NCBI RefSeq assembly: GCF_022919115.1
Contig: NZ_CP095072.1
Location: 186,001 to 250,000 of the forward strand
Reading direction: 5' to 3'
DNA length: 64,000 nt
Source of the DNA: Gracilibacillus caseinilyticus
GTDB taxonomy: Bacteria > Bacillota > Bacilli > Bacillales > Amphibacillaceae
The position numbers and the translations under genes are program-made. This document shows, piece after piece, positions 1 to 64,000 of the stretch. How positions within the stretch are numbered: the first letter of the stretch is position 1; the number at the start of each line of letters is the position of its first letter. Under the pieces are notes generated by a model, which was given only the letters and a program-made list of their open reading frames with translations, was not told the DNA's origin and made no database searches.

Positions 1-127
1 ACAATATATTTATTTGTAAATATCACGCGAGGTGTGCGCAACCACACAATTTTTCGAGGTTTAGGTTGGTGAATGCCATCCGATCATAATGAGCAGTTGA
101 ATTAGCTTTTTAATTGAATGGGGGCAT

Positions 128-283
128 GCTTTCGTTCATAACTGCTTTCCAAAGTGACTCTTTTGTCCGAATGTAGCTGGCTTTCGTTCATAACGACCTT
201 CAAAAGTTGCTCTTTTATTCGAATGCAGCCGGCTTTCGTTCATAACGACTTTTAAAATAGAGCCTTTTTGTTCGAATAGCATT
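128..283. repeat. 52-bp tandem repeat, family A, three units
   Basis: Three head-to-tail units begin at 128, 180 and 232. Each starts GCTTTCGTTCATAAC and carries a conserved TTCGAAT or TCCGAAT near its end. The period is exactly 52 bp, which is not a multiple of three, so the short reading frame across the block is not credible as a gene. The third unit is degenerate and runs into the terminator of the phosphatase gene. The rest of 1-127 holds nothing recognisable. Confidence 0.85.
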
Positions 284-305
284 AAAACCATATCAGAAAA
301 CATAA

Positions 306-349
306 AAAAGCTCACAAACATTTCTATATCCATGTTTATGAGCTTTTTA
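306..349 (-). terminator. intrinsic terminator of the phn operon
   Basis: An inverted repeat of about 15 bp (AAAAGCTCACAAACAT pairing with ATGTTTATGAGCTTTT) lies directly after the phosphatase stop codon. Read on the minus strand it ends in a T run, as expected for a Rho-independent terminator. Confidence 0.8.
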
Positions 350-352
350 AAA

Positions 353-1099
353 TTATACAGTCACAACTGAATCCTGATCAACCAACCGATTCTTCACCAG
401 TGTAATGACTTCCTGCTCCACACCTTTAGCTAATAAGTATTGTTCAACCGATTCATATGTAGCTGTAAGATACTCATACGCCTTCTCCATGTACTCCCCT
501 TTCGAGTACATATAATCTACCGGAATGCCTTCTGGAAGATCTTCTTCCGTGTGCATGGTCTTTAAATTGGTATAACTCACTTCGTAATTTGATATGATAT
601 CCTTTTTTTCCACACCAGCTAAGCTCAGAAGCATCATGGCCAGGATACCAGTTCGGTCTTTACCACCTGCACAATGAAAAATGATAGTTCCTTCCTCAGC
701 ATGGGCAATAAGATGGAATATGTCCTGGAGCACTTTATTCTCTTCCAGTAATTCAATATAAAAGTCTCCCATGAATCGCTTTTCACTAGAATAAATAATA
801 TTAGAAACCTGCTCTGTGATAAACGGAAAATTGTAATAGTGGCAAAACGCTTCCTTCGCTAACACATTCGGTTTTTCCTGAATTTCATCTTCACCGCGTA
901 AATCGATGACCGTCTTCACACCGTATTCTTTTAAAAACATGATATCCTCTTCTGTTAACTTACTCATATCACTGGATCGTAATAATTCGTGCCATTTTGT
1001 CTGCTGACCATACGCTGTATTATAGCCACCTAACTCGCGGCAATTGTCGATGCTCTCTAACGGCAAACGAACCCAATTTAATGCTGGATTTTTTATCAT
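353..1099 (-). CDS. tyrosine-protein phosphatase of the Y_phosphatase3 type
   Basis: This 248-residue protein has the CX5R phosphatase loop HCAGGKDRTG, with catalytic Cys143 and Arg149, and an N-terminal NCRELGGY segment typical of single-domain bacterial and fungal-type tyrosine or phosphoinositide phosphatases. The start follows an AGGAGGGAGG ribosome site. It is the last gene of the phnDCEE operon, 18 bp after the second permease gene. In the cytoplasm it could dephosphorylate an imported phospho-compound or a signalling lipid or protein; that link rests only on position. The fold and motif are secure, the substrate is not. Confidence 0.85.
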   Translation of the reverse strand: MIKNPALNWVRLPLESIDNCRELGGYNTAYGQQTKWHELLRSSDMSKLTEEDIMFLKEYGVKTVIDLRGEDEIQEKPNVLAKEAFCHYYNFPFITEQVSNIIYSSEKRFMGDFYIELLEENKVLQDIFHLIAHAEEGTIIFHCAGGKDRTGILAMMLLSLAGVEKKDIISNYEVSYTNLKTMHTEEDLPEGIPVDYMYSKGEYMEKAYEYLTATYESVEQYLLAKGVEQEVITLVKNRLVDQDSVVTV

Positions 1100-1117
1100 A
1101 CAATTCCTCCCTCCTGG

Positions 1118-1915
1118 TTATCTACTTTCTCCATACTTCACCATTGTCTTAAGCTTTGTCATCGAAAATTCCAACACTAACATCAGTAGACAGATAACAA
1201 TTAAAATCGTCGTCGTTTGGGCGTAATCATAGGCACCAATCGCTTTTGTTAAAAGCAGTCCAATACCACCTACACCGATAATCCCTAAACCGATGGACTC
1301 CGCCACATCCCCTTCAAAACGGACGGTAATCCAGCCGAAGAAAGACGTAATACAAAGTGGAATTAAGCCGTGAAAAACAATATTAAACCAGGACGCACCT
1401 GTTGATCGCATTGCTTCGACAATGTCGGTACCGACTTCCTCAATACTTCCGGTAAACAGTTTGATAAGATAACCGATCGAAGATAATAACATCGCAATGA
1501 ATCCTGACGTATAGCCAAAGCCGAGGCTGGCAATGACCATCAGACCCCATACAAGACCGGGAACCGAACGGATCACGGCGAAAAAGGCTTTAATAAAATT
1601 GGCCAGATAGTTGCTTGGCGTAATGTTTCTTGCTGCCAAAAAGCTCAACAGCATCGCAATAATCACCGAAACAATTAACGTTAGGAAAGCTAGTGATAAA
1701 CTGGTGACACATGCTAATAAGGCATCTGGGATAACACTCAAATCAATCACCATCATTCTGCCAATGACAGCTGGTACGTTTTCCAGTCTTTCAAAAAATT
1801 TCTGAACATCTAAGTTAACGAGCTTGATCGAGCCAATAAACACGGTGACCATAATAAATGCAATAAGTATTGATTTGACGGCACTCCCTTTTGAAGTTAC
1901 TCGTATACGCTCCAT
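1118..1915 (-). CDS. phnE: phosphonate-type ABC transporter permease (PhnE family, second copy)
   Basis: This is an integral membrane protein of about 266 residues with six predicted hydrophobic segments. It has the inner-membrane binding-protein-dependent permease loop in its C-terminal half (EAMRSTGASWFNIVFHG, followed by the GIIGVGGIGLLL stretch typical of PhnE). An upstream ATG at 1948 is in frame and overlaps the preceding gene, but the ATG at 1915 has the better ribosome site (AAGGGATGG). It pairs with the permease encoded just upstream to form the membrane channel for a phosphonate, phosphite or related phospho-solute. The family call is firm; the exact substrate is not readable. Confidence 0.88.
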   Translation of the reverse strand: MERIRVTSKGSAVKSILIAFIMVTVFIGSIKLVNLDVQKFFERLENVPAVIGRMMVIDLSVIPDALLACVTSLSLAFLTLIVSVIIAMLLSFLAARNITPSNYLANFIKAFFAVIRSVPGLVWGLMVIASLGFGYTSGFIAMLLSSIGYLIKLFTGSIEEVGTDIVEAMRSTGASWFNIVFHGLIPLCITSFFGWITVRFEGDVAESIGLGIIGVGGIGLLLTKAIGAYDYAQTTTILIVICLLMLVLEFSMTKLKTMVKYGESR

Positions 1916-1940
1916 TATTTTTCCATCCCTTACTATTGAG

Positions 1941-2737
1941 TTATGCAATTCGACTGCGAATCGAATTTGTCACGTATTCTGTTATTAAAATAATGCAAAC
2001 AATGACCGTAATGATTGTCAACGCTTCACCATAATTAAATAAATTAATATTGGTATCAATTAAGACACCGATACCGCCGGCACCTACTAGACCAATGACA
2101 GTCGATGCACGAACGTTTATTTCAAATGAAAATAAAGTCCAGTTTATCCAAGCAGGCACAAACTGCGGGATCACGCCATGAAATAATATTTGAAAATACG
2201 ACGCACCATTCGCCTGCAGTGCTTCCAGCTTATCTCCGGAAATTTCATCAATGGATTCTGCATAGCTTTTGCCAAGAAAACCAACTGTTACGAGAATTAA
2301 GGCGATGACGCCGACAATGCCACCAATTCCAAAGATATAAACCAGTAATGCCCCCAGATAATAAAAGGAATATTTCTTAAGATCGAAATGAAGCCACGGA
2401 CAAATACGCGTAAGGCTTTAAATTTATTCGTATGTTCCGAGATTAAGATGCCTAACACAAAGGCAACGAGAGATGAAATATAGGTTGCAATCACGGCATA
2501 TCCCAACGTGTCAATCACTAACGGAATATATTCTCTGAAATTCTCCAAATTTGCAGGAAAGAATTTTTGAAAGAAGAACATCAGAAAGTTGGGCAACCCC
2601 ATTACCATGTCAATAAAACTCAATTCTAAATAGTAGATACTAAAAATACTGGCTGCCAACAAAGCCGTTACCGTTATGATAGCTTTGCTGGAACCACCTT
2701 GCTTTATTGGGATTTGATTATTTGATCGCATTATCAT
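1941..2737 (-). pseudogene. phnE: phosphonate-type ABC permease (PhnE family, first copy), frameshifted
   Basis: Two reading frames together give a normal PhnE. The upstream part (2297-2737) carries the N-terminal membrane segments up to RNIPFIIWG. After a frame change the sequence continues ALLVYIFGIGGIVG and ends with the loop and the C-terminal segments. The break coincides with a run of five C at 2351-2355 (five G on the coding strand); six would restore the frame. The start overlaps the phnC stop as ATGA and the end overlaps the next permease, so the operon design is intact. A consensus error or a very recent mutation is more likely than old decay, because both halves are otherwise well conserved. 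Confidence 0.85.
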
Positions 2738-3564
2738 TGTTCTGCTCCACTCACTTGTCTGTCTTCATTCACAAACGCAGAGGCTGCTCCACCTTTATTT
2801 TGCAGCGTCATTTGCGATTCTTTCCCTTCATAAATATCTCGTACAATCGAATCTGTTAAATGGGACGGTGAGCCATCAAATACGACTTCCCCTTTTTTAA
2901 TTCCGATTATTCGAGACGCGTATCGCTTGGCATAATCCACCTGGTGAAGGTTGACGACACACGTTAATTGCTTTTCAATCGAAATGCTGTGGAGTTGCTG
3001 CATGACAATATTGGCAGATACCGGATCAAGAGAAGCAATCGGTTCATCCGCTAGTAAAATTTTCGGTCGTTGCAGCAATGCCCTGCAAATACCGACGCGC
3101 TGCATCTGACCACCGGATAAGGCATCCGCTCGTTTATACATTTGATCTTCGAGGCCAACTTTTTTCAACAGCTCGACTGCTTCCTGTTTATCTTGCTGGC
3201 TGTACAAACCTAGTAAACTCTTATATAAAGGAGTATTACTTAATTGTCCATGCAGCACATTTTTAATCACATTAGTCCGGCTGACTAGATTATAATGTTG
3301 AAAAATCATACCGATCTTGGAACGTTGGTCTCGTAATTTACGTCCGCTTAATTTCTCCATATGCTGACTGTCAAATACGATATCACCTGCCGTTGGATCG
3401 ACAAGACGGTTGATACAACGAATAAAAGTGGATTTCCCCGCTCCTGATGGGCCGATCACCACGATAAACTCACCAGGATAAAAATCAAGTGAAATACCGT
3501 TCAGCGCGCGCGTTTCTTTTCCATATACTTTAACTAAATCTCGTATAGATAATATTGCTTCCAT
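2734..3564 (-). CDS. phnC: phosphonate-type ABC transporter ATP-binding protein
   Basis: This 276-residue cytoplasmic ATPase has Walker A GPSGAGKST at residues 38-46, the ABC signature LSGGQMQRV near residue 150, Walker B ILLADEP, and a following LDP and H-loop region. The overall pattern (VYGKETRALNGISLDF at the start, FQHYNLVSR at the Q-loop) matches PhnC. Its ATG overlaps the phnD stop as TAATG, so the two are probably translationally coupled. It energises the two PhnE permeases. Confidence 0.93.
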   Translation of the reverse strand: MEAILSIRDLVKVYGKETRALNGISLDFYPGEFIVVIGPSGAGKSTFIRCINRLVDPTAGDIVFDSQHMEKLSGRKLRDQRSKIGMIFQHYNLVSRTNVIKNVLHGQLSNTPLYKSLLGLYSQQDKQEAVELLKKVGLEDQMYKRADALSGGQMQRVGICRALLQRPKILLADEPIASLDPVSANIVMQQLHSISIEKQLTCVVNLHQVDYAKRYASRIIGIKKGEVVFDGSPSHLTDSIVRDIYEGKESQMTLQNKGGAASAFVNEDRQVSGAEQ

Positions 3565-4502
3565 TATTCCTGCACATCCTCTAACGCATTAATGGTATCT
3601 AACATTTCAATGGCCGGATCATAATAATCAGTTTTCGTTGCTTCGAATCGAGTTCCCGCATCTCCATGAAGTGCCTCAAAGTATTCTTCATTTTCAAAAG
3701 ATACAAAGGCTTCCTGTAATGCTTTTTTGAAATCTTCCGGTAAATCACCACGAACAATATAAGAAGCGTCCGGAATATTAGCTGTACGGCCAATCACTTT
3801 GATATCATCTGGATTAAAACTATCTGATTCACCCATCATCGCCATAACCTGGTGTGCTACGGCTGCTGCCTCGTAATCTCCCATTGCCACACCCATCAAA
3901 CTATTTGGATGTCCCTCAGAAAACACGACATTTTCAAAGAAGTAGCCGGATTGTTCGATTTTGTCCGGATCTAAATCCAATTCTTGTACCAGCGTAGCCT
4001 TCGGATAAAGATATCCAGAAGAAGAAGCAGCATTAACAAAAGCAAAGTTAGTTCCCTTTAAATCTTCTAAACTATTAATATCATCATTGTCTGCTTGTGT
4101 AACAAAATCAGTGTAATACTCGGACCCGCCTGGCACGACAGGTGTAACTAATAATTCTGCGCCTGCCTTTTGTTTGGCCTGATAGTAGCTCATTGGGCTT
4201 GCCAGCATGACATCAAGATTTCCAGCAGCCATTGCTTCTATTCCGACTGCATAGCTTCCTCCGTCAAATTCCTTGACTTCAATCCCTAGTTCTTCGGTAA
4301 GATGTTCTTTTAAAGAAGTATGCATGGTTGCAGCTTCTGTTGGATTATTTTCATCAGGCATCTGAACCAAAGTAATCGTCTCTGGCCATTCACTATTTCC
4401 AGACTCTGCTTCTGCAGTTGTTGCGCCCTCTGCGTTTCCACATGCTGCTAAAACGAATACGAATAAAAGCGGCAAAATTATTTTTCCTAACAAACTTTTC
4501 AT
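3564..4502 (-). CDS. phnD: phosphonate/phosphite-type ABC substrate-binding lipoprotein
   Basis: The protein has about 312 residues. It has a lipoprotein signal (hydrophobic segment ending in the lipobox LAAC, Cys about 20 from the chosen start) followed by a PhnD-like periplasmic-binding fold (LVQMPDENNPTEAA near the start, then the MLASPMSYYQAKQKAGAELLV region that lines the pocket in this family). Several ATGs lie together; the one at 4502 has the best spacing to AAGGAG. It is the first gene of the operon and delivers the ligand to the PhnE/PhnC complex at the outer face of the membrane. No C-P lyase, phosphonatase or phosphite dehydrogenase is present nearby, so the ligand stays open. Confidence 0.88.
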   Translation of the reverse strand: MKSLLGKIILPLLFVFVLAACGNAEGATTAEAESGNSEWPETITLVQMPDENNPTEAATMHTSLKEHLTEELGIEVKEFDGGSYAVGIEAMAAGNLDVMLASPMSYYQAKQKAGAELLVTPVVPGGSEYYTDFVTQADNDDINSLEDLKGTNFAFVNAASSSGYLYPKATLVQELDLDPDKIEQSGYFFENVVFSEGHPNSLMGVAMGDYEAAAVAHQVMAMMGESDSFNPDDIKVIGRTANIPDASYIVRGDLPEDFKKALQEAFVSFENEEYFEALHGDAGTRFEATKTDYYDPAIEMLDTINALEDVQE

Positions 4503-4555
4503 AACCATCATCTCCTTTGATTAATTACTTCCTGATCAGACCTTGAAACGGATAA

Positions 4556-4580
4556 TTTGTATATAACTTGTATACAACTC
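4556..4580 (-). promoter_or_regulatory. candidate operator/promoter region of the phn operon
   Basis: The region holds two adjacent similar sites, TTGTATATAA and the perfect palindrome TTGTATACAA (4568-4577), inside an AT-rich stretch about 60 bp before the phnD start. GTATAC-centred palindromes of this kind are typical GntR-family targets. No GntR gene is adjacent, so the regulator is unknown. A -10/-35 pair could not be fixed with confidence. Confidence 0.4.
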
Positions 4581-4684
4581 AAATACAATTTACTTACACT
4601 GATAAATATACAGATCAATTGTTAAGGAAGTGTTAATCTATTGAAAATGTTCTATTAAGTTTGGAAGTGTTTGTTTTACTTATC

Positions 4685-4790
4685 TACTTTTGACTTCTTT
4701 CTTTTAATCGATACAAATCTCGATGCGCTGCTCCCTACTTTTGGCTCCTTTTCTTTTAAACGATATAAATCTCAATGAATTGTTTTTCTT
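4685..4790. repeat. 52-bp tandem repeat, family B, two units
   Basis: Two units have the shared core CGATACAAATCTC followed by a CTACTTTTGGCTCCTTT-like segment. The equivalent positions 4712 and 4764 are 52 bp apart. The same family recurs at about 42.1 kb and 61.4 kb. The remainder of the 4580-4893 gap shows no gene. Confidence 0.8.
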
Positions 4791-4893
4791 ATTTAATACC
4801 TATGCCTCGTAGCAATTTTTAGGCGCTTTGCTACACATAAAAAAGCATTCCCAATCGAAAATGCTCTTTTACAGTCTATTATTACTGATACTT

Positions 4894-5727
4894 TTACACA
4901 TACATCTGCCGATACTTCGTCGGCGTCATGCCCTCATTCTCCAGAAACAGCTTATTAAAATAGCTTGGATTAAGATAGCCAGATCTTTCGGCGATTTCTT
5001 TCACTGTGAGATTTTTTTCTTCCAGCAGTAATTGTTTACTCCATTGCAAACGACATAACGTAACAAAAGTCACCGGCGTCATCTTGGTGACACGTTTGAA
5101 CAGCCGGCAAAAATAGTACGTGCTTACCCCCGTTTCTGCCGCCCAGTATTCCAGATCGAATGGTTCTGGTGCTCTCTCTTGCATTTTTGGTAAAAGGGAT
5201 TGGATCCGCAAATCTATTTCCTGATTTGATTTCGATTCTCTCGGAACGGCATGGTTAGTAAAACAGGATAAGAAAGAATACGTAAGGGTAGATAATTGTG
5301 ATAATCTCAAAAAGCTGTTCTCCTCGGCTTCCTGTAATAATAACTCATGTTCCTTCACCAACCTCGCCAAATCCGGTAATCGCCACAAGGTAAATCGGCC
5401 AAAGCCAATCTCAGACAAAAAGTGAGTTAACGTACTTCCATAAAAGTGAACCCATCTCACACTCCACGGATCATCCGAACTGCTAAAATAAGTTTGTTCC
5501 TGTTGCGGGAAATAAAGAAAGGAATCCCCTTTTTGCAACGTATATTGCTTGCCATTCATTTCTACAAAACCAGTCCCAGCTAAGACGACATGTATACTAA
5601 AATTATCTAACGACCCTGCCTCACGATAGACCTGATGATCCCCGGCCATCTGATAGGAACCGACTGATTCCGGAAGGATCATATAGGCATGTTTTTTTAA
5701 CGTTGGTAATAGCACTTGACGATTCAT
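4894..5727 (-). CDS. AraC-family transcriptional regulator
   Basis: This 277-residue regulator has an N-terminal cupin-like sensor (VLAGTGFVEMNGKQYTLQKGD, around residues 50-70) and a C-terminal double helix-turn-helix of the AraC/XylS type (EIAERSGYLNPSYFNKLF, then GMTPTKYRQ). The start at 5727 is chosen over an upstream in-frame ATG because GGGAGG lies eight bases before it. It is divergent from the Gfo/Idh oxidoreductase and aldo/keto reductase pair, which it probably controls in response to a sugar or polyol. The inducer is unknown. Confidence 0.88.
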   Translation of the reverse strand: MNRQVLLPTLKKHAYMILPESVGSYQMAGDHQVYREAGSLDNFSIHVVLAGTGFVEMNGKQYTLQKGDSFLYFPQQEQTYFSSSDDPWSVRWVHFYGSTLTHFLSEIGFGRFTLWRLPDLARLVKEHELLLQEAEENSFLRLSQLSTLTYSFLSCFTNHAVPRESKSNQEIDLRIQSLLPKMQERAPEPFDLEYWAAETGVSTYYFCRLFKRVTKMTPVTFVTLCRLQWSKQLLLEEKNLTVKEIAERSGYLNPSYFNKLFLENEGMTPTKYRQMYV

Positions 5728-5783
5728 TGCTTCCTCCCTCTTCCAAGGACAATATTGTGTTATCTTATTGCAAAAAGCTTCTA

Positions 5784-5812
5784 TTTTCATTTTAATCACA
5801 ATCGCTTATAAT
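5784..5812 (+). promoter_or_regulatory. promoter of the Gfo/Idh - aldo/keto reductase operon
   Basis: A perfect TATAAT at 5807-5812 lies 30 bp before the start codon. A weak -35 candidate (TTTTCA at 5784-5789) is 17 bp upstream, consistent with a promoter that needs the divergent AraC activator. Confidence 0.5.
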
Positions 5813-5841
5813 AACAACAAAGTTATAGAGGGGGTTCATAC

Positions 5842-6843
5842 ATGGCGATTAAATGGGGAGTTATGAGTACAGCGAATATCGCAAAAAAAGCCGTTATTCC
5901 TGGTATAAAACAATCAGAAACAGGTGAAGTCTATGCCATTGCCAGTCGAAACCTGGAAAATGCAAAAGAAGTCGCAAATGAATTAGAGGTACCAGTTGCC
6001 TATGGAAGCTATGAAGAATTATTGAACGATGCGAGAATTGATGCCGTGTACATTCCATTACCTAACCACCTGCATAAAGAATGGGCGATAAAAGCAATGG
6101 AAGCCGGTAAGCATGTGCTCTGTGAGAAGCCCATTGCTTTAGATGCTAAGGAAGCACAGGAGATGGAAGCAGCAAGTCATAGAACTGAAGTCATTTTGGC
6201 AGAAGCCTTTATGTACCGGTATCATCCACGATACCAAATGATAGAGGAAATCATCCAATCCGGTGAAATAGGAGACATCCGCAGTATTCACAGTGCATTC
6301 ACCTTCAATAACGCTGCCGCGAAAGAAAATGTCCGCTATCGTAAAGATTGGGGTGGCGGCTCGTTATATGATGTCGGCGTCTATCCGATCAGTGCTGCCA
6401 GAATGATTTTAAAAGGAGAACCAGAAGCCGCAACGGTCCATGCTTTCTTTTCAAAGGAACATGATCACGTCGATATGATGGCTTCCGGGATTTTGGAATT
6501 TGACAATGGGATTGCCCTCACCTTTGATTGTGGCATGTGGGCTGCCTCCCGTAATCGTATGGAGATTATCGGAACAGAAGGCAGAATCGAGCTGCCGTCC
6601 GCTTTTGTTTCCCATCAAGATGAACAGGATCATTTCTACCTGCACACCAATAATGGAACGAAAGAGGTCGAAGTCCCACATGTCAATCAGTATGCACTAC
6701 AGGCAGATGCTGTTGGCAAAAGTATTCAAAACGGCAAGGCATTACCTTATCCTGCTGATGATGCGGTGTTAAACATGAAGGTACTCGACGCTTGTCTAAC
6801 TTCTGCTGAGGAAAGAAGACGCGTCGAAATCCAAGGAGGTTAA
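5842..6843 (+). CDS. Gfo/Idh/MocA family NAD(P)-dependent oxidoreductase
   Basis: The protein has 333 residues. The N-terminal Rossmann fold begins GVMSTANIAKKAVIPG, the conserved CEKP motif sits at residues 94-97 with its catalytic Lys, and the C-terminal substrate domain contains GGGSLYDVGVYPI. Members oxidise or reduce sugars, inositols or related polyols and trans-dihydrodiols. An AGAGGGGG ribosome site precedes the ATG. The next gene starts 6 bp after the stop, so the two form an operon with the divergent AraC gene as likely regulator. The substrate cannot be assigned from sequence alone. Confidence 0.9.
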   Translation: MAIKWGVMSTANIAKKAVIPGIKQSETGEVYAIASRNLENAKEVANELEVPVAYGSYEELLNDARIDAVYIPLPNHLHKEWAIKAMEAGKHVLCEKPIALDAKEAQEMEAASHRTEVILAEAFMYRYHPRYQMIEEIIQSGEIGDIRSIHSAFTFNNAAAKENVRYRKDWGGGSLYDVGVYPISAARMILKGEPEAATVHAFFSKEHDHVDMMASGILEFDNGIALTFDCGMWAASRNRMEIIGTEGRIELPSAFVSHQDEQDHFYLHTNNGTKEVEVPHVNQYALQADAVGKSIQNGKALPYPADDAVLNMKVLDACLTSAEERRRVEIQGG

Positions 6844-6849
6844 GTAAAT

Positions 6850-7776
6850 ATGAAAACGATTCAGATAAAAGGACTTGATAAGCCTGTCACGACTTTGATT
6901 CAAGGATCTGATTTTTTTAAACCGAATGTGTATGAAAAAGTGTGTCAGGTACTGGATCGGTATGTTGCGATTGGCGGGAATACGATTGATACAGCACACA
7001 TTTATTGCGGCGGCGAGAGTGAAGTCACGATCGGGATGTGGTTAAAGGAGCGCAATAATCGCGAGGATATTGTTATTTTAACAAAAGGAGCCCACCACGA
7101 CCAAAACGGGCCACGCGTCAATGCCGAAGCGATCCGTCAAGACCTTTTTGAAAGCTTAGAACGACTTGGTACGGATTACATTGATTTATATGCACTGCAC
7201 CGTGATGATCCTGAGGTTCCCGTTGGCGAGATCATCGATGCGTTAAACGAGCATATCGAAGCAGGTCGTATTAAAGCGATCGGTGGTTCCAACTGGACAA
7301 CCGATCGGATTCAGGCAGCCAATGAGTATGCTGCCGCAAATGGCTTAACAGGATTTTCGTTCAACAGTCCGAACCTCAGTTTAGCGAAAGCAAACGAGCC
7401 ATTCTGGAAAGGATGTGTGTCGTGTGACAGTGAGGATCTCCACTGGCATGAAGAGACACAATTACCACTGTTATCGTGGTCTTCACAGGCCAGAGGATTT
7501 TTCACAGGACGATTTACACCAGAAGATCGAAGTAATCAGGACCTTGTTCGTGTCTTCTATAGTGACGCAAATTGGGACCGGTTAAAAAGAGCAGAACAGC
7601 TGGCAGAACAAAAAAATGTTACAGCGATCCAGATAGCGTTAGCGTATGTACTGAATCAGCCCTTCCCAACTTGTGCATTGATTGGCGCGCAGAATGAACA
7701 GGAGTTAATCTCTTGTTTGGAAGGATCGAGCATTGAATTAACGAAGAAAGAAGCAGCATGGATGGAGAATGGGTGA
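6850..7776 (+). CDS. aldo/keto reductase
   Basis: This 308-residue TIM-barrel oxidoreductase has the conserved AKR residues: DTAHIY (catalytic Asp and Tyr), LTKG (Lys), ALHRDDP (His) and GGSNW before the cofactor site. A C-terminal half rich in ALAYVLNQPF also fits. It is NAD(P)H dependent and cytoplasmic, and probably acts on a product or precursor of the preceding Gfo/Idh dehydrogenase. It ends just before a bidirectional terminator, closing the operon. Confidence 0.9.
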   Translation: MKTIQIKGLDKPVTTLIQGSDFFKPNVYEKVCQVLDRYVAIGGNTIDTAHIYCGGESEVTIGMWLKERNNREDIVILTKGAHHDQNGPRVNAEAIRQDLFESLERLGTDYIDLYALHRDDPEVPVGEIIDALNEHIEAGRIKAIGGSNWTTDRIQAANEYAAANGLTGFSFNSPNLSLAKANEPFWKGCVSCDSEDLHWHEETQLPLLSWSSQARGFFTGRFTPEDRSNQDLVRVFYSDANWDRLKRAEQLAEQKNVTAIQIALAYVLNQPFPTCALIGAQNEQELISCLEGSSIELTKKEAAWMENG

Positions 7777-7824
7777 AGACTTGATGATCCAATATAATTT
7801 GTAACAGTATATCCAGAAGCATGA

Positions 7825-7857
7825 TAAAGGTCATTCTAATAATTAGAATGACCTTTA
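7825..7857. terminator. bidirectional intrinsic terminator
   Basis: AAAGGTCATTCTAAT pairs perfectly with ATTAGAATGACCTTT with almost no loop, and T or A tracts lie on both sides. It separates the plus-strand aldo/keto reductase from the convergent minus-strand monooxygenase unit. Confidence 0.9.
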
Positions 7858-7874
7858 TTGTTGATCACTTTTTC

Positions 7875-7997
7875 TTAGCGCTCCATTAGCTTTTCTATAT
7901 CCGTTAGCTCTTGTTCACTAATGGCATTCGTTGATAGCCTTGCTGCTAATCCTTCAAGCTTTTCAATGACTTCATAAATGTGATTCACCTTTTGCAT
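7875..7997 (-). CDS. 40-residue microprotein overlapping the monooxygenase gene
   Basis: This short frame encodes MQKVNHIYEVIEKLEGLAAR and then a second acidic and hydrophobic helical stretch (EQELTDIEKLMER). Its ATG lies inside the last codons of the FAD monooxygenase gene and overlaps it by 13 bp in another frame, with AAGAAATGC context and no separate promoter, so translational coupling is likely. The peptide is soluble and predicted all-helical with heptad-like leucines, suggesting a partner or dimer role. I do not recognise the family. A terminator follows the stop. Confidence 0.6.
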   Translation of the reverse strand: MQKVNHIYEVIEKLEGLAARLSTNAISEQELTDIEKLMER

Positions 7998-9330
7998 TTC
8001 TTTTTAGCCTCTCTTTTTAATACTTTAAAAATAATCGCAGGATGAAATAAAATCGTTACTGGTTGGATAAGGTTCATTACTTGAATAAAAGCATTGTACA
8101 CTTTCTTATCCTGTGAAGAAAGTAAATATATGTTTTTCACATACCATTGTTGAAAACGGAGCATGCGTGATTGGGTACCTGCAATACTTGGATAACGAAA
8201 ATCTTCTATTTTAACCGTGTTCCAAATCGGAGCAATTAGTTTTGATGCTTTTCGATGGAACTTCCGTATTGTATGGACCGTGCATTGTTTGTCTCTCTGC
8301 AATTGTTTTTGCAGCAATAATCCTTCCATAACAGCAATACTCATTCCCTGGCCAAATACAGGGTCAATTCTGCACACCGTATCACCAATGACGAGTAAGT
8401 TATTCGGGAGATCGTTTACTTGATCGAACCTCCGCCAAATGATAGATGGTACACGGAAAACGGTTGTCTCCGATAGTGCTGCTCCTTCTTTGATTTCATG
8501 ATAGATATCTTGTTTTGGCAGTTTTTGCGATAATGCAAGAAATGCTTGCTCATCCTTTATCACTTCTTTTGTATTTATTTGATTCAGATAGCCGATCATC
8601 GTGACGATATAGCGATCACGTTCTACTTTGGAAATGGTACCGCCAATTTTTTCGCCAGGAGGATTCGGATATACGAGCTTAATCTGCCAATCTCTTATCC
8701 GATCTGGTAAATGAAAGAATATACTCACATAAGTCAAACCGAGATCTATTTTTTCGGCTGGTACTGCTTTATTATTTTTTTGGAGCCAGTTGGCAGTAAG
8801 GCTACTCGCTCCACTTGCATCCACGATTAAGTCCGCGGTTAAAGTGCTGGTAGATTTATCATGATGAAGAATTTCTACACCATCCATACGGTTCTGTTTC
8901 TCACTATATAAAAAGTTTCGGACGGATTGATTGTAATGAATGGTGACATTGGGAATTTGTTTTATGTATTGTTCGATATGCCATTCTATGTGAGGACGGG
9001 TCTGAAGGACTGTCGTATAGCCACACATTTTCGCTTCCAGACACCATGATGAAACCAAGATAACTCCTGTGTAGAATTAATCTTAACTGCACCACTTTCA
9101 AGATAATTTTCGGTAATACCTGGGAACAATGCTTCCAAGCCATGCTGACCAGCATGAAGGAGTGCGTGAAGATGTTCCCCTTGACGCGCTCCTTTTCTCG
9201 GCGAAGGAGAGTCGATCTCGTTGTCTTGTTCCAAAATAATTACTTCGGCATAATAATTAGACAAGACGCGCGCAACTACTTTTCCTGAAATGCCTCCTCC
9301 AACAATTATTACTTTTTGACTTGTATTCAT
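7985..9330 (-). pseudogene. FAD-dependent monooxygenase (PHBH-like fold), frameshifted
   Basis: The first part (about residues 1-100, from 9330) has the dinucleotide motif VIIVGGGISG and then RKGARQGEHLHAL, typical of group A flavin monooxygenases and geranylgeranyl-reductase-like enzymes. After a frame change near 9035-9046 the rest follows, with the second FAD motif GDTVCRIDPVFGQG and a C-terminal helical part. Adding one base in the AAGCGAAAA stretch joins the halves smoothly. The joined length of about 448 residues is normal for the family. A function such as hydroxylation of an aromatic or polyketide-like compound is only inferred. The gene ends in overlap with the 40-residue microprotein. 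Confidence 0.8.
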
Positions 9331-9515
9331 TCGGATTGCACCTCACGTATCTTCTTTATTCAAATGATAAACGTGCTCTGCTGTATCATTACTCAAGAAA
9401 ATTATATCATTATATAGAGGTAGGATGATGGAAATGACAATTTTTTCACACGTTTTTTTGTATTGAGGACGGAATAGTCAAGACTACCACATTGAATAAA
9501 TCTAAAAGTAATAGT

Positions 9516-9546
9516 TGACAATTAGTGATATTTATGAGATTATTAT
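9516..9546 (+). promoter_or_regulatory. sigma-A promoter of the cvfB leader
   Basis: A perfect TTGACA at 9516-9521 is followed by GATTAT (9539-9544, 17 bp spacing) or TATTAT (9541-9546, 19 bp). Transcription from here would begin near 9552 and give a leader of about 315 nt before cvfB. Confidence 0.65.
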
Positions 9547-9573
9547 AAGGTTAACGAAATATGAAGTAACAAA

Positions 9574-9762
9574 TAAGTGAATCTGGCATTCTACGGAAAG
9601 TTTTTGAAGATGCTTATTCACACTGGCGCGACTACGGGGTCGCAAGGACGTAAGAGCAGGTAGGGCTTACGTTGCTTAAGTTAGAAAATTACCAGTGGAA
9701 CATGTACCGCGGTAAAAGTGAAATTTGATAACTGAAATTTCCCACCCGAGATTATCGGGATA
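9574..9762 (+). ncRNA. structured leader RNA of unknown class upstream of cvfB
   Basis: The leader folds into nested helices that can be read directly. GUGAAU...GCAU pairs with AUGC...AUUCAC (about 9576-9620). CACUGG (9621-9626) closes on CCAGUG (9692-9697) around two hairpins, GCGAC/GUCGC (9628-9643) and ACGUAAG/CUUACGU (9648-9672). A self-complementary UACCGCGGUA sits at 9705-9714, AAAUUU pairs at 9721-9740, and CCCGA/UCGGG follows at 9745-9759. Local GC content is above its flanks. With the promoter upstream and a hairpin just before the gene, it has the layout of a riboswitch or other attenuator. It does not match any riboswitch consensus I can recall. It could instead be a free-standing small RNA. 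Confidence 0.5.
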
Positions 9763-9801
9763 TAAAAATAATAATAAATCTTATGTGTTACTTTATAATT
9801 C

Positions 9802-9836
9802 AAAGGGGTACTCTTATAGTAAGAGTACCCCTTTTC
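9802..9836 (+). terminator. hairpin between the leader RNA and cvfB
   Basis: A perfect 15-bp stem (AAAGGGGTACTCTTA with its complement, three-base loop) ends in CCCCTTTT about 34 bp before the cvfB ATG. The U tract is short, so it may be a conditional terminator or only a processing or stability hairpin. Confidence 0.7.
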
Positions 9837-9869
9837 CAATACTTATAATTGAAGAAAGAAGGTCTTAAT

Positions 9870-10718
9870 ATGATGAATCAAATCGGTACAATCCAGACGC
9901 TGGAGGTACTTCGAAAAATAGATACTGGATATGTTTTAGCAGGCGACATCCTCCTGCATCATAACGAAACAGAACAAGAACTGGAAGCGGAGCAAGCTGT
10001 TGATGTTTTTGTTTACCAGGATAAAAAAGGACAAACCGTTGCAACAACACAAGTACCAGCGATCCAAATCGATACATACGGCTGGGCTGAAGTGGTCGAA
10101 GTCTTACCGCACTTAGGTGTTTTTGTTAACATTGGTACAACAAAAGAAATCCTTGTATCAAAAGATGAACTGCCGTTGTTCATAGACGTATGGCCGATCG
10201 TTGGTGATGAGCTGTATGTTTCATTAGGCAAAGATCGGAAAGGACGCCTTCTTGCCCTCCCGGCTACAGAAGGAATTTTTGAAAGAATGTTCGAATCAGC
10301 ACCCGATGATCTATTTAACGAAACTATCAGCGGTCGCATCTATCGTACAGACAGAGAAGGTGCTGTATGTATAACAGAAGCAGGCTACCGCGGGTTTATC
10401 CATCACACCGAACGAAAAGAAGAACCGCGTTTAGGCGAACAAGTAGAAGGCCGCGTGATTGAAGTGAAGCATGACGGCACATTAAATGTATCACTTAGAC
10501 CGTTGAAACAACACAGTATGTGTGAAGATGCGGACGAGATCCTGGCACAATTAGAAGAAAGTAATGGAGTCCTTCCATTTTCTGATAAAAGTAATCCTGA
10601 CGAGATACGCGAAACCTTCAACATCAGTAAAGCAGCGTTTAAACGCGCATTAGGTAAGTTAATGAAGGAAAGAAAAATTGAACAACGCGATGGGAAGACT
10701 TATTTGATCTCTGAGTGA
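9870..10718 (+). CDS. cvfB: S1-domain RNA-binding protein CvfB/YitL
   Basis: The protein has about 282 residues from the ATG at 9870, which has AAGAAGG seven bases upstream; an upstream TTG at 9849 is in frame but would overlap that site. Three S1/OB-like domains are visible (LGVFVNIGTTKEILVSKDELPL, then GRIYRTDREGAVCITEAGYRGFIH, then a GTLNVSLRPL strand), followed by a C-terminal winged helix (ETFNISKAAFKRALGKLMKE). This is the architecture of CvfB (S. aureus) and YitL (B. subtilis), cytoplasmic RNA-binding proteins that affect virulence and gene expression in staphylococci. It stands alone behind a structured leader. Confidence 0.9.
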   Translation: MMNQIGTIQTLEVLRKIDTGYVLAGDILLHHNETEQELEAEQAVDVFVYQDKKGQTVATTQVPAIQIDTYGWAEVVEVLPHLGVFVNIGTTKEILVSKDELPLFIDVWPIVGDELYVSLGKDRKGRLLALPATEGIFERMFESAPDDLFNETISGRIYRTDREGAVCITEAGYRGFIHHTERKEEPRLGEQVEGRVIEVKHDGTLNVSLRPLKQHSMCEDADEILAQLEESNGVLPFSDKSNPDEIRETFNISKAAFKRALGKLMKERKIEQRDGKTYLISE

Positions 10719-10759
10719 CAGCGCAGTTGGGCATCACGCTGGGAGTTCGGGATAGAGCG

Positions 10760-10876
10760 GAGCTATTGGACAGGTCCGTTCCTTTTTTCGTGCGTATTGG
10801 GGCGATTGAGCTCTTCTATCGGACAGCTCTGCTTCTTTTCTCGTGCACATTGTCCGATTGAACACTTCTATCGAAG
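10760..10876. repeat. 52-bp-type tandem repeat, family D
   Basis: Two and a half units begin GAGC(TCTT)CTATCGGACAG at 10760, 10808 and 10860. The second-to-third spacing is 52 bp. The first unit is 48 bp because it lacks four bases. The sequence is unrelated to the other three repeat families in the window. Confidence 0.65.
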
Positions 10877-10908
10877 GGGGCCACAATTTTCCCGCCTTCA
10901 TCATGAAA

Positions 10909-10978
10909 AGTATAGGGTCAGTTCCTCTATCTCTATTTAGACACTATTCTTCGTGGAGAGGCTGACCCATTTCATACT
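10909..10978 (-). terminator. terminator of the VOC protein gene
   Basis: AGTATAGGGTCAG pairs with CTGACCCATTTCATACT, with a further CCTCT/AGAGG pair inside a long loop, directly after the stop codon. A large loop and modest T run make this less certain than the other terminators. Confidence 0.5.
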
Positions 10979-10979
10979 G

Positions 10980-11435
10980 TTATTCATCATTCTCTAAAAG
11001 TTCAGTAATAATTTTCAAGTCTTTAAACGTATCCATATAGGCATAGCGTCCACCTGGATATTCACCCTTTTGTTCCAAAGCCATTCCATTCGCTTCCATC
11101 ACTTTGACCTTTTCTTGTAAACCTTCCACACTAAAGGCAATATGATGTGGACCCTCGCCGTGTTCATCTAAATATTCTCGCCACGTACTTGGATGCTCGT
11201 CAGGTTCGATCAATTCCAGCTGCAAGGAACCCATATCAAAAAAGGCTAGCTTTGCTCTTGCGGAGGTGCTTTTACCTTTGTATTCCGTTTGAGCTTGTTC
11301 AGGTGCATCTGTTTGATTAATCTGTGGCTTATCCATTCCAAAAAAATCAGCATAGGTTTGCGCTGTTTTTTCAATGTCATGAACAAGAATCCCTATTTGA
11401 GTTATTACGTTCGTTCCTAGAATATTTCTTTCCAT
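10980..11435 (-). CDS. VOC (glyoxalase/epimerase-like) family protein
   Basis: This 151-residue protein has two VOC beta-alpha-beta modules: ITQIGILVHDIEKTAQTYADFF at the start and GPHHIAFSVEGLQEKV in the second half. The pattern resembles methylmalonyl-CoA epimerase and lactoylglutathione lyase relatives, with likely metal ligands in QIGILV, LQLELIE and HHIAF. AGGAGG precedes the ATG. It is monocistronic between terminators. The reaction cannot be assigned. Confidence 0.8.
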   Translation of the reverse strand: MERNILGTNVITQIGILVHDIEKTAQTYADFFGMDKPQINQTDAPEQAQTEYKGKSTSARAKLAFFDMGSLQLELIEPDEHPSTWREYLDEHGEGPHHIAFSVEGLQEKVKVMEANGMALEQKGEYPGGRYAYMDTFKDLKIITELLENDE

Positions 11436-11718
11436 TTACATAACCTCCTGATTTTTTGGATCATCGCTCGCTGACCTTTAAATCCATATTTCAATAAACA
11501 TTAAAACCCTGTATAATGTTTTATTACTACATTCTACAGAGAGATATATGCTTCCTGCTTGTTTATACTACTTTTTATATTAATTGTGTCAGACCCTTCC
11601 CTCCTGACTTGGCTGACGTGTTTAAAAAATTTAAGAATTAATTAAGAATTCAATAATAATGTGATAAGTTTTAACTCTTATGATGGACTCAAACCAAAAA
11701 GGAAAAGGAGTTTTCGTC

Positions 11719-12201
11719 ATGAAGCAATTATCGTTTTTATCCGTAGCCTCTCACTTATGGATACAGTGGATTATGTTAGGAAGTATACTGGTGGATACAT
11801 TTATGCTCTATCCAAATATCTTTCATAACATTCCCGAGTCTTTTGAGATAGGCCTCGAATTCATGGCAGTGGCCAGTCCGCACACCTACTTCCCACCTCT
11901 CGGAGCAGCGAGTATTATCACGGGTGTATTAGCACTTATTTTTGCATGGAAATTTCGGCCTGCTCGATATTGGATTTTTTTCAGTATGTTGATGATCGTG
12001 TTGGAAGGGGCTACTTCAATGATTTTTGAATGGCCACGGAATCACGTTATGTTTATCGAAGGAGCAGAGGTTCATTCGGTTGCGTTTTTGAAACAAACAG
12101 CGAATGAATTTTTAGTTGTTCACGGCTTTCGAGTTGCTTTTAATGTGATTGGGTCTGTGCTGATGTTTGTTGGTTTTTTGAAGTATTATAAGCAGACATG
12201 A
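11719..12201 (+). CDS. small membrane protein, possibly DUF1772-like
   Basis: This is a 160-residue protein with four hydrophobic segments (about residues 8-30, 55-78, 85-105 and 138-157). Conserved-looking polar residues lie between them: WPRN, MFIEG and EFLVVHGFR. That helix order with an Asn/Arg pair and a late H..R resembles the DUF1772 (anthrone oxygenase-like) family, but I cannot confirm it. The start at 11719 has AAGGAG ten bases upstream and is preferred to the upstream ATG. Single gene, closed by a strong terminator. Confidence 0.65.
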   Translation: MKQLSFLSVASHLWIQWIMLGSILVDTFMLYPNIFHNIPESFEIGLEFMAVASPHTYFPPLGAASIITGVLALIFAWKFRPARYWIFFSMLMIVLEGATSMIFEWPRNHVMFIEGAEVHSVAFLKQTANEFLVVHGFRVAFNVIGSVLMFVGFLKYYKQT

Positions 12202-12218
12202 ATGTCCAGCCTCACCAG

Positions 12219-12254
12219 AAAAGGAATGAATGCATTTAGCATTCATTCCTTTAA
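12219..12254. terminator. bidirectional intrinsic terminator
   Basis: AAAGGAATGAATGC pairs with GCATTCATTCCTTT around a short ATTTA loop, between the convergent membrane-protein and macrolide phosphotransferase genes. Confidence 0.9.
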
Positions 12255-12276
12255 CTTATATTGTCTCACAGGTCGT

Positions 12277-13170
12277 TCATCCACTCCCCAATGCGCCTTT
12301 CGCCATCTGCTCATACTCTTCCAATCCCGAGGTGATTGCAAATTCAGCAATCGCTACCGGATATGCCGCACTAAGTTCCATGATGTGCTCTTTCATGGTA
12401 GGCCAGTAAATTCCTCCCGCTTGCTTATAATAGCTGATCAATTTATCCAAAGCCTCTTCACCGAAGGCTTGGTATTGGAAAACAAAATCAGTTGATACAT
12501 CTGTTACTTTTGCTTCGGTCCAGTCGATCAAACCGGTTACGTTCACATTTTTATCAATCATCGTATGACCAGCATGCACATCACCATGAGTCAATCCGGT
12601 ATTGACAGGCCACAATTCCTTATTGTTCACCCATAACTGCCAGCGATTCCATAAAGATTCGCTTACACCAAACTGTGCTTTCACTTTTTCCATTCGCTCC
12701 ATCATCGATAACCTAGCTTCTTCTGCTGACTGAACAGAGAGACCTGCTTCAAGCGCCTCTTCTGTCGGAAGTGTGTGCAGTGAGGCCAATACGTTGGCTA
12801 ATGTCTGGTGAAATTGTTCAGGTACGTTTTTATAATCCATTTCCCACACATAGTTTTGAATCTCTGGATCAATCGTTCCTGCTGGAATGCCGGTTAATTT
12901 CTTGTAAGCAATCAGGTCATCTTCATAGATCGACCAAACCGGGACCTGAAAACTGGCATGTTTATCGATTAAATCCAAGGCTTTCTTCTCAACAACTGTC
13001 CTCGGCATCACATCGTCACGTCTCGGAAGCCTCAGCACCCACTCTTCTCCTTCAGTATCTTGCGCATATGCAACCAAAAAATCCAAACCTGACTCATTGA
13101 ACGAAATAGTATCAACTTTTACTTCCAATCCGTACTTCCTGGCTGTTTCTGCCACCTGCTGTTTGTTCAA
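12277..13170 (-). CDS. macrolide 2'-phosphotransferase (MphK/YcbJ type)
   Basis: The protein has 297 residues. It has the aminoglycoside/macrolide kinase fold: the N-terminal lobe contains [11 protein letters not shown] with the nucleotide-binding Lys/Arg strand, the catalytic loop [13 protein letters not shown] gives Asp and His, and the metal-binding GLIDWTEA follows. Length and motifs match chromosomal Bacillus Mph enzymes (B. subtilis YcbJ/MphK, B. cereus MphL), which use GTP to phosphorylate the 2'-OH of macrolide desosamine. Such genes are ordinary chromosomal genes in Bacillus, and no mobile element is adjacent, so intrinsic low-level resistance is the likely role. Confidence 0.85.
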
Positions 13171-13248
13171 ACGATCACTTCCTTTTCCAATTTTTCATGG
13201 TGCCAAATCCTTATAAATTAAGAAAGCAAATGGAAAATTATACCTTTT

Positions 13249-14319
13249 TTACCGTCTGCTTTTCATTATCTCATCTACCTGAGCGGCAATGTCAGCGATA
13301 AGCTTTTCGACCGTTTGTCTTTTGCATAAGCGAGGGGATTGACCACTCCACATATGTACCCATTCCGGACGATTTTGCTTAGCTGCTTCACTGCGAATTG
13401 ATTTGGTTAATGTATTTAGAATCGGATACTCTGGAAGACTTTTTTCATATGGCTGTAATTTCGTGATGAACTCATTTTGAATCCCTCTTGCCGGTTTACC
13501 ACTGATGACCGAAGTAATGACGGTTTGCGCTTCCGTACTGTTCAAGATGGCGGCGATATGTTGTTGTTTCGCCCCACTTTCCAACACAGTCAGAAAAGCT
13601 GTACCCATTTGAACTGCTTGAGCTCCTAAGGTAAGGGCAGCTAATACACCTCTTCCATCCATGATTCCTCCAGCAGCAATCACCGGAATGTTCACCTGAT
13701 CCACCGTTTGCGGAATAAGCGACATCGTTCCAACCATTCCATTCTCGAATGTATCTGCGAACGTACCGCGATGGCCACCAGCTTCACTTCCCTGCATGAC
13801 TACCATATCCACGCCTTTTTCTTCGTTGATGAGGGCTTCTTTTACGGTCGTGGCTGTACCGACTACCACAATATTTTTTTCTTTTAATTGTTGAATGACT
13901 CGCGTAGACGGAACGCCGAAAGTGAAACTGCAAACAGCTACTTCTTCTTGCATGACCACTTCCAGCTGTTTTTCAAACGTTTCTGTTGATGAGGTTGCTA
14001 TTTCTGGTTCTGTGAGCTTCAACTCTTCGCGAAATGGCTGCAACAATTCATTGGCTTTTTTAATCTGCCTTTCAGATACATCTTGTATTTCGGGAATAAA
14101 GAGATTGACTGCAAAAGGTTGATTCGTTAACTCTTGTATTCTCTGGATCGCTTCTTTCATTTGATTGGGTTTCATATACCCAGCGCCTAATGTTCCCAGT
14201 CCACCTGCATTGGAAACTGCGGCGACAAGCTCTGGCGTTGTTGGACCTCCTGCCATTCCAGCCTGGATAATGGGATATTGAGTGTTCAGTGCTTTGGTAA
14301 ATAGGTTATCATTCCACAT
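13249..14319 (-). CDS. nitronate monooxygenase (2-nitropropane dioxygenase family)
   Basis: This 356-residue FMN-dependent TIM-barrel enzyme begins PIIQAGMAGGPTTPELVAAV. It has GLGTLGAGYM, the phosphate-binding GSEAGGHRG with its conserved His, and AAGGIMDGRGVLAALTLGAQAVQMGTAF, the standard order for class II NMO proteins such as B. subtilis YrpB. It oxidises alkyl nitronates such as propionate 3-nitronate in the cytoplasm. It is a single gene. Confidence 0.9.
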   Translation of the reverse strand: MWNDNLFTKALNTQYPIIQAGMAGGPTTPELVAAVSNAGGLGTLGAGYMKPNQMKEAIQRIQELTNQPFAVNLFIPEIQDVSERQIKKANELLQPFREELKLTEPEIATSSTETFEKQLEVVMQEEVAVCSFTFGVPSTRVIQQLKEKNIVVVGTATTVKEALINEEKGVDMVVMQGSEAGGHRGTFADTFENGMVGTMSLIPQTVDQVNIPVIAAGGIMDGRGVLAALTLGAQAVQMGTAFLTVLESGAKQQHIAAILNSTEAQTVITSVISGKPARGIQNEFITKLQPYEKSLPEYPILNTLTKSIRSEAAKQNRPEWVHMWSGQSPRLCKRQTVEKLIADIAAQVDEIMKSRR

Positions 14320-14457
14320 TACGTGCTCTCCTCCCTATGCCTTTCTTTATTTTATTGTAACATCAAAACAATCATAGAACGGCTTAGTCATTATCTAATC
14401 CAGGAACAAATCTGATATAATCTTATGATAAGAAACAAGCGGAAAGGTGAGGTAGCC

Positions 14458-14958
14458 ATGGCTAATCAGAAAATACATTCATTGGATCCGATTATCGATC
14501 AACACGCCAATATCTTGATTCTTGGCTCTATTCCAGGAAAACAGTCCTTAATGAAACAGCAGTATTATGGCAATTCACGCAATCATTTCTGGCCGATATT
14601 ATTTGAGATTTATGAACGGGAATGGATAGAAAATTATGAAGATAAGGTTGCATTTTTACACGAAAAAGCTATTGCCCTATGGGATGTGATCGGAGCATGC
14701 TACCGGGAAGGCAGTCTGGATTCCAATATAACAGAAGCAGAACCAAACTCGCTGGAAGATTTACTTGATACTTATCCTGCGATTCAGAGGATTGGTTGTA
14801 ATGGTACAAAGGCCTATCAAACCTTTCGAAAACACTTTGCACATTTAATCGATCGATATGATGTGAGAAAGCTGCCTTCGACCAGTCCGATTCCCGGGCG
14901 TTATAATAAAACGTTTGAGGAAAAGGTGGACGTTTGGAAGGATATATTTGAGGAATAG
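14458..14958 (+). CDS. DNA-deoxyinosine (hypoxanthine-DNA) glycosylase of the UDG superfamily
   Basis: The protein has 166 residues from the ATG at 14458 (AAAGGTGAGG ten bases upstream; an upstream frame extension lacks a site). It has the UDG-superfamily motif 1 ILGSIPGKQSL, then YYGNSRNHFWPIL, and a C-terminal motif LPSTSPIPGRYN. The PGKQS and RNHFW pattern is that of the family 6 (HDG) glycosylases, which remove hypoxanthine from deaminated adenine in DNA. TATAAT at about 14416 supplies the promoter. Monocistronic. Confidence 0.85.
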   Translation: MANQKIHSLDPIIDQHANILILGSIPGKQSLMKQQYYGNSRNHFWPILFEIYEREWIENYEDKVAFLHEKAIALWDVIGACYREGSLDSNITEAEPNSLEDLLDTYPAIQRIGCNGTKAYQTFRKHFAHLIDRYDVRKLPSTSPIPGRYNKTFEEKVDVWKDIFEE

Positions 14959-15007
14959 AGGGAGTCTAATATTCTATGGGCTTAAAGGACAAAAAGCGGC
15001 TAAGCAT

Positions 15008-15049
15008 GGCCAAGAAACATTATTGGATCATTATTAATGTTCCTTGGCC
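15008..15049. terminator. bidirectional intrinsic terminator
   Basis: GGCCAAGAAACATTA pairs with TAATGTTCCTTGGCC between the plus-strand DNA glycosylase and the minus-strand CPBP protease. Confidence 0.85.
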
Positions 15050-15105
15050 TGCAATTACTCATATAATATAGATGCAGAACTACTCAACAAACAACATCCG
15101 ATTAG

Positions 15106-15888
15106 TTAATGAAATATAGACGCAAACAAGACGTGAATAAAAAAATCTGCTGACATATGTGCAAGCATTGCATACTCTAAGCCTTTTTTCCAGTACAAGT
15201 AACCGAACCATAAGCCCAGAAGGCCATTTAACACCAATGCCCGTATCACAATGATTACAGATAATTCACCGAATACTTGCATCGTCGCTGGCAAATGTCC
15301 TATACCAAATAAAATGGCAGTGAGTATAATCGCAATATAGTAGAAGCTTCTGGGGATATCTCCTTTTTCTTTCTTAGTTATTCGTGCCAGCAGCCAGACA
15401 ACTAGTGTCATGCCAAACAACCTTAGCATGAGTTCTTCTGTAATACCTCCATAAACAATAGCAAGTAAGCCTTGCCACCAACTAGTAACGGTAGTTTGAT
15501 TATCCGGCATATCGATAAGGGGGGCGAACACCCACATGTCCAAAAGAATGGTGATAAGTGAACCGATGAATGCTATGAAGACACCGATGATCAGCCATTT
15601 TTTCGAGATAGGTTGTAGTTTTCTTTCATAAATAAGACCTTCGATTATGGGAGCACTTAATCTCGCTCTTTTTTGTAATCTTACACCTATTAATACCAGC
15701 ACAAACAAAAATATAATGTCTATGATCGAATTTATTGTTACAACCAATGAAACTGGCATGGCTTCTGGACTGGATTGATAAAATTCATCGTTCATTAAGA
15801 CGGTCATTTCATATGGGATAATAGCAACTATTCCAATTACACCTAAGAACGTGAGTAATAGAACCAATTTTATTTTCCATTTTTCCAC
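15106..15888 (-). CDS. CPBP-family intramembrane glutamic endopeptidase
   Basis: This 260-residue protein has about seven membrane segments. It carries the CPBP (CAAX protease and bacteriocin-processing) motifs: EELMLR with the catalytic glutamates after GGIT, then FGIGHLP, and a final NGLLGLWFGYLYWKKGL...HMSADF with the second His and Asn/Asp. Bacterial members process peptides or confer bacteriocin self-immunity within the membrane. It is a single gene with no bacteriocin locus nearby, so the role is open. Confidence 0.88.
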   Translation of the reverse strand: MEKWKIKLVLLLTFLGVIGIVAIIPYEMTVLMNDEFYQSSPEAMPVSLVVTINSIIDIIFLFVLVLIGVRLQKRARLSAPIIEGLIYERKLQPISKKWLIIGVFIAFIGSLITILLDMWVFAPLIDMPDNQTTVTSWWQGLLAIVYGGITEELMLRLFGMTLVVWLLARITKKEKGDIPRSFYYIAIILTAILFGIGHLPATMQVFGELSVIIVIRALVLNGLLGLWFGYLYWKKGLEYAMLAHMSADFFIHVLFASIFH

Positions 15889-16131
15889 TGAACCACTCCT
15901 ATTTTCAGATACTTACTTATACGGATATTATTGTGAAAAAGAGTACATTTTGCATTTTCCCATATACTCTTTACCATTTAATTCTATGCAACAGCTCAGT
16001 ATCACGAGTATTAATTAATAGTTCTATAAGTATATGCTAAGAATTTTTGTCTAAACCTCATTTTTGACATTTATAAACATAATTCATCTGTGGTATTCCT
16101 TTATCAGATGTTTTACGATTACTGCCAAATA

Positions 16132-16591
16132 CTATCCCTCTGCATTCTTTCTTGCTTCTTTTCGTTCCAACGTCAAGTAGTCCTGTGTTTTAAAGATAGA
16201 TACATCATGATTTTCTGCAAATTCCGCTACATATTCATACGCTTTTGGTGGTACCAGTACTGATAATCTAATATTTCTAGCCTTTTTCACATCTATAATC
16301 GCAGCTTTTTTAGCCCAACTGGGCACGTATGAATTTCACTTGCTCTATTTGATCAGGGAAAATCACCCTCCTTATAATTGATTTTTTAAACAATAATACT
16401 TGATAGACTAAATGATTATCCTGTATTTCAAATCTAAAGTGAATGGAATTAGCTAATACAATAACAAAAACTAAATATATCAGGAATAAAGTTATGGAGA
16501 ATCCATAATAATCTGATAACAGACTCCAACAAAAAGCAATACAAAAAATACTAATAGTTGACCACCTTAGCGGCTTTATATGGTATTCCAT
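16132..16591 (-). pseudogene. two-TM PH-like membrane protein, frameshifted paralogue of the 21.5 kb gene
   Basis: The first part, from the ATG at 16591 (AGGAGG nine bases upstream), reads MEYHIKPLRWSTISIF, two membrane segments and FRFEIQDNHLVYQ. It stops early near 16312. The remaining sequence in the next frame continues WAKKAAIIDV to the end. The intact paralogue at 21462-21914 reads FIRAGWAKKAAIL across this point, so one extra base near 16315-16320 is the lesion. The domain looks like a bacterial PH-type beta domain behind two helices; no function is known to me. Confidence 0.8.
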
Positions 16592-16725
16592 GCATAACTT
16601 CCTCCTATATCTATTCATCCATGTAAAATTTACTTATTTTTGAAAACATACTTCCATTTTATATAAGTATTAATAAAGAAACAACTATTAAATGAATTAA
16701 CTTCAAACTCTAGGCGGTATTATTA

Positions 16726-17104
16726 ATGGGATTTCTGGATGGTTTAATGGGTAACGCTTCAAATGTAGACAAGCAAGAGGTCACTAAGGAATACGGGCAA
16801 TTATTAGTTGACGGAGAAGAAGTAAATGTAGCTTTTTAAAGTAATTAGGGATTTATTTATTTTTACAGATAAGCGATTGATTTTAGTAGATAAACAAGGA
16901 CTTACAGAAAAAAAGACATCCTATCATTCTATTATGTTCAAAAGCATTTCACATTTCAGCGCGGAAACTGCTGGGCATTTCGATATGGATGCTGAACTAA
17001 AGATTTGGATTTCAGGCAATCTGGAGCCTTTAGTCTCAAAAAATTTTAAGAAAGATGGTAATATATACGAAATTCAAAAAGTTCTTGCAGCTGTGAGTGG
17101 TTAA
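16726..17104 (+). pseudogene. bacterial PH-domain protein (bPH_1/YokE-like), frameshifted
   Basis: From the ATG at 16726 (GGCGG upstream) the sequence reads MGFLDGLMGNASNVDKQEV and reaches VDGEEVNVAF. A stop then appears because a T run at 16833-16837 has five instead of four bases. Removing one T gives FKVIRDLFIFTDKRLILVDKQG and a normal PH-domain continuation with the YHSI and FSAETAGHFDMDAELKIW segments, 126 codons in all. This is the usual layout of the bPH_1 family. The rest is well preserved, so a recent mutation or consensus error is likely. Confidence 0.8.
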
Positions 17105-17130
17105 AAATAAATGACAAGGCTATTCGCACA

Positions 17131-17172
17131 AACAAACTCAAGGATTTTTCGTTACATCCTTGAGTTTGTTTA
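17131..17172. terminator. bidirectional intrinsic terminator
   Basis: AACAAACTCAAGGAT pairs with ATCCTTGAGTTTGTT between the convergent PH-domain and PhzF genes. Confidence 0.88.
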
Positions 17173-17217
17173 CTTTGTTTACACAACAAATTCAAAAAGC
17201 TGATGTTAGTTCACTAT

Positions 17218-18081
17218 TTATAACCACTTCCCTTCTGCTACAACGAAAGCACGACCACCTACTTGGATAGCGTATTTGTATTTGTGTTTAGTAGCTGATA
17301 CCTTTAACAATGACTTCCTGTTTATCAAGTACCCTTGCTCCACTGCATAACTTATCACATTGCTTCCCAACACATTATGTTCTAATAAATACCCGGCTAG
17401 ATTTCCGTTAGCACTACCCGTTGCAGGGTCTTCTAAGTGACCAGACATAAACATAAACACTCTTACATGTAAATCGTTAGAAGCATTTACTGTGTCATTT
17501 GTGAAAACAAGAAGATTCGCCTCTCCTATTTCTTCTAGCAGTTTGTCATAGCGTTGATGATTTATTTTACAACGGTTAACTGCATCTAAAGTCTTGAGGT
17601 TTACGATAATGCTTGGTAATCCCGTTGAAACTACTTGAACCGGAAACTCGCCGTCTATATCTTCTCGATCAATAGCTAGAATTTCTGATATCGTGTCTAC
17701 ATCTATTTCAGCGTGAAATGTAGGGGGATTCTGTACCATCCAACCCTCTTCGTCATTAAACGTGACAGGAATTTGCCCAACTTCCAGATTCAGTTTTATC
17801 TGACTGGAGTGGTCGGGATCAATAAAACGTTGAATAATTAATGCTGTACCAAGTGTCGGATGTCCGGCAAATGGTATCTCTGAATCAGGTGTGAAAATTT
17901 TTACATGGTAGCCGCCGTCTTGTTGTAAACCTGACAGGATAAATGTCGTTTCCGAAAAATTTATTTCCTTTGCAATTTGCTGCATTTTTTCCTGGCTGAT
18001 CCGCTCATCAGGAATACAGACAGCTAATTGATTCCCTTGATATGCTTTCTCTGCAAAAACATCTACTATATAAAATTTCAA
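17218..18081 (-). CDS. PhzF-family isomerase/epimerase-like protein
   Basis: The protein has 287 residues with the two-lobed diaminopimelate-epimerase fold of PhzF. Motifs are VDVFAEKAYQGNQLAV at the start, NFSETTFIL with the catalytic Glu position, PFAGHPTLGTA, and DPATGSANGNLAGYL in the second lobe. Natural substrates of most members are unknown; PhzF itself acts in phenazine synthesis, for which no other gene is present. It is followed upstream on the same strand by an acetyltransferase and a divergent MocR regulator. Confidence 0.92.
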   Translation of the reverse strand: MKFYIVDVFAEKAYQGNQLAVCIPDERISQEKMQQIAKEINFSETTFILSGLQQDGGYHVKIFTPDSEIPFAGHPTLGTALIIQRFIDPDHSSQIKLNLEVGQIPVTFNDEEGWMVQNPPTFHAEIDVDTISEILAIDREDIDGEFPVQVVSTGLPSIIVNLKTLDAVNRCKINHQRYDKLLEEIGEANLLVFTNDTVNASNDLHVRVFMFMSGHLEDPATGSANGNLAGYLLEHNVLGSNVISYAVEQGYLINRKSLLKVSATKHKYKYAIQVGGRAFVVAEGKWL

Positions 18082-18129
18082 ATTATCGTCTCTCCTCCAA
18101 AATCATAATAATGGAAATGGATTACTTCG

Positions 18130-18558
18130 TTATCTCCGGCCCCAGCTAGCAGGATCATCGACTCTACACTGCATGGTTTCTACATTAGAAAATCCGAATT
18201 TCCGGTAAAGTGTATGTGCATCTTTTGTAAATAAACCAAATGTCTTTACTTGGTTCTCCGGATGCTCCATTATGCATTGAAACAACCATTTACCCAAGCC
18301 TTTTCCACGATGGTCGGGATGAATAATGACATCACAAATCCATGAAAATACTATATTGTCGGTGATTACTCTTGCAAAACCAACTTGTATCTCCCCTTCA
18401 TAAACACCAAAACAAATAGAGCTTTCCATACTTTTAACAATCACTTCCTTAGATCGGTCGGATGCCCAATAACTTTTTGATAACATGTCAAAAATGACAT
18501 CTGTATCCATTTCCCTTTGATCATCACTAACTGTATAGTATTTACTGTACCATTTCAA
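18130..18558 (-). CDS. GNAT-family N-acetyltransferase
   Basis: The protein has about 142 residues. Motif A is DVIIHPDHRGKGLGKWL, the acetyl-CoA pyrophosphate loop; a C-terminal LFTKDAHTLYRKFGFSN strand-helix follows. The GGGAGGTG ribosome site lies inside a longer open frame, so the real start is probably the TTG at 18558, giving MKWYSKYYTV. It sits between PhzF and the divergent MocR gene, 48 bp before PhzF, and the two are probably cotranscribed. The amine substrate is unknown. Confidence 0.85.
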   Translation of the reverse strand: MKWYSKYYTVSDDQREMDTDVIFDMLSKSYWASDRSKEVIVKSMESSICFGVYEGEIQVGFARVITDNIVFSWICDVIIHPDHRGKGLGKWLFQCIMEHPENQVKTFGLFTKDAHTLYRKFGFSNVETMQCRVDDPASWGRR

Positions 18559-18674
18559 AAAAACACCTCCCATTACTATTTATCTTGATATAATGGAAGT
18601 ATAATAGCTTTATTACCTTTAAGGAATCTCTATTTTCACCATCTGTATAGGTACAGAAGAGGAGGCAATATATA

Positions 18675-20063
18675 ATGAACACCAAATATAACCATATAAC
18701 AGAGGATATCAAACAGAAAATCTTGAATGGAACACTAAAGTCTGGAACTAAGATTCCTTCTATTAGATATTTATCCGAACAGTATCACTGTAGTAAAAAT
18801 ACGGTCATAAGAGCTTATATCGAGCTTGAAAAACAACACCTCATCTATTCCATACCGAAGAGTGGATTTTTTGTTGTCGATAATGCCAATCCGTCACATG
18901 ACACATCTTCGAAACATAGTCAGATTGATTTTCTCTCTGCAGGTCCAGATAAAGAAGCCATGCCTTATGAAGATTTCCAGCATTGTTTAAATCAAGCGAT
19001 AAATTTATACAAAGTAGAACTTTTTTCTTATTCCCATCAGCAAGGGCTTCTCTCACTCCGGAGGGAACTTATCAAGCATTTACAAGATCAGCAGGTTTTT
19101 ACTGTACCTGATAGATTATTTATTCTCTCAGGGGCACAACAAGCAATAAATTTACTTGTACCTATTCCTTTTCCTAATGGGAAATCTAATATACTTGTGG
19201 AACAACCTACTTACTTTGGAATAATCGAATCCGTTCAACTTCATCCTATCAAAACATTCGGAATTGAACTTACTATGCAAGGAATAGACCTAAATCGATT
19301 AGAGTATATGTTCCGCCACAATGACATTAAATTTTTTTATATCATCCCTAGATTTCATAACCCACTTGGTCATAGTTATACAAATGAAGAAAAGAGGAAA
19401 ATAGTCGAACTCGCCAACAAATACGATGTCTACATAGTAGAAGATGATATATTTGGGGATCTTGAACCTGACACGAAATCTGACCCGATGTTTTCTTATG
19501 ATCCATCCGGAAGGGTCATCTACTTAAAGAGTTTCTCAAAAATAATGCTACCCGGTTTGAGAATTGGTGTGGCTGTATTACCTGAACTATTAGTAAATAC
19601 TTTTTCACGCCATAAATTTAGTAATGATCTGTTTAGTACAACCATTTCTCAAGGTGCACTAGAACTTTATTTAAGGAGTGGTATGTTTAACGGGCATACA
19701 GAAAGGATTAAAAAATTATACAGAACAAAAATGGACAAGGTTAAACATGCATGCGAACGATATTTATCACCACAATATTACAATTTCACCAAACCTGATA
19801 CGGGCTTTTATTTATCTATTTACTTACCAAAAAGAGTACAAGCAAATAGATTAGCAGCTGCATTGGAACATGAAAACGTCTTAGTTGACGATGCAAAAAG
19901 AATGTATTTACCCGAATTTCAAAAAAACGATTTAATTAGATTGTCCATTTCACAAATAGAAAATACTCAAATAACTCCTGGCATAGACTTAATCGCAAAA
20001 CAAATGGATAAGCTGAATAATCGGCAAGTTAACTTCATCGAAAGCACAAGTCGGTTACTTTAA
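18675..20063 (+). CDS. MocR-type regulator: GntR DNA-binding domain fused to a PLP aminotransferase fold
   Basis: This 462-residue fusion has an N-terminal winged helix (KSGTKIPSIRYLSEQYHCSK, residues about 20-45) and a class I aminotransferase-like domain. The PLP pocket is complete: FYIIPRFHNPLG for the Asn/Pro region, VEDDIFGDL for the pyridine-binding Asp, and LKSFSKIMLPGLRIG with the Schiff-base Lys. MocR proteins sense PLP or amino compounds (GabR, PdxR). It is divergent from the GNAT and PhzF genes, its most likely targets. Confidence 0.92.
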   Translation: MNTKYNHITEDIKQKILNGTLKSGTKIPSIRYLSEQYHCSKNTVIRAYIELEKQHLIYSIPKSGFFVVDNANPSHDTSSKHSQIDFLSAGPDKEAMPYEDFQHCLNQAINLYKVELFSYSHQQGLLSLRRELIKHLQDQQVFTVPDRLFILSGAQQAINLLVPIPFPNGKSNILVEQPTYFGIIESVQLHPIKTFGIELTMQGIDLNRLEYMFRHNDIKFFYIIPRFHNPLGHSYTNEEKRKIVELANKYDVYIVEDDIFGDLEPDTKSDPMFSYDPSGRVIYLKSFSKIMLPGLRIGVAVLPELLVNTFSRHKFSNDLFSTTISQGALELYLRSGMFNGHTERIKKLYRTKMDKVKHACERYLSPQYYNFTKPDTGFYLSIYLPKRVQANRLAAALEHENVLVDDAKRMYLPEFQKNDLIRLSISQIENTQITPGIDLIAKQMDKLNNRQVNFIESTSRLL

Positions 20064-20076
20064 TAAAGTGATACTT

Positions 20077-20109
20077 CAATCAGTAGGGGTTTTTGACACC
20101 CACTGATTG
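20077..20109 (+). terminator. terminator of the MocR gene
   Basis: CAATCAGT and a short GGG pair with CCC and ACTGATTG around a T-rich loop, 14 bp after the stop codon. The T tract lies mainly in the loop, which lowers confidence. Confidence 0.55.
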
Positions 20110-20127
20110 CTAGCGAAACTTATCAGG

Positions 20128-20206
20128 AAGTTATCGTCCGTTTATCCCCCACTTAGCTTCTTATTTATCTCTCGCATCTTGAAGTGGGGGTATTACGGAT
20201 GGTTAG
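20128..20206. repeat. long imperfect palindrome, possible relic of an IS or MITE end
   Basis: CCCCCACTT (20146-20154) and AAGTGGGGG (20182-20190) form the core, with outer CCGT/ACGG pairs. Such CCCCCACTT palindromes occur at the ends of some IS200/IS605-type elements in Bacillaceae, but no transposase or TnpB remnant is present. Confidence 0.45.
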
Positions 20207-20719
20207 CGCCGTGATAAAAGTTTTTAAATGGAAAACCTATCAGATGAATATATAAAAGGGTAATTTCTGACTGAAATAATTGAAAAATGTTCGACAAAGG
20301 TTGAATCCACCATTACAAAGCGATTTCCATATATTATAAAAAGAAAAATATACCAGGAAAGCAGTGTAGGTTCTAACATACTTGAAGCAAAACCGAAGTT
20401 CATTCCTATTCTCCGATTGAGAGGATTGATGATAATGGTACAAAGACCTATCCATCAGTCATAACAATTTTCACAGTTATTTGATTAATATAGTGTGAGA
20501 GAAATGGCTTCGATTGCAGGTTGTTATCATAAAGAGTGTTATTGTCGAAGGATATCTGGAGGAATAATTTGAAGCTAACTGTGGATAGCCTTATACTATT
20601 GCACAGCTCCAAAAATGCAGAATGTTCCAGGCAATTTTAGGGGGCAGCCTCCACCGGTGTACATTTCTCCATGTGCCAGGATTTACCCCCGCGTTTTTTT
20701 ATGTGAACAAAGGGGCTGC
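20207..20719. other. 513-bp gap with no recognisable gene
   Basis: No frame with a ribosome site or recognisable protein was found on either strand. The last 80 bp include GC-richer segments (GGGGGCAGCC and GGGGCTGC) that may help terminate the minus-strand gene ending at 20720. Confidence 0.5.
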
Positions 20720-21112
20720 TTACTTGAACTTCTTTGCATAAATAAACTCTGTAATCGGTACTGTGACTAATGTAAGTCCCACTACGATAACCAAAGGATA
20801 ATTATCAATCTCATTAAAATTTCCCGTTCCTTCTGAAATAAACAATATTAAACCAGATAAAATCATCAATACATAATATCCTATTTTAGCACTTTGCGTT
20901 TCAATATGTCTGTCTAATTCGTCTTTTTCGCCACCGCCTTGATGATCTCTCCATTTAAGCCAATTAAAAAAATAGCTTAGAGCAACAAAACTAAGGAATA
21001 TACCACCTGCATCAATCGTGCCAAATCTTATCCATTTGTATAAAGAAAAACCTGCGATAGATAAGAAAACGAGAAAGGCCAAAACAGCGATAACCTTTTG
21101 TGTTTTATCCAT
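20720..21112 (-). CDS. small four-helix membrane protein paired with an XRE regulator
   Basis: The protein has 130 residues with four hydrophobic segments (about 6-25, 36-50, 77-93 and 102-120) and a polar acidic linker GGGEKDELDRHIETQSAKIGYY between the second and third. Its start overlaps the end of the XRE gene by eight bases, so the two are translationally coupled. XRE plus small membrane protein pairs of this shape are common in Firmicutes; the membrane partner may tune the regulator or be its main target. I know no named function. Confidence 0.75.
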   Translation of the reverse strand: MDKTQKVIAVLAFLVFLSIAGFSLYKWIRFGTIDAGGIFLSFVALSYFFNWLKWRDHQGGGEKDELDRHIETQSAKIGYYVLMILSGLILFISEGTGNFNEIDNYPLVIVVGLTLVTVPITEFIYAKKFK

Positions 21113-21317
21113 TTCTTTTCCCTCCGTTCCCTGATATAAATAACTCTTCCATGCCGACTCCTAAACACTTTGCAATATCGAATCCTAACTGTAAACTTGG
21201 GTCATATTTATTGTTTTCTATAGCATTAATCGTCTGCCTGCTTACACTACATTTATCCGCCAATTTCCCTTGAGAAAGATTACATTTTTCTCTGTATTCT
21301 TTTATCCTATTCTTCAT
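21105..21317 (-). CDS. XRE-family transcriptional regulator (YozG/YgzD-like)
   Basis: This 70-residue protein is a single helix-turn-helix domain (NLSQGKLADKCSVSRQTINA at 13-32, then NNKYDPSLQLGFDIAKCLG). It begins a two-gene operon with a small membrane protein. Its promoter region holds nested inverted repeats over a consensus promoter, so it very probably represses itself. A related module lies at 23988-24510. Confidence 0.88.
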   Translation of the reverse strand: MKNRIKEYREKCNLSQGKLADKCSVSRQTINAIENNKYDPSLQLGFDIAKCLGVGMEELFISGNGGKRNG

Positions 21318-21345
21318 TACTGAGCCACCTTATGATTACGCGCAA

Positions 21346-21420
21346 TGTAAAATGTGTTTGACACATTTATTATAAATAAAGACAAATAAAGTGTCAAACA
21401 TATTTTACACTTTATTTGTC
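21346..21420 (-). promoter_or_regulatory. consensus promoter with nested operator repeats for the XRE gene
   Basis: On the minus strand TTGACA (21392-21397) and TATAAT (21369-21374) are separated by exactly 17 bp. A 19-bp arm TGTAAAATGTGTTTGACAC (21346-21364) has an inverted copy at 21391-21409 with one mismatch, bracketing the promoter. A second perfect inverted repeat, GACAAATAAAGTGT with ACACTTTATTTGTC, spans 21381-21420 and overlaps the -35. This looks like a two-site autoregulatory switch. Confidence 0.75.
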
Positions 21421-21461
21421 CTATCGCTTCATGTCCTTAACTTGAACTTATTAAGAACCCG

Positions 21462-21914
21462 TTAACTTGATTTGTATTTTTGCTTCTTTTCCAATATTAA
21501 ATACTCATCCGTTTTAGCTATCGATATATCATGACCTTCTGCAAATTCCATTAAATGCTCATACGCTTCTGAAGGTTCAAGTACAGCCAATCTAATGTTT
21601 CTTCCTGTATGGACATATAGTATTGCAGCTTTTTTCGCCCACCCGGCCCGTATGAATTCTAATTGTTTGACTTGATCGGGGTAGATCTCTCTTTTTATAA
21701 ATGATTTTTTAAATAAGAATACTTGATATACTAAATGATCTTCCTGTATTTCGAATTTAAAGCGAATGGAACTAGCTATTCCAGCCGCACCGATTAAATA
21801 CAAAAAGAATAAAGAGTAAGAGAATCCATAATAATCTGATAACACAGTCCAACAAATAGCAACACAGAAGATACTTATATTCGACGATCTTATCGGATTT
21901 ATATGATATTCCAA
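21462..21914 (-). CDS. two-TM membrane protein with PH-like domain
   Basis: This 150-residue protein has two close membrane segments (about 9-25 and 30-47), then a beta-rich cytoplasmic domain starting FKFEIQEDHLVYQVFLFKK and ending in a helix (PSEAYEHLMEFAEGHDI). That order is usual for bacterial PH-type membrane proteins. It is the intact paralogue of the frameshifted copy at 16132-16591. Function unknown. Confidence 0.7.
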   Translation of the reverse strand: MEYHINPIRSSNISIFCVAICWTVLSDYYGFSYSLFFLYLIGAAGIASSIRFKFEIQEDHLVYQVFLFKKSFIKREIYPDQVKQLEFIRAGWAKKAAILYVHTGRNIRLAVLEPSEAYEHLMEFAEGHDISIAKTDEYLILEKKQKYKSS

Positions 21915-21976
21915 AGATAATGCCTCCTTTTATGTATCAATATATTTCCATTAACTGCTCACTTCCTTTTTCATAA

Positions 21977-22644
21977 CTATAACTGCCTCGTATTCCCATC
22001 ATCGTCAGTGACTGTGACATTAAACAAATTAATCTGACCGCCTAAATCCTGATACATAGAGGATTCAAGTGAGTGACTGAATTTAATTTCAAATGCTCTA
22101 TGTTCTTTTGCATCAAGCTCCAACCGATGATCCTTCCGATTAATAATATCCAATACGTTCCATCCACCGCTCACAAATTTTTGGTGTAGTGATAAGTGGA
22201 ATGTGACAGGTCGATTACTATGGTTCACTAAGAATAGTGTGCATGTGCCGACAAGAATTCCTGAATCATTCGTATCATACTGACATTCGCCACTCTCTTG
22301 ATGGTATTCCAATGCATAAATACCATTTGCAAAGTTTGATTGATACGTCTTGGCAAACAAATCTGAGGGAAAGACCATCAAAGCAAGAAATATCAAAAAG
22401 ATCACTTTTCCACTGTACTCATTCGCCAAAAAAATCAGTCCCACAATCAATAGAATGATCGAAACAAATGCTGTGTAATGTAAACCACTGCTTCCATTAG
22501 ACCAAGCAGAGATACCTATAAAGCCCTGAGCAAGCGATCTCCAACAGATTCATTATAGATAAATCTCCATTTGAACAAGAACGCGATACCCAGCATGATA
22601 AAGCCGGTTATGACAAATATTCTTTTAGGTTTTGGTTGATTCAT
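21977..22644 (-). pseudogene. uncharacterised membrane-anchored protein, frameshifted
   Basis: From the ATG at 22644 the sequence reads MNQPKPKRIFVITGFIMLG and goes to ESVGDR, then hits a stop. One missing base near 22530-22534 restores AQGFIGISAWSNGSSGLHYT, two more membrane segments and a C-terminal extracytoplasmic beta domain (CQYDTNDSGILVGTCTLFLV, two Cys). The joined product has about 222 residues with three hydrophobic segments. I do not recognise a family. The downstream part alone could be translated from an internal ATG at about 22450. Confidence 0.65.
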
Positions 22645-22782
22645 TCCAATGCCCCTAACTTGATACAGCATATTAAAGAATTCTTTTCACTCCAACTACA
22701 CGTATAACATCATGCAAAGGTTGCAGTTTTCATTAATCGAGGTAAGGTACGAAAAACAAAATTACATAGCCAATTCTCTGAC

Positions 22783-23766
22783 TTAAAGCGTCCATTTTAT
22801 GAGTAATCCTGCGTGCGCCAATCCACCACCAAAACCATACAATAATACTTTATCACCATTATTCAATTTTCCATTTTTAACGCCTATATCTAAGGACAAT
22901 GGAATAGTGGCGGAAGATGTATTTCCGTATTCTACCAAACTGTATAATGTCCGTTCAATAGGGAAATTGCTTTTTTCGCAGATAGACTCAAGCATCCTTA
23001 AATTGGCACTATGAGGCACAAACCAATCAATACCATCTAAGTTTATTGACGTATTATTCAGAACCGATTGTATTCCTTTAGGTACCGTTTTAACCGCCCA
23101 TTTATAGACCTCTCTGCCATTTTGCACAATATACCCACTATCTGTTAACTCTTCGTTATACATGCGTTTTGACAGGTTTGTACAATATAGACTTTTCCCG
23201 CTCTCGCCTTCTGAACCCAAATGTGATGAAATAAAACTTGGCTGTTGTTCATCATATTCTACAAGAACTGCCCCTGCACCATCACCAAAGAGTACACAGG
23301 TTGTTCTATCCGTATAGTCCGTTATTTTTGATAAAGTTTCAGCTCCAACTACAAGAATTTTTTTATTTAAACCAGCTGTTATCAAACCATTTGCTACATG
23401 TAAGCCATACGTAAAACCCGCACATGCGGCATTTAAATCCATTGCTCCCGTATTTTTAACCCCCAGTTTAGCTTGAAGATTAGATGCTACACTAGGAGTC
23501 TTAAAATCAGGAGTTAACGTACAGACAATTATTAAATCAACATCTTCTACTGTTTTATCATATCGTTCCATTAAGTTTAAGACAGATTTATAACCAATAT
23601 CACTCGTAAACTCGTCTTGATGGGCTATTCTTCGCTCTTTAATACCTGTACGCTTCACAATCCATTCGTCATTTGTATCCACCATCTTCTCTAAATCATA
23701 GTTTGTTAAAATTCGTTCTGGAACATATGAACCTAACGCGGTTATACGCGCTGTTGAATTAGCCAT
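22783..23766 (-). CDS. beta-ketoacyl-ACP synthase III (FabH family)
   Basis: This 327-residue thiolase-fold enzyme has the full KAS III triad: Cys115 in LNAACAGFTYG, His252 in WFVPHSANLRM and Asn282 in EYGNTSSATIPLS. The glycine-rich end YGFGGGLAHAGLLIKW also fits. It condenses acyl-CoA with malonyl-ACP to start fatty acid synthesis. Here it is a lone copy without fab neighbours, so it may be the second FabH (YhfB-like) used for branched or specialised starters. It is divergent from an XRE regulator. Confidence 0.92.
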   Translation of the reverse strand: MANSTARITALGSYVPERILTNYDLEKMVDTNDEWIVKRTGIKERRIAHQDEFTSDIGYKSVLNLMERYDKTVEDVDLIIVCTLTPDFKTPSVASNLQAKLGVKNTGAMDLNAACAGFTYGLHVANGLITAGLNKKILVVGAETLSKITDYTDRTTCVLFGDGAGAVLVEYDEQQPSFISSHLGSEGESGKSLYCTNLSKRMYNEELTDSGYIVQNGREVYKWAVKTVPKGIQSVLNNTSINLDGIDWFVPHSANLRMLESICEKSNFPIERTLYSLVEYGNTSSATIPLSLDIGVKNGKLNNGDKVLLYGFGGGLAHAGLLIKWTL

Positions 23767-23902
23767 AGTACTTCACCTCATTATTTTTAATACTTAATAT
23801 TATGACCTGGTACTAATATTTATGTAAAAGTTTACCACTAATTAGATAATAGCGCAAACGTTTTATTCCCTTTGTACAAATCACTGGATAAGTAAAGAAA
23901 AT

Positions 23903-23937
23903 TTGACTATATGTAAAAATAACTTTACTTATAGTAA
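23903..23937 (+). promoter_or_regulatory. inverted-repeat operator at the XRE promoter
   Basis: ACTATATGTAAA (23906-23917) and TTTACTTATAGT (23924-23935) form an inverted repeat with one mismatch, overlapping a TTGACT (23903-23908) that may be the -35. The site lies 50 bp before the XRE start codon and in the control region shared with fabH, so both may respond. Confidence 0.55.
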
Positions 23938-23987
23938 AAAATATATTACACTCAATCTATACCCTTTCCAGTAAAGGAGGAATTGAT

Positions 23988-24218
23988 TTGGGATTTAAGG
24001 AAACAGGATATCTTGAAAATCGACTTGCCATCCTTCGTGCAGAAAAAAAATGGTCACAAAAGCAAGTGGCAGAAAAAGTAGGTGTAAGCCGGCAAACTAT
24101 TATTTCGTTGGAAAATAACCGTTATAGTCCTTCCTTAAAATTAGCATTTGAAATTGCCCATTTATTTAAAAAAGATATTAATGAAGTATTTCAGTACAAG
24201 ACAAAGGAGGAGAATTAG
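23988..24218 (+). CDS. XRE-family transcriptional regulator
   Basis: This 76-residue single-domain helix-turn-helix protein (KWSQKQVAEKVGVSRQTIIS, then NNRYSPSLKLAFEIAHLFKKDINEVF) starts at a TTG with AAGGAGG seven bases upstream. It is clearly related to the 70-residue regulator at 21.1-21.3 kb. The next gene, for a small membrane protein, begins one base after its stop. Confidence 0.88.
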   Translation: MGFKETGYLENRLAILRAEKKWSQKQVAEKVGVSRQTIISLENNRYSPSLKLAFEIAHLFKKDINEVFQYKTKEEN

Positions 24219-24219
24219 A

Positions 24220-24510
24220 ATGTTGCTAATTGGTATAATTCTGGTGCCACTGTTCATTATTTGCCTATTTATTTCATTAAAATTTATTTGGGGAGAAGAA
24301 GGAAAGGATGAACGTGGAAAACAGATTACAAACATATCCTACATGTACTCGGCCTCGATCTTTCCAATTGGCTGGCTGCTTATAGAAGCATATCACGGTT
24401 ACATGAATGAGCTTGCTTTTGAAACCTATCGTGATACTATTTGGATATTAGTGTTACTTACGTTTATTGTGCAAGGATTAGTAATATTAAACCTGAAAAA
24501 GAGAATATAA
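24220..24510 (+). CDS. small three-helix membrane protein paired with XRE
   Basis: The protein has 96 residues with three hydrophobic segments (about 2-20, 42-58 and 70-88) and an acidic charged loop WGEEGKDERGKQITN after the first. The ATG at 24220 follows AAAGGAGGAG inside the XRE gene end, so the pair is coupled. The plan resembles DUF2178-type partners of small XRE regulators, though I cannot confirm the family. Confidence 0.75.
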   Translation: MLLIGIILVPLFIICLFISLKFIWGEEGKDERGKQITNISYMYSASIFPIGWLLIEAYHGYMNELAFETYRDTIWILVLLTFIVQGLVILNLKKRI

Positions 24511-24672
24511 GTTTTATCTTAACAGTAAATGGAGGGGATGTTCCCCCTTCTATAGCTGTTCAGTTGAAATTTGCATACTTCACTTGTTTTCGAAATACGC
24601 TAAGATACTATTCATACTCGCGCATCACTTTTTATAAACAGGCTATTTATAAAAAAACGTTCTCTCCTGATT

Positions 24673-24846
24673 TCAATTATCCGTCTCATACATCTCCGGT
24701 TCCTGATAACGATCATCGAATTGATCTAATAACAATAACCCGCCAAATATTATAGTAAAGCCTATGATGACAAGTGAAACAAAAATAATCACAGAATAAA
24801 GCAATAATTTTTTCCAACCCAACTCTTTCATCCGCTCTATCAACAT
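24673..24846 (-). CDS. 57-residue single-pass membrane protein
   Basis: The sequence starts MLIERMKELGWKK, followed by a membrane helix of about 25 residues and an acidic tail (QFDDRYQEPEMYETDN). The ATG has a good ribosome site (AGAAGGG). It lies alone between the XRE module and adhA, on the strand opposite to the module. Family unknown. Confidence 0.6.
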   Translation of the reverse strand: MLIERMKELGWKKLLLYSVIIFVSLVIIGFTIIFGGLLLLDQFDDRYQEPEMYETDN

Positions 24847-25011
24847 ACGCACCCTTCTCCCAACTATTTTTTACCATATTGCAACAAAAAATGGTCATTC
24901 ATGCGCAATTTTTCAGATATCTTTATTCTTTTGTAAATCGATTGAAGCATCGTTTTGCTCATAGAAAAAAGGCTTAGAGATTTTCTCTAAGCCTCCTGAT
25001 ATTAATCTTCC

Positions 25012-26052
25012 TTACATCGTACTAATATCAATCACAAAGCGATACTTCACATCAGAAGCTAACACTCGTTCATATGCGTGATCAATCTGATCTGCCGAAA
25101 TCACTTCAATTTTTGGAACTGTGTTATGTTTTGCACAGAAATCCAGCATTTCCTGCGTCTCACGAATGCCGCCAATCATGGAGCCTGCAAATGAACGGCG
25201 GTGTGGAATGAGAGAGAACACATTGACGGCCAATGGCTCTGCAGGCGCACCAACATTTACGAGTGTCCCATCTAACGTTAATAAGGAAAGGTGCGCATTT
25301 ATATCAATGTTAGCACTTACTGTGTTAATAATCAGGTCAAATGTACCCGCCAGTTTCTCGAAAGTTTCCGGAGAGCTGGTGGCATAGTAGTGATCTGCAC
25401 CGAATTGCATGCCGTCCTCTTTTTTATTCAATGTTTGTGACAATACCGTCACCTCTGCACCCATAGCATGTGCAATCTTGACAGCCATATGACCAAGACC
25501 ACCCATACCGACAACGGCAACTTTCTTACCTGGTCCAGCCTGCCAATGATTTAATGGAGAATATGTCGTAATTCCCGCGCAAAGTAACGGCGCGGCTACA
25601 TCAAGGCCTATGTTATCAGGGATTCTTAGTACAAAATCCTCTGTTACGACGATATGCGTAGAATAACCGCCTTGAGTCAGTTCACCGTATTTATCAACAC
25701 CAGCGTAGGTCGGAACATTTCCTTTGAGACAGTATTGTTCTTCTCCTTTTTGGCAATTCTCGCATTCGCCGCAGGAGTCCACCATACATCCGACACCTAC
25801 ACGGTCACCTACTTTATACTTGGTAACATCTGGTCCTACATCCGTCACTACCCCTGCAATCTCATGTCCAGGTACGAGAGGATAGTTCACTTCGCCCCAA
25901 TCACCATGGGCAGTATGAATGTCAGAATGGCAGATTCCTGCGTATTTAATTTCAATTAACACATCATGTAAATCAAGTTCGCGTCGTGTAATCTCAGCTG
26001 CGCGAAACGGTTTATCTGGACCGTCGACAGCACGTGCTTTAGCAGTTACCAT
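25012..26052 (-). CDS. adhA: zinc-dependent alcohol dehydrogenase (AdhA, cinnamyl-alcohol dehydrogenase type)
   Basis: The protein has 346 residues with the catalytic zinc motif GHEIAGVV and Cys in CHSDIH, the structural zinc set [15 protein letters not shown], and a Rossmann [11 protein letters not shown]. This is the NADP-dependent CAD/YahK-type family. In B. subtilis the orthologous adhA is induced by formaldehyde and methylglyoxal through AdhR. Here a MerR gene is divergent and the promoter has the matching operator, so the same aldehyde-detoxification role is likely. Confidence 0.92.
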
Positions 26053-26103
26053 TAATAAAAACCTCCTGTTATGATGTTAAGAGAGTATTTTCTCTTGAGA
26101 ATC

Positions 26104-26134
26104 ATTCTACGCCTTATAGTTAACTCTAGGTCAA
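26104..26134 (-). promoter_or_regulatory. MerR/AdhR-type promoter of adhA
   Basis: On the minus strand TTGACC (26129-26134) and TAGAAT (26104-26109) are separated by 19 bp, the overlong spacer typical of MerR-activated promoters. The spacer is the near-perfect dyad CCTAGAGTTAACTATAAGG, centred on GTTAAC. Confidence 0.8.
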
Positions 26135-26179
26135 GAGAAGAAGTTTATTTTTTGGAAGATCGTTCTATACTATTAGATT

Positions 26180-26208
26180 TTGACTTTATGATACTATCGT
26201 GATACTAT
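26180..26208 (+). promoter_or_regulatory. promoter of the MerR/AdhR gene
   Basis: TTGACT (26180-26185) and TACTAT (26203-26208) have a 17-bp spacer, 54 bp before the start codon. An AGTTAACT half-palindrome at 26225-26232 matches the core of the adhA operator and could allow autoregulation. Confidence 0.6.
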
Positions 26209-26261
26209 TTTTTCACAATATTAAAGTTAACTCGAACTCTATTAAAGAAGGGAGATAATAG

Positions 26262-26666
26262 ATGAAAACATATTCTATCGGTGAAGTGGCAAAAGAATTG
26301 AACCTTACCGCGTATACCTTGCGTTACTATGACAAAGAGGGACTTCTGCCCTTTGTGGAACGGACAGATAGTGGAACGAGATTATTTAAAGAATCCGATA
26401 TAGACGCATTAAAAGTGATTGAATGTCTAAAATCGACAGGAATGCCTATTAAGGAAATTAGACATTTCATTGATTGGTGTTCGGACGGAGATGACACATT
26501 ACAACAAAGATATGACATGTTTCTAGAACGAAAAGCGAGTGTAGAGCAACAAATGGAAGAACTTCAGAAAACAATGGAACTGATTGAGCATAAATGTTCC
26601 TATTACAAGACTGCACTGGATGCCGGCACTGAAGTTATTCATAAAAATAATAAGATAGAGATTTAA
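26262..26666 (+). CDS. adhR: MerR-family aldehyde-responsive regulator (AdhR-like)
   Basis: This 134-residue regulator has the MerR winged helix-turn-helix (YSIGEVAKELNLTAYTLRYY) and a long dimerisation coiled coil in the second half. Cys55 in VIECLKSTGM is at about the position of the reactive Cys52 of B. subtilis AdhR. It is divergent from adhA with a matching operator in between. Direct response to electrophilic aldehydes by Cys alkylation is known for AdhR and inferred here. Confidence 0.85.
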   Translation: MKTYSIGEVAKELNLTAYTLRYYDKEGLLPFVERTDSGTRLFKESDIDALKVIECLKSTGMPIKEIRHFIDWCSDGDDTLQQRYDMFLERKASVEQQMEELQKTMELIEHKCSYYKTALDAGTEVIHKNNKIEI

Positions 26667-26667
26667 A

Positions 26668-26700
26668 GCAAACCACCTGTATATTGCAGGTGGTTTATTT
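26668..26700 (+). terminator. terminator of the MerR gene
   Basis: AAACCACCTG pairs with CAGGTGGTTT around a six-base loop, followed by TATTT. Confidence 0.85.
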
Positions 26701-26800
26701 CTGCACCAAAAGGGAATAAATTGGTAACCCATTGGAAAGGATGAAACTTTTCACGAGGTGGATCGTATACATTAGAAAGATAAGGAGAGGTGATAGTCAC

Positions 26801-27100
26801 ATGGAAAATGTCATAAAAAGGGGAATGGCGAACCTGTGGAAAGGAAAAGAAGCCGTAGGTGGCAAGCTGTACTTAACTTCTCAACATCTAACACACGAAG
26901 CACATAAAATGAATATCAACAAAGAGAAAGTGGAAATAAAACTATCAGATATTGATCATTTGGAATTTTACACGAATAAAGTTTTGGGATTGCCACTTAT
27001 GAAAAACGGCTTGAAAGTGGTAGATAAAGAGAATCAACAGTATAAATTTGTGGTGAATAAAAGGGCGAATTGGAAGAATGAGATTGAGGCGTTGTTATGA
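26801..27100 (+). CDS. GRAM/PH-like domain protein
   Basis: This 99-residue protein is a compact single domain: KRGMANLWKGKEAVGGKLYL, TSQHLTHEAHKMN, then IKLSDIDHLEFY and a basic C-terminal helix. This is the strand order of bacterial GRAM domains (PH superfamily). The ATG at 26801 follows AAGGAGAGGTG; an upstream in-frame extension lacks support. Possible lipid or peptide binding; no context clue. Confidence 0.75.
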   Translation: MENVIKRGMANLWKGKEAVGGKLYLTSQHLTHEAHKMNINKEKVEIKLSDIDHLEFYTNKVLGLPLMKNGLKVVDKENQQYKFVVNKRANWKNEIEALL

Positions 27101-27143
27101 AACTAATCAGCAATCAGAATTTATGAAGTCATGATAGATAGGC

Positions 27144-27353
27144 ACACTTCAAGCGTTTGAAGTAAATACGAGCAGACTTCGGTTTGAAGACGAGGGAACT
27201 TCAAGCGCTTGATGCATATACTATGTGCCTCACGCTTGAAGATAACCGAACTTCAGACGTTCGATGCATTTGCTATGTGCCCTTACGCTTGAAGATAACC
27301 GAACTTCAGACGTTCGATGCATTTGCTACGCGCCTTCCCGCTGGAAATGGACG
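27144..27353. repeat. 52/53-bp tandem repeat, family C, about four units
   Basis: Units starting GAACTTCAGACGTTCGATGC or close variants begin at 27196, 27248 and 27301, with a degenerate unit before them. Spacings are 52 and 53 bp. The two central units are nearly identical over about 50 bp. No gene overlaps; short open frames here are by-products. The remaining 27354-27571 shows nothing else. Confidence 0.88.
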
Positions 27354-27571
27354 ATACACGTTCGATATGACGTAATAAAGTCCAATTATAGCACTCTATC
27401 TATCCACTAACTTGTGAAAAAATGAGAATGTACCAAGAGATAATTAGGTCAGGAAAACACACTAGATGTTTCTTGACCTAAGACGCTTCTTGGTTTATTC
27501 ATTTGACAACGCGGCCAATCCCGCTTGACTCTTCTGTTTTTCACATCAATTTGATTTTTTAATAATCCAAC

Positions 27572-28963
27572 TTACACCAGCCCCTTCTCATACCACTGCT
27601 CAGGTATCATATCCTTCTCCAACACCAAAAGTTCTTCAATAATCTGATCCGCGTCTGCAATCGAATGAACAAGTGGATCCGTCAACATCGCCATTCTAAG
27701 CTTGTCACGATCTCCTTCTACAACGGCTTCCGCTGTTAATTCATGCGTGTCTAATACCACCTCCTGCATGCCGCGAATTCCGCGAGGCATCTCGCCAACA
27801 GGCAGAGGCTTTACTCCATCCATCGTCACTTCACATAGCAATTCCAGGAAGGAATCATCGTTCATATTGGAGACAGCGCCGTGATTGACCGTGTTAATGT
27901 AGAAGGGTTTTCCTAATCCTCCCACCATATTTTCAATAATATCGGTTGCATGGTCCGGGCCAAATGTGTCCATGAATTCACTTATTGGCGTTTCACCACT
28001 TAAGAACTGATCAATCTGCTGCCACATCTCATCATGACGCTGATAACGGTCTTCTGTTTCCCAAATCGACAATGGTGGTATTGGATCTTCCAGCTTGCCA
28101 AGTCCTTGCCAATAAGGAACATATTCCTTTGTATGTGCTGTACAAGTTGGTACATAGCCAAAAATATCATATAATTCATAGCTGATCGCATCATTGAAGA
28201 GCGTCTTGGCACCTGTGTCACCACCTACTGTTTCTGTCTCTGCAGAACGTTTCAATGATTTCGCAATCACAGAAAGAACATCCTCCCCTTCATACTCCGC
28301 CTTTAACAGCCATGTGAAGTGATTGACTCCCGCTATACGTACATCGAATTTACGATCGATTTCTTCGGTATACTCGCTTTTTTTATTAATGATCCCTGCT
28401 CGTTCCGCATAAATGATCTTCTTATGCGGCATATGATGCGAATCACACAAAGCAAACGTCTTTAAATTTGGTGCATATTTTTTCAATGCCATGCCATTCA
28501 CTGTCGACGGGTTAATATAATTAATCACCCAGGCTTCCGGACAAATTATTTCAATATCTTTAGCGCACTCCATAATCATCGGTAGTTCGCGCATCGCCCG
28601 GAAAATACCACCCGGACCGATCGTATCACCGGAACACATTCTGATTCCATATTTCTCAGAAATCTCACAGTCTATGCCTCTGTATTTCACCGTATCTACA
28701 GCAAAACTAAGTACGACAAAATCGGCATCATGCAGCACTTCTTTGCGGTCCACTGATCCTTCAATGTTCAAATCTACCTGATTTTCATCGACCACCATTT
28801 GAGCTAAGTTGACCAGTTTATTCAACCGCTCTTCATTTGTATCTACTAAAGCCAATGTTCCTTTATTTAGATGCTCGGAATGTACCATTTGCCAAATACA
28901 CTGGCGGCCAAAGAACAAGCTGCCTGCTCCTATCACCACTACCTTAGGTTCCTGAGTCGTCAT
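27572..28963 (-). CDS. family 4 glycoside hydrolase (NAD/Mn-dependent alpha-glycosidase)
   Basis: The protein has 463 residues. An N-terminal Rossmann VVVIGAGSLFFG binds NAD, YINPSTVNG at about 149-157 is the conserved NP segment, and metal ligands Cys173 (LCDSHHMPH) and His215 (GVNHF) are in place. GH4 enzymes hydrolyse alpha- or beta-glycosides by oxidation-elimination in the cytoplasm. Usual alpha-glucosidases and alpha-galactosidases carry CHE or CHS after the metal Cys; here it is CDS, so specificity may differ (the galacturonase type LplD has CD-P). It is divergent from an AraC regulator. Confidence 0.9.
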   Translation of the reverse strand: MTTQEPKVVVIGAGSLFFGRQCIWQMVHSEHLNKGTLALVDTNEERLNKLVNLAQMVVDENQVDLNIEGSVDRKEVLHDADFVVLSFAVDTVKYRGIDCEISEKYGIRMCSGDTIGPGGIFRAMRELPMIMECAKDIEIICPEAWVINYINPSTVNGMALKKYAPNLKTFALCDSHHMPHKKIIYAERAGIINKKSEYTEEIDRKFDVRIAGVNHFTWLLKAEYEGEDVLSVIAKSLKRSAETETVGGDTGAKTLFNDAISYELYDIFGYVPTCTAHTKEYVPYWQGLGKLEDPIPPLSIWETEDRYQRHDEMWQQIDQFLSGETPISEFMDTFGPDHATDIIENMVGGLGKPFYINTVNHGAVSNMNDDSFLELLCEVTMDGVKPLPVGEMPRGIRGMQEVVLDTHELTAEAVVEGDRDKLRMAMLTDPLVHSIADADQIIEELLVLEKDMIPEQWYEKGLV

Positions 28964-29107
28964 TTAAATCCCCTCCAAATCATTTGTTATGTACCATTAT
29001 AGAAAGCGGATTCAATAAATAACATGCAAGAAAGTAAGAACTTCATGTCAAATAGTAAGATTATCTATCCATTAAAAATTCATGTGCTATAATGAACAGA
29101 AAGTAAT

Positions 29108-29965
29108 ATGTCGAAAAGTATGAGGATGATTTCAGGGATGGATAGTTTAAATATATTTAATGAGCTTTCAGAACTTGTTACGGTTCGGATCAATTCCTGC
29201 AGCGAAGTCGAACATCCAAACAGCTGGATAGAAAGAAGACAGTATAAAGATTATGACTTATGGTGTATTCAAGAAGGGCAAGTAGAAATTCGGATACAAG
29301 ATGAGGTTCATATCGCTTCAAAGGGAGATTTGATTCTTTTTAGTCCAAAGGTTGCTTATACCGCAACAACTCCAAGTGAAAGTTGCACATTTATTTTCAC
29401 TCATTTTGACGTCAGTCTTGGCGATCATCTTCGGATCCTGGACAATTTTCAGCTAGCAGGAATTTTTAAAAATGAGCTTGTAAAGGAGGAACATTATCTT
29501 TTTTTGAATGCGTATGATCAATATAAACGAAATGCAGCCATGTCACAGATGCGTTTAAAAGGAGCTTTGACGATTCTGATCGCCAAGATTATGGAGCAGT
29601 ATAGCCGGCATCAATATCGAGGGAAATTTATCCAAAACGCCACCGATCAGAAGCTGACCAAATACTTGGATAAGCTGCAGCCTGTATTTGATTACGCTCA
29701 TGAGCACCTCCATCAAACACTGACAGTTGGGGAACTTGCTAATATAGCAAGTATGTCAGAGAAATATTTCATCTCTTATTTCAAGCAAGCACTTGGTGTG
29801 ACCCCGGGTCGCTATACCTATCAATTAAAAATGAACCGGGCTCGCGAATTATTGTACAGCAAGCAATATTCGGTCCAGGAAATCGCAAGCATGCTTGGGT
29901 ATCCAGATCCATACAGTTTTTCGAAGGCGTTCAAGAAATATTATCAGTCTAAGTTTGTTTGGTGA
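29108..29965 (+). CDS. AraC-family transcriptional regulator
   Basis: This 285-residue regulator has an N-terminal cupin (DYDLWCIQEGQVEIRIQDEV, ASKGDLILFSP) and a C-terminal double helix-turn-helix (VGELANIASMSEKYFISYFK, then QEIASMLGYPDPYSFSKAFKKY). Start choice is unsure: several ATGs lie within 35 bp and none has a strong ribosome site. It is divergent from the GH4 glycosidase gene, its probable target, with the sugar as likely effector. Confidence 0.88.
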   Translation: MSKSMRMISGMDSLNIFNELSELVTVRINSCSEVEHPNSWIERRQYKDYDLWCIQEGQVEIRIQDEVHIASKGDLILFSPKVAYTATTPSESCTFIFTHFDVSLGDHLRILDNFQLAGIFKNELVKEEHYLFLNAYDQYKRNAAMSQMRLKGALTILIAKIMEQYSRHQYRGKFIQNATDQKLTKYLDKLQPVFDYAHEHLHQTLTVGELANIASMSEKYFISYFKQALGVTPGRYTYQLKMNRARELLYSKQYSVQEIASMLGYPDPYSFSKAFKKYYQSKFVW

Positions 29966-30011
29966 GTTTGGGTTTAAGTGACAGTCATGATGAAGGGCTA
30001 GATTACTTACT

Positions 30012-30076
30012 CCCCCTCATAACGTAACTTGGTTATGCCACCTTACTAAAAAAGTTGATTTTAGTGGGGGGGTTTA
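30012..30076 (+). terminator. hairpins downstream of the AraC gene
   Basis: CCACCTTACTAAAA (30038-30051) pairs with TTTTAGTGGGGGG and is followed by TTTATTCTTT. A smaller ATAACGTAACTTGGTTAT hairpin precedes it. The gap to 30340 holds nothing else recognisable. Confidence 0.6.
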
Positions 30077-30340
30077 TTCTTTGTCCTTCATAATCAGCAC
30101 TATAAGACCAGAGAAACTGCTCCTTAAAACTAACGCTTCATATACAGACAAACTATCACTCCCATTTGCCTTTCACTATTTATTGGAGTTAGGGAATAAC
30201 GGAGTGACCACCACCTTCAGCGCACTATCGCTATCTTTTTTTAAACTATAAATCTCCTTTGTTTACCGACAAAAGATAGAAACAACATTCCTATCATTTG
30301 AATGTTGTCTCTATCTGTCACAATAACTAATTAAGTGGAT

Positions 30341-31420
30341 TTATTTATATAATATCTCATAAAGATTATCTTGTTCTTTGTTTCTGATCATAATTTTATA
30401 AGGTATTTTTTCGACTGTTAAAGTATCTCTTTTTACTTCTATTACTTCCCTTGCGTATTTCGCAATTTCTTCCGCCAGTTTTTTAGCTTGTTCTCCATCT
30501 GACAAAGAAGTCTTCAAAATAATTTGGAGTGGTTCTGGATGGAAGGAATAAGCAAATCCGTTCATCTCACTATATTGTTTATTTACCTCATCCATAACCG
30601 AACTAAAAATCGGCTGCCAGTTCTGATCTCTTATTTCTGCCTCGCTTCGTCCAGTGATTTCAACTTCATATTCTAAATCTGTTTTATTATAAATCGCATC
30701 ATGTACAAGACTTTCAACATCATCCTTTTCTTTATTAAATTGTTGCTGGGTATCTCTAACTTCAATTTGCAGAATTGGATTTTCAGCATCAACACTCATC
30801 ATTCCAAGTTTATATCCCTTTTGTTGCAATACTTCTTCAGCTATATTAAATAATTGTTCGGAAAGTTCCATTTCTTCTTTGTCCTCTTTGCTTATATCAG
30901 CAAAATCGTTGTTTTGTACTTCTATTGAAATTTTTACTTCGTCAATGTGGAACGAGTCGGCTAAATCATTAATCACTCGTTTTATTTCCTCTCCGTAATC
31001 TTGTTCGAATGTTTTATTCTCAGCCCCAATATTGATTTCAGGTGGATCGTAGGTGAACATTCTGGACAAGGAAACACTAACTACACCTTCATAATTTTTG
31101 TTTAATGTTTCACTTACCTTGCTATAGAATTCATTTAACATTTCTTTCCTATCTTCCGTTTGATCCATACTTTGCAAAATTTGATTCAGTAAAGGGACAT
31201 TTGACATAACTTTTGCCATGATGGGAGAAACAAAAGTAGAGCCCATTAACAGTGAAATGAATATGACGGCAGCACTGCATAAATAGGTTATTTTTTTGCC
31301 CAGACTCCATTTTTTTCTTTTCCCTTGTTTTATCGCACTTTCTACCGCAAGATTCAATTTCTTTTCGGGAATTTCTATTTGATCGATATCCTTCTTAAAA
31401 TTCGGAAAGTCATTGTTCAT
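30341..31420 (-). CDS. membrane anti-sigma factor (DUF4179/DUF4030 type)
   Basis: This 359-residue protein has a short cytoplasmic N-terminus (DFPNFKKDIDQIEIPEKKL) that would hold the sigma factor, one membrane helix (about residues 46-70) and a large extracytoplasmic domain with repeated alpha-beta units. The layout matches DUF4179/DUF4030 anti-sigma factors of Bacillus. Its ATG overlaps the stop of the sigma gene as ATGA, so the pair is coupled. The sigma gene as read here is frameshifted. Confidence 0.8.
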   Translation of the reverse strand: MNNDFPNFKKDIDQIEIPEKKLNLAVESAIKQGKRKKWSLGKKITYLCSAAVIFISLLMGSTFVSPIMAKVMSNVPLLNQILQSMDQTEDRKEMLNEFYSKVSETLNKNYEGVVSVSLSRMFTYDPPEINIGAENKTFEQDYGEEIKRVINDLADSFHIDEVKISIEVQNNDFADISKEDKEEMELSEQLFNIAEEVLQQKGYKLGMMSVDAENPILQIEVRDTQQQFNKEKDDVESLVHDAIYNKTDLEYEVEITGRSEAEIRDQNWQPIFSSVMDEVNKQYSEMNGFAYSFHPEPLQIILKTSLSDGEQAKKLAEEIAKYAREVIEVKRDTLTVEKIPYKIMIRNKEQDNLYEILYK

Positions 31421-31934
31421 TGAATACTTTCCTCCTTTAAATACATTTTTAACTGTTTAATGGCCCGGTGCAAATGAGTCTTTACCGTTCCTTCCGGGCA
31501 ATGCAACGTTTCTGCAATTTGTTTTACCGTAAAATCCTGATAATACCTAAGGATTACAACTGTTTTATACTGGTCTTGCAGTGATTAATCGCATCAACCA
31601 GGTCGATGTGATCTTCTACCTGATAAACTTCGGTTGTGTGGAGTCCTTCCATTTCTTCAATAGGTATGACTCGCTTGTTTTTCTTTATAAAATCCAAGGC
31701 ATTGTTAATCAGAATTCGAGTTAACCAGGTCGAGAAATATTGATTTTCCTTTAATTTTTTCATTGATATGTACGCTTTGTATATGGTTTCCTGCACAATA
31801 TCTAAAGCATCATTTTCGTTTTTAACATACATATAGGCCATACGGTAAAGCTTGTTTTTCTCTTTTTGAATCAATTCTTGAAAAGCTTTATCATTTCCCC
31901 TTTTTGCCTTCTTAATCATCTGCTGCTCCGACAT
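31417..31934 (-). pseudogene. ECF RNA polymerase sigma factor, frameshifted
   Basis: Region 2 is intact from the ATG at 31934 (GGGAGG upstream): KNKLYRMAYMYVKNENDALDI and ISTWLTRILINNALDFI-like segments. The frame breaks near 31580-31585 after DAINH. One added base gives QDQYKTVVILRYYQDFTVKQ and a full region 4 helix-turn-helix (IAETLHCPEGTVKTHLHRAI) running exactly to the coupled anti-sigma start. The restored length is about 179 residues. If real, the mutation removes promoter -35 recognition and would silence the regulon. Confidence 0.85.
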
Positions 31935-32067
31935 ATTTTCCTCCCTTCGCTTCAATAATTAGACTCAAAACAACACTAAAACGTTTCAATAAAAAACAAG
32001 AACCTCATCATTTGAGATTCTTGTTTTCTATGGGATCCAATCGCAATAACATTATTAGAATGATTAA

Positions 32068-32330
32068 TTACTTTTCCATCAAAGTAATTTTATTTGCAAC
32101 CAAGCGACCTTTCGTTTTCTCTATCCAAACTTTTACTCGCTGCCTTTCTTCCAGGTCATCAATAGTGCTTCCTTTTCCCGCTATTTTTATAACTTTAGTA
32201 AAATAGAATTTATTATAATGGTAGTCTGTTTCTTCCTCAGCATTTATCGGTTGTAAAATAAAGTAATCTCTTTCTAGTTTTGTTATGCCCCCTTTATAAT
32301 TGGCCGCATATTTAAGTTTTTTCGTTCCAT
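32068..32330 (-). pseudogene. small uncharacterised beta-rich protein, frameshifted
   Basis: The ATG at 32330 starts one base after the stop of the M29 peptidase gene. A run of six A (seven needed) breaks the frame after MERK. With one A added the sequence reads KLKYAANYKGGITKLERDYF and then a compact 87-residue domain ending RVKVWIEKTKGRLVANKITL. The end resembles small OB-like or DUF3221-like proteins, but this is weak. The conserved codon structure of the rest speaks for a real gene. Confidence 0.6.
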
Positions 32331-32331
32331 T

Positions 32332-33588
32332 TTAGAATTGGAAATCACCATCTTTCATTAATAGGACTTCAGTTCCACCTTCTTTAATACCCACTACTTT
32401 CATATCTTCGGTACCAAAGGCCACATTGACTAACAGGAGGGAAGTATTAAGTCCTGCCTCCTTCAACTCTTTCACCGATAGGTTGCTGCCATTTTGAAGG
32501 TTGGAAGGGGAGGCGTTTCCGATTCCAATATGGCAGGCCGTATTTTCATCAAACAAGGTGTTGTAAAAGAGCGTATCCGCCTGAGAAAGAGGAGAATTGT
32601 TAGAGACCAAGGCAATTTCACCTAGATAATGTGAACCTTCGTCTGTTTCGATGAGACTTTGTAACGCTTCTTGCCCAGTGGCGGCATAATAGGCAGTAAT
32701 CCGTCCCTCATTAAAGGTTAGGTAAAAATCATCGATGACACTTCCCCCATAGATAAGCGGTTTAGTGGCTACTAGTTTGCCATTCACCTCATTTTTATGG
32801 GGAGCAGAAAATATTTCCTCCGTGGGAATGTTCGGAAAGAACGGTATTCCCTTTTTATCTATAACACCCCCGCCGATAAAGAAGTGATTTTTAGGCATAC
32901 CGACTAATAAATCAGTTCCTCGGCTATTTGTAAAATGCAGGGCTTCAAACTGGCTGTCGTTTAGAAACTTTTTCCGTGACTCGAAGGCTCTGTCATGATT
33001 TTCCCAGTCTTTTATAGGATTTTTTCCATCTGCCCGAGCTCCACGTAAGATTAATTGCCATAACGATTGCAGGGCTTCTTCTTTACTTAAGTGAGGAAAT
33101 ACTTTAGTTGCCCATGTGAAGTACGGGACAGCTAGAAGACACCAGCGTACCTCGTGGGATCTAATCTTTGCGTAATAATCCTTCAACTTGGTGCGAGAGG
33201 CCTTTTGAAAGCGGCTTATCCGTTCTGTGGAAACATCCTTAAAGACATCTAAGTTTTCAGAAATAATATGGATGTAAGCAGCACCCGCATCGTCCCATTC
33301 CTTAAAGCGAGCACTCTGCCAGTCGGGAAAGTGATCGATAGCATCATCTGCTGCATTTAAATAAAATTCTTTGGTAGACTGTTCATCTGTCCAATCCATA
33401 ACCACATTTGAAGCCCCCGCCTCATAGGCTGCCGTTTGGATTAGACGTGCAAACGTTACATTTTTTATGTCACTATGAATAATCACTAATTGATTCTTTT
33501 GCACATTTACACCAGCTCGTACAGCAAGCTCTGCATACTTTTTCAACTGTTCTTCGCTAACAAGCTCATATATTCCTTTAATCATCAC
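32332..33588 (-). CDS. M29-family aminopeptidase-like protein with altered active site
   Basis: This 418-residue protein has the overall M29 (AmpS/PepS/aminopeptidase T) sequence plan: FPNIPTEEIFSAP, TDEGSHYLGEIALVSN and LFDENTACHIGIGN. Metal ligands corresponding to the two Glu (258, 324) and the first His (353) are kept. The positions of the catalytic Tyr (360), second His (386) and Asp (388) hold Ser, Leu and Asn. Spacing is exact, so this is substitution, not misalignment. The protein may be inactive as a peptidase or use a changed metal site. A small gene follows, one base downstream. Confidence 0.88.
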   Translation of the reverse strand: MMIKGIYELVSEEQLKKYAELAVRAGVNVQKNQLVIIHSDIKNVTFARLIQTAAYEAGASNVVMDWTDEQSTKEFYLNAADDAIDHFPDWQSARFKEWDDAGAAYIHIISENLDVFKDVSTERISRFQKASRTKLKDYYAKIRSHEVRWCLLAVPYFTWATKVFPHLSKEEALQSLWQLILRGARADGKNPIKDWENHDRAFESRKKFLNDSQFEALHFTNSRGTDLLVGMPKNHFFIGGGVIDKKGIPFFPNIPTEEIFSAPHKNEVNGKLVATKPLIYGGSVIDDFYLTFNEGRITAYYAATGQEALQSLIETDEGSHYLGEIALVSNNSPLSQADTLFYNTLFDENTACHIGIGNASPSNLQNGSNLSVKELKEAGLNTSLLLVNVAFGTEDMKVVGIKEGGTEVLLMKDGDFQF

Positions 33589-33725
33589 ACACTCAGCTCC
33601 TAACTTTTTATTCCTTTATAAATAGAAAAACTTCCATTAACTAAGTTAATTTCATTAAATGTTAATGGAGTTATAAAAAGAGTACAAGAATAACATCATC
33701 ACAATGAAAATCGAATTCAAGAAAA

Positions 33726-33774
33726 ATTAGGCTATCACTTTTCCAAAAAATTTAGGAATGTGAAGCCTAATTTA
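33726..33774 (-). terminator. long hairpin after the 92-residue membrane protein gene
   Basis: AAATTAGGCT, ATCAC and TTTTCC pair with GGAA, TGTGA and AGCCTAATTT, giving a stem of about 19 bp. A second smaller inverted repeat (CCATTAAC/GTTAATGG) lies at 33632-33667 before the peptidase promoter. Confidence 0.7.
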
Positions 33775-33834
33775 CTTGTTTATATGCGTCTCGCCTAGCT
33801 ATGTCAATCTATCTATTAATTCTCTTTAATTGTG

Positions 33835-34113
33835 TTAATCTCTATAAAGAAACTTATTCATCTTTTTCTTTGTATCAAAGTAAGCAACAACGAGTAAACA
33901 GACGTTAATGATCAACATACCGATCCCCATAACAGTTGAAGCACTAAACCCTAATATTAATGCATTAATCATACCTACACATATACTTGCAAGATACAAA
34001 TAGCCTCTTTTTCTACTTTCAATAAAAACAGAAGAGAAAATGGCTAACGCTAAAAATGCACCAATTAACTGAGCGATATAAACCGTAACATACATCCAAA
34101 TATTGAATTCCAT
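33835..34113 (-). CDS. small membrane protein
   Basis: The protein has 92 residues with three hydrophobic segments (about 6-28, 38-55 and 58-78) and a basic C-terminal tail (YFDTKKKMNKF). No family recognised. It precedes, in the direction of transcription, a long terminator hairpin and is separated by 132 bp from the gene upstream. Confidence 0.6.
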   Translation of the reverse strand: MEFNIWMYVTVYIAQLIGAFLALAIFSSVFIESRKRGYLYLASICVGMINALILGFSASTVMGIGMLIINVCLLVVAYFDTKKKMNKFLYRD

Positions 34114-34245
34114 AGTTCCTCACCCTTTTATGACAATATAACCTTTGAGTGAAATTTGATTTATTTTAAGCTCTTCAAGATCAATTTCTGTATTCCCAAG
34201 TATTCGTTTCGTACGTTGTCTGTATGTCTTCACAAATTTTACGAC

Positions 34246-34731
34246 TCACTCAAACCAGCCGATAACATATGTAGTCCCTATAAAAAATACCCACACTAAA
34301 ATGGGAATCCAAAAGCTTTTCACAGCATGATTCCACTTATAAATATCCTTCTTCATCAACACATAATCCGTGATGAAATACAATATAGACGCAAACAAGC
34401 TGTACCAAAGTAAAATCAAACCAAAAAGAACATGGAATGTTAACAAAAAATATATCTTCAAATTTTCCCTTGTGTGAGCAGCTAACCAATAGGCGATATA
34501 ATCGCTTATCACAGACGTTATTGTGGCGTACACAAGGATAACGGGAAAACTGTACATAAGATATGCCGGAACTGCTATTGCTGCATCTTGAAAATATTGA
34601 CCCACCGATCTAATTTTACTGAATGGATTAGGATCTGCTAAGCCCAGCATGATAGCAAATAATGAACCCGAAATGGTAGCTGCTATCACTTTTCTTGATA
34701 ATAAATCACTTAATTCACTTTTCCCACTCAC
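34246..34731 (-). CDS. four-helix membrane protein of unknown function
   Basis: The protein has 161 residues with four membrane segments (about 15-31, 50-72, 88-115 and 138-157) and a KKDIYKWNHAVKSFW loop before the last. Codon use is like its neighbours. I recognise no family. It lies on the same strand as the small membrane protein downstream but with a 130-bp gap. Confidence 0.6.
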   Translation of the reverse strand: MSGKSELSDLLSRKVIAATISGSLFAIMLGLADPNPFSKIRSVGQYFQDAAIAVPAYLMYSFPVILVYATITSVISDYIAYWLAAHTRENLKIYFLLTFHVLFGLILLWYSLFASILYFITDYVLMKKDIYKWNHAVKSFWIPILVWVFFIGTTYVIGWFE

Positions 34732-34862
34732 CTGACATTACTCCTTACGAAACAACTTTATACATCTATACTAACATAATATTCCATAAGGAAGCCCCCG
34801 TTTACTTGATTGATTGCTTTCAAAGCTCTATCCTTGGACTTTAGGAGTAAGTACTACATTCT

Positions 34863-36131
34863 CTACAAATCATTTAGCTTAATAACATTTCCGCTGCTTG
34901 CATTTACCCCATAATGACAATCTAATTTTCCGCACAGCACATATTGTTTTTGTTCAAAGTCATACACATAAAAAGGCTCTAACACCATTAATTCTATCAA
35001 TTTTTTATATGCTTCTTCCTTATCCACCGTCACTTCATCCGGCGCTTGAAATGCATCCATCATCTCCAGCATCGGCTGGTTATCCATGTAATTTACTGCT
35101 TGCAAGCTGGCGGCATCGATTACAACCATAAGTTTTCTTTGAAACACCCGGTTGTCCTGTCTATTCGTCCGCAATGTTGCATGGATATACCCTTTGTCAC
35201 GATGTAATGTTTTCAGCATCCAATTTCCGGAGTCATCAGGATACTCTTGACGTAAAAAGTCTTTGACTGCCTGTTCACACGCCGCTTGCTCCTTATAGGA
35301 AATAGGGTAAGAATCAGGGCTTGGCTCATTTGAAAATGCTTGTTCTACTGTTACTTTTTCTGTCCAACTAATCTCTTTTCTTTCAAACGGATCGTTAATT
35401 GGCTCATCCAAAATAAGGCTTTTGTCTATTTTTATGTAGGAGTTTACATCCACGATAAATTCAAACGGAATCGTCGTCATTTGATCATTCGTTACATAAA
35501 TCTCTTCTACCGCGTATACAGGAATGAATTTTTGTTGCTCATGGGAGGGAAATTCAATCAACTTCAATTGTTCCTTCGCCAGATGTTCGACTTTCTCAAA
35601 AGATAGTGTATATGGCTCTTTTTTTATCATCTTCTTAGCCGGAAATTGGCCATGTACTGCATAGAAAGTCAGCTTTCCATCTTGATCAAATTTTATTTCA
35701 ACAGAGCCAGACGGAGAAACAGCTACCCCATCGATCACTTCTTTCAGTAACAGTCTTCCTTGCTCTTCTTTTTGAAGCTGTAATTGGCTCCCATACGTTA
35801 ATCCAGTTTCCTCATCCAGCCATTGTATAATGTCAGCTGTTGAAAGATCTGCAAAGCTAATCCCATTTGTTGCATATGTTTTATCCATGACAAAAATAGC
35901 ACGAATAAACTTATGAGAATAAAGATTGATTTCAATTACTGCTGCGCCCTCCGGATTGGATTCAATATCCGGTTCATCTACATGTTCGGGAAACCATTCC
36001 ATCGTTAATGTATATACCGTCTCACCAATTATGTCTGTATACCGATCCAGTCCATGTCTTTTTAAATAGTAGTGATCCAGACCAAATTTCTTTTTTGAAA
36101 CATCGATTAATTCTTTTATTCTGCTATCCAT
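34863..36131 (-). CDS. uncharacterised YcdB/YcdC-type (PepSY-like repeat) protein
   Basis: The protein has about 422 residues from the ATG at 36131 (GAGGGGAGAAG upstream); an upstream frame extension is less likely. It is soluble, with no signal peptide visible, and built of repeated alpha-beta modules with the pattern ELIDVSKKKFGLDHYYLKR at the start and YPISYKEQAACEQAVKDFL in the middle, like the YcdB/YcdC domains of Bacillus. Function unknown; one strand shows the phrase EISWTEKVTVEQAF typical of such modules. Confidence 0.6.
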   Translation of the reverse strand: MDSRIKELIDVSKKKFGLDHYYLKRHGLDRYTDIIGETVYTLTMEWFPEHVDEPDIESNPEGAAVIEINLYSHKFIRAIFVMDKTYATNGISFADLSTADIIQWLDEETGLTYGSQLQLQKEEQGRLLLKEVIDGVAVSPSGSVEIKFDQDGKLTFYAVHGQFPAKKMIKKEPYTLSFEKVEHLAKEQLKLIEFPSHEQQKFIPVYAVEEIYVTNDQMTTIPFEFIVDVNSYIKIDKSLILDEPINDPFERKEISWTEKVTVEQAFSNEPSPDSYPISYKEQAACEQAVKDFLRQEYPDDSGNWMLKTLHRDKGYIHATLRTNRQDNRVFQRKLMVVIDAASLQAVNYMDNQPMLEMMDAFQAPDEVTVDKEEAYKKLIELMVLEPFYVYDFEQKQYVLCGKLDCHYGVNASSGNVIKLNDL

Positions 36132-36378
36132 TTGCTTCTCCCCTCGTTTTTTCGTGTCATTAATTACATTTTCGTTCGCCAAAGATTATATATTAATACG
36201 TTTTTTACAGTTCATTGGTTTCGCATAACCCTGGATTTCCTTTCTTATTAAAAAAAAAGAATCTAGAAACCCTACTGGTATGTTTCCGTTTCTGATGGAA
36301 TGATAAAAAACGTCTGTTCGAATTATTTCAAAAATAACTGAATTTCCTAATACCATGATTTTAGCAAGTAGTTTTTAG

Positions 36379-36684
36379 CTAGCTATTCCGATACACCATT
36401 ACAGTAATCCCATTTAGAATAATAGTACCTACAAGAAGAACTGCCGAAACAGACACACTGGCACCTGTTATATCAATGAGAGCGGACCAGTCCTCAGTCT
36501 TTACACGATTATAACTATTGAACACCTGGAACAACAGAGAAATAGCACAAGCACTCATGTTAACCATTACAAGGATAATCCAATTATATTAATCGTTATT
36601 CTTATCACGAGAAAGATTAAAAATAGGAAGTATCCAAGCGATTAGTCCTATCACCATACTGCCAATGTTAAGTATACCAATCAT
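36379..36684 (-). pseudogene. sigma-operon membrane protein paralogue with in-frame stop
   Basis: From the ATG at 36684 the sequence reads MIGILNIGSMVIGLIAWILP, then KNND, a TAA stop, and YNWIILVMVNMSACAISLLF to the end at 36379, all in one frame (102 codons). The intact relative at 40795-41115 reads KNNDYRNWGVLAV at this point, so a single codon was lost. Three to four membrane segments. It has no sigma or anti-sigma gene beside it. Confidence 0.7.
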
Positions 36685-36801
36685 CTCTAATCCCACCTTG
36701 TGTTTATTTCTTCGATTTCTGGTGTGGTTACACCAATACACCCGTTATCCTTTAGGTGCTACCTAAGTTCCTCTTGATTACAAACAAAGAAAGTTACATT
36801 A

Positions 36802-37197
36802 CTAATACCTCTCAATATTTATGCCGTCATTAGATGGCGTAAGATTTCCCTCAATTGAAAAATCAGCATCCTGCCGTTCTATTTCAGCATATTGAACAAC
36901 TTTACCTTTGTTTAGGAAAACTAAAAGATAAATATCATCTCTCATATCTAGATCACTCGGATCTTTGAAATCAACATCTAATTGTTCCTCTATCATTTCT
37001 TGTGGGCTATACGGTGAGAAAAGGAATGCTTTTTCCCAATCAAACGTTGTCAATGATGAGAGCCTGATCACACTTTCATTTTTATCCTCTACAATTGAAT
37101 AAGTGGTATCTTCCAAATCTTGATTATGCCTAATATCACTTTGACTACATGTAACTAGAAATAGGAAGAGCAGGAGAGAAACAGTTATTCTTTTCAT
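36802..37197 (-). CDS. small lipoprotein of unknown function
   Basis: The protein has 131 residues. A signal of about 17 residues ends in the lipobox LVTC, and the mature part is acidic with alternating strands (TTFDWEKAFLFSPYSPQEMI and LLVFLNKGKVVQYAEIER). It is exported and lipid-anchored. Similar short lipoproteins are widespread in Bacillaceae without known role. Confidence 0.75.
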   Translation of the reverse strand: MKRITVSLLLFLFLVTCSQSDIRHNQDLEDTTYSIVEDKNESVIRLSSLTTFDWEKAFLFSPYSPQEMIEEQLDVDFKDPSDLDMRDDIYLLVFLNKGKVVQYAEIERQDADFSIEGNLTPSNDGINIERY

Positions 37198-37298
37198 ATC
37201 AAAAAAGCTCCTTTTCTTAAAATCGAAAAAAACTATAACATCCTTCTATTAAACTAAAATATTTTACTTATCACTTAAAAAGTCAGGCATCCATGTCA

Positions 37299-37934
37299 TT
37301 ACTTTATCTTGTTCTCGAAAAAGTAAATTTGTCTCGCACAGGAATCCCAGTCTCCAGTATCAGTATTTATTTCTATAGTCGGAATAACGGAGTCAGTCGC
37401 TTGTTGTCTAAATTCTTCTTGTTGTTTACTAAATAAATCACATGCCATTTTTATTTCGGCTTCCGATTTTCCAATCCATTCTTCAGGATGTCTGCTTCTC
37501 AACCTATTCTCTATGTAATCAGGAGATATTGTAAGCAGCACACACTTTGCACCCATAGCAAGCAACTGTGCTTCTATTTGTTTCATTTCATTCACTTCAG
37601 AATCAGAAAATGCTACTCTATGATTTAAATGAAACCTTTCTAAAATAAAAAATATACCTTTGGAACGTTGCACTTGCCCAAGTTCTCTTGCCCATTCATT
37701 TAATTTTGTTAACATCAACGTTCGATCTTGAAGAAGTGATAAATGTTCTCTTCGGTTTAGTGCTGTTATTTCTCCATTGACTCTATGTAAAACTTGAGAA
37801 TAATGTTCACTCAGAATAACAACACTTCGTTCAGCATCATCATCGTTAGCCTGCAATTTCTTTAACGATTTTAATACAGAAGTTTTTCCAGCGTTAGAAT
37901 TACCTTCTAAGATTATTCCGTTAAATTGGTTCAT
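37299..37934 (-). CDS. P-loop nucleotide kinase-like protein
   Basis: The protein has 211 residues with Walker A LEGNSNAGKTS at 9-19, a central LERFHLNHRV that recalls the ERxx motif of deoxynucleoside and thymidylate kinases, and an SRHPEEW arginine-rich lid. It probably phosphorylates a nucleoside, nucleotide or small molecule in the cytoplasm. It is not a close match to a named kinase. It lies within a run of small unassigned genes. Confidence 0.75.
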   Translation of the reverse strand: MNQFNGIILEGNSNAGKTSVLKSLKKLQANDDDAERSVVILSEHYSQVLHRVNGEITALNRREHLSLLQDRTLMLTKLNEWARELGQVQRSKGIFFILERFHLNHRVAFSDSEVNEMKQIEAQLLAMGAKCVLLTISPDYIENRLRSRHPEEWIGKSEAEIKMACDLFSKQQEEFRQQATDSVIPTIEINTDTGDWDSCARQIYFFENKIK

Positions 37935-38089
37935 TTTCTATATACCCCTTACCCATAGCAACTAAATCTAAGAACATGTTCTTAAAAACATCAAACACCT
38001 TATTCAAAACGATCACCCCATAGCACCTCTTTCGCTATTATTTCACTTTGGAAAATTTACTTCTATTAGACGCTGCATCTGCATCAAAT

Positions 38090-38347
38090 TCAATAATATT
38101 TCCAAATATAAAGCTCCCCAATGATAATAACAATGAAAATAAAAAGAAGGATTAAAAGACCAAGTGATAGTGCAAGACCATTTACAATTAAAGATGACAT
38201 TCCCAAGAAATTTCTCTTTTTCTTAATACTTAATACACCGAATACACAGCCTAACGCCCAGATGAACAATACCAAATAGAACGTGTTAGACAATATAATC
38301 CCTGTCACTGCACATAACATAGAGAAATATTTAAAAATAATGAACAC
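38090..38347 (-). CDS. small membrane protein (DUF4190-like)
   Basis: This 85-residue, three-segment membrane protein has a short basic loop (SIKKKRNFLGM) between the second and third helices. The pattern of helix, GVLSIKKKR, GLALSLG helix is like DUF4190-type proteins. No functional clue. Confidence 0.6.
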   Translation of the reverse strand: MFIIFKYFSMLCAVTGIILSNTFYLVLFIWALGCVFGVLSIKKKRNFLGMSSLIVNGLALSLGLLILLFIFIVIIIGELYIWKYY

Positions 38348-38464
38348 TTCCTCTAATCATCTTTTATCAAACATCCTTCTGCCTCTTGCCGTATTGCTGC
38401 AGAATTGCACCTTATCTATATCAAAGAAATTTTGATGAAACTAGTAATTGGCATAGTTATTGTT

Positions 38465-38788
38465 TCAGAGTGATGTATGTACATAACTTACCTTATATCC
38501 ATCTCCAAGTTCCTCTTTCAATTTTTGGTGCAAACGGATTCCTTTTTCATTATGAGACTTAATTAAAATAGCAGTATCATCCGTTATTTTTTCGCCCCAA
38601 TCCGACTGTTCCAATATGTCGCCATATTCAACAATCCATTCCATTAAATCAGTTTTCAATCGTTGTGAAAGAGGGAAATCATTAATTTCCAGATTAAAGC
38701 CACACATTGAGCACCACAAAGGATCAGCGCTATGATCAGCTTCCATCTTGTAGGAATCGTGCGAACATTTGAAGTTTTTCACTATCAT
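38465..38788 (-). CDS. uncharacterised protein with a CxxC zinc-like site
   Basis: The protein has 107 residues and is soluble. A C8...HS...WCSMCGFN pattern in the first 32 residues suggests a small zinc site; the rest is helical and acidic (LKTDLMEWIVEYGDILEQSD and LHQKLKEELGDGY). No family recognised. The start has GGGGGAG-type spacing. It lies with other small genes that may form an accessory cluster. Confidence 0.65.
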   Translation of the reverse strand: MIVKNFKCSHDSYKMEADHSADPLWCSMCGFNLEINDFPLSQRLKTDLMEWIVEYGDILEQSDWGEKITDDTAILIKSHNEKGIRLHQKLKEELGDGYKVSYVHTSL

Positions 38789-38830
38789 CTCCCCCTTTAT
38801 TTAACATTACATCACCTATGGATATTTAGT

Positions 38831-39007
38831 TTAAAAATATTCAAGTAATGGTTTACATGCCATATACAAAATAAAAATGAGCATTACTAAAATAAACCAA
38901 GAATACGAATGTTTTTTATTTCTTAAGATATCGTAAGTAAAAGCGACTATTAGACCTATAAGAGATATTCCAGCAAAAATTGAAATGATGGTTAAGAAAA
39001 CGTACAT
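38831..39007 (-). CDS. 58-residue two-helix membrane protein
   Basis: The sequence MYVFLTIISIFAGISLIGLI is followed by a short basic loop (RNKKHS) and a second hydrophobic helix ending CKPLLEYF. A GGGGGGAT stretch lies about 13 bases before the ATG. It sits between the CxxC protein and the SUKH gene on the same strand. Confidence 0.6.
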   Translation of the reverse strand: MYVFLTIISIFAGISLIGLIVAFTYDILRNKKHSYSWFILVMLIFILYMACKPLLEYF

Positions 39008-39047
39008 AATGACTTTATCCCCCCTGTTGTGAACGAAATAGCCTTAG

Positions 39048-39482
39048 CTATGTAGTAATTTCCCCAGTAATCCAACCTTCCACAAATTTTTCTAATGACG
39101 AAGCAACCCACGTCCTACTGTCATCTTCATGATTCCATACATAAATATCCTCTGTTTGAATACTTCCGTTTAATATTTTATAGCCAAATAGGTCACCACA
39201 CCCGTCATCTGCAAAAAATAATAAGTGATCAAATGGCATATAAATATCTTTATAGTCATCAAAGTTTCTAAAAAATAAATTATCCTCCACTACTCGTGAA
39301 GTTGACCATATTAAAGGACAGTCGAAACTATCAAAAATCCCATTGGTTTCGCTATATAATTCCAGCAACTTTTTATGTAATACTACATTTAGTTTCTCAC
39401 TAATTTGACTTATTTCCCGGTTTGATGCTGGGGGCCGGAATGTATACTCTTTTGATATCGAACTTATAAAATACTTCCACAT
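39048..39482 (-). CDS. SMI1/KNR4 (SUKH) family protein
   Basis: The protein has 144 residues. Family features include REISQISEKLNVVLHKKLLELY, NGIFDS, the central FADDGCGDLFGYKI core and a C-terminal SSLEKFVEGWITGE helix. SUKH proteins are best known as immunity proteins against polymorphic nuclease toxins, often left behind singly without the toxin. No toxin gene is seen within the window, so an orphan immunity or general regulatory role is possible. Confidence 0.88.
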   Translation of the reverse strand: MWKYFISSISKEYTFRPPASNREISQISEKLNVVLHKKLLELYSETNGIFDSFDCPLIWSTSRVVEDNLFFRNFDDYKDIYMPFDHLLFFADDGCGDLFGYKILNGSIQTEDIYVWNHEDDSRTWVASSLEKFVEGWITGEITT

Positions 39483-39572
39483 CTATGGAACACCGTCCTT
39501 TAATTAGGATAATAATTTTCATAATTTCTATGTTTGATAATTGTAAATTCAGTCATCACTAAATCTATCTAA

Positions 39573-40400
39573 TTAAACATTACCAATAGGCTTTCTGCAA
39601 ACTCCCATCTTAAACCCATTTTGATTCAGTACTTTCTTTAGATTAACTATAGGTGATCCTTGATTAACTTGTTGAAAAATTACTTCTATATTTGCTCTTT
39701 CCTGTTCAGAAATCGTTTCTTTCACAAGCAATTTTTGAAAATAGTTACGGATTTCTAAGGGAGAAATGTTCCCAGCAATGGAAGAAAGACGGTCAAATCC
39801 CTGTAATACTTTCTCCTCTAATTCTAGTTCTCCACCAGCATAGTAATGAAAATTGTTCCTGTTAATCTCTTTTTTTAGTAATCTGATTTTTGCTTTATCA
39901 CCGGCTTCTTTCAATCCAACAACTAAATCTATGCTACTTAATTCAGCAATACTTGTTACCGATAAATCAAATCCAGTTCTTTTCGGATTATTATATAAAA
40001 TAGTTGGTTTATTACTATAGTTAATAATGGTTTTTGTATAAACCAAAGCCTCTTCCTGCGTTGGTAACACATATGGTGAATAGCCAAGCAAAATGCCTGA
40101 TATTTTAGTATTGGAGATAGCCATCGCAAGTTCTTCAGCCTCTTTTTGTCTGATTGACGATACACCAAAGATAATTTCCATATTATTCATCAAATCGCAT
40201 TCTACTTCCAAACTTTTTACTAATTCAATCTTTTCTCTAAGGTTCAGACTATGCTGTTCTCCAGTGGATCCTGAGACAAGAACAGACTTGATTCCTTGTT
40301 TATACAGATGGTTTATATATTCGATGGTTCCCTGAACATTTAATGATTCGTCGTCAAAAAATGCAGTTGGTACAGCAATATGAAATGTTTCTTTTAACAT
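39573..40400 (-). CDS. DapA-family (dihydrodipicolinate synthase/N-acetylneuraminate lyase type) aldolase
   Basis: This 275-residue TIM-barrel class I aldolase has VSGSTGEQHSL for the GTTGE carboxylate loop, the catalytic Tyr in ILYNNPKRTG and the Schiff-base Lys in VVGLKEAGDKAK. No lysine-biosynthesis genes flank it, so it is more likely a catabolic pyruvate-type aldolase or lyase than the housekeeping DapA. It is monocistronic. Confidence 0.9.
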   Translation of the reverse strand: MLKETFHIAVPTAFFDDESLNVQGTIEYINHLYKQGIKSVLVSGSTGEQHSLNLREKIELVKSLEVECDLMNNMEIIFGVSSIRQKEAEELAMAISNTKISGILLGYSPYVLPTQEEALVYTKTIINYSNKPTILYNNPKRTGFDLSVTSIAELSSIDLVVGLKEAGDKAKIRLLKKEINRNNFHYYAGGELELEEKVLQGFDRLSSIAGNISPLEIRNYFQKLLVKETISEQERANIEVIFQQVNQGSPIVNLKKVLNQNGFKMGVCRKPIGNV

Positions 40401-40675
40401 ATATATTCTCCTTCGTATAGCTGAATTTTTGTGTATTGGTTGCTTGTTTAAGTTACTTTATATGGTACTAATACGGCGTTAGAAGAAAATCAATAAATAG
40501 CAATTGTATATCCATTCTCATTTAATACACTTAGCCTAATAAAAACAATATAATAGAAAAAATGATTAGTATAAAAGTTAAAAAGAGAAAAATAAAACTC
40601 CATTTCCTTCTTATTACAATCTCTATCTATTTTAACATAATATTACAATTATTCTATTATATTTCTACATTAAAC

Positions 40676-40723
40676 ACCTTAAAAACACGTTCACCATCTC
40701 ACTCGTGAACGTGTTTTTAAGGT
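40676..40723. terminator. strong bidirectional terminator
   Basis: CCTTAAAAACACGTTCAC pairs with its exact complement (18 bp) around a ten-base loop, after the three-gene sigma operon. The gap 40401-40676 shows only AT-rich sequence with a possible 30-residue hydrophobic frame near 40540-40620 that lacks a start. Confidence 0.88.
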
Positions 40724-40794
40724 ACTAATTGAGCTCAATTTTTTTCATGACTTTCGCAAACTTGGTTACAGCGGCCCGGGCGCTATTTTTATAT

Positions 40795-41115
40795 CTATTT
40801 TGCTGATCTGTCAAGACATACAATCACTGTAATAGCATTCAATAAAAGTGTTCCGATCAGAAGCACTCCTCCTACCCGAACCACCGCCCCGCTTGTGTCC
40901 ATTAAAGCAGACCAATCCTCAATCTCTACCAGATGATAATCATAGACTATTTGGAAATATAGCGATATCGCACAGGCACTGATGCTGATAACGGCAAGTA
41001 CGCCCCAATTCCTGTAGTCATTGTTTTTATATCGCACGAGATTAATAACTGGAAGTGTCCAAGCAACAAGTCCAAGTATGAGACTGCCTAAATTAAACAA
41101 ACCCCAATCCATCAC
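40795..41115 (-). CDS. membrane protein of the ECF sigma operon
   Basis: The protein has 106 residues with three membrane segments (about 7-25, 37-55 and 78-98). It is the third gene of the sigma/anti-sigma operon, overlapping the anti-sigma stop as ATGA. Small membrane partners in such operons often help retain the sigma factor. A paralogue broken by a stop codon lies at 36379-36684. Confidence 0.75.
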   Translation of the reverse strand: MMDWGLFNLGSLILGLVAWTLPVINLVRYKNNDYRNWGVLAVISISACAISLYFQIVYDYHLVEIEDWSALMDTSGAVVRVGGVLLIGTLLLNAITVIVCLDRSAK

Positions 41116-41504
41116 TTTTTATCCTCCTTCTTATTTTTCGATTCATAGTATTTGTTCATAAAATAAATCTGAAACCCGGTAAATATCAGAAATGCGACGA
41201 TGGCAACTAATCCAAGACTAAAGAATCTTAAGGAAATGACTAGCCCAATGAGAATACCGATTAAAATAGCCATCATTATCATATTATTGATTCTCCGTTT
41301 CACACCTTTCATCAGCTTCCTGTCATCCTGTTCTTCATCAGGGAATTCATCCATAGGCAAATCACGTTCAGCATTTTTAAGAAAATGGCTGCAATCTTCA
41401 TCACAAAAGTGAAGATGCTCTTCAATAAACTGATTACTGTCTTCACTTGTAAGCTTTTCAACATACATCGGAATTAAATCCTTCACAATTTCACATTTAT
41501 TCAT
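41112..41504 (-). CDS. anti-sigma factor with zinc-finger (zf-HC2/ZAS) domain
   Basis: The protein has about 130 residues from the ATG at 41504 (GGAGGTGATGCAG upstream). The N-terminal ZAS motif H...C...C is seen in EEHLHFCDEDCSHFL and holds zinc in this class; two membrane segments lie close together in the C-terminal half (about 75-115). The start overlaps the sigma gene. It should bind and hold the ECF sigma factor at the membrane until a signal arrives. Confidence 0.85.
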   Translation of the reverse strand: MNKCEIVKDLIPMYVEKLTSEDSNQFIEEHLHFCDEDCSHFLKNAERDLPMDEFPDEEQDDRKLMKGVKRRINNMIMMAILIGILIGLVISLRFFSLGLVAIVAFLIFTGFQIYFMNKYYESKNKKEDKK

Positions 41505-42009
41505 CTGCATCACCTCCATTGATCATTGAAACGAGTCTATTTTTCGCTCTGTAAAAATTCACCCTTGCCCACTTATCCGACTGGTTCATGATTTCCCCAA
41601 TTTCTTTGAAGCTCAATTCGCTGTACAGACGCAAGATAACGACATCCTGCTGCGGTTTCTTTAGTTTCTTGATTGCAGTTAACAGATTCATTGCATTTTC
41701 TTTCTTTAAATAGATATCCTCTGGGGTTTCCTTATTGGAAAGGTCGTTCTCTAAGGCAGAGATATCAGCAGCACTTTGCACATTCACATTCTTATGTTTC
41801 TTCAAATAGTTGTAAAAGGTATATTTGGCAATTTGAAAAAGCCAGGTAGATAGTTTGCTGCGACCTTTGAAACTGTAAATAGATTTAAAGGCTCTCAGAA
41901 ATGTTTCCTGCGTTAATTCTTCCGCAATGAATTTGTTTCCAGATAAGAAGAACAAATATCTATAAATCTGTTTTTCATATTTGATGTACAACTGCTTAAA
42001 CTCATCCAA
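41497..42009 (-). CDS. ECF-type RNA polymerase sigma factor
   Basis: This 170-residue protein has region 2 (FKQLYIKYEKQIYRYLFFLS, FIAEELTQETFLRAF, STWLFQIAKYTFYNYLKKH) and region 4 (KKPQQDVVILRLYSELSFKE, IGEIMNQSDKWARVNFYRAK), complete and in order. AAAGGAGG precedes the ATG. It heads a three-gene operon with its anti-sigma factor and a small membrane protein. A TGTAAC element upstream could be part of an autoregulated ECF promoter, but the -10 could not be defined. Confidence 0.92.
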   Translation of the reverse strand: MDEFKQLYIKYEKQIYRYLFFLSGNKFIAEELTQETFLRAFKSIYSFKGRSKLSTWLFQIAKYTFYNYLKKHKNVNVQSAADISALENDLSNKETPEDIYLKKENAMNLLTAIKKLKKPQQDVVILRLYSELSFKEIGEIMNQSDKWARVNFYRAKNRLVSMINGGDADE

Positions 42010-42059
42010 TTACGTACCTCCTTTCGAGAGGGTTCATTATGTAAGTGTATATATAAAAG

Positions 42060-42265
42060 AAAATGTTACATATTTTCCACTTTTGTTTCGTTTTTTTCTA
42101 AACGATACAAATCTCTTGTTTCTGCTTCCCACTTTTGGCTCCATTCTCCCTAAACGATACAAACCTTTTGCTACTGCTTCCCACTTTTGTTTCCTTTCTC
42201 TCTAAACGATACAAATCTTTTGCTACTGCTTCCCGCTTTTGGCTCCTTTCTTTACCAAAAGATAC
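42060..42265. repeat. 52-bp tandem repeat, family B, about four units
   Basis: AACGATACAAATC-type cores begin at 42101, 42153, 42205 and about 42258, a period of 52-53 bp. Between the cores lies GCTACTGCTTCCCACTTTTG or close variants. The same consensus is found at 4.7 kb and 61.4 kb. Confidence 0.9.
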
Positions 42266-42457
42266 GAACATCTCACCTCGCGCTTCTAGCCAAGGCTATG
42301 TAGAATATTTTTTTAATGAGTAGCTTATTTGCTTTCCTGCCTGCTTCATAATCTCATCATTTATACTAACATAATATTACATTTTTACTTTTTATATTTT
42401 CAGTTTCCCTACAGCAAAAAGTGTTCCATTTTCTAAATCATTTGTAAAATCGTATAA

Positions 42458-42499
42458 AAAACGGCAAGTATAAAAGTATTTCTCTTATACTTGCCGTTA
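42458..42499 (-). terminator. terminator of the MFS transporter gene
   Basis: ACGGCAAGTATAA pairs with TTATACTTGCCGT, followed on the minus strand by a T-rich stretch. Confidence 0.85.
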
Positions 42500-42556
42500 G
42501 CTATTTGACTGTACAACACAAATGAACGGTATTACTCACTCTAATGCTTTTCATTT

Positions 42557-44053
42557 TCACTTCTGAACGAGTGCACGCCCTTTTCCTGTGGTCATTTTTA
42601 CAACGGACGCGACAAACATAATGAACCCCAGGATGAATAAAATGGTAAATAAATCATGATATGCACCTAGTATGGCAGATTTTTTGACGGTCCCTTCTAA
42701 CTGACTTGATGCCTCTTCGACATTTACATGTTGCTTGATTTCTTGATAGTGAATGGTATTCTGTCTTAGCAATAGCCAGCCAACTAACGGAGACAGAGTC
42801 GCGCCTATAAAGTTGCGGATAGAGTGCAACGTAGCGGACCGCATGGATGCCTGATGGATATCACCAGCTAAGGCCGTACCCAGTGCTCCTGATACAAGAA
42901 CCATACTTACTCCACAACCAAGGCATGCGATTTGAAAATATAAGAATGGCAAAGATATATCTGTCTCAATTACCATCCATTGGAAACTCACATAAAGCAC
43001 CACAAGGGATCCCAGCATACCAAGCACCCCTGCTCCTAATTTATCATAGAGCAGCGTTTTAAGAATGGCGCTGCCTATAATGCCAACAAAGAACCAGGCA
43101 TAAAAGTAAACGAAATGCAAATAAGAAAGATCCATATTATGTTGCAAAAAGCCATTAATGCCAGCAATAGCTATAATCAGTGAAGCATGTGAAACGACAG
43201 CCATGATTGTCCCGGACACAGGCTTTGCCGCCTTTAGTGTCCGAAAAGGAACTAATGGTGCTTCAGCTTTTTGGTCAACATAAATAAATAAGCCCAATAA
43301 TAGGAGTCCGATTCCTAGAAACGGCCATACATAAAGGGATGAAAATCCTTCGTTAGTCAAACGACATAATGGGACTGCGAACGAAAGGATGGTGGCACAC
43401 AGCAACACTACTGCTTTTTTATCGATACGGGTTTGTTCCTGGACTGTTTCTTCCTGTCTCGGCAGTCCGAAATAACCGATGATGAAGCAGAGCAAGGATG
43501 CGATCACATTAAATAAAAACAGCCATCTCCACGAATCTGTGTATAAGGATAACGAGCCACATAAAGCTCCAAGAGCACTGGCACCGAACAATCCAGTGAT
43601 AATCATAAGTAAAAATAAGTTTCTGATTTTATTCGGAAACGATCGTAAACTAACAGGAAGGATGGTTAAAAATAAAATGCCTGATCCAAATCCTTGAACC
43701 ACCCTTCCTATACTCAATGTCACAATCCCAGTAGACACGACATCTATAACCGATCCACACAAGAATATCAACGTAAACAATAAATAATTTCTACGCAACC
43801 CTAATTGTCTGGTAAGAACGGGGCCAAGCGGCACACCTAGGGCAAAAGCCAAATTAGACAAAATGGATGGCAAAAGTAAATCATCTGAACTTATGTGAAG
43901 CCCATTTTGAATCACCCCCTGATTTAAAACATAAGAAAGATTAGAAAAATACTGCGCTCCTATCGCGAAAATCGTTAGAAAAGAGATCACTAGATATGGC
44001 GGTATCGCCATTTTATTTCTCGTTGGTTCTAATCTTTGAAGCTGTTGACTCAT
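42557..44053 (-). CDS. MFS efflux transporter, DHA2 (EmrB/QacA) type
   Basis: The protein has 498 residues with about 14 membrane segments. It has the family pattern of GRVVQGFGSGILFLTILPVS (motif C region near residue 115) and ALGVPLGPVLTRQLGLRR (motif A-like). It exports drugs or toxic organic compounds using proton force. It is preceded by a 27-bp operator and, further upstream on the same strand, by a MarR regulator, so inducible efflux is likely. Confidence 0.9.
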   Translation of the reverse strand: MSQQLQRLEPTRNKMAIPPYLVISFLTIFAIGAQYFSNLSYVLNQGVIQNGLHISSDDLLLPSILSNLAFALGVPLGPVLTRQLGLRRNYLLFTLIFLCGSVIDVVSTGIVTLSIGRVVQGFGSGILFLTILPVSLRSFPNKIRNLFLLMIITGLFGASALGALCGSLSLYTDSWRWLFLFNVIASLLCFIIGYFGLPRQEETVQEQTRIDKKAVVLLCATILSFAVPLCRLTNEGFSSLYVWPFLGIGLLLLGLFIYVDQKAEAPLVPFRTLKAAKPVSGTIMAVVSHASLIIAIAGINGFLQHNMDLSYLHFVYFYAWFFVGIIGSAILKTLLYDKLGAGVLGMLGSLVVLYVSFQWMVIETDISLPFLYFQIACLGCGVSMVLVSGALGTALAGDIHQASMRSATLHSIRNFIGATLSPLVGWLLLRQNTIHYQEIKQHVNVEEASSQLEGTVKKSAILGAYHDLFTILFILGFIMFVASVVKMTTGKGRALVQK

Positions 44054-44102
44054 CTATTGTCCTCCCATCACAAGGAACAGACTGACTCCTTGCAAAGTTA
44101 AT

Positions 44103-44129
44103 TTGTATAATACAAGTTGTATTATACAA
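44103..44129 (-). promoter_or_regulatory. MarR-type operator before the MFS gene
   Basis: TTGTATAATACAA (44103-44115) and TTGTATTATACAA (44117-44129) form a perfect 13-bp inverted repeat separated by one base; on the minus strand it includes a TATAAT that may be the promoter -10. It lies 50 bp before the start codon. Confidence 0.75.
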
Positions 44130-44207
44130 CGAATGGATTAAAAATAATATTACTTGGCCAACATTTCGAATATGTCTAGCTTATTGCTTATTTTGAAATG
44201 TTGTTAG

Positions 44208-44262
44208 TGACCAATCACTTCGTCCTGTGGGGCATATTTCCGGAGCTTTGCTACGCACATAC
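44208..44262. repeat. partial copy of the intergenic hairpin element
   Basis: CGTCCTGTGGGGCATATTTCC and then GGAGCTTTGCTA match the right-hand end of the element at 63081-63190. The left arm is missing here. No gene lies in 44130-44386. Confidence 0.7.
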
Positions 44263-44386
44263 TATTTGTCACGATAAAAATATAGAAACTGTTAACATCG
44301 GCTTTAATGAGGTAATTATATGCTTTCTGCTTATAGAAAAAAGCCACAATCATTCGCATGTGAATGATCATGGCCCTAGCCCTCGC

Positions 44387-44815
44387 TTACTTATTCCACT
44401 TTTTAAAAGATTGATTCAGACGGCTCAAATTCATCTCCAACTGATTAAGTTCCTCCTTCGACCAACCTTCAAGAATCTCATCATATCCAGCAGCGCGTGC
44501 CTCTTGAACTCTACTCAGGGCCGCGCTTCCTTCTTCTGTGATTTGCAGTAGGCTAATTCGGCGATTCTTAGGATCCGCTTGCCGAGTTATATATGCTTTC
44601 GTTTCGAGATTTCTGACTTGTCTACTTGCTGTTGAAATGCTGATCATTAATTGCTCAGCCAGAACATTAATCCCTAACGGCCCGCTTGCTTGCAATTGAT
44701 ATAATATAAGATATTCTGATCGATCCAAAACACCCAACTTTGGACTATGAGCCGTTGTCAAACGGACCAACAACGCAACTTGATATTCAATACTTTGGAG
44801 TGCTTCCCGTTTCAA
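44387..44815 (-). CDS. MarR-family transcriptional regulator
   Basis: This 142-residue winged-helix protein (ASGPLGINVLAEQLMISIST, SRQVRNLETKAYITRQADPKNRR) has a helical dimer interface at both ends. It is encoded upstream of the MFS pump on the same strand, with 333 bp between the genes. It is the natural candidate to bind the palindrome before the pump gene. Confidence 0.88.
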   Translation of the reverse strand: MKREALQSIEYQVALLVRLTTAHSPKLGVLDRSEYLILYQLQASGPLGINVLAEQLMISISTASRQVRNLETKAYITRQADPKNRRISLLQITEEGSAALSRVQEARAAGYDEILEGWSKEELNQLEMNLSRLNQSFKKWNK

Positions 44816-45123
44816 AATATCCCTCCTTCGATATGTGAAACGTAATAAAAATAATATGTACTAACCGCTACCAGTATATCATATTAGAAATAAATGAAAG
44901 GAAAGGGCATTGGGATCAAACCCATTAAAAAGACAAATACACTAATAAATACGGAATCTCGTATGCGTTTTGTTGGTGTTGCGATAGAATGCTTTTCATT
45001 ACTATAACCAATGGAAATGAGGAAAAGGTATCTACAACAATAATCACATCATACAGGAGCATAGATCTTTGACCAGAGCAGTTGTCCACGAGGAGAAGCT
45101 GCCCCACTTTCTTCAACCATATT

Positions 45124-45300
45124 TCAAAGAAGCACAGAATATCCTGTGCTTTTAAATAAAAACATTACTTCGACTTCCCACCAAATGCCGGAATAACAAT
45201 CTCGTCTGTAATCCGTCAGCACATTCGTTTCTATTACGCCAGCGGATATAAACGTCACCCTGATAAACAAAACGAATAACAATTTATTTGCTTCCCAGTG
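45124..45300 (-). pseudogene. possible remnant of a short-chain dehydrogenase
   Basis: One frame reads FIRVTFISAGVIETNVLTD, which recalls the segment after the catalytic Tyr-Lys of short-chain dehydrogenases (IRVTxIxPGxVxT). Nothing recognisable lies before it. A small hairpin AGCACAG/CTGTGCT at 45130-45146 ends the frame. This is a weak call. The rest of 44816-45354 holds no convincing gene. Confidence 0.3.
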
Positions 45301-45354
45301 CAATAGACGGTTAAAATATACATTTGTGATTAAATAATTTAGAGGGTGACAAGC

Positions 45355-46767
45355 ATGAATGCAACATCTAAGAGGATTATGATTTATATTGGTGTACTAC
45401 TTATCTTTACTCTTATTATCTTACTTATGACCTTTTTTCAAAAAGATCCTAATACGCCAAACACTGAAGAAACCATTACCCAATCGAAGTATGAAGGGGT
45501 AGACATCGTCACAGACGTTACTTATGATGATTATAGATCTGCAATACACTATCCTGCATTTGAAATAGCAGAATTAGATGATGAAATTGCATCATATGTA
45601 CAGGAAACAAAAGATAATTTTTTTGCTGATTTAGAAGATAAAGATCCAGAATGGTTAGAGAAAAGGTCAGCATCATTCTCTCTATCATTTGATATTTTTC
45701 CAATACAAGACAATTTGTATTCGATTGTATTTTACAAAGATACTTATTTAGGCGGAGCAAATATGCAACAGGAGTCAAAAGTCTATCTGGTAGATTTAGA
45801 GAATGGCCAATTCATTAAACAAAATGAGATTATTGCCAATACAAAAGAAAACAAAGATCAATTGTATGATCAGCTCAAACAAGCTTTTATTCAATCTGAA
45901 GACTACCAAGATTTTTTCTTTGAAGAAGAATTACATAAATGGTTTTATGATGAATCCACTCCATTCTCCAATATGTACATCGAAGAAGATCAGCTTGTAT
46001 TCATCTTTAATGAATATCAGGTTACAGCAGGTGCAGCAGGAAGACCTGTCATCCGCATTCCGTTAAATGATATAAAAGGTATCATTTCGAAAGAATGGAA
46101 GGATAAACTCAAAATAGAAGAAGAGGAATCAGAAGAACAAGAGAAACCAACCGAGCCAGAAGATGATGAAAGTGAAGGTAAAGGAGATGCAACAGAGTCA
46201 AAGATTCCGGATGATGCTAAGAAAGTAGCAATTACCTTTGACGATGGACCACACCCTGAAAACACGTTAGAAATTCTCGATATTCTCGATCAATATGAGA
46301 TGAAAGCCACCTTTTTCATGCTCGGAAGTCGCGTTGATTTCTACCCAGATATCGCCAGAGAAGTAGCGAAGAGAGGACATGAAATCGGCAATCACACCTG
46401 GCACCACAAAGACTTAACAACGGTAGGCAAAGCCAAAATTAAAGAGGAAGTGCAGTCAACAGCGGATGTGATCAAAGAAGCAACTGGCGAAGCTCCCACC
46501 GCATTCCGTCCACCATACGGAGCAATTAATGACGAGATTCGAAGCGTAGTAGACTTAGATTCTACACTTTGGACGATTGATACAGAAGATTGGAAGTCCC
46601 ACGATCCCGACGCCATTCTGCAAATGGTAAAGGATACTATCGAAGATGGTTCGATTATCCTTATGCACGATATCCATTCAACCACAGTTGATGGATTTAA
46701 GAAGGTAGCAGCTTACTTAAAACAAGAAGGCTATTATGCCGTTACCGTGTCTCAATTAAATGAGTAA
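45355..46767 (+). CDS. membrane-anchored polysaccharide deacetylase (PdaC/YjeA-like)
   Basis: The protein has about 470 residues from the ATG at 45355 (AGAGGGTG upstream). A single N-terminal membrane anchor (about 8-28) is followed by a DUF4163/DUF3298-type domain, an acidic Glu/Pro linker and a NodB domain with ITFDDGPHP (metal Asp), HEIGNHTWHH (two His), RPPYG and IILMHDIH. This order is that of B. subtilis PdaC, which deacetylates N-acetylmuramic acid in peptidoglycan and raises lysozyme resistance. Single gene with its own terminator. Confidence 0.88.
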   Translation: MNATSKRIMIYIGVLLIFTLIILLMTFFQKDPNTPNTEETITQSKYEGVDIVTDVTYDDYRSAIHYPAFEIAELDDEIASYVQETKDNFFADLEDKDPEWLEKRSASFSLSFDIFPIQDNLYSIVFYKDTYLGGANMQQESKVYLVDLENGQFIKQNEIIANTKENKDQLYDQLKQAFIQSEDYQDFFFEEELHKWFYDESTPFSNMYIEEDQLVFIFNEYQVTAGAAGRPVIRIPLNDIKGIISKEWKDKLKIEEEESEEQEKPTEPEDDESEGKGDATESKIPDDAKKVAITFDDGPHPENTLEILDILDQYEMKATFFMLGSRVDFYPDIAREVAKRGHEIGNHTWHHKDLTTVGKAKIKEEVQSTADVIKEATGEAPTAFRPPYGAINDEIRSVVDLDSTLWTIDTEDWKSHDPDAILQMVKDTIEDGSIILMHDIHSTTVDGFKKVAAYLKQEGYYAVTVSQLNE

Positions 46768-46768
46768 C

Positions 46769-46802
46769 AAGCAAGGAATCACTTGATTCCTTGCTTTTTT
46801 TC
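46769..46802 (+). terminator. terminator of the deacetylase gene
   Basis: GCAAGGAATC pairs with GATTCCTTGC around a four-base loop, followed by seven T. Confidence 0.92.
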
Positions 46803-46915
46803 TCCAAATTTACAAACACTTCATCAAAACATAACTTTAATTAAAACCCTCTTAATATTCATCTGTAATAATGGTAGTCATAATACCACTACTCAACACA
46901 AGGAGGCATTTTTCC

Positions 46916-47932
46916 ATGTCAAAAATTAAATTCTCATTTTTACTCATCAGCATTCTTACTATTTTTACTCTATTAGCTGGATGTGGACAAACACAGGAAG
47001 GCAATGCAAGCAGTGTTTCCGGTGAGCTAAACTTCTACACCTCTCAACCTGACGCAGATGCGGAGAAATTGATTTCCGCTTTCAATGAGCAATATACGGA
47101 TGTGAATGTAACGGTATACCGATCTGGCACTGAGGAAGTCATCAGTAAGGTCCAAGCAGAGAAACAGGCAGGAGAAGTCCAGGCAGATGTGTTATTAGTA
47201 GCAGATGCTGTCACATTTGAAAGCTTAAAAAAACAAGACATGTTACTGGAATACAAATCCAGCGAGGCAGAGCAAATTCCAGATTCGTTTGTCGACTCTG
47301 ATGGTATGTACACAGGCACAAAAGTAATGTCCACTGCTTTAGTGGTGAACAAAGAGAAAGTAAGCGAGATGCCGACTTCATGGAAAGTACTTACTGATGA
47401 AGGTTCATCAGGTCAAGTGGTAATGCCTAGTCCGCTTTATTCCGGGGCAGCTGCCTACAATTTAGGTGTTCTGACTCGACATGACGATTTCGACTGGGAA
47501 TTCTATGAAAATATCCAAGCAAACGAACCAATGATCACGCAAGGTAATGGCGACGTGTTGAAGGCAGTAGCAAATGGTGAGAAATCATATGGTATGGTCG
47601 TCGACTTCATTGTCGCTCGTGCAGAAGCAGACGGATCACCGGTAAAGCTTGTTTATCCTGATGAAGGTGTACCCGTGATAACAGAACCAATTGGAATCAT
47701 GAACAATACAGACAATCAGCCTGCCGCCAAGGCATTTGTTGACTTTGTCTTGTCACAAGAAGGGCAAGAATTGGCAGCGGAAATTGGTTATACCCCGATC
47801 CGAGAAGATGTCTCAGCACCAGAAGGCCTGAAAACCATTGAGGAAATGAATGTACTGGATGCAGATATCAATGAACTGTATCAAAACCGCGAATTAGACA
47901 AGGAACAGTTTAACCAATTATTTGGAGAATAA
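46916..47932 (+). CDS. Fbp/AfuA-like ABC substrate-binding lipoprotein
   Basis: The protein has 338 residues with the lipobox LLAGC after a hydrophobic signal. The binding fold begins ELNFYTSQPDADAEKLISAF and contains VLLVADAVTFESLKKQDMLL and PSPLYSGAAAYNLGVL, as in type 2 iron(III), thiamine, 2-aminoethylphosphonate and hexose-phosphate binders. The paired Tyr residues that bind iron in FbpA are absent (KSYGMVVDFIVARAE), so a phosphorylated organic ligand is at least as likely as iron. AAGGAGG lies 10 bases before the ATG. First gene of a three-gene importer operon. Confidence 0.85.
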   Translation: MSKIKFSFLLISILTIFTLLAGCGQTQEGNASSVSGELNFYTSQPDADAEKLISAFNEQYTDVNVTVYRSGTEEVISKVQAEKQAGEVQADVLLVADAVTFESLKKQDMLLEYKSSEAEQIPDSFVDSDGMYTGTKVMSTALVVNKEKVSEMPTSWKVLTDEGSSGQVVMPSPLYSGAAAYNLGVLTRHDDFDWEFYENIQANEPMITQGNGDVLKAVANGEKSYGMVVDFIVARAEADGSPVKLVYPDEGVPVITEPIGIMNNTDNQPAAKAFVDFVLSQEGQELAAEIGYTPIREDVSAPEGLKTIEEMNVLDADINELYQNRELDKEQFNQLFGE

Positions 47933-47945
47933 GGATGAGGACAGC

Positions 47946-49676
47946 ATGGAGAACCCTAACCGTAGAGAAGTAATGCCAACTCTGGCATTACGTTCTCTTT
48001 TTTCACATAAAAGCATCATCAGGATTTTAGCGATACTTGCGATTTGTGTGATTTTTCTTTTACCAATTTATCGCTTAATCATGCTTAGTTTCACTTCTGA
48101 TGGTAATCTAACGTTCGCAAATTACACGACCATTTTGCAGGATGCTGCTACATGGCAGGTCATGAAAAATACACTGATTGTGGTTGCGGGATCGACTGTG
48201 ATTTCCCTTATTATTGGCGTTTCACTGGCATGGTTAGTAGCGTACACCGATATCAGAGCGAAACGAGTGATGCAGCTTTTTATTGTATTACCCTTTGTGA
48301 TCCCGTCTTATATCACAACCTTAGCCTGGACACAATTTCTAGGAACGGACGGGCTGTACATGAAACTTGCTTCTCTGCTTCCTTTTAGCGTGGAGCCTAT
48401 AAATTTGTATAGTCTGGCAGGCATCATTTTTGTCCTTGGGCTTTCGCATTATCCACTTGTTTATTTACTTACGGTCAGTGTCTTTGGCAAAATACCGCGG
48501 GAGCTTGAATTAGCTTCACGGGCTTCAGGTGCAAAACGATGGACCACATTTCGAAAAGTAAACGTGCCACTGGCCATGCCGGGTATTGTCAGTGGAGGGT
48601 TTCTCGCATTTCTGGCAAACCTGGATAACTTCGGGATACCAGCTTTTCTCGGCATACCGGCACAAATTAATGTGTTAAGCACTTATATTTATCAGCAAGT
48701 AGTCGGCTTCGGTCCTTCCGCTTTCGCCAGGGCAGCAACCTTTTCGGTTTTACTAGGCATGGTGGCGTTGATCGGGACAGCGATTCAATGGCTGTTTTTA
48801 CGAAAATCAAAACGGTTAGAAACGACGATTGAAGATAAACAACCACGCTATTTCTTAGGAAAAAGAAAATGGCTGATCGAGCTGATCATCTGGCTATTTT
48901 TCTCTCTTACCGGCGTCGTACCGCTAATCTCAATGGGAATGACATCGCTGATCACGGCGTATGGTGTTGATTTTTCATTACAAACCATTAGTCTGGAAAA
49001 CTATCAATTTATCCTGAATACGAGTTCCAAAGCAAAAGAAGCGCTAGGTAACAGTGCCATGCTTGCCGGTGTCACCGCGGTTATCGGGATCGTAATCGGT
49101 ACAGCTATTGCCTATCTTCGTGTACGAAAGCCAAATTTTTTAAGTAAGTTTACCGAGGTGTCGATTGGATTGCCATATGCACTGCCGGGAACCGTAATGG
49201 CTTTATCAATGATTTTCGCCTGGATGGAGCCTGTTCCTGGATGGAATCCTGGCATTTACGGATCGATCATGATCCTTTTTATTGCTTATATCACGAGATT
49301 TCTAATTTTACAAGTAAGAGGAAGCATTACAGCGATTATGCAGGTGGATCTGTCGATGGAAGAGGCGGCACATGTAAGCGGAGCGAAAGGATGGTCGAAA
49401 TGGCGTAAGATCTTACTGCCACTCCTTTTCCCTGGTGTCTTAACTGGCGCTTTTCTCGTTTTCCTTAGTGCTTTAACCGAGCTCACCGTGTCCTCCTTGC
49501 TTTGGTCCTCTAATTCAGAAACAATTGGCGTTGTTATCTTCGGCTTTGAACAGGCAGGTTACACTACCTATTCGACTGCTTTCTCGAGCCTGATTGTGAT
49601 GCTGATCATCTTAGGTTTTACGATTTTGTATTTGGCACAGTCCTATTGGAACAGAAAGGTAGGGAAACGTACATGA
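47946..49676 (+). CDS. fused double ABC permease (FbpB type)
   Basis: The protein has about 576 residues from the ATG at 47946 (AAGGATGAGG upstream). It has twelve membrane segments in two halves, each with an EAA-type coupling loop: ELASRASGAKRWTTFRKVNV in the first and EEAAHVSGAKGWSKWRKILL in the second. A duplicated permease is usual for Fe(III) and 2-aminoethylphosphonate importers. It ends in an ATGA overlap with the ATPase gene. Confidence 0.9.
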   Translation: MENPNRREVMPTLALRSLFSHKSIIRILAILAICVIFLLPIYRLIMLSFTSDGNLTFANYTTILQDAATWQVMKNTLIVVAGSTVISLIIGVSLAWLVAYTDIRAKRVMQLFIVLPFVIPSYITTLAWTQFLGTDGLYMKLASLLPFSVEPINLYSLAGIIFVLGLSHYPLVYLLTVSVFGKIPRELELASRASGAKRWTTFRKVNVPLAMPGIVSGGFLAFLANLDNFGIPAFLGIPAQINVLSTYIYQQVVGFGPSAFARAATFSVLLGMVALIGTAIQWLFLRKSKRLETTIEDKQPRYFLGKRKWLIELIIWLFFSLTGVVPLISMGMTSLITAYGVDFSLQTISLENYQFILNTSSKAKEALGNSAMLAGVTAVIGIVIGTAIAYLRVRKPNFLSKFTEVSIGLPYALPGTVMALSMIFAWMEPVPGWNPGIYGSIMILFIAYITRFLILQVRGSITAIMQVDLSMEEAAHVSGAKGWSKWRKILLPLLFPGVLTGAFLVFLSALTELTVSSLLWSSNSETIGVVIFGFEQAGYTTYSTAFSSLIVMLIILGFTILYLAQSYWNRKVGKRT

Positions 49677-50746
49677 CCACCATCATTGAAGATTTATTGA
49701 AAAAATTTGAACAGACAACCGCTTTACAAAACATCAATATCTCGATTCAGGACGGGGAATTCATCGCAATTCTCGGTCCATCCGGTTGCGGCAAAACAAC
49801 CTTACTGCGCTTACTGGCTGGTTTTGACTCACCATCAGATGGAAGTATAACGATTGGTGATCAGCAAATGAGCAATAAGTATGTCACGCTGCCACCCGAG
49901 AAGCGGAACATTGGCATGGTTTTTCAATCCTTTGCGCTATGGCCACACCTGAATGTTCGAAAACATATCGAATTCCCTCTGCTCCACCATCAATATGTAC
50001 CGACAGATATTCGCACCAATACTGCTCAGCGAGTGGATGAAGTGATGGATATCATTGAATTAACCGAGCTAGCCAACCGGATGCCTAGTGAGTTGTCAGG
50101 TGGTCAGAAGCAGCGTGTGGCACTGGGACGAGCGATTGCATCAAAACCAGAGCTTCTATTAATGGATGAACCGCTCAGTAACCTGGATGCAGAGCTGCGA
50201 ATGGAAATGCGCAAAGAAATTCAAGAACTGCACCATCTCACAAACGCAACGATCGTATATGTCACCCATGATCAGGCAGAAGCGTTAGCTATGGCTGACC
50301 GGATTGTTGTGATGAATAAGGGTGAGATCGAACAGATTGGCACACCAGAGGAAATTTACAGTCGTCCGACAACAGCGTTTGTTGCTAATTTTGTAGGAAA
50401 AGCGAATTTAATGGAAGGAACATGGGAAAGCGATCAGTTCACACCTGCCTCCTATCCCGCTATCACATGGCCGGACTTAGGTGTTTCAATTTCATTAAAG
50501 AAAAAAGGAATTTACCCGATTCGACCTGAACAGCTTGTGATTTTGAAGGATGACCAGGAAGGGATCGAGGGGCAGATTACCAGTGTTCAATATCAGGGAA
50601 AAGAGATTCATTATACAGTTCGGGCTGATGAGCTTGATTGGGTTGTGCATAGTGGAATGATAAAGAAGTTTCAGTTGGGGGAACGGGTTGTGTTGCAGTT
50701 GAAGGTTGGGGTTAGAAATAAGCAAAAGGATGTTGTGTATTCGTGA
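49674..50746 (+). CDS. ABC transporter ATP-binding protein (FbpC/PotA type)
   Basis: The protein has 357 residues from the ATG at 49674, which overlaps the permease stop. Walker A GPSGCGKTT, LSGGQKQRVALGRA, LLMDEPLSNLD and a C-terminal TOBE-like regulatory domain (GIYPIRPEQLVI) are present. It drives the double permease and its binding protein. The C-terminal domain is the kind that can sense substrate or regulators. Confidence 0.93.
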
Positions 50747-50770
50747 TGGTTAGAGTATAGCTACTAGAAG

Positions 50771-50804
50771 GTGCTATCAGAATCAGGTGCTGATAGCATT
50801 TTTG
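50771..50804 (+). terminator. terminator of the Fbp-like operon
   Basis: TGCTATCAG pairs with CTGATAGCA around a nine-base loop, followed by five T. The rest of the gap to 51051 shows no gene. Confidence 0.85.
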
Positions 50805-51051
50805 TATCTACGGCAATCGCTCGATACCTTTTACAAAAACGATTACCTTAACCACTTCTTTCAAGCCAGGACTCCCTACTTGCACCTATTATTCTAACTT
50901 GGTAAACTATCACTTGTATGTGCAACGAATAATACATGATTAGCGCCAACAACACATTATGATTTCATGATTGTGTGCTGAAAAGCTCCATGTTGGCCGC
51001 CGTATAAATAGAAAAAATTGCTCATCAATATTTATTTACTGGAGGTAAACA

Positions 51052-51594
51052 ATGAAAGTAGCAGCTATTGTAGGAAGTATACGTAAAGATTCATATAATT
51101 TACAGCTAGCGAAGCATGTTCAACGACGTTATGCAGATCAAGTCGAGGTAGAAATTCTAGATTTAACTCCTCTCCCAATGTATAACCAAGATATAGAGTT
51201 AGATGCACCAAAAGAGGTTCTTGATTTCAAAGCAAAAGTAAAAGAAGCGGACGCAGTGCTTTGGATCACGCCTGAATACAATTCCTCTATTCCAGGTGTA
51301 TTAGGAAATGCGATTGATTGGTTAAGTCGTGTCGACCAAGTAATGATTGGCAAACCATCTATTATTATGGGGACTTCAATGGGAACATTAGGCTCCGTTA
51401 AAGCACAGATGCATTTACGAGATATTTTATTTGCGCCTGGATTAAATTCGCCAGTGCTTAGTGCCAATGAAGTATATGTAGGAGCTGTGCATACGAAATT
51501 TGACACAGAAGGCAACTTAACAGATGAATCAACGATCGCCTTCTTAGATAATGTGATGGCTAATTCACAAGAGTGGATGAAGCAATACGTATAA
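51052..51594 (+). CDS. NADPH-dependent FMN reductase (YhdA/ChrR-like flavodoxin fold)
   Basis: The protein has 180 residues. GSIRKDSYNLQLAK forms the FMN phosphate loop and TPEYNSSIPGVLGNAIDWLSR is the conserved signature, followed by GTSMGTLGSVKAQ. Family members reduce FMN, azo dyes, quinones and chromate. GGAGG precedes the ATG. Single gene with a terminator. Confidence 0.92.
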   Translation: MKVAAIVGSIRKDSYNLQLAKHVQRRYADQVEVEILDLTPLPMYNQDIELDAPKEVLDFKAKVKEADAVLWITPEYNSSIPGVLGNAIDWLSRVDQVMIGKPSIIMGTSMGTLGSVKAQMHLRDILFAPGLNSPVLSANEVYVGAVHTKFDTEGNLTDESTIAFLDNVMANSQEWMKQYV

Positions 51595-51598
51595 TACA

Positions 51599-51640
51599 AA
51601 CACCTCTTCCTTTTTCAAAATAGGGAAGAGGTGTTTTTTC
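51599..51640 (+). terminator. terminator of the FMN reductase gene
   Basis: CACCTCTTCC pairs with GGAAGAGGTG, followed by six T. Confidence 0.9.
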
Positions 51641-51686
51641 ATATCTAGCAATCTATAATGGCGAAACCATGAACTCAAAGGTACAC

Positions 51687-52436
51687 CTATCCTAACTGAC
51701 GCTTAAACACATTTCCAGCAACAAAATAAGCAATAACCATAATAGCCGCACACCAACCAAGCGCAATCCAAATACTGCTACCAACAACCCCATCATACAA
51801 AAGGGCTCGAATCGAATTCACTATAGTTGTCACCGGCTGGTTCTCCGAGAACGCACGTACTATCGCAGGCATGGTTTCAGTCGGGACAAAAGCCGAACTG
51901 ATAAACGGCAGAAAAATTAGTGGATACGAATATGCTGTCGCCCCTTCCATCGATCCTGCTGTTAATCCTGGGATGACCGCAAGCCATGTCAGTGCCAGCG
52001 TAAACAATCCCAGTATCCCTGCTACTGCAAACCAATCCAAAATACCTGCATTAGAGCGGAATCCCATCAAGAGCGCAACGAGGATAACAATAGCGATAGT
52101 GAGCGTATTGGATATAAGTGATGTCCACACGTGCGCCCACAATACGGAAGAGCGCTTGATCGGCATCGTAATGAAACGCGTCATCAACCCGCTCTTTACA
52201 TCGTTAAAAAGTCACAAAGAAGTGTAAGCAACGCCTGATGCGATCGTAATCAGCAAGATTCCCGGCAATAAATAATTTACGTAGTTATCCGTGCCTGTTT
52301 CGATAGCACCGCCAAATACATAGACAAACAACAGCATCATCATGATCGGCGTCACCGCCACCGTAATAATCGTATCCGGACTACGCATGATATTTCGCAT
52401 TAAACGTCCAAGCAATACTCCTGTTCTATTTTTCAT
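51687..52436 (-). pseudogene. DrrB-type ABC-2 permease with in-frame stop
   Basis: The frame is continuous for 250 codons except for one TGA at 52212-52214. Before it the sequence reads TIASGVAYTSL, after it LFNDVKSGLMTRFITMP; relatives have Arg between them (TSLRLFNDVKSG), so CGA to TGA is the simplest lesion. Six membrane segments of the daunorubicin-resistance type are present. With this stop the exporter could not form, unless the codon is read through or is a base-call error. Confidence 0.85.
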
Positions 52437-53164
52437 TTAGATCTCCTCCTTTTTTGCCGACGATTGCGAGGAAAATTTCCTCTAGTCTCGATGTATTCTA
52501 CTTTCGCTGGCGGGAACATCTCTTTGAGCTCAGCCAAGGTACCGGTCGTGATGATTTTTCCACCATGTAAAATGGCAATACGGTCTGCCAGTTGTTCTGC
52601 TTCCTCCAAGTACTGGGTCGTCAGCAATATCGTCGTGCCACCACTAGCAAGCTCCTTAACCGTATTCCAGACTTCCTTCCGTGCTTCAGGATCAAGCCCT
52701 GTCGTCGGTTCATCAAGAAAAATGACGGCAGGCTTCCCAACCAGGCTCATGGCGATGTCCAGCCGGCGCTTCATCCCGCCGGAATACTTATCCACGCGGG
52801 TGTCGGCCGCATCGATCAAGCTGAATCTTGTAAGCAGATTATCAGCAGCTTGAGCAGGATCGAGTACTCCTCGCAATTTAGCAATCATCAACAGGTTCTC
52901 CCTTCCTGTCAGCATCCCATCTAAAGCGGCAAACTGCCCCGTCAGACTAATGCTCTGGCGAACGGAATCCGGTTGACGCTGTACGTCAAAACCGCTAATA
53001 CTAGCTTCACCATCGTCTTGCTTCATCAGCGTCGAGAGAATGTTAACCATTGTCGTCTTGCCCGCTCCATTTGATCCAAGCAGGGCAAAAATTTCACCAC
53101 GTTGCACCTCAAATTCCACTCCCCTTTTTTGTAGTCTTGTTACAGAAATCGTTGCATTACTCAT
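52426..53164 (-). pseudogene. DrrA-type ABC exporter ATPase, degraded
   Basis: Walker A LLGSNGAGKTT, signature YSGGMKRRLDIAMSLVGKP and Walker B VIFLDEPTTGLDP are intact. Two lesions are visible. Near 52470-52480 the frame shifts after VEYIE, whereas another frame restores LEEIFLAIVGKKGGDLNEK and reaches a stop overlapping the permease start. Near the N-terminus, LQKRGVEFEV appears to lack about eight residues found in relatives between KR and GVEF. The start is at 53164 (AAGGAGGAAA upstream). As read, a nearly full-length protein with a changed tail would still be made. Confidence 0.75.
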
Positions 53165-53336
53165 ACATTTTTCCTCCTTTTTCATTGTCAGCATTACACT
53201 ATTTAGTTATACCGATAATCTGTATCACTTAGTACTAAGCTAAAAATAAAACTGAATAGTAAAGTTGATAACTTACCATTATAATCAGCTATTCAGTCGA
53301 TATTATCTGCGATTTTTTTCATACTAGATGTTTCTG

Positions 53337-53669
53337 CTATTTTTTCTTACCCTTATCGGCTTTATGTTTGACCGATTCTTGATAGAGATCCGCGTAAGTT
53401 TTTGAATCTTCAATCAGCGCATCACAGAAAGCAGCAACGTCTGATCCTGTGATTTCAAGCACACCTTTCCCATTAGCTACGCCTTCCTCAAAGAAGTTGA
53501 GAATGTCTGAGAGCGGTCCTATCCCTTCATGTAGCTCAACAGGACCCACTTTAAAAAGATATTTTTGTATCTCTTTATAGACAATCTGGTAATCCTGAGG
53601 AAGTGCACGGACACGTGAAACATGGGCTCTCCATTCTTTTTTGCCTTCCATAATTTTTTTGATGCTCAT
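53337..53669 (-). CDS. DUF1048 family protein
   Basis: This 110-residue helical protein shows the DUF1048 pattern: KIMEGKKEWRAHVSRVRALP, YKEIQKYLFKV, and a C-terminal GSDVAAFCDALIEDSKTYAD. Its start overlaps the stop of the next DUF1048 gene as ATGA. Such proteins are coded with PadR regulators and DrrAB transporters in Bacillus; their role is unknown. Confidence 0.85.
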   Translation of the reverse strand: MSIKKIMEGKKEWRAHVSRVRALPQDYQIVYKEIQKYLFKVGPVELHEGIGPLSDILNFFEEGVANGKGVLEITGSDVAAFCDALIEDSKTYADLYQESVKHKADKGKKK

Positions 53670-54019
53670 TTTAGTCCTCCTAATTTTCTTGCTACGTTCT
53701 TGTTGAGCTGCTCACGCCATTTATCTCTATATGTTTTTGCACCTTCGTCCCCAACAAGTGCTGCACAAAAGCCTTTCATATCATCTCCCAGTACTTCTTC
53801 TATACTCTGTCCGTCTGCTGCTGTAACTTCCAGCAGTTCAAGAGCACTGTCCAGAATCGGCATCAAATTACGACCGGTGAAATCACCGTGAAGCCATAGA
53901 TTACTTTTTATTTCTTCCCAAGCAGTTTGATAGTCAGCTGGCAAGACCTTTGCTCGTGCTTCAAAGCCCTTCATTTCTTTCGTCATATCACTGCCAGTTA
54001 TTTTTTCAAAAAAGTTCAT
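53666..54019 (-). CDS. DUF1048 family protein
   Basis: This 117-residue helical protein begins NFFEKITGSDMTKEMKGFEA and continues LPADYQTAWEEIKSNLW, with a C-terminal LGDDMKGFCAALVGDEGAKT. It is a distant duplicate of the next gene, which it overlaps. It is encoded directly after the PadR gene, 22 bp apart, so the four or five genes form one operon. Confidence 0.87.
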   Translation of the reverse strand: MNFFEKITGSDMTKEMKGFEARAKVLPADYQTAWEEIKSNLWLHGDFTGRNLMPILDSALELLEVTAADGQSIEEVLGDDMKGFCAALVGDEGAKTYRDKWREQLNKNVARKLGGLK

Positions 54020-54041
54020 TATAGTCTCCTTCCCACACCTT

Positions 54042-54386
54042 TTAATTGCTCCTGTTAATTTCTTTCGTCCTCAGTTCGTTCATTTTGTTCGAAACGAATT
54101 CCCATTTCCTCCAAAAAAGCGCAAGGTGTTCCTGACCTGCTGCGTTAAGCTTGTAAAATTTTCGTGGCGGTCCTACAGTGGATCGCTTTTTCTCGATGTC
54201 AACCAAATTGTTTCTCTCCAACCGCATCGTAATCGTATAGACGGTGCCTTCCACTACATCGGAGAAGCCCAATTTTCGCAGCTGCTGTGTGATTTCATAG
54301 CCGTATGTCTCACCTCGACTGATGATCTCCAGCACACAACCTTCCAGCACCCCTTTCATCATTTCTGTGTTATTTTCCACATTCAT
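54042..54386 (-). CDS. PadR-family transcriptional regulator
   Basis: The protein has about 114 residues from the ATG at 54386, which has an AGAGGG site; an upstream in-frame extension is not needed. The PadR winged helix is clear (KGVLEGCVLEIISRGETYGY, EITQQLRKLG, VVEGTVYTITMRLERNNLV). The short C-terminal helix allows dimerisation. It heads the DUF1048-DrrAB operon and two palindromes precede it, so it likely represses the operon and senses the exported compound. Confidence 0.9.
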   Translation of the reverse strand: MNVENNTEMMKGVLEGCVLEIISRGETYGYEITQQLRKLGFSDVVEGTVYTITMRLERNNLVDIEKKRSTVGPPRKFYKLNAAGQEHLALFWRKWEFVSNKMNELRTKEINRSN

Positions 54387-54417
54387 CCCTCTTTTGTATT
54401 CACTTTTTAGTACTCTG

Positions 54418-54459
54418 TAATACCGGTATTCTGTATTGCTTATTACTAGTATATAGTAA
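54418..54459 (-). promoter_or_regulatory. palindromic operator region before padR
   Basis: Two palindromes lie close together: AATACCGGTATT (54419-54430) and TTACTAGTATATAGTAA (54443-54459). A similar AGTACTAAG stretch occurs near 53228 before the drrA-type gene. Confidence 0.55.
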
Positions 54460-55076
54460 TGCATATTAGTGGTGACTGTCAAGCACATTTTATTAATAAA
54501 GCAGGCATAATTCGCCTGCTCCATAAATCAAATGTTAAGTTAGATGGGGTTGATCGATCATCTGTGATGGTTATTAGACAGAGTAATTATATAGAAGTAC
54601 GGTTTGCTTGAAAGAGAATTTCTTACGTTCATTACACTTTTCTCTTTCCTCGCTTTTGATCGAATAGCGTGTGCTTTCGTTACGCTCTCCTCTTATGATG
54701 TGTACATAAGAAATCAGCATTTTAATTTCTTACGTACACTTACAAATCACCCATCTCTTTAAGATTTGTTGATAGGTTGCGGTTCTTTTATGAGATCTCT
54801 TTATTTTGTTGTAAGGATTTATGATATTGGCGAGCACAACATTTCATAGGGTTATACGTGAAGAGGATGGATCGTTGATGTTCATGATGAGGATCATGGA
54901 ATATAATTGTAATCTTTCTTTTCCAATTAATCTACAGGAAGTATATCATAGTAAGGCAGTCAATAAAGCAATAACATTTTTTACGCGAAAATTTTCGATA
55001 CCTACTATGTTTATCATTCGAATATGAAGGGTAACTAATATATATAGCCCAATTCCAATAGAAAGGATGAACAACT
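54460..55076. other. 617-bp gap with no convincing gene
   Basis: Two copies of AATTTCTTACG (54617 and 54724) suggest degenerate repeats. A 68-codon frame at 54821-55027 starts from a weak context and shows no domain, so I did not call it. Confidence 0.5.
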
Positions 55077-55238
55077 ATGTCTAAAAAAACACAGTATCAA
55101 CCTATAGGAGGAAATGGGGAAGAACCATCAGACGCTCAGGAAGTTATTTATGCAAAAGAATTTAAACGAGCAGATATTGCTGGTGGCTATCGAAAACCTA
55201 AAGTAAATGAAGCTAAAAACGAAAACCCTGATTTATAA
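55077..55238 (+). CDS. 53-residue hydrophilic protein
   Basis: The protein begins MSKKTQYQPIGGNGEEPSDA and ends with a Lys/Asn/Glu-rich tail. Codon use is regular and GAAAGGATG lies before the ATG. It is charged, rich in Gly, Asn and Glu, and probably disordered. I do not know the family. Confidence 0.6.
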   Translation: MSKKTQYQPIGGNGEEPSDAQEVIYAKEFKRADIAGGYRKPKVNEAKNENPDL

Positions 55239-55250
55239 AGACAGATTAAG

Positions 55251-55688
55251 TTAGCATAGCTTTGCTTTTACCATAGTGTGAATGGATAGAGATCGTGCAG
55301 GTTTATTGTACGATCTCTTTTGATTATGTAAAGCATAAGTGGAATAGCACAAACTAACGGGCATATTGGAGATTAACTGGTAAATTGCTATGCAAAGACC
55401 TAAAATACTCGCTTTCATTTTGGATGGATGGTTACTTTTACTATGAATCAAGTAAACGAAAACTGATATAAATCCCAAGGGAATCAAAAGCTGAAAGACA
55501 CCTTCTGTTGTACTGCGAGAATAAATGGGGGTAATGTAAGTGCTAATCAAAAAATAAAGAAAAACTTTAAAACGTGATTCTTCAGATTGCTTACTCCACC
55601 TTACTAAAAAGAAAATAACACTAATTGCAATAATTGTAATGTGGAGAGAGGGTAAAATAATAGCAAAGTTACCAAATACAAATTCCAT
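55251..55688 (-). CDS. membrane protein of unknown function
   Basis: The protein has about 145 residues with four hydrophobic segments (about 4-28, 43-57, 64-80 and 90-108), then a hydrophilic basic tail (HNQKRSYNKPARSLS). The start at 55688 is preferred to an upstream GTG. It overlaps nothing and ends 12 bp from the convergent small gene. No family recognised. Confidence 0.5.
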   Translation of the reverse strand: MEFVFGNFAIILPSLHITIIAISVIFFLVRWSKQSEESRFKVFLYFLISTYITPIYSRSTTEGVFQLLIPLGFISVFVYLIHSKSNHPSKMKASILGLCIAIYQLISNMPVSLCYSTYALHNQKRSYNKPARSLSIHTMVKAKLC

Positions 55689-55751
55689 TCCATAGCCCAC
55701 TTCTTTCTGAATATAAAGTCATATTTTTTCAGTACAGTATCTTTCATTCAT

Positions 55752-55991
55752 TTAAGCAATAACTCTTGCCCTTCCTTTTGCTGCTTTTACATTCAAAATA
55801 AACGACCAGGCAAAAGCAGCTACCAAACCAATCAAAAAGATAGCAAAGTTAGAAAACAAATAACTTTTGAAAATAAAGAAATATAGCTGGTTTGCAAATA
55901 AAGCTATTAAGAAAGTGTAAAAGCCTACCATACATCCTTTTTCCCAATTCTTCGATTCGATTTCGGACATCTTTTTAAAGAATATTCCCAA
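55752..55991 (-). CDS. 79-residue two-helix membrane protein
   Basis: A TTG start with GAGGTG five bases upstream gives a cytoplasmic head (KKMSEIESKNWEKG), two membrane helices (about 20-40 and 48-66) and a basic tail (AAKGRARVIA). Unknown family. Confidence 0.55.
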   Translation of the reverse strand: MGIFFKKMSEIESKNWEKGCMVGFYTFLIALFANQLYFFIFKSYLFSNFAIFLIGLVAAFAWSFILNVKAAKGRARVIA

Positions 55992-56230
55992 TGTGTCACC
56001 TCATTTTTTTTCAAAACAGTCTTATATGAATCTGCTTTCTCGTCACCTCACTTACATTTTTTCACAAATCGATAGCAAAGTGAAGATATTTTTTTTGCGC
56101 AATAGGAAGATAGTGCACAGTAGGAAACGGGACTTTTTGTTCGAGTTATTACAAAACAAAATATTGATAACGATTTTCATTCACTGTAAAATAGGTATTA
56201 TCTTTGTCGTTAAAGAAAGAGGTTAATATA

Positions 56231-56825
56231 ATGGAGCGAATCAATTTTTCAGCCGATGCGGTTACTTCAGAAGAGGAACTTCGCAATAGTAGGAACACCA
56301 CACGAACATGTCATTAAAAAGAATACTTCGTTAATAGATGAACATTGTAAGAGATTTATAGAAATGTCACCACTGTTTTTTCTTTCTTCATCAAATGCGG
56401 AGGGAGAATGCGATGTCTCACCAAAAGGAGACTTCCCAAGTGGCGTTCAGGTATTAAACAACAAACAATTAGTGATTCCAGATCGTCCAGGAAATAAACG
56501 CGTAGACTCGATCATCAATATTTTATCCAATCCACATGTTGGGCTATTGTTCCTCATTCCAGGACTTGGAGAAGTACTGCGTATAAATGGACGTGCAACC
56601 ATCATAAAAAATCCCGAGATTCTAAGCAGTATGAGCCTGAAAGGAAAGCCGCCATTATTAGGGATCGGTGTAGATGTAGAAGAGTGCTTTATCCACTGCC
56701 CACGTGCCTTGTATCAATCAAAAGTATGGAACTCCGACTCATGGCCAGACAAAGCAGATCTCCCATCCAGTTTAGAAATATTTCATGCAGCTTTACGACA
56801 TAACGGCGTGGAATTGAAGAAATAA
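56231..56825 (+). pseudogene. pyridoxamine-5'-phosphate-oxidase-like protein (MSMEG_1061 type), frameshifted
   Basis: The first frame gives MERINFSADAVTSEEELR. The rest, in a shifted frame, reads VGTPHEHVIKK, DEHCKRFIEMSPLFFLSSSN, GECDVSPKGDFP, PDRPGNKRVDSI and LLFLIPGLGEVLRINGRA, the full split-barrel family pattern. Loss of two bases in a CGCGCA-like stretch near 56280-56284 explains the break. The joined length of about 198 residues is normal. Members bind FMN or F420-like cofactors; this one's substrate is unknown. Confidence 0.8.
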
Positions 56826-56840
56826 GAGTTTGTTAGATTT

Positions 56841-57034
56841 CTAAAAATGGAACAAATTTGCTATTAGAATAACAAGCATAACAGCAAGATATATGTAGTT
56901 TTTCTTTATATAAAAAAGCAATAATAATTGCTACAGAAATGAATACCCAGAAGATATTATCTGTTAATGGTGGCAACAGGTCAAAAAAATAGATCAATTG
57001 ACTGCTTTAAAAATAGTATGATTACTAATGCCAT
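56841..57034 (-). pseudogene. possible small membrane protein with two homopolymer frameshifts
   Basis: If T runs near 56982 and 56913 (coding strand) are each one base shorter, a 63-residue two-helix protein appears (MALVIILFLK...DNIFWVFISVAIIIAF...ending NLFHF). As read, no long frame exists and the ATG has no good ribosome site. The evidence is coherent hydrophobic segments only. Confidence 0.3.
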
Positions 57035-57136
57035 TATTAAAATGGAGTCAGTTGTTTTATTTTCTTTTTCCTGTTTATATTAATTTCCACCGAATTCCAA
57101 ATTTCTGAACTTTGCTCATTAGGTTAAGTGAATAAG

Positions 57137-57700
57137 TTATATGTGAGAGTCTTTAATCTTAGCTATTATTTTGCTATAGATTACCTTCATATGTGGTTCA
57201 TCAGAATATGTATTTATTTCTTCAAATGAGATCCACTGAACATCACTGTTCTCATCATCCTTCACAATAAGTGGTGCGTCCTCATCTGCTTCTAACAGAT
57301 AAGCCACTGACAGGTGCAGGTGTGGTGCTACATACTCCCCTCTTTTTTCATGTCCTAATACAGGTAAAATGTCTAACGATACCATCTCATCAGTGATCGG
57401 GCGAATATCTTCCACTCCGGTCTCTTCCTTCACCTCTTTTATTGCCACATACAACAAGTCATCGTCTCCATCTGCATGCCCACCAGCCCAAGACCAGGAA
57501 TTAAATATATTGTGATGAACCATTAAAGCTTTGTTTCTATTTTTATTTACAACAAAAGCAGAACTGGTTATATGTGCGATTTCGTTATCTCTGGTGAGAA
57601 GATCATCAAACTTTTTTATACAGTTAACAACGATTTCTTTATCTTTTTCTTCCTGCTCATTATACGTTTTATAATTAATTATGGATTCAATCCAACTCAT
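57137..57700 (-). CDS. NUDIX hydrolase
   Basis: The protein has 187 residues with a NUDIX box GGHADGDDDLLYVAIKEVKEETGV at about 70-93 in near-standard form (GX5EX7REUXEEXGU, with Asp at the first Glu position). Upstream SSAFVVNKNRNKALMVHH and a C-terminal VQWISFEEINTY support the fold. It probably hydrolyses a nucleoside diphosphate derivative. Single gene with a terminator after the convergent neighbour. Confidence 0.9.
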   Translation of the reverse strand: MSWIESIINYKTYNEQEEKDKEIVVNCIKKFDDLLTRDNEIAHITSSAFVVNKNRNKALMVHHNIFNSWSWAGGHADGDDDLLYVAIKEVKEETGVEDIRPITDEMVSLDILPVLGHEKRGEYVAPHLHLSVAYLLEADEDAPLIVKDDENSDVQWISFEEINTYSDEPHMKVIYSKIIAKIKDSHI

Positions 57701-57841
57701 GATTTACCTACTTTCTTTTCAGAGCTCTTTACAACTTTCTCTATCTTATCATACTCTCCCGTTCAATTCCTTTTCACCACTGGTATCATAATCGAAACAT
57801 ATAAGCTCCGTTACATTAAGGACCAAAAATTAAAGTCTAAC

Positions 57842-57878
57842 TGCAACCCTGTTCACTTTCTGAAGAACAGGGTTGTAA
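57842..57878. terminator. intrinsic terminator
   Basis: AACCCTGTTC pairs with GAACAGGGTT around a ten-base loop. It lies between the NUDIX promoter side and the end of the collagen-binding-like fragment. Confidence 0.8.
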
Positions 57879-57906
57879 CTGAAAACTATTTCACCTGATT
57901 AAGCTG

Positions 57907-58410
57907 TCACAACTTCCCAACGGGTGTTTCCATTTCTTCTATTAGAGCAACCCAAGATCCAAAACCCGGTGTCTTTAGCGCCAGTTTTCCTTCTATTTTA
58001 TATTCATTTTTTACTTTTACCCATTCTACTGACACTCGTTTTCCCGGTTTCCAGTGGGCTTCATCGATCTGTAGCCATTGCACACTCCACTCATCATTAT
58101 AAACCCACAGATCGAGTTCCACTGATTCCTCTTCCGGGAAATAGACCGCATACTGTTGACCTACATTCGCAAAGCAATAGCAATCGTTTTCATTTCTGTT
58201 AGTTAAAAAGTGATTAGCAGGCTTACAGGCAAATACGTCCAACCTTTTTACAAGCAGGTCTATTGCTTGAAGCTGTCTCTGTGCTGTCGGAGAAAGGCCC
58301 ATCCCCCAATTTCCTTCATTTCTATGAAAACGGACGGAAGCACTTCCGCCAAAAACATCGCACCAGAAACGCTGCACTGCTTCTGTTGTCGTACCTGCTG
58401 AAGTATCCAT
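57907..58410 (-). pseudogene. C-terminal fragment of a DUF4038/collagen-binding-domain protein
   Basis: This 167-residue frame begins inside a domain: TEAVQRFWCDVFGGSASVRF and LSPTAQRQLQAIDLLVKRLD match the last part of a TIM-barrel-like domain, and YCFANVGQQYAVYFPEEESV starts the putative collagen-binding beta domain that ends such proteins. Full-length relatives have about 450-500 residues. No upstream coding sequence is found, so this is the surviving third of a larger gene. Its first ATG has no ribosome site. Confidence 0.65.
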
Positions 58411-58519
58411 TTACTTTTATACTATCATAAACATCAAAGGAATAATGAGGCTATTCAATCAGTGTGCCAAAAAAATCTAACTATTGCAGGTTTATGCCAA
58501 ATACAAGCATGCAAAAATA

Positions 58520-59044
58520 TCACTCTCGCAATCCAGACTGACTATTGACAACCTGCGCATCAGGTAATCCTAGTATATCTGTGTTTTTAGGTATGTAACC
58601 GAGTAGACGAAGCATTGCCGCAATTTGCCCTTTATGGTGGTACTCATGTGTAATAGAATGAATGAATAATTGATGAGGCGTTTTTCTGATAGCTACATTA
58701 TCTGTTTTCCAAGAAGGTTCCTTTTCAATCGGTTTCTCCCATTCATCGTTAAATGTATGAAACATAGTCTCTACATATTGATCTGCTTGCTGGAAATACC
58801 CCTCAATATCCTCTATCTTCATAACGCGTATAGCTTCTTTTGTTAAGAGCGGTGAAGAAGTTTTTGCTAGCACGAATGAACCTAACCAAGCGTGATAACA
58901 GCCTGCCACATGGACTAAAGAATCTCTGATACTTTGAAAACCAAAACCTAACTCCTTTGTAATTTCAGTTTGACTGAGCTCTTTACACTGGTCTAATAAA
59001 ATCTGTCTTGTTTGTTTTACCCATTCATATTCTGCTTTTTCCAT
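58520..59044 (-). CDS. DinB-family protein
   Basis: This 174-residue four-helix bundle has the metal-binding His pattern: HVAGCYHAWLGSF in helix 2 and THEYHHKGQIAAMLRLLGY in helix 3. The DinB/YfiT fold binds divalent metal; many members act in thiol-dependent detoxification or are DNA-damage induced. Function of this one is open. Single gene. Confidence 0.9.
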   Translation of the reverse strand: MEKAEYEWVKQTRQILLDQCKELSQTEITKELGFGFQSIRDSLVHVAGCYHAWLGSFVLAKTSSPLLTKEAIRVMKIEDIEGYFQQADQYVETMFHTFNDEWEKPIEKEPSWKTDNVAIRKTPHQLFIHSITHEYHHKGQIAAMLRLLGYIPKNTDILGLPDAQVVNSQSGLRE

Positions 59045-59148
59045 AATGATCTCACCTCGTAGTGTTTTAACTGAACATTCCTTCTATTCTATCTAAATGA
59101 GTATTGTACAACCTGTTTAACCACCGATTCTTAGCACAATAAGACTGA

Positions 59149-59319
59149 TCAAGTTTTTTCCTTTTTCCTTTCACTATAGTTCCAGATGTAATATATAATC
59201 CAAAAAATAATTGGAGGTAGAAACGCATAAAATTTCTGACGTCCTAGAAGAAATATAAACAAGATGCTCATAAATATAGTCGCTGGTGGCATAAGAATAA
59301 AATATTTCTTTTTATCCAA
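59149..59319 (-). CDS. 56-residue two-helix membrane protein
   Basis: A TTG start with GCGAGG eight bases upstream gives MDKKKYFILMPPATIFMSIL, a second segment FLPPIIFWIIYYIWNY and a basic end. It lies between the racemase and DinB genes on the same strand. Unknown family. Confidence 0.6.
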   Translation of the reverse strand: MDKKKYFILMPPATIFMSILFIFLLGRQKFYAFLPPIIFWIIYYIWNYSERKKEKT

Positions 59320-59388
59320 TTTTAATACCTCGCTTTTTTTAAAACACCTTTTTGTGTGAATTAATTAAAACACCATTTATTTCTACCT

Positions 59389-60096
59389 TCATTCATTTTT
59401 GGAACTATGTTCTAAAGCAACATTTACTGCTTCGATTGCATGAATAACAGTTGTATCGAACAATGGCACTTTTGCATCTTCAGGTTTCACTAATAAGCCA
59501 ATCTCCGTACATCCTAAAATAATTCCTTCGGCGCCTTTTCTAATTAATTGTTGAATGACATCTTGATAATAATCTCTAGATGAAGACTTAATTTGACCTA
59601 AACATAACTCTTCATAAATGACACGATTCACATTAATACGTTCTTCTTTATCTGGTATGACAACGTCGATTCCATTTAACTTCAATCGTGACCTATAAAA
59701 TTCTTGTTCCATCGTATATTTAGTTCCTAATAATCCTACTGTTTTTATTTTACCTTTTAAAATGTGATTTGCCGTTGCATCGGCTATATGTAAAACAGGT
59801 ATTTTTATCTTTTGTTCAATATATTCCATTACTTTGTGCATCGTATTCGTACAGATGACGATAAAATCCGCACCTGCTCTTTCTAAAGCTAATGCTACTT
59901 CTCCTAAGGTTTCTCCCGCTCCTTCCCAATCACCTTCAGCTTGATAGCTTTCAATCTCATCAAAATCAACACTATATAATAAACATTTTGCTGAATGTAA
60001 ACCTCCTAATGTATCTTTTACTTCTTCATTAATTATACGGTAATATTCTAAGGAAGACTCCCAACTCATTCCTCCTATAAGCCCAATAGTTTTCAC
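59389..60096 (-). CDS. aspartate/glutamate racemase family protein
   Basis: The protein has about 235 residues; the start is probably the GTG at 60096, seven bases after GGGAGAG, giving MKTIGLIGGMSWES. Two catalytic cysteines are in place, ICTNTMHK in the first half and ILGCTEIGLL in the second, as in PLP-independent aspartate racemases (YgeA/RacX type). It supplies D-amino acids or broad-specificity racemisation. Single gene. Confidence 0.9.
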   Translation of the reverse strand: MKTIGLIGGMSWESSLEYYRIINEEVKDTLGGLHSAKCLLYSVDFDEIESYQAEGDWEGAGETLGEVALALERAGADFIVICTNTMHKVMEYIEQKIKIPVLHIADATANHILKGKIKTVGLLGTKYTMEQEFYRSRLKLNGIDVVIPDKEERINVNRVIYEELCLGQIKSSSRDYYQDVIQQLIRKGAEGIILGCTEIGLLVKPEDAKVPLFDTTVIHAIEAVNVALEHSSKNE

Positions 60097-60392
60097 AAAC
60101 ATCTCTCCCTATGATTTTCTATTTTTTACTATTCTAATTCTATTTTTAACTCTTGTAAAACTCTATTATCTGTTTTCAATAAACCCGCTTGCAGTCGTTT
60201 ATCTTCGTCTGTTGCTATATACCAGACAGAAACTAAGTAATTAAAAAGACACCTACCTTGTTCCATACAGGTGCTTATTTGAAAGACTTTATGTTAAAGA
60301 GAAAATTGCTATGAAAGCTGATTATATAAATTGATCCACTGTTTGTACCCAATTGTTGTCCTATTTTTCAGTACTAGTAATCTGTCGTTCGT

Positions 60393-60971
60393 TTACGTCG
60401 AATAAGACATTTTTTCATAGTCTTGCTTCAATAACGAATACATCAATAAATCATCAAATTTTCCGCACGTAAATTCATAATTTCTCAAAAGACCTTCTCG
60501 TATAAATCCCTTTCTTTCTACCAATCGTTGTGATGAAATATTAGGAGGTTCAATTAATGCTTGTACCCGCTGCAGATTCAATTGTTCAAATCCGTATGTA
60601 ATGACTGACTCTAACGCCTCACTGGCCATGCCGTTTCCCCAGTATTCTTTACTTAACTCAAAACCAATTTCAGAACGGCGATGCTCTGAGACGATGTTGA
60701 GAAATCCACAACTGCCAATAATCCTTCCTTGCTCTTTTAAGGTAATGCCCCATCTAATGCCCGTTTTCTTTTCAAATATTGCTTGGTACCAAGCAATTTC
60801 GTCCAATGCATCATCAATGGAGTCAAAAGGTTCTAACCCATAGTGCTTCATGACATCTTGATCAGACAAATACGCCAGTATACTTTCTGCATCATCTTTG
60901 GTTACTTGTCTTAGATTCAATCTATCGGTTTCAATTACAGGAAATCTATTTTCCTCTATCATCCTCATCAT
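60393..60971 (-). CDS. GNAT acetyltransferase of the RimJ/RimL type
   Basis: The protein has 192 residues. ETDRLNLRQVTKDDAESILA opens the domain, IGFELSKEYWGNGMASEALE forms the acetyl-CoA loop, and IEPPNISSQRLVERKGFIREG closes it. Members acetylate protein N-termini or small amines; the target is unknown. A weak hairpin (CACCT/AGGTG at 60248-60271) may end its transcript. Confidence 0.88.
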   Translation of the reverse strand: MMRMIEENRFPVIETDRLNLRQVTKDDAESILAYLSDQDVMKHYGLEPFDSIDDALDEIAWYQAIFEKKTGIRWGITLKEQGRIIGSCGFLNIVSEHRRSEIGFELSKEYWGNGMASEALESVITYGFEQLNLQRVQALIEPPNISSQRLVERKGFIREGLLRNYEFTCGKFDDLLMYSLLKQDYEKMSYST

Positions 60972-61076
60972 CCTTTTTCCATCACCAAATTTTAATTGTG
61001 TCCTATTCCAACGATATGCTATGACACTATATTAGCATAAAATTCCATCGTGTCATGTTCGATTTAAAATAATCGG

Positions 61077-61137
61077 CATTCGCCTCGTATTTTAGCAAGT
61101 GTCATCGTTTTTCTTACACTTAAAATTTCACTACATA
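61077..61137. repeat. direct repeat, left copy
   Basis: CATTCGCCTCGT followed about 30 bp later by GTTTTTCTTACACTT and AATTTCACTAC. A matching copy lies at 61623-61685. The pair brackets a 0.5-kb block of repeats. Confidence 0.6.
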
Positions 61138-61228
61138 AGAAAAACTGGGAAAGCCCACCCGATCCTAACTAACCAACTACCTGTAATATGGATTATGTTA
61201 AGTGGCACATAGCTGTCATTTTAAATGA

Positions 61229-61300
61229 TTCATGTGCTGGGACACCTTAGACCAGCCACTTTTCGTACTGTGGGAGTCTATGTGTCGGCCTGCGCTTTGG
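61229..61300. repeat. hairpin element, internally deleted copy
   Basis: TCATGTGCTGGG, CCAGCCAC, GTGGGAGTCTA and GGCCTGCGCTTTGG match in order the outer parts of the element at 62806-62960, with the middle missing. Confidence 0.65.
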
Positions 61301-61359
61301 TACAGACTCTTCAAGGAGACAAAACCAGACGGGAAACACCATCATTTGTCTTCTTTCTT

Positions 61360-61590
61360 TATAAACACTACAAATCTTGTTGCACCGCTTCCCACTTTTG
61401 GTTTCTTTCTCGCTAAAGGATACAAATCTTTAGCTACCGCTCTCCTCTTTTGGTTCCTTCCTCGCTAAACGATACAAATCTTTGGCTACTGCTTCCCACT
61501 TTTGGTTCCTTGCTGACTAAATGATACAAATCTCGTGGCATCGCGTTCTAATTTTGGCTCCTTTTCTTATCTCGCTAATGAGAGTGATTA
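61360..61590. repeat. 52-bp tandem repeat, family B, about four units
   Basis: TACAAATC cores begin at 61369, 61421, 61473 and 61525, exactly 52 bp apart, separated by CTTCCCACTTTTGGTTCCTT-like segments. Same family as at 4.7 and 42.1 kb. Confidence 0.92.
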
Positions 61591-61622
61591 TATACTTTTC
61601 ATTCTTATTAGAAAAAGCTCGT

Positions 61623-61685
61623 CATTCGCCTCGTTTCATAACGAATGCCGAAGTTTTTCTACTTGGTACATTCTAAATTTTCACT
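61623..61685. repeat. direct repeat, right copy
   Basis: CATTCGCCTCGT, GTTTTTCTACTT and AAATTTTCACTAC in the same order as at 61077-61137, 546 bp away. Confidence 0.6.
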
Positions 61686-61730
61686 ACGTCGAACTGCTTC
61701 TTCGTTAAAATTTTATGCTTTCTTAACGTG

Positions 61731-61762
61731 TAAAAATAGACGACCTTTTGATGATCGTCTGT
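61731..61762 (-). terminator. probable terminator of the methionine aminopeptidase gene
   Basis: AGACGA pairs with TCGTCT around an eleven-base loop, followed on the minus strand by TATTTTTA. A short stem. Confidence 0.5.
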
Positions 61763-61801
61763 TTGAACGCTTATCCCCCGTAATTACAACTATCCACGCT
61801 C

Positions 61802-62542
61802 TTACAATGTCGTAATAATCGGTCCGTCCTTCGTAAGAATAATCGTTTGTTCAAATTGCGCGACACAGCTTTCGTCGGTTAAGAAGGTCCAGCCATCATC
61901 CGATTGGAAAACTTCCTCTTCTAATGTAGAGATAAAAGGTTCAAAGGCAATGACCATACCATCTTTTAAAATTTCGTCATCCCAGCGCGAGTGGAAATTG
62001 AAAATATGTGCTGGCGCTTCATGAATTGAGCGCCCAACGCCATGACCGGTAAGATTTTTGATAACCGTTAAGCCATGCTGTTTCGCTACATTGTGTACCG
62101 CTTTTCCAAGGGCACTTTTCTTCGCGCCTGGTTTCGCCTTCTCCAATCCCGCATCGAATGCTTCTTTCGCAACGTCACATATTTTTTGTAAAATCATCTC
62201 TCCCTGTCCAACAACAAAAGAAATGCCAGTATCTGCGAAATAGCCGTTTTTCGAACCTGACACATCGATATTCACAAGGTCTCCTTCTTGAATGACCCGG
62301 TCGCCAGGAATCCCGTGCGCTACTTCTTCATTGATGCTAATGCACGTATATCCTGGAAAATCGTATTCTCCTTTTGGCGCAGATTGAGCTTCTGCCTTCT
62401 GAAACATCTCTCCTGCCTTTTCATCAAGTTCTTTTGTAGTCACTCCCGGTTTCGCGGATTGCACTAATTCATCGCGGATTGCTCCGCAAATTTTACCGAT
62501 TTCTTTTAATCCATTAAAATCCTCTTCTGTCTTTGCTATCAT
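61802..62542 (-). CDS. type I methionine aminopeptidase (YflG-like)
   Basis: This 246-residue pita-bread-fold enzyme has all five metal ligands: Asp in NIDVSGSKN, Asp in FADTGISF, His in TGHGVGRSIHEAP, Glu in AFEPFIST and Glu in QFEQTIIL. The EYDFPGYTCISINEEVAHGIPG region and overall length match B. subtilis YflG, the second non-ribosomal-cluster MAP. It removes N-terminal Met from new proteins. It is monocistronic, away from any ribosomal-protein operon, as expected for that paralogue. Confidence 0.92.
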   Translation of the reverse strand: MIAKTEEDFNGLKEIGKICGAIRDELVQSAKPGVTTKELDEKAGEMFQKAEAQSAPKGEYDFPGYTCISINEEVAHGIPGDRVIQEGDLVNIDVSGSKNGYFADTGISFVVGQGEMILQKICDVAKEAFDAGLEKAKPGAKKSALGKAVHNVAKQHGLTVIKNLTGHGVGRSIHEAPAHIFNFHSRWDDEILKDGMVIAFEPFISTLEEEVFQSDDGWTFLTDESCVAQFEQTIILTKDGPIITTL

Positions 62543-62805
62543 TGTTGTTCCTCGCTTTTTATCTTATTTATGATTATTATTTTAACATAAATGGGAAGGT
62601 TGACCTCTATTGTTGAATAATTCAACAGCAGCATACTCGTTTCCATTGATATTTTAATATAGAGGTAGGTGTTATTGCAAAGTATGATGAATGGCATTGC
62701 TTTGTTACAAAGTAAATGAAGAAAAAACGGGGATTAGCACTAATGTGTATAGCTACCTATAATACGGATTATGTTAACTAGCTGCTTAGTGATGATATTG
62801 ATATG

Positions 62806-62960
62806 TTTCATGTGCTGGGCAACCGCTCCGTCCAACCACTCCGCGTCCTGCGTGGCACGGCTGAAGCTAACTTTGTGAAGAAGACCGCTTCACAAAGTGG
62901 ATCTTCAGCTCCTGCACGTCCCGCGGGAGTCTACGTGGTTGGCCTACGCTTTTGTTTGAC
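62806..62960. repeat. intergenic hairpin element, full copy
   Basis: CCAACCACT (62832) pairs with GTGGTTGG (to 62942), and inside it GGCTGAAG and CTTTGTGAAG pair with CTTCACAAAG and CTTCAGCT, giving a long cruciform-like palindrome of about 111 bp. GC content is well above the surroundings. Similar elements are scattered in Bacillaceae genomes. No coding function. Confidence 0.8.
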
Positions 62961-63080
62961 TTTACAACTGATGTATGAGCTAGCATTTTAAGTTTTATCC
63001 ATACTTGATTAAATCATGTATAAAGTTTAGCACAACTGCTTTTAGCTGTTCCATAAATTGTAGCACTTTACTGAAGCGTA

Positions 63081-63190
63081 GGAAATATGCGGAGACTCCC
63101 ATGGATCAGCGCGAGCTGAAGATTAGTAGCCTAGATGAAGCCGTGGTCCCACAGGACGCTGAGCATATTTCCGGAGCTTTGCTAAGCAGA
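63081..63190. repeat. intergenic hairpin element, second type
   Basis: A perfect 10-bp terminal inverted repeat, GGAAATATGC (63081-63090) and GCATATTTCC (63163-63172), encloses GGAGACTCCC, GAGCTGAAG and a CCGTGG segment. The right end continues GGAGCTTTGCTAA, which recurs at 44.2 kb. The rest of 62543-63300 holds no gene. Confidence 0.75.
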
Positions 63191-63302
63191 TGAAACTTAA
63201 CAAAATTACCACAACGTCAGTCAGTTCCACTATACATAATACGTATTATAAGAATCTATACTTTTATTCGCTAAATCTCAAGATAAAATTATTGTGATTG
63301 CG

Positions 63303-63340
63303 CAAAAAAAGAATACGAACCACATCCAGTTCGTATTCCG
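63303..63340 (-). terminator. terminator of the aldo/keto reductase gene
   Basis: GAATACGAAC pairs with GTTCGTATTC around an eight-base loop; read on the minus strand it is followed by seven T. Confidence 0.92.
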
Positions 63341-63357
63341 CTCTCTTCTATTAAACA

Positions 63358-64000
63358 TTACCATGCATAAGAATTTGGCGCTGCACCATAACCAGGGAAA
63401 ATCTCATCCAAACGGTCAAGTGATGCTTGATCCAATTTGATTTCCACTGCACGTAAGGATTTTTCAAATTGATCCAGTGTACGCGGGCCTATAATCGGCG
63501 CATCTACTGCTGGATTATGCAATACCCAAGCAAGGGCTACATCCGCTTCCTTTTCTCCCAGTTCCTTACAGAATGAAGAGAACGCTTCCAGTTGTGCTCG
63601 ATGTTTTTCGATTCGTTCAGTTTGAGCAGCTGATCGTGAACCTTTAGCTGGATTTAAAGCATTCCCCCCAAGCAATCCACCATCTAATGGACTCCAGGCA
63701 ATCACACCAATTCCCTGATCCTTGGCTGCAGGCAGTACTTCCAATTCCGGAAGACGGCATAGTAAGCTGTATTTATGCTGTTCAGACACAATGCCTAAGA
63801 AATGACGTTCTTTGGCAGCTGCCTGCGCTTTAATGAGATCCCAACCTGCAAAGTTACTGGAACCTACGTAGTCAACCGTGCCTTTCTGTACTTCCGCCTG
63901 AAAAACTTCCCACAGCTCTTCCCAAGACACATTACGATCAATATGGTGCATTTGATACAATTCAATGTGATCGGTCTGCAAGCGCTTAAGTGAACCTTCT
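63358..64000 (-). CDS. aldo/keto reductase, N-terminus outside the window
   Basis: The frame stays open to the window edge, where it reads EGSLKRLQTDHIELYQMHHI, the His strand of AKR enzymes; VGSSNFAGWDL, SPLDGGLLGG and ALAWVLHNPAVDAPIIGPRT follow. The C-terminus is complete. Relatives have about 310-330 residues, so about 100 are missing. The general pattern is that of the AKR11/YajO-like group, NADPH dependent. Confidence 0.9.
   Translation of the reverse strand, partial: EGSLKRLQTDHIELYQMHHIDRNVSWEELWEVFQAEVQKGTVDYVGSSNFAGWDLIKAQAAAKERHFLGIVSEQHKYSLLCRLPELEVLPAAKDQGIGVIAWSPLDGGLLGGNALNPAKGSRSAAQTERIEKHRAQLEAFSSFCKELGEKEADVALAWVLHNPAVDAPIIGPRTLDQFEKSLRAVEIKLDQASLDRLDEIFPGYGAAPNSYAW

Follow-up and report, generated by a model that had tools for sequence, protein, structure and literature searches.

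Intergenic tandem arrays of about 52 bp with a dyad-plus-linker unit and a near-fixed orientation to replication in Gracilibacillus caseinilyticus

REP and BIME elements, which go with a RAYT transposase, are palindromic intergenic repeats that are sometimes clustered. Streptococcal BOX elements consist of boxA, tandem boxB and boxC modules, are dispersed through intergenic regions and vary in length between strains; several types of end module occur in S. suis, and BOX orientation follows the coding bias with 60.8% on the leading strand (PMC3049150). In the neisserial NIME/dRS3 arrays, inverted repeats of the form ATTCCC-N8-GGGAAT alternate with another repeat sequence in intergenic arrays (PMC3898611).

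The DNA analysed here (the window, 64 kb) comprises positions 186,001-250,000 of one contig, 4,509,959 bp long, from G. caseinilyticus, whose genome is labelled G000. A sequence-only reading had reported six tandem arrays in it, belonging to four unrelated families, with one period of 52 bp and all located between genes. We employed Tandem Repeats Finder (TRF) and a lag scan of the whole window (lags 15-200, at least 34/52 identical). TRF detected 52/53-bp arrays at 128-277 (A), 10763-10873 (D) and 27196-27335 (C), and family-B arrays of 52/53 bp at 42077-42251 and 61362-61563. The lag scan recovered six arrays, that at 4698-4801 included, at lag 52 or 53, which confirmed the reported set; it gave one further match (lag 114 at 10000-10170) and 0 matches in five second-order Markov shuffles of the window. 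All six arrays do sit between open reading frames of at least 100 aa, the gene to the left of A lying outside the window. The arrays are real, and their limits were revised in two cases: A has an additional, degenerate unit that comes first in plus-strand coordinates (64-115), and C consists of four units at 27135-27344. The array reported at 4685-4790 is weak (34/52 identical) and was recognised mainly through its 78% identity to family B. A and C each occupy a single locus in the genome, and D has four weak relatives elsewhere in it. The arrays of the window are as follows.

64..271, minus strand (leading): array A, four 52-bp units; TRF, lag scan and sequence-only register placement
4698..4801, minus strand: weak two-unit family-B array; lag 52, 34/52 identical, 78% match to B
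10748..10853, minus strand: array D, two 53-bp units with arms TGTCCGATAGAA / TTCAATCGGCCA; TRF, register and pairing
27135..27344, minus strand: array C, related to family iii, with four 52/53-bp units; TRF, 25/52 identity with iii when both are set on the dyad register
42052..42259, minus strand: array B2, four 52-bp family-B units; TRF, B match and palindrome test
61356..61563, minus strand: array B3, four 52-bp family-B units; TRF, B match and palindrome test, orthologue one unit shorter

The period of these arrays is not restricted to the window. When 844 kb of the 4.51-Mb genome were sampled (the window plus 39 further 20-kb stretches; lags 20-250), 14/15 non-coding tandem arrays had a period of 51-53 bp, and the genome-wide test therefore does not refute a common length; without the window's own six arrays the peak at 51-53 bp was still present (8/9). 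L031:1912-2358 (lags 51/52/103) is a further array, which was classed as coding since an open reading frame covers it. In the sister species G015 (800 kb) the period was 51-53 bp in 16/32 non-coding arrays, and there were also two arrays of 102 bp, and three with a period of 51/52 bp that had been classed as coding. The period peak lay at 51 bp in G002 (3/6 arrays, 320 kb) and at 50-51 bp in G007 (4/7 arrays, 200 kb, plus two of 51 bp filed as coding); in G021 (100 kb), the one genome outside this genus in the array scan, 0/1 arrays fell in the peak. Lags of 50-51 or their multiples were observed in 3-kb loci of G001, G011, G012, G014 and G015 and were not detected in the 3-kb loci L199 (G002) and L200 (G009). 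Array-bearing species are thus G. caseinilyticus and seven others of the genus, with arrays of 50-52 bp, where G001 is counted only from lags of 100 and 150 together with a pair of dyads spaced by 50 bp. Many families occur within one genome and across the genus. Family B was found in 2/61 genomes, and the dyad pattern of family iv in 8/61, all of this genus (G. caseinilyticus itself not among these), with 0/44 genomes of other genera and 0 control matches. One pattern scan, which may omit records near G000, matched a single Verrucomicrobia MAG; the matched locus (L061) holds no array, and the match is taken as chance. A literature search without the genus name returned no description of these arrays in the library covered, and an existing one is therefore possible.

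The common length noticed in the sequence-only reading holds across the genome, and 50, 51 and 53 bp also occur. A whole number of helical turns fails as the shared property, as periods of 50 bp (G012, L195/L202), 51 bp (G002 and G007), 52 bp and 53 bp are all present. At 10.5 bp per turn the slip per unit is ~86 degrees for 50 bp and ~51 degrees for 51 bp. The proposal of exactly five turns of B-DNA, with units facing the same side of the helix, was rejected because 50- and 51-bp periods exist. Selection on length was also put forward in the sequence-only reading; strong selection of this kind is unsupported: there were 0.091 gap events per mismatch inside arrays versus 0.127 in dispersed repeat copies, so that indels within arrays are reduced only modestly. 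In the comparison of neighbouring units, 115 of 148 gapped steps had net length P.

Read on the leading strand, the unit consists of two inverted arms with a short loop between them, together with a purine-rich linker. The arms measure roughly 9-14 bp, the linker about 18-26 bp and the unit 50-53 bp overall. The arms, in the leading-strand reading, are given below.

Family i: TTGTCCGGTAGAA..TTCAAACGGACAA
Array A: TTATGAACGAA..TTCGAACAAAA
Family iii: CGCATGAAG..CTTCAGGCG
Family iv: TGTCCGTAAGA..TCTTATGGACA
Family B: TTTGTATCGTTT..AAAGGAACCAAA, imperfect

Arm letters differ widely between families inside one genome. Whole units repeat, linkers included, which speaks against a CRISPR array with unique spacers. 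Against a null of shuffled unit columns, an interrupted palindrome was detected at z of at least 2 in 23/43 arrays; z was below 2 in 20/43 and negative in three of the 43. Among the window arrays only B2 and B3 reached z 2 under this null; the array at 4698 had 0.4, and the values for A (1.8), C (1.5) and D (-0.8) refer to other short arms chosen by the script and not to the arms named for these arrays. In the separate shuffle test behind the named arms, D was significant (0/60 shuffles) and A and C were not. A looser test with within-family reshuffles (all loci, both strands) found slight excess pairing for A, E31a and E78 and none for B, Bend, i, iv, iii and H; chance matches had contaminated this test, and it is not used as evidence.

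The first comparison of dyad-centred consensuses gave 31/91 pairs with close relatives included and 27/84 without seven same-named pairs. An earlier agreement obtained with MAFFT was partly circular and is weak evidence, the consensuses having been pre-centred on their own dyads. Because the dyad-centred comparisons were partly circular, we ran a register test in which each consensus was placed by sequence alone on the profile of the other families, its own pairing being invisible to the profile. With the family left out, 11/14 array consensuses came to lie no more than 2 bases from the dyad register, where 1.3 were expected; none of these 11 paired equally well at any other register (8-11 of 11 pairs, versus a mean of 3.9-5.3 over registers). 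D, which stands outside the 14-consensus set, was placed on its own dyad with 9/11 pairs, even without family i. Since sequence alone puts both A and D on the register where the arms pair, these arrays are relatives; judged by sequence, they are demonstrably diverged members of a single superfamily, common in the genus, that also includes i, iv, A2 and the L111, L183 and L189 arrays. Relatedness is shown in this way for A, D and nine further consensuses. B, iii and C were not placed by the same test (12, 3 and 7 bases off, with 5 pairs each), and neither was the terminal unit of B. B and C have the same design and orientation as the superfamily, and common descent of B, C and iii with it is unproven. 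The claim that the families are unrelated thus fails for A and D, which share an ancestor and presumably inherited the length from it; for B and C such inheritance is neither established nor excluded. Paired cells numbered 102/121, against a mean of 77.6 and a maximum of 86 in 500 shuffled sets, each centred on its own best dyad. Changes on both sides were observed for 7/11 pairs at the dyad register, in consensuses pre-cut on their own best dyad, where shuffles overstate the case. The covariation score of 0.466 was below the null (mean 0.600; 500/500 simulations higher), as expected of related sequences.

The arrays have a near-fixed orientation to replication. In G. caseinilyticus, dnaA is located at 1,156,575-1,157,894, and the GC skew reverses twice, at 1.145-1.238 Mb and again at 3.395-3.488 Mb. 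The purine-rich strand was the leading strand in 27/28 B loci, and in G015 14/14 grouped B loci, the 14 scored of 60 candidates, agreed with GC skew. The leading strand was purine-rich in 42/43 arrays; the strand rule is broken by array 1,297,577, the exception among the B loci, and by L109, the exception among the 43 arrays. The asymmetric unit of family iv gave 39 forward and 22 reverse matches in G007, where among the matches listed each contig had one orientation: reverse on C7 (2), C8 (1) and C10 (19), forward on C11 (8) and C12 (20), with 11 more forward matches beyond these. C10 agrees with the skew (7/7 stretches negative); on C11 and C12 the skew was mixed in four 4-kb samples, so these gave no decision. 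Genes lie on the leading strand in 430/564 cases in G. caseinilyticus (76%) and 435/536 in G015. The chance of at least 27/28 loci is 0.003 at a bias of 75% and 0.016 at 80%, and that of 14/14 is 0.044 at 80%; the orientation of B is thus not very rare by chance, because gene orientation bias alone gives 0.003-0.016. Array-free intergenic regions were also purine-rich on the leading strand (213/288 in G. caseinilyticus, 168/236 in G015). AGCGG, the Chi-like sequence of B. subtilis, had a higher leading-strand density in arrays, yet was present on that strand in only 5/15 and 7/19 arrays.

Family B has 28 loci in G. caseinilyticus, obtained by grouping 62 matches by hand with weak loci included. 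At many of them the array is accompanied by a 5' module, of which there are three, and by a variant last unit that has a 3' domain; several loci have neither. The parts found at B3 are listed here.

61571..61594, minus strand: 5' module with TATAAT-like letters, common to other B loci
61312..61356, minus strand: variant terminal unit, GAAGACAAA ... TTTTGTCTCCTTG
61177..61308, minus strand: 3' domain, common to other B loci, its distal part also in a dispersed inverted-repeat element
61140..61164, minus strand: hairpin resembling a terminator, with a T run, following the 3' domain, seen in the sequence and absent from the consensus-scan list

A permissive initial search with the 3' domain yielded 265 candidates in G. 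caseinilyticus and 497 in G015; 22 per genome were scored, giving 22 and 23 matches, respectively. The dispersed element, with 28-nt inverted ends, lies at 62747-63261 of the window, and its end is part of the B 3' domain; the sampled stretches contain 48 copies with a length of 250 bp or more. Inverted ends were seen only for this neighbouring element. The locus orthologous to B3 in G015 is shorter by exactly 52 bases, which is one unit, and L005 and L099, with matching flanks, hold 4 versus 8-9 units.

We propose, with a probability of roughly 0.5, that the arrays are non-coding intergenic repeats of one dyad-plus-linker design, with a conserved DNA dyad, whose whole units are gained and lost at replication forks. 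The dyad may fold as a hairpin in the lagging-strand template, which is the purine-rich strand, and at the hairpin the fork would pause or primer and template would realign, leading to the gain or loss of whole units. One orientation of the array would be favoured, giving the strand preference, and the families would drift in sequence with arm changes compensated and unit length inherited. Among the causes offered in the sequence-only reading, replication slippage fits best and may be what operates here. We regard it as unlikely that the arrays are selfish repeats found throughout the genus, recognised by their shape (a ~52-bp dyad plus linker) and not by sequence, and multiplying in one fork orientation only; this was made less likely because B and C failed the sequence-only register test. 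If true, a shape-recognised selfish repeat would produce many sequence families of one length per genome by compensated arm changes.

The modules of family B bear on a different explanation, that of BOX- or MITE-like parasites in which a transposase would move the end modules in trans together with a variable number of passive 52-bp modules, orientation following the genes. The three 5' modules and the 3' domain common to B loci, and the part of that domain shared with the 48-copy element with inverted ends, are consistent with such parasites, but end modules are missing at several B loci, A and C are each confined to one locus, and the dispersed element has no orientation preference (26/48 copies), unlike B (27/28). 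On this evidence we consider parasites of this kind rather unlikely. Improbable, too, are binding sites for a host protein, with the inverted arms as dimer half-sites and the fixed period spacing the protein. Palindromic arms without a strand-specific wobble bias, the fixed period and an orientation linked to replication would suit such sites; however, arm letters vary widely in one genome, arrays of 50 and 51 bp would rotate out of phase, and GAGAAGGG, the SpoIIIE-type polar motif, was absent from the arrays of both G. caseinilyticus and G015.

It is quite improbable that the arrays act as a structured non-coding RNA, with hairpins in a row on a transcript of the leading-strand sense, even though B3 has a terminator-like 3' end, some 5' modules contain TATAAT-like letters and many arrays have stable folds. 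Promoter-like sites were not in excess, and a promoter of the arrays' own was rejected; the arrays may nevertheless be transcribed. The arm cells of the 43 arrays, read in the leading sense, comprised 1381 Watson-Crick, 39 G-T, 66 A-C and 285 other combinations; leading-sense RNA is disfavoured because it should favour G-T, yet A-C exceeds G-T. The mean fold z (first four units per array, 43 arrays) was -1.74 for the leading and -2.15 for the lagging sense, and the leading sense folded relatively better in just 15/43 arrays. Rfam at gathering score detected BsrC alone in the window, outside the arrays, and in seven B or dispersed-element loci at E<=1 only two sub-threshold matches.

Bacterial minisatellites are usually treated as unrelated slippage products. 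Here, arrays that seem unrelated have a common design and one orientation to replication, and several of them demonstrably form one superfamily. They offer a natural system for testing hairpins and fork direction as drivers of tandem-repeat expansion in bacteria, with numerous arrays in each genome and differences of whole units from one sister species to another.

Like REP/BIME elements, the arrays are palindromic and intergenic. A REP/RAYT origin was rejected, as the Y1 transposase PF01797 had 0 matches in G. caseinilyticus, with 5/14 control genomes positive. Whole-unit differences in copy number between relatives are shared with ordinary bacterial VNTR or minisatellite loci, unlike which the arrays have period, design and orientation in common across loci. 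Short inverted repeats in intergenic arrays are also a property of NIME/dRS3, whose RS parts measure 30-160 bp; in contrast, the period here is fixed at 50-53 bp and the arms are family-specific (PMC3898611). Family B is similar to BOX in being intergenic and dispersed, with end modules, at many but not all loci, flanking tandem modules that vary in number, and variable internal copy number, a BOX-type property, was observed at orthologous B loci. The likeness drawn here is one of architecture, and differences from BOX (PMC3049150) are the leading-strand orientation of 27/28 loci versus 60.8%, the one period shared by several sequence families and the common occurrence of copies without end modules. 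By analogy of modules and variable copy number, BOX is the closest known kind to these arrays.

No match to B, the family of intergenic tandem arrays with a unit of about 52 bp, was found in G. caseinilyticus (G000) between positions 2850000 and 4259000 of contig C1, around the presumed terminus, and the stretches sampled within this interval contained no 50–53-bp arrays; both are post hoc observations. The window itself contains:

9598-9685, minus strand: match to the Rfam small RNA BsrC (76.9 bits versus a gathering threshold of 38)
62747-63261: dispersed element whose ends form a 28-nt inverted repeat (86% complementary)

Sampling of G000 and its sister species G015 yielded 48 copies of the dispersed element that are 250 bp or longer. 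B elements share the sequence of one of its ends in their 3′ domain.

Two family-iv arrays, built of dyad-plus-linker units, lie at extracted loci of G015:

L100, 8000-8170: family-iv array
L109, 9300-9470: family-iv array

The L109 array was the exception to the rule that the purine-rich array strand is the leading strand (42 of 43 arrays). Since the flanks of the two arrays match, but in opposite orientation, a larger repeat seems to carry both.
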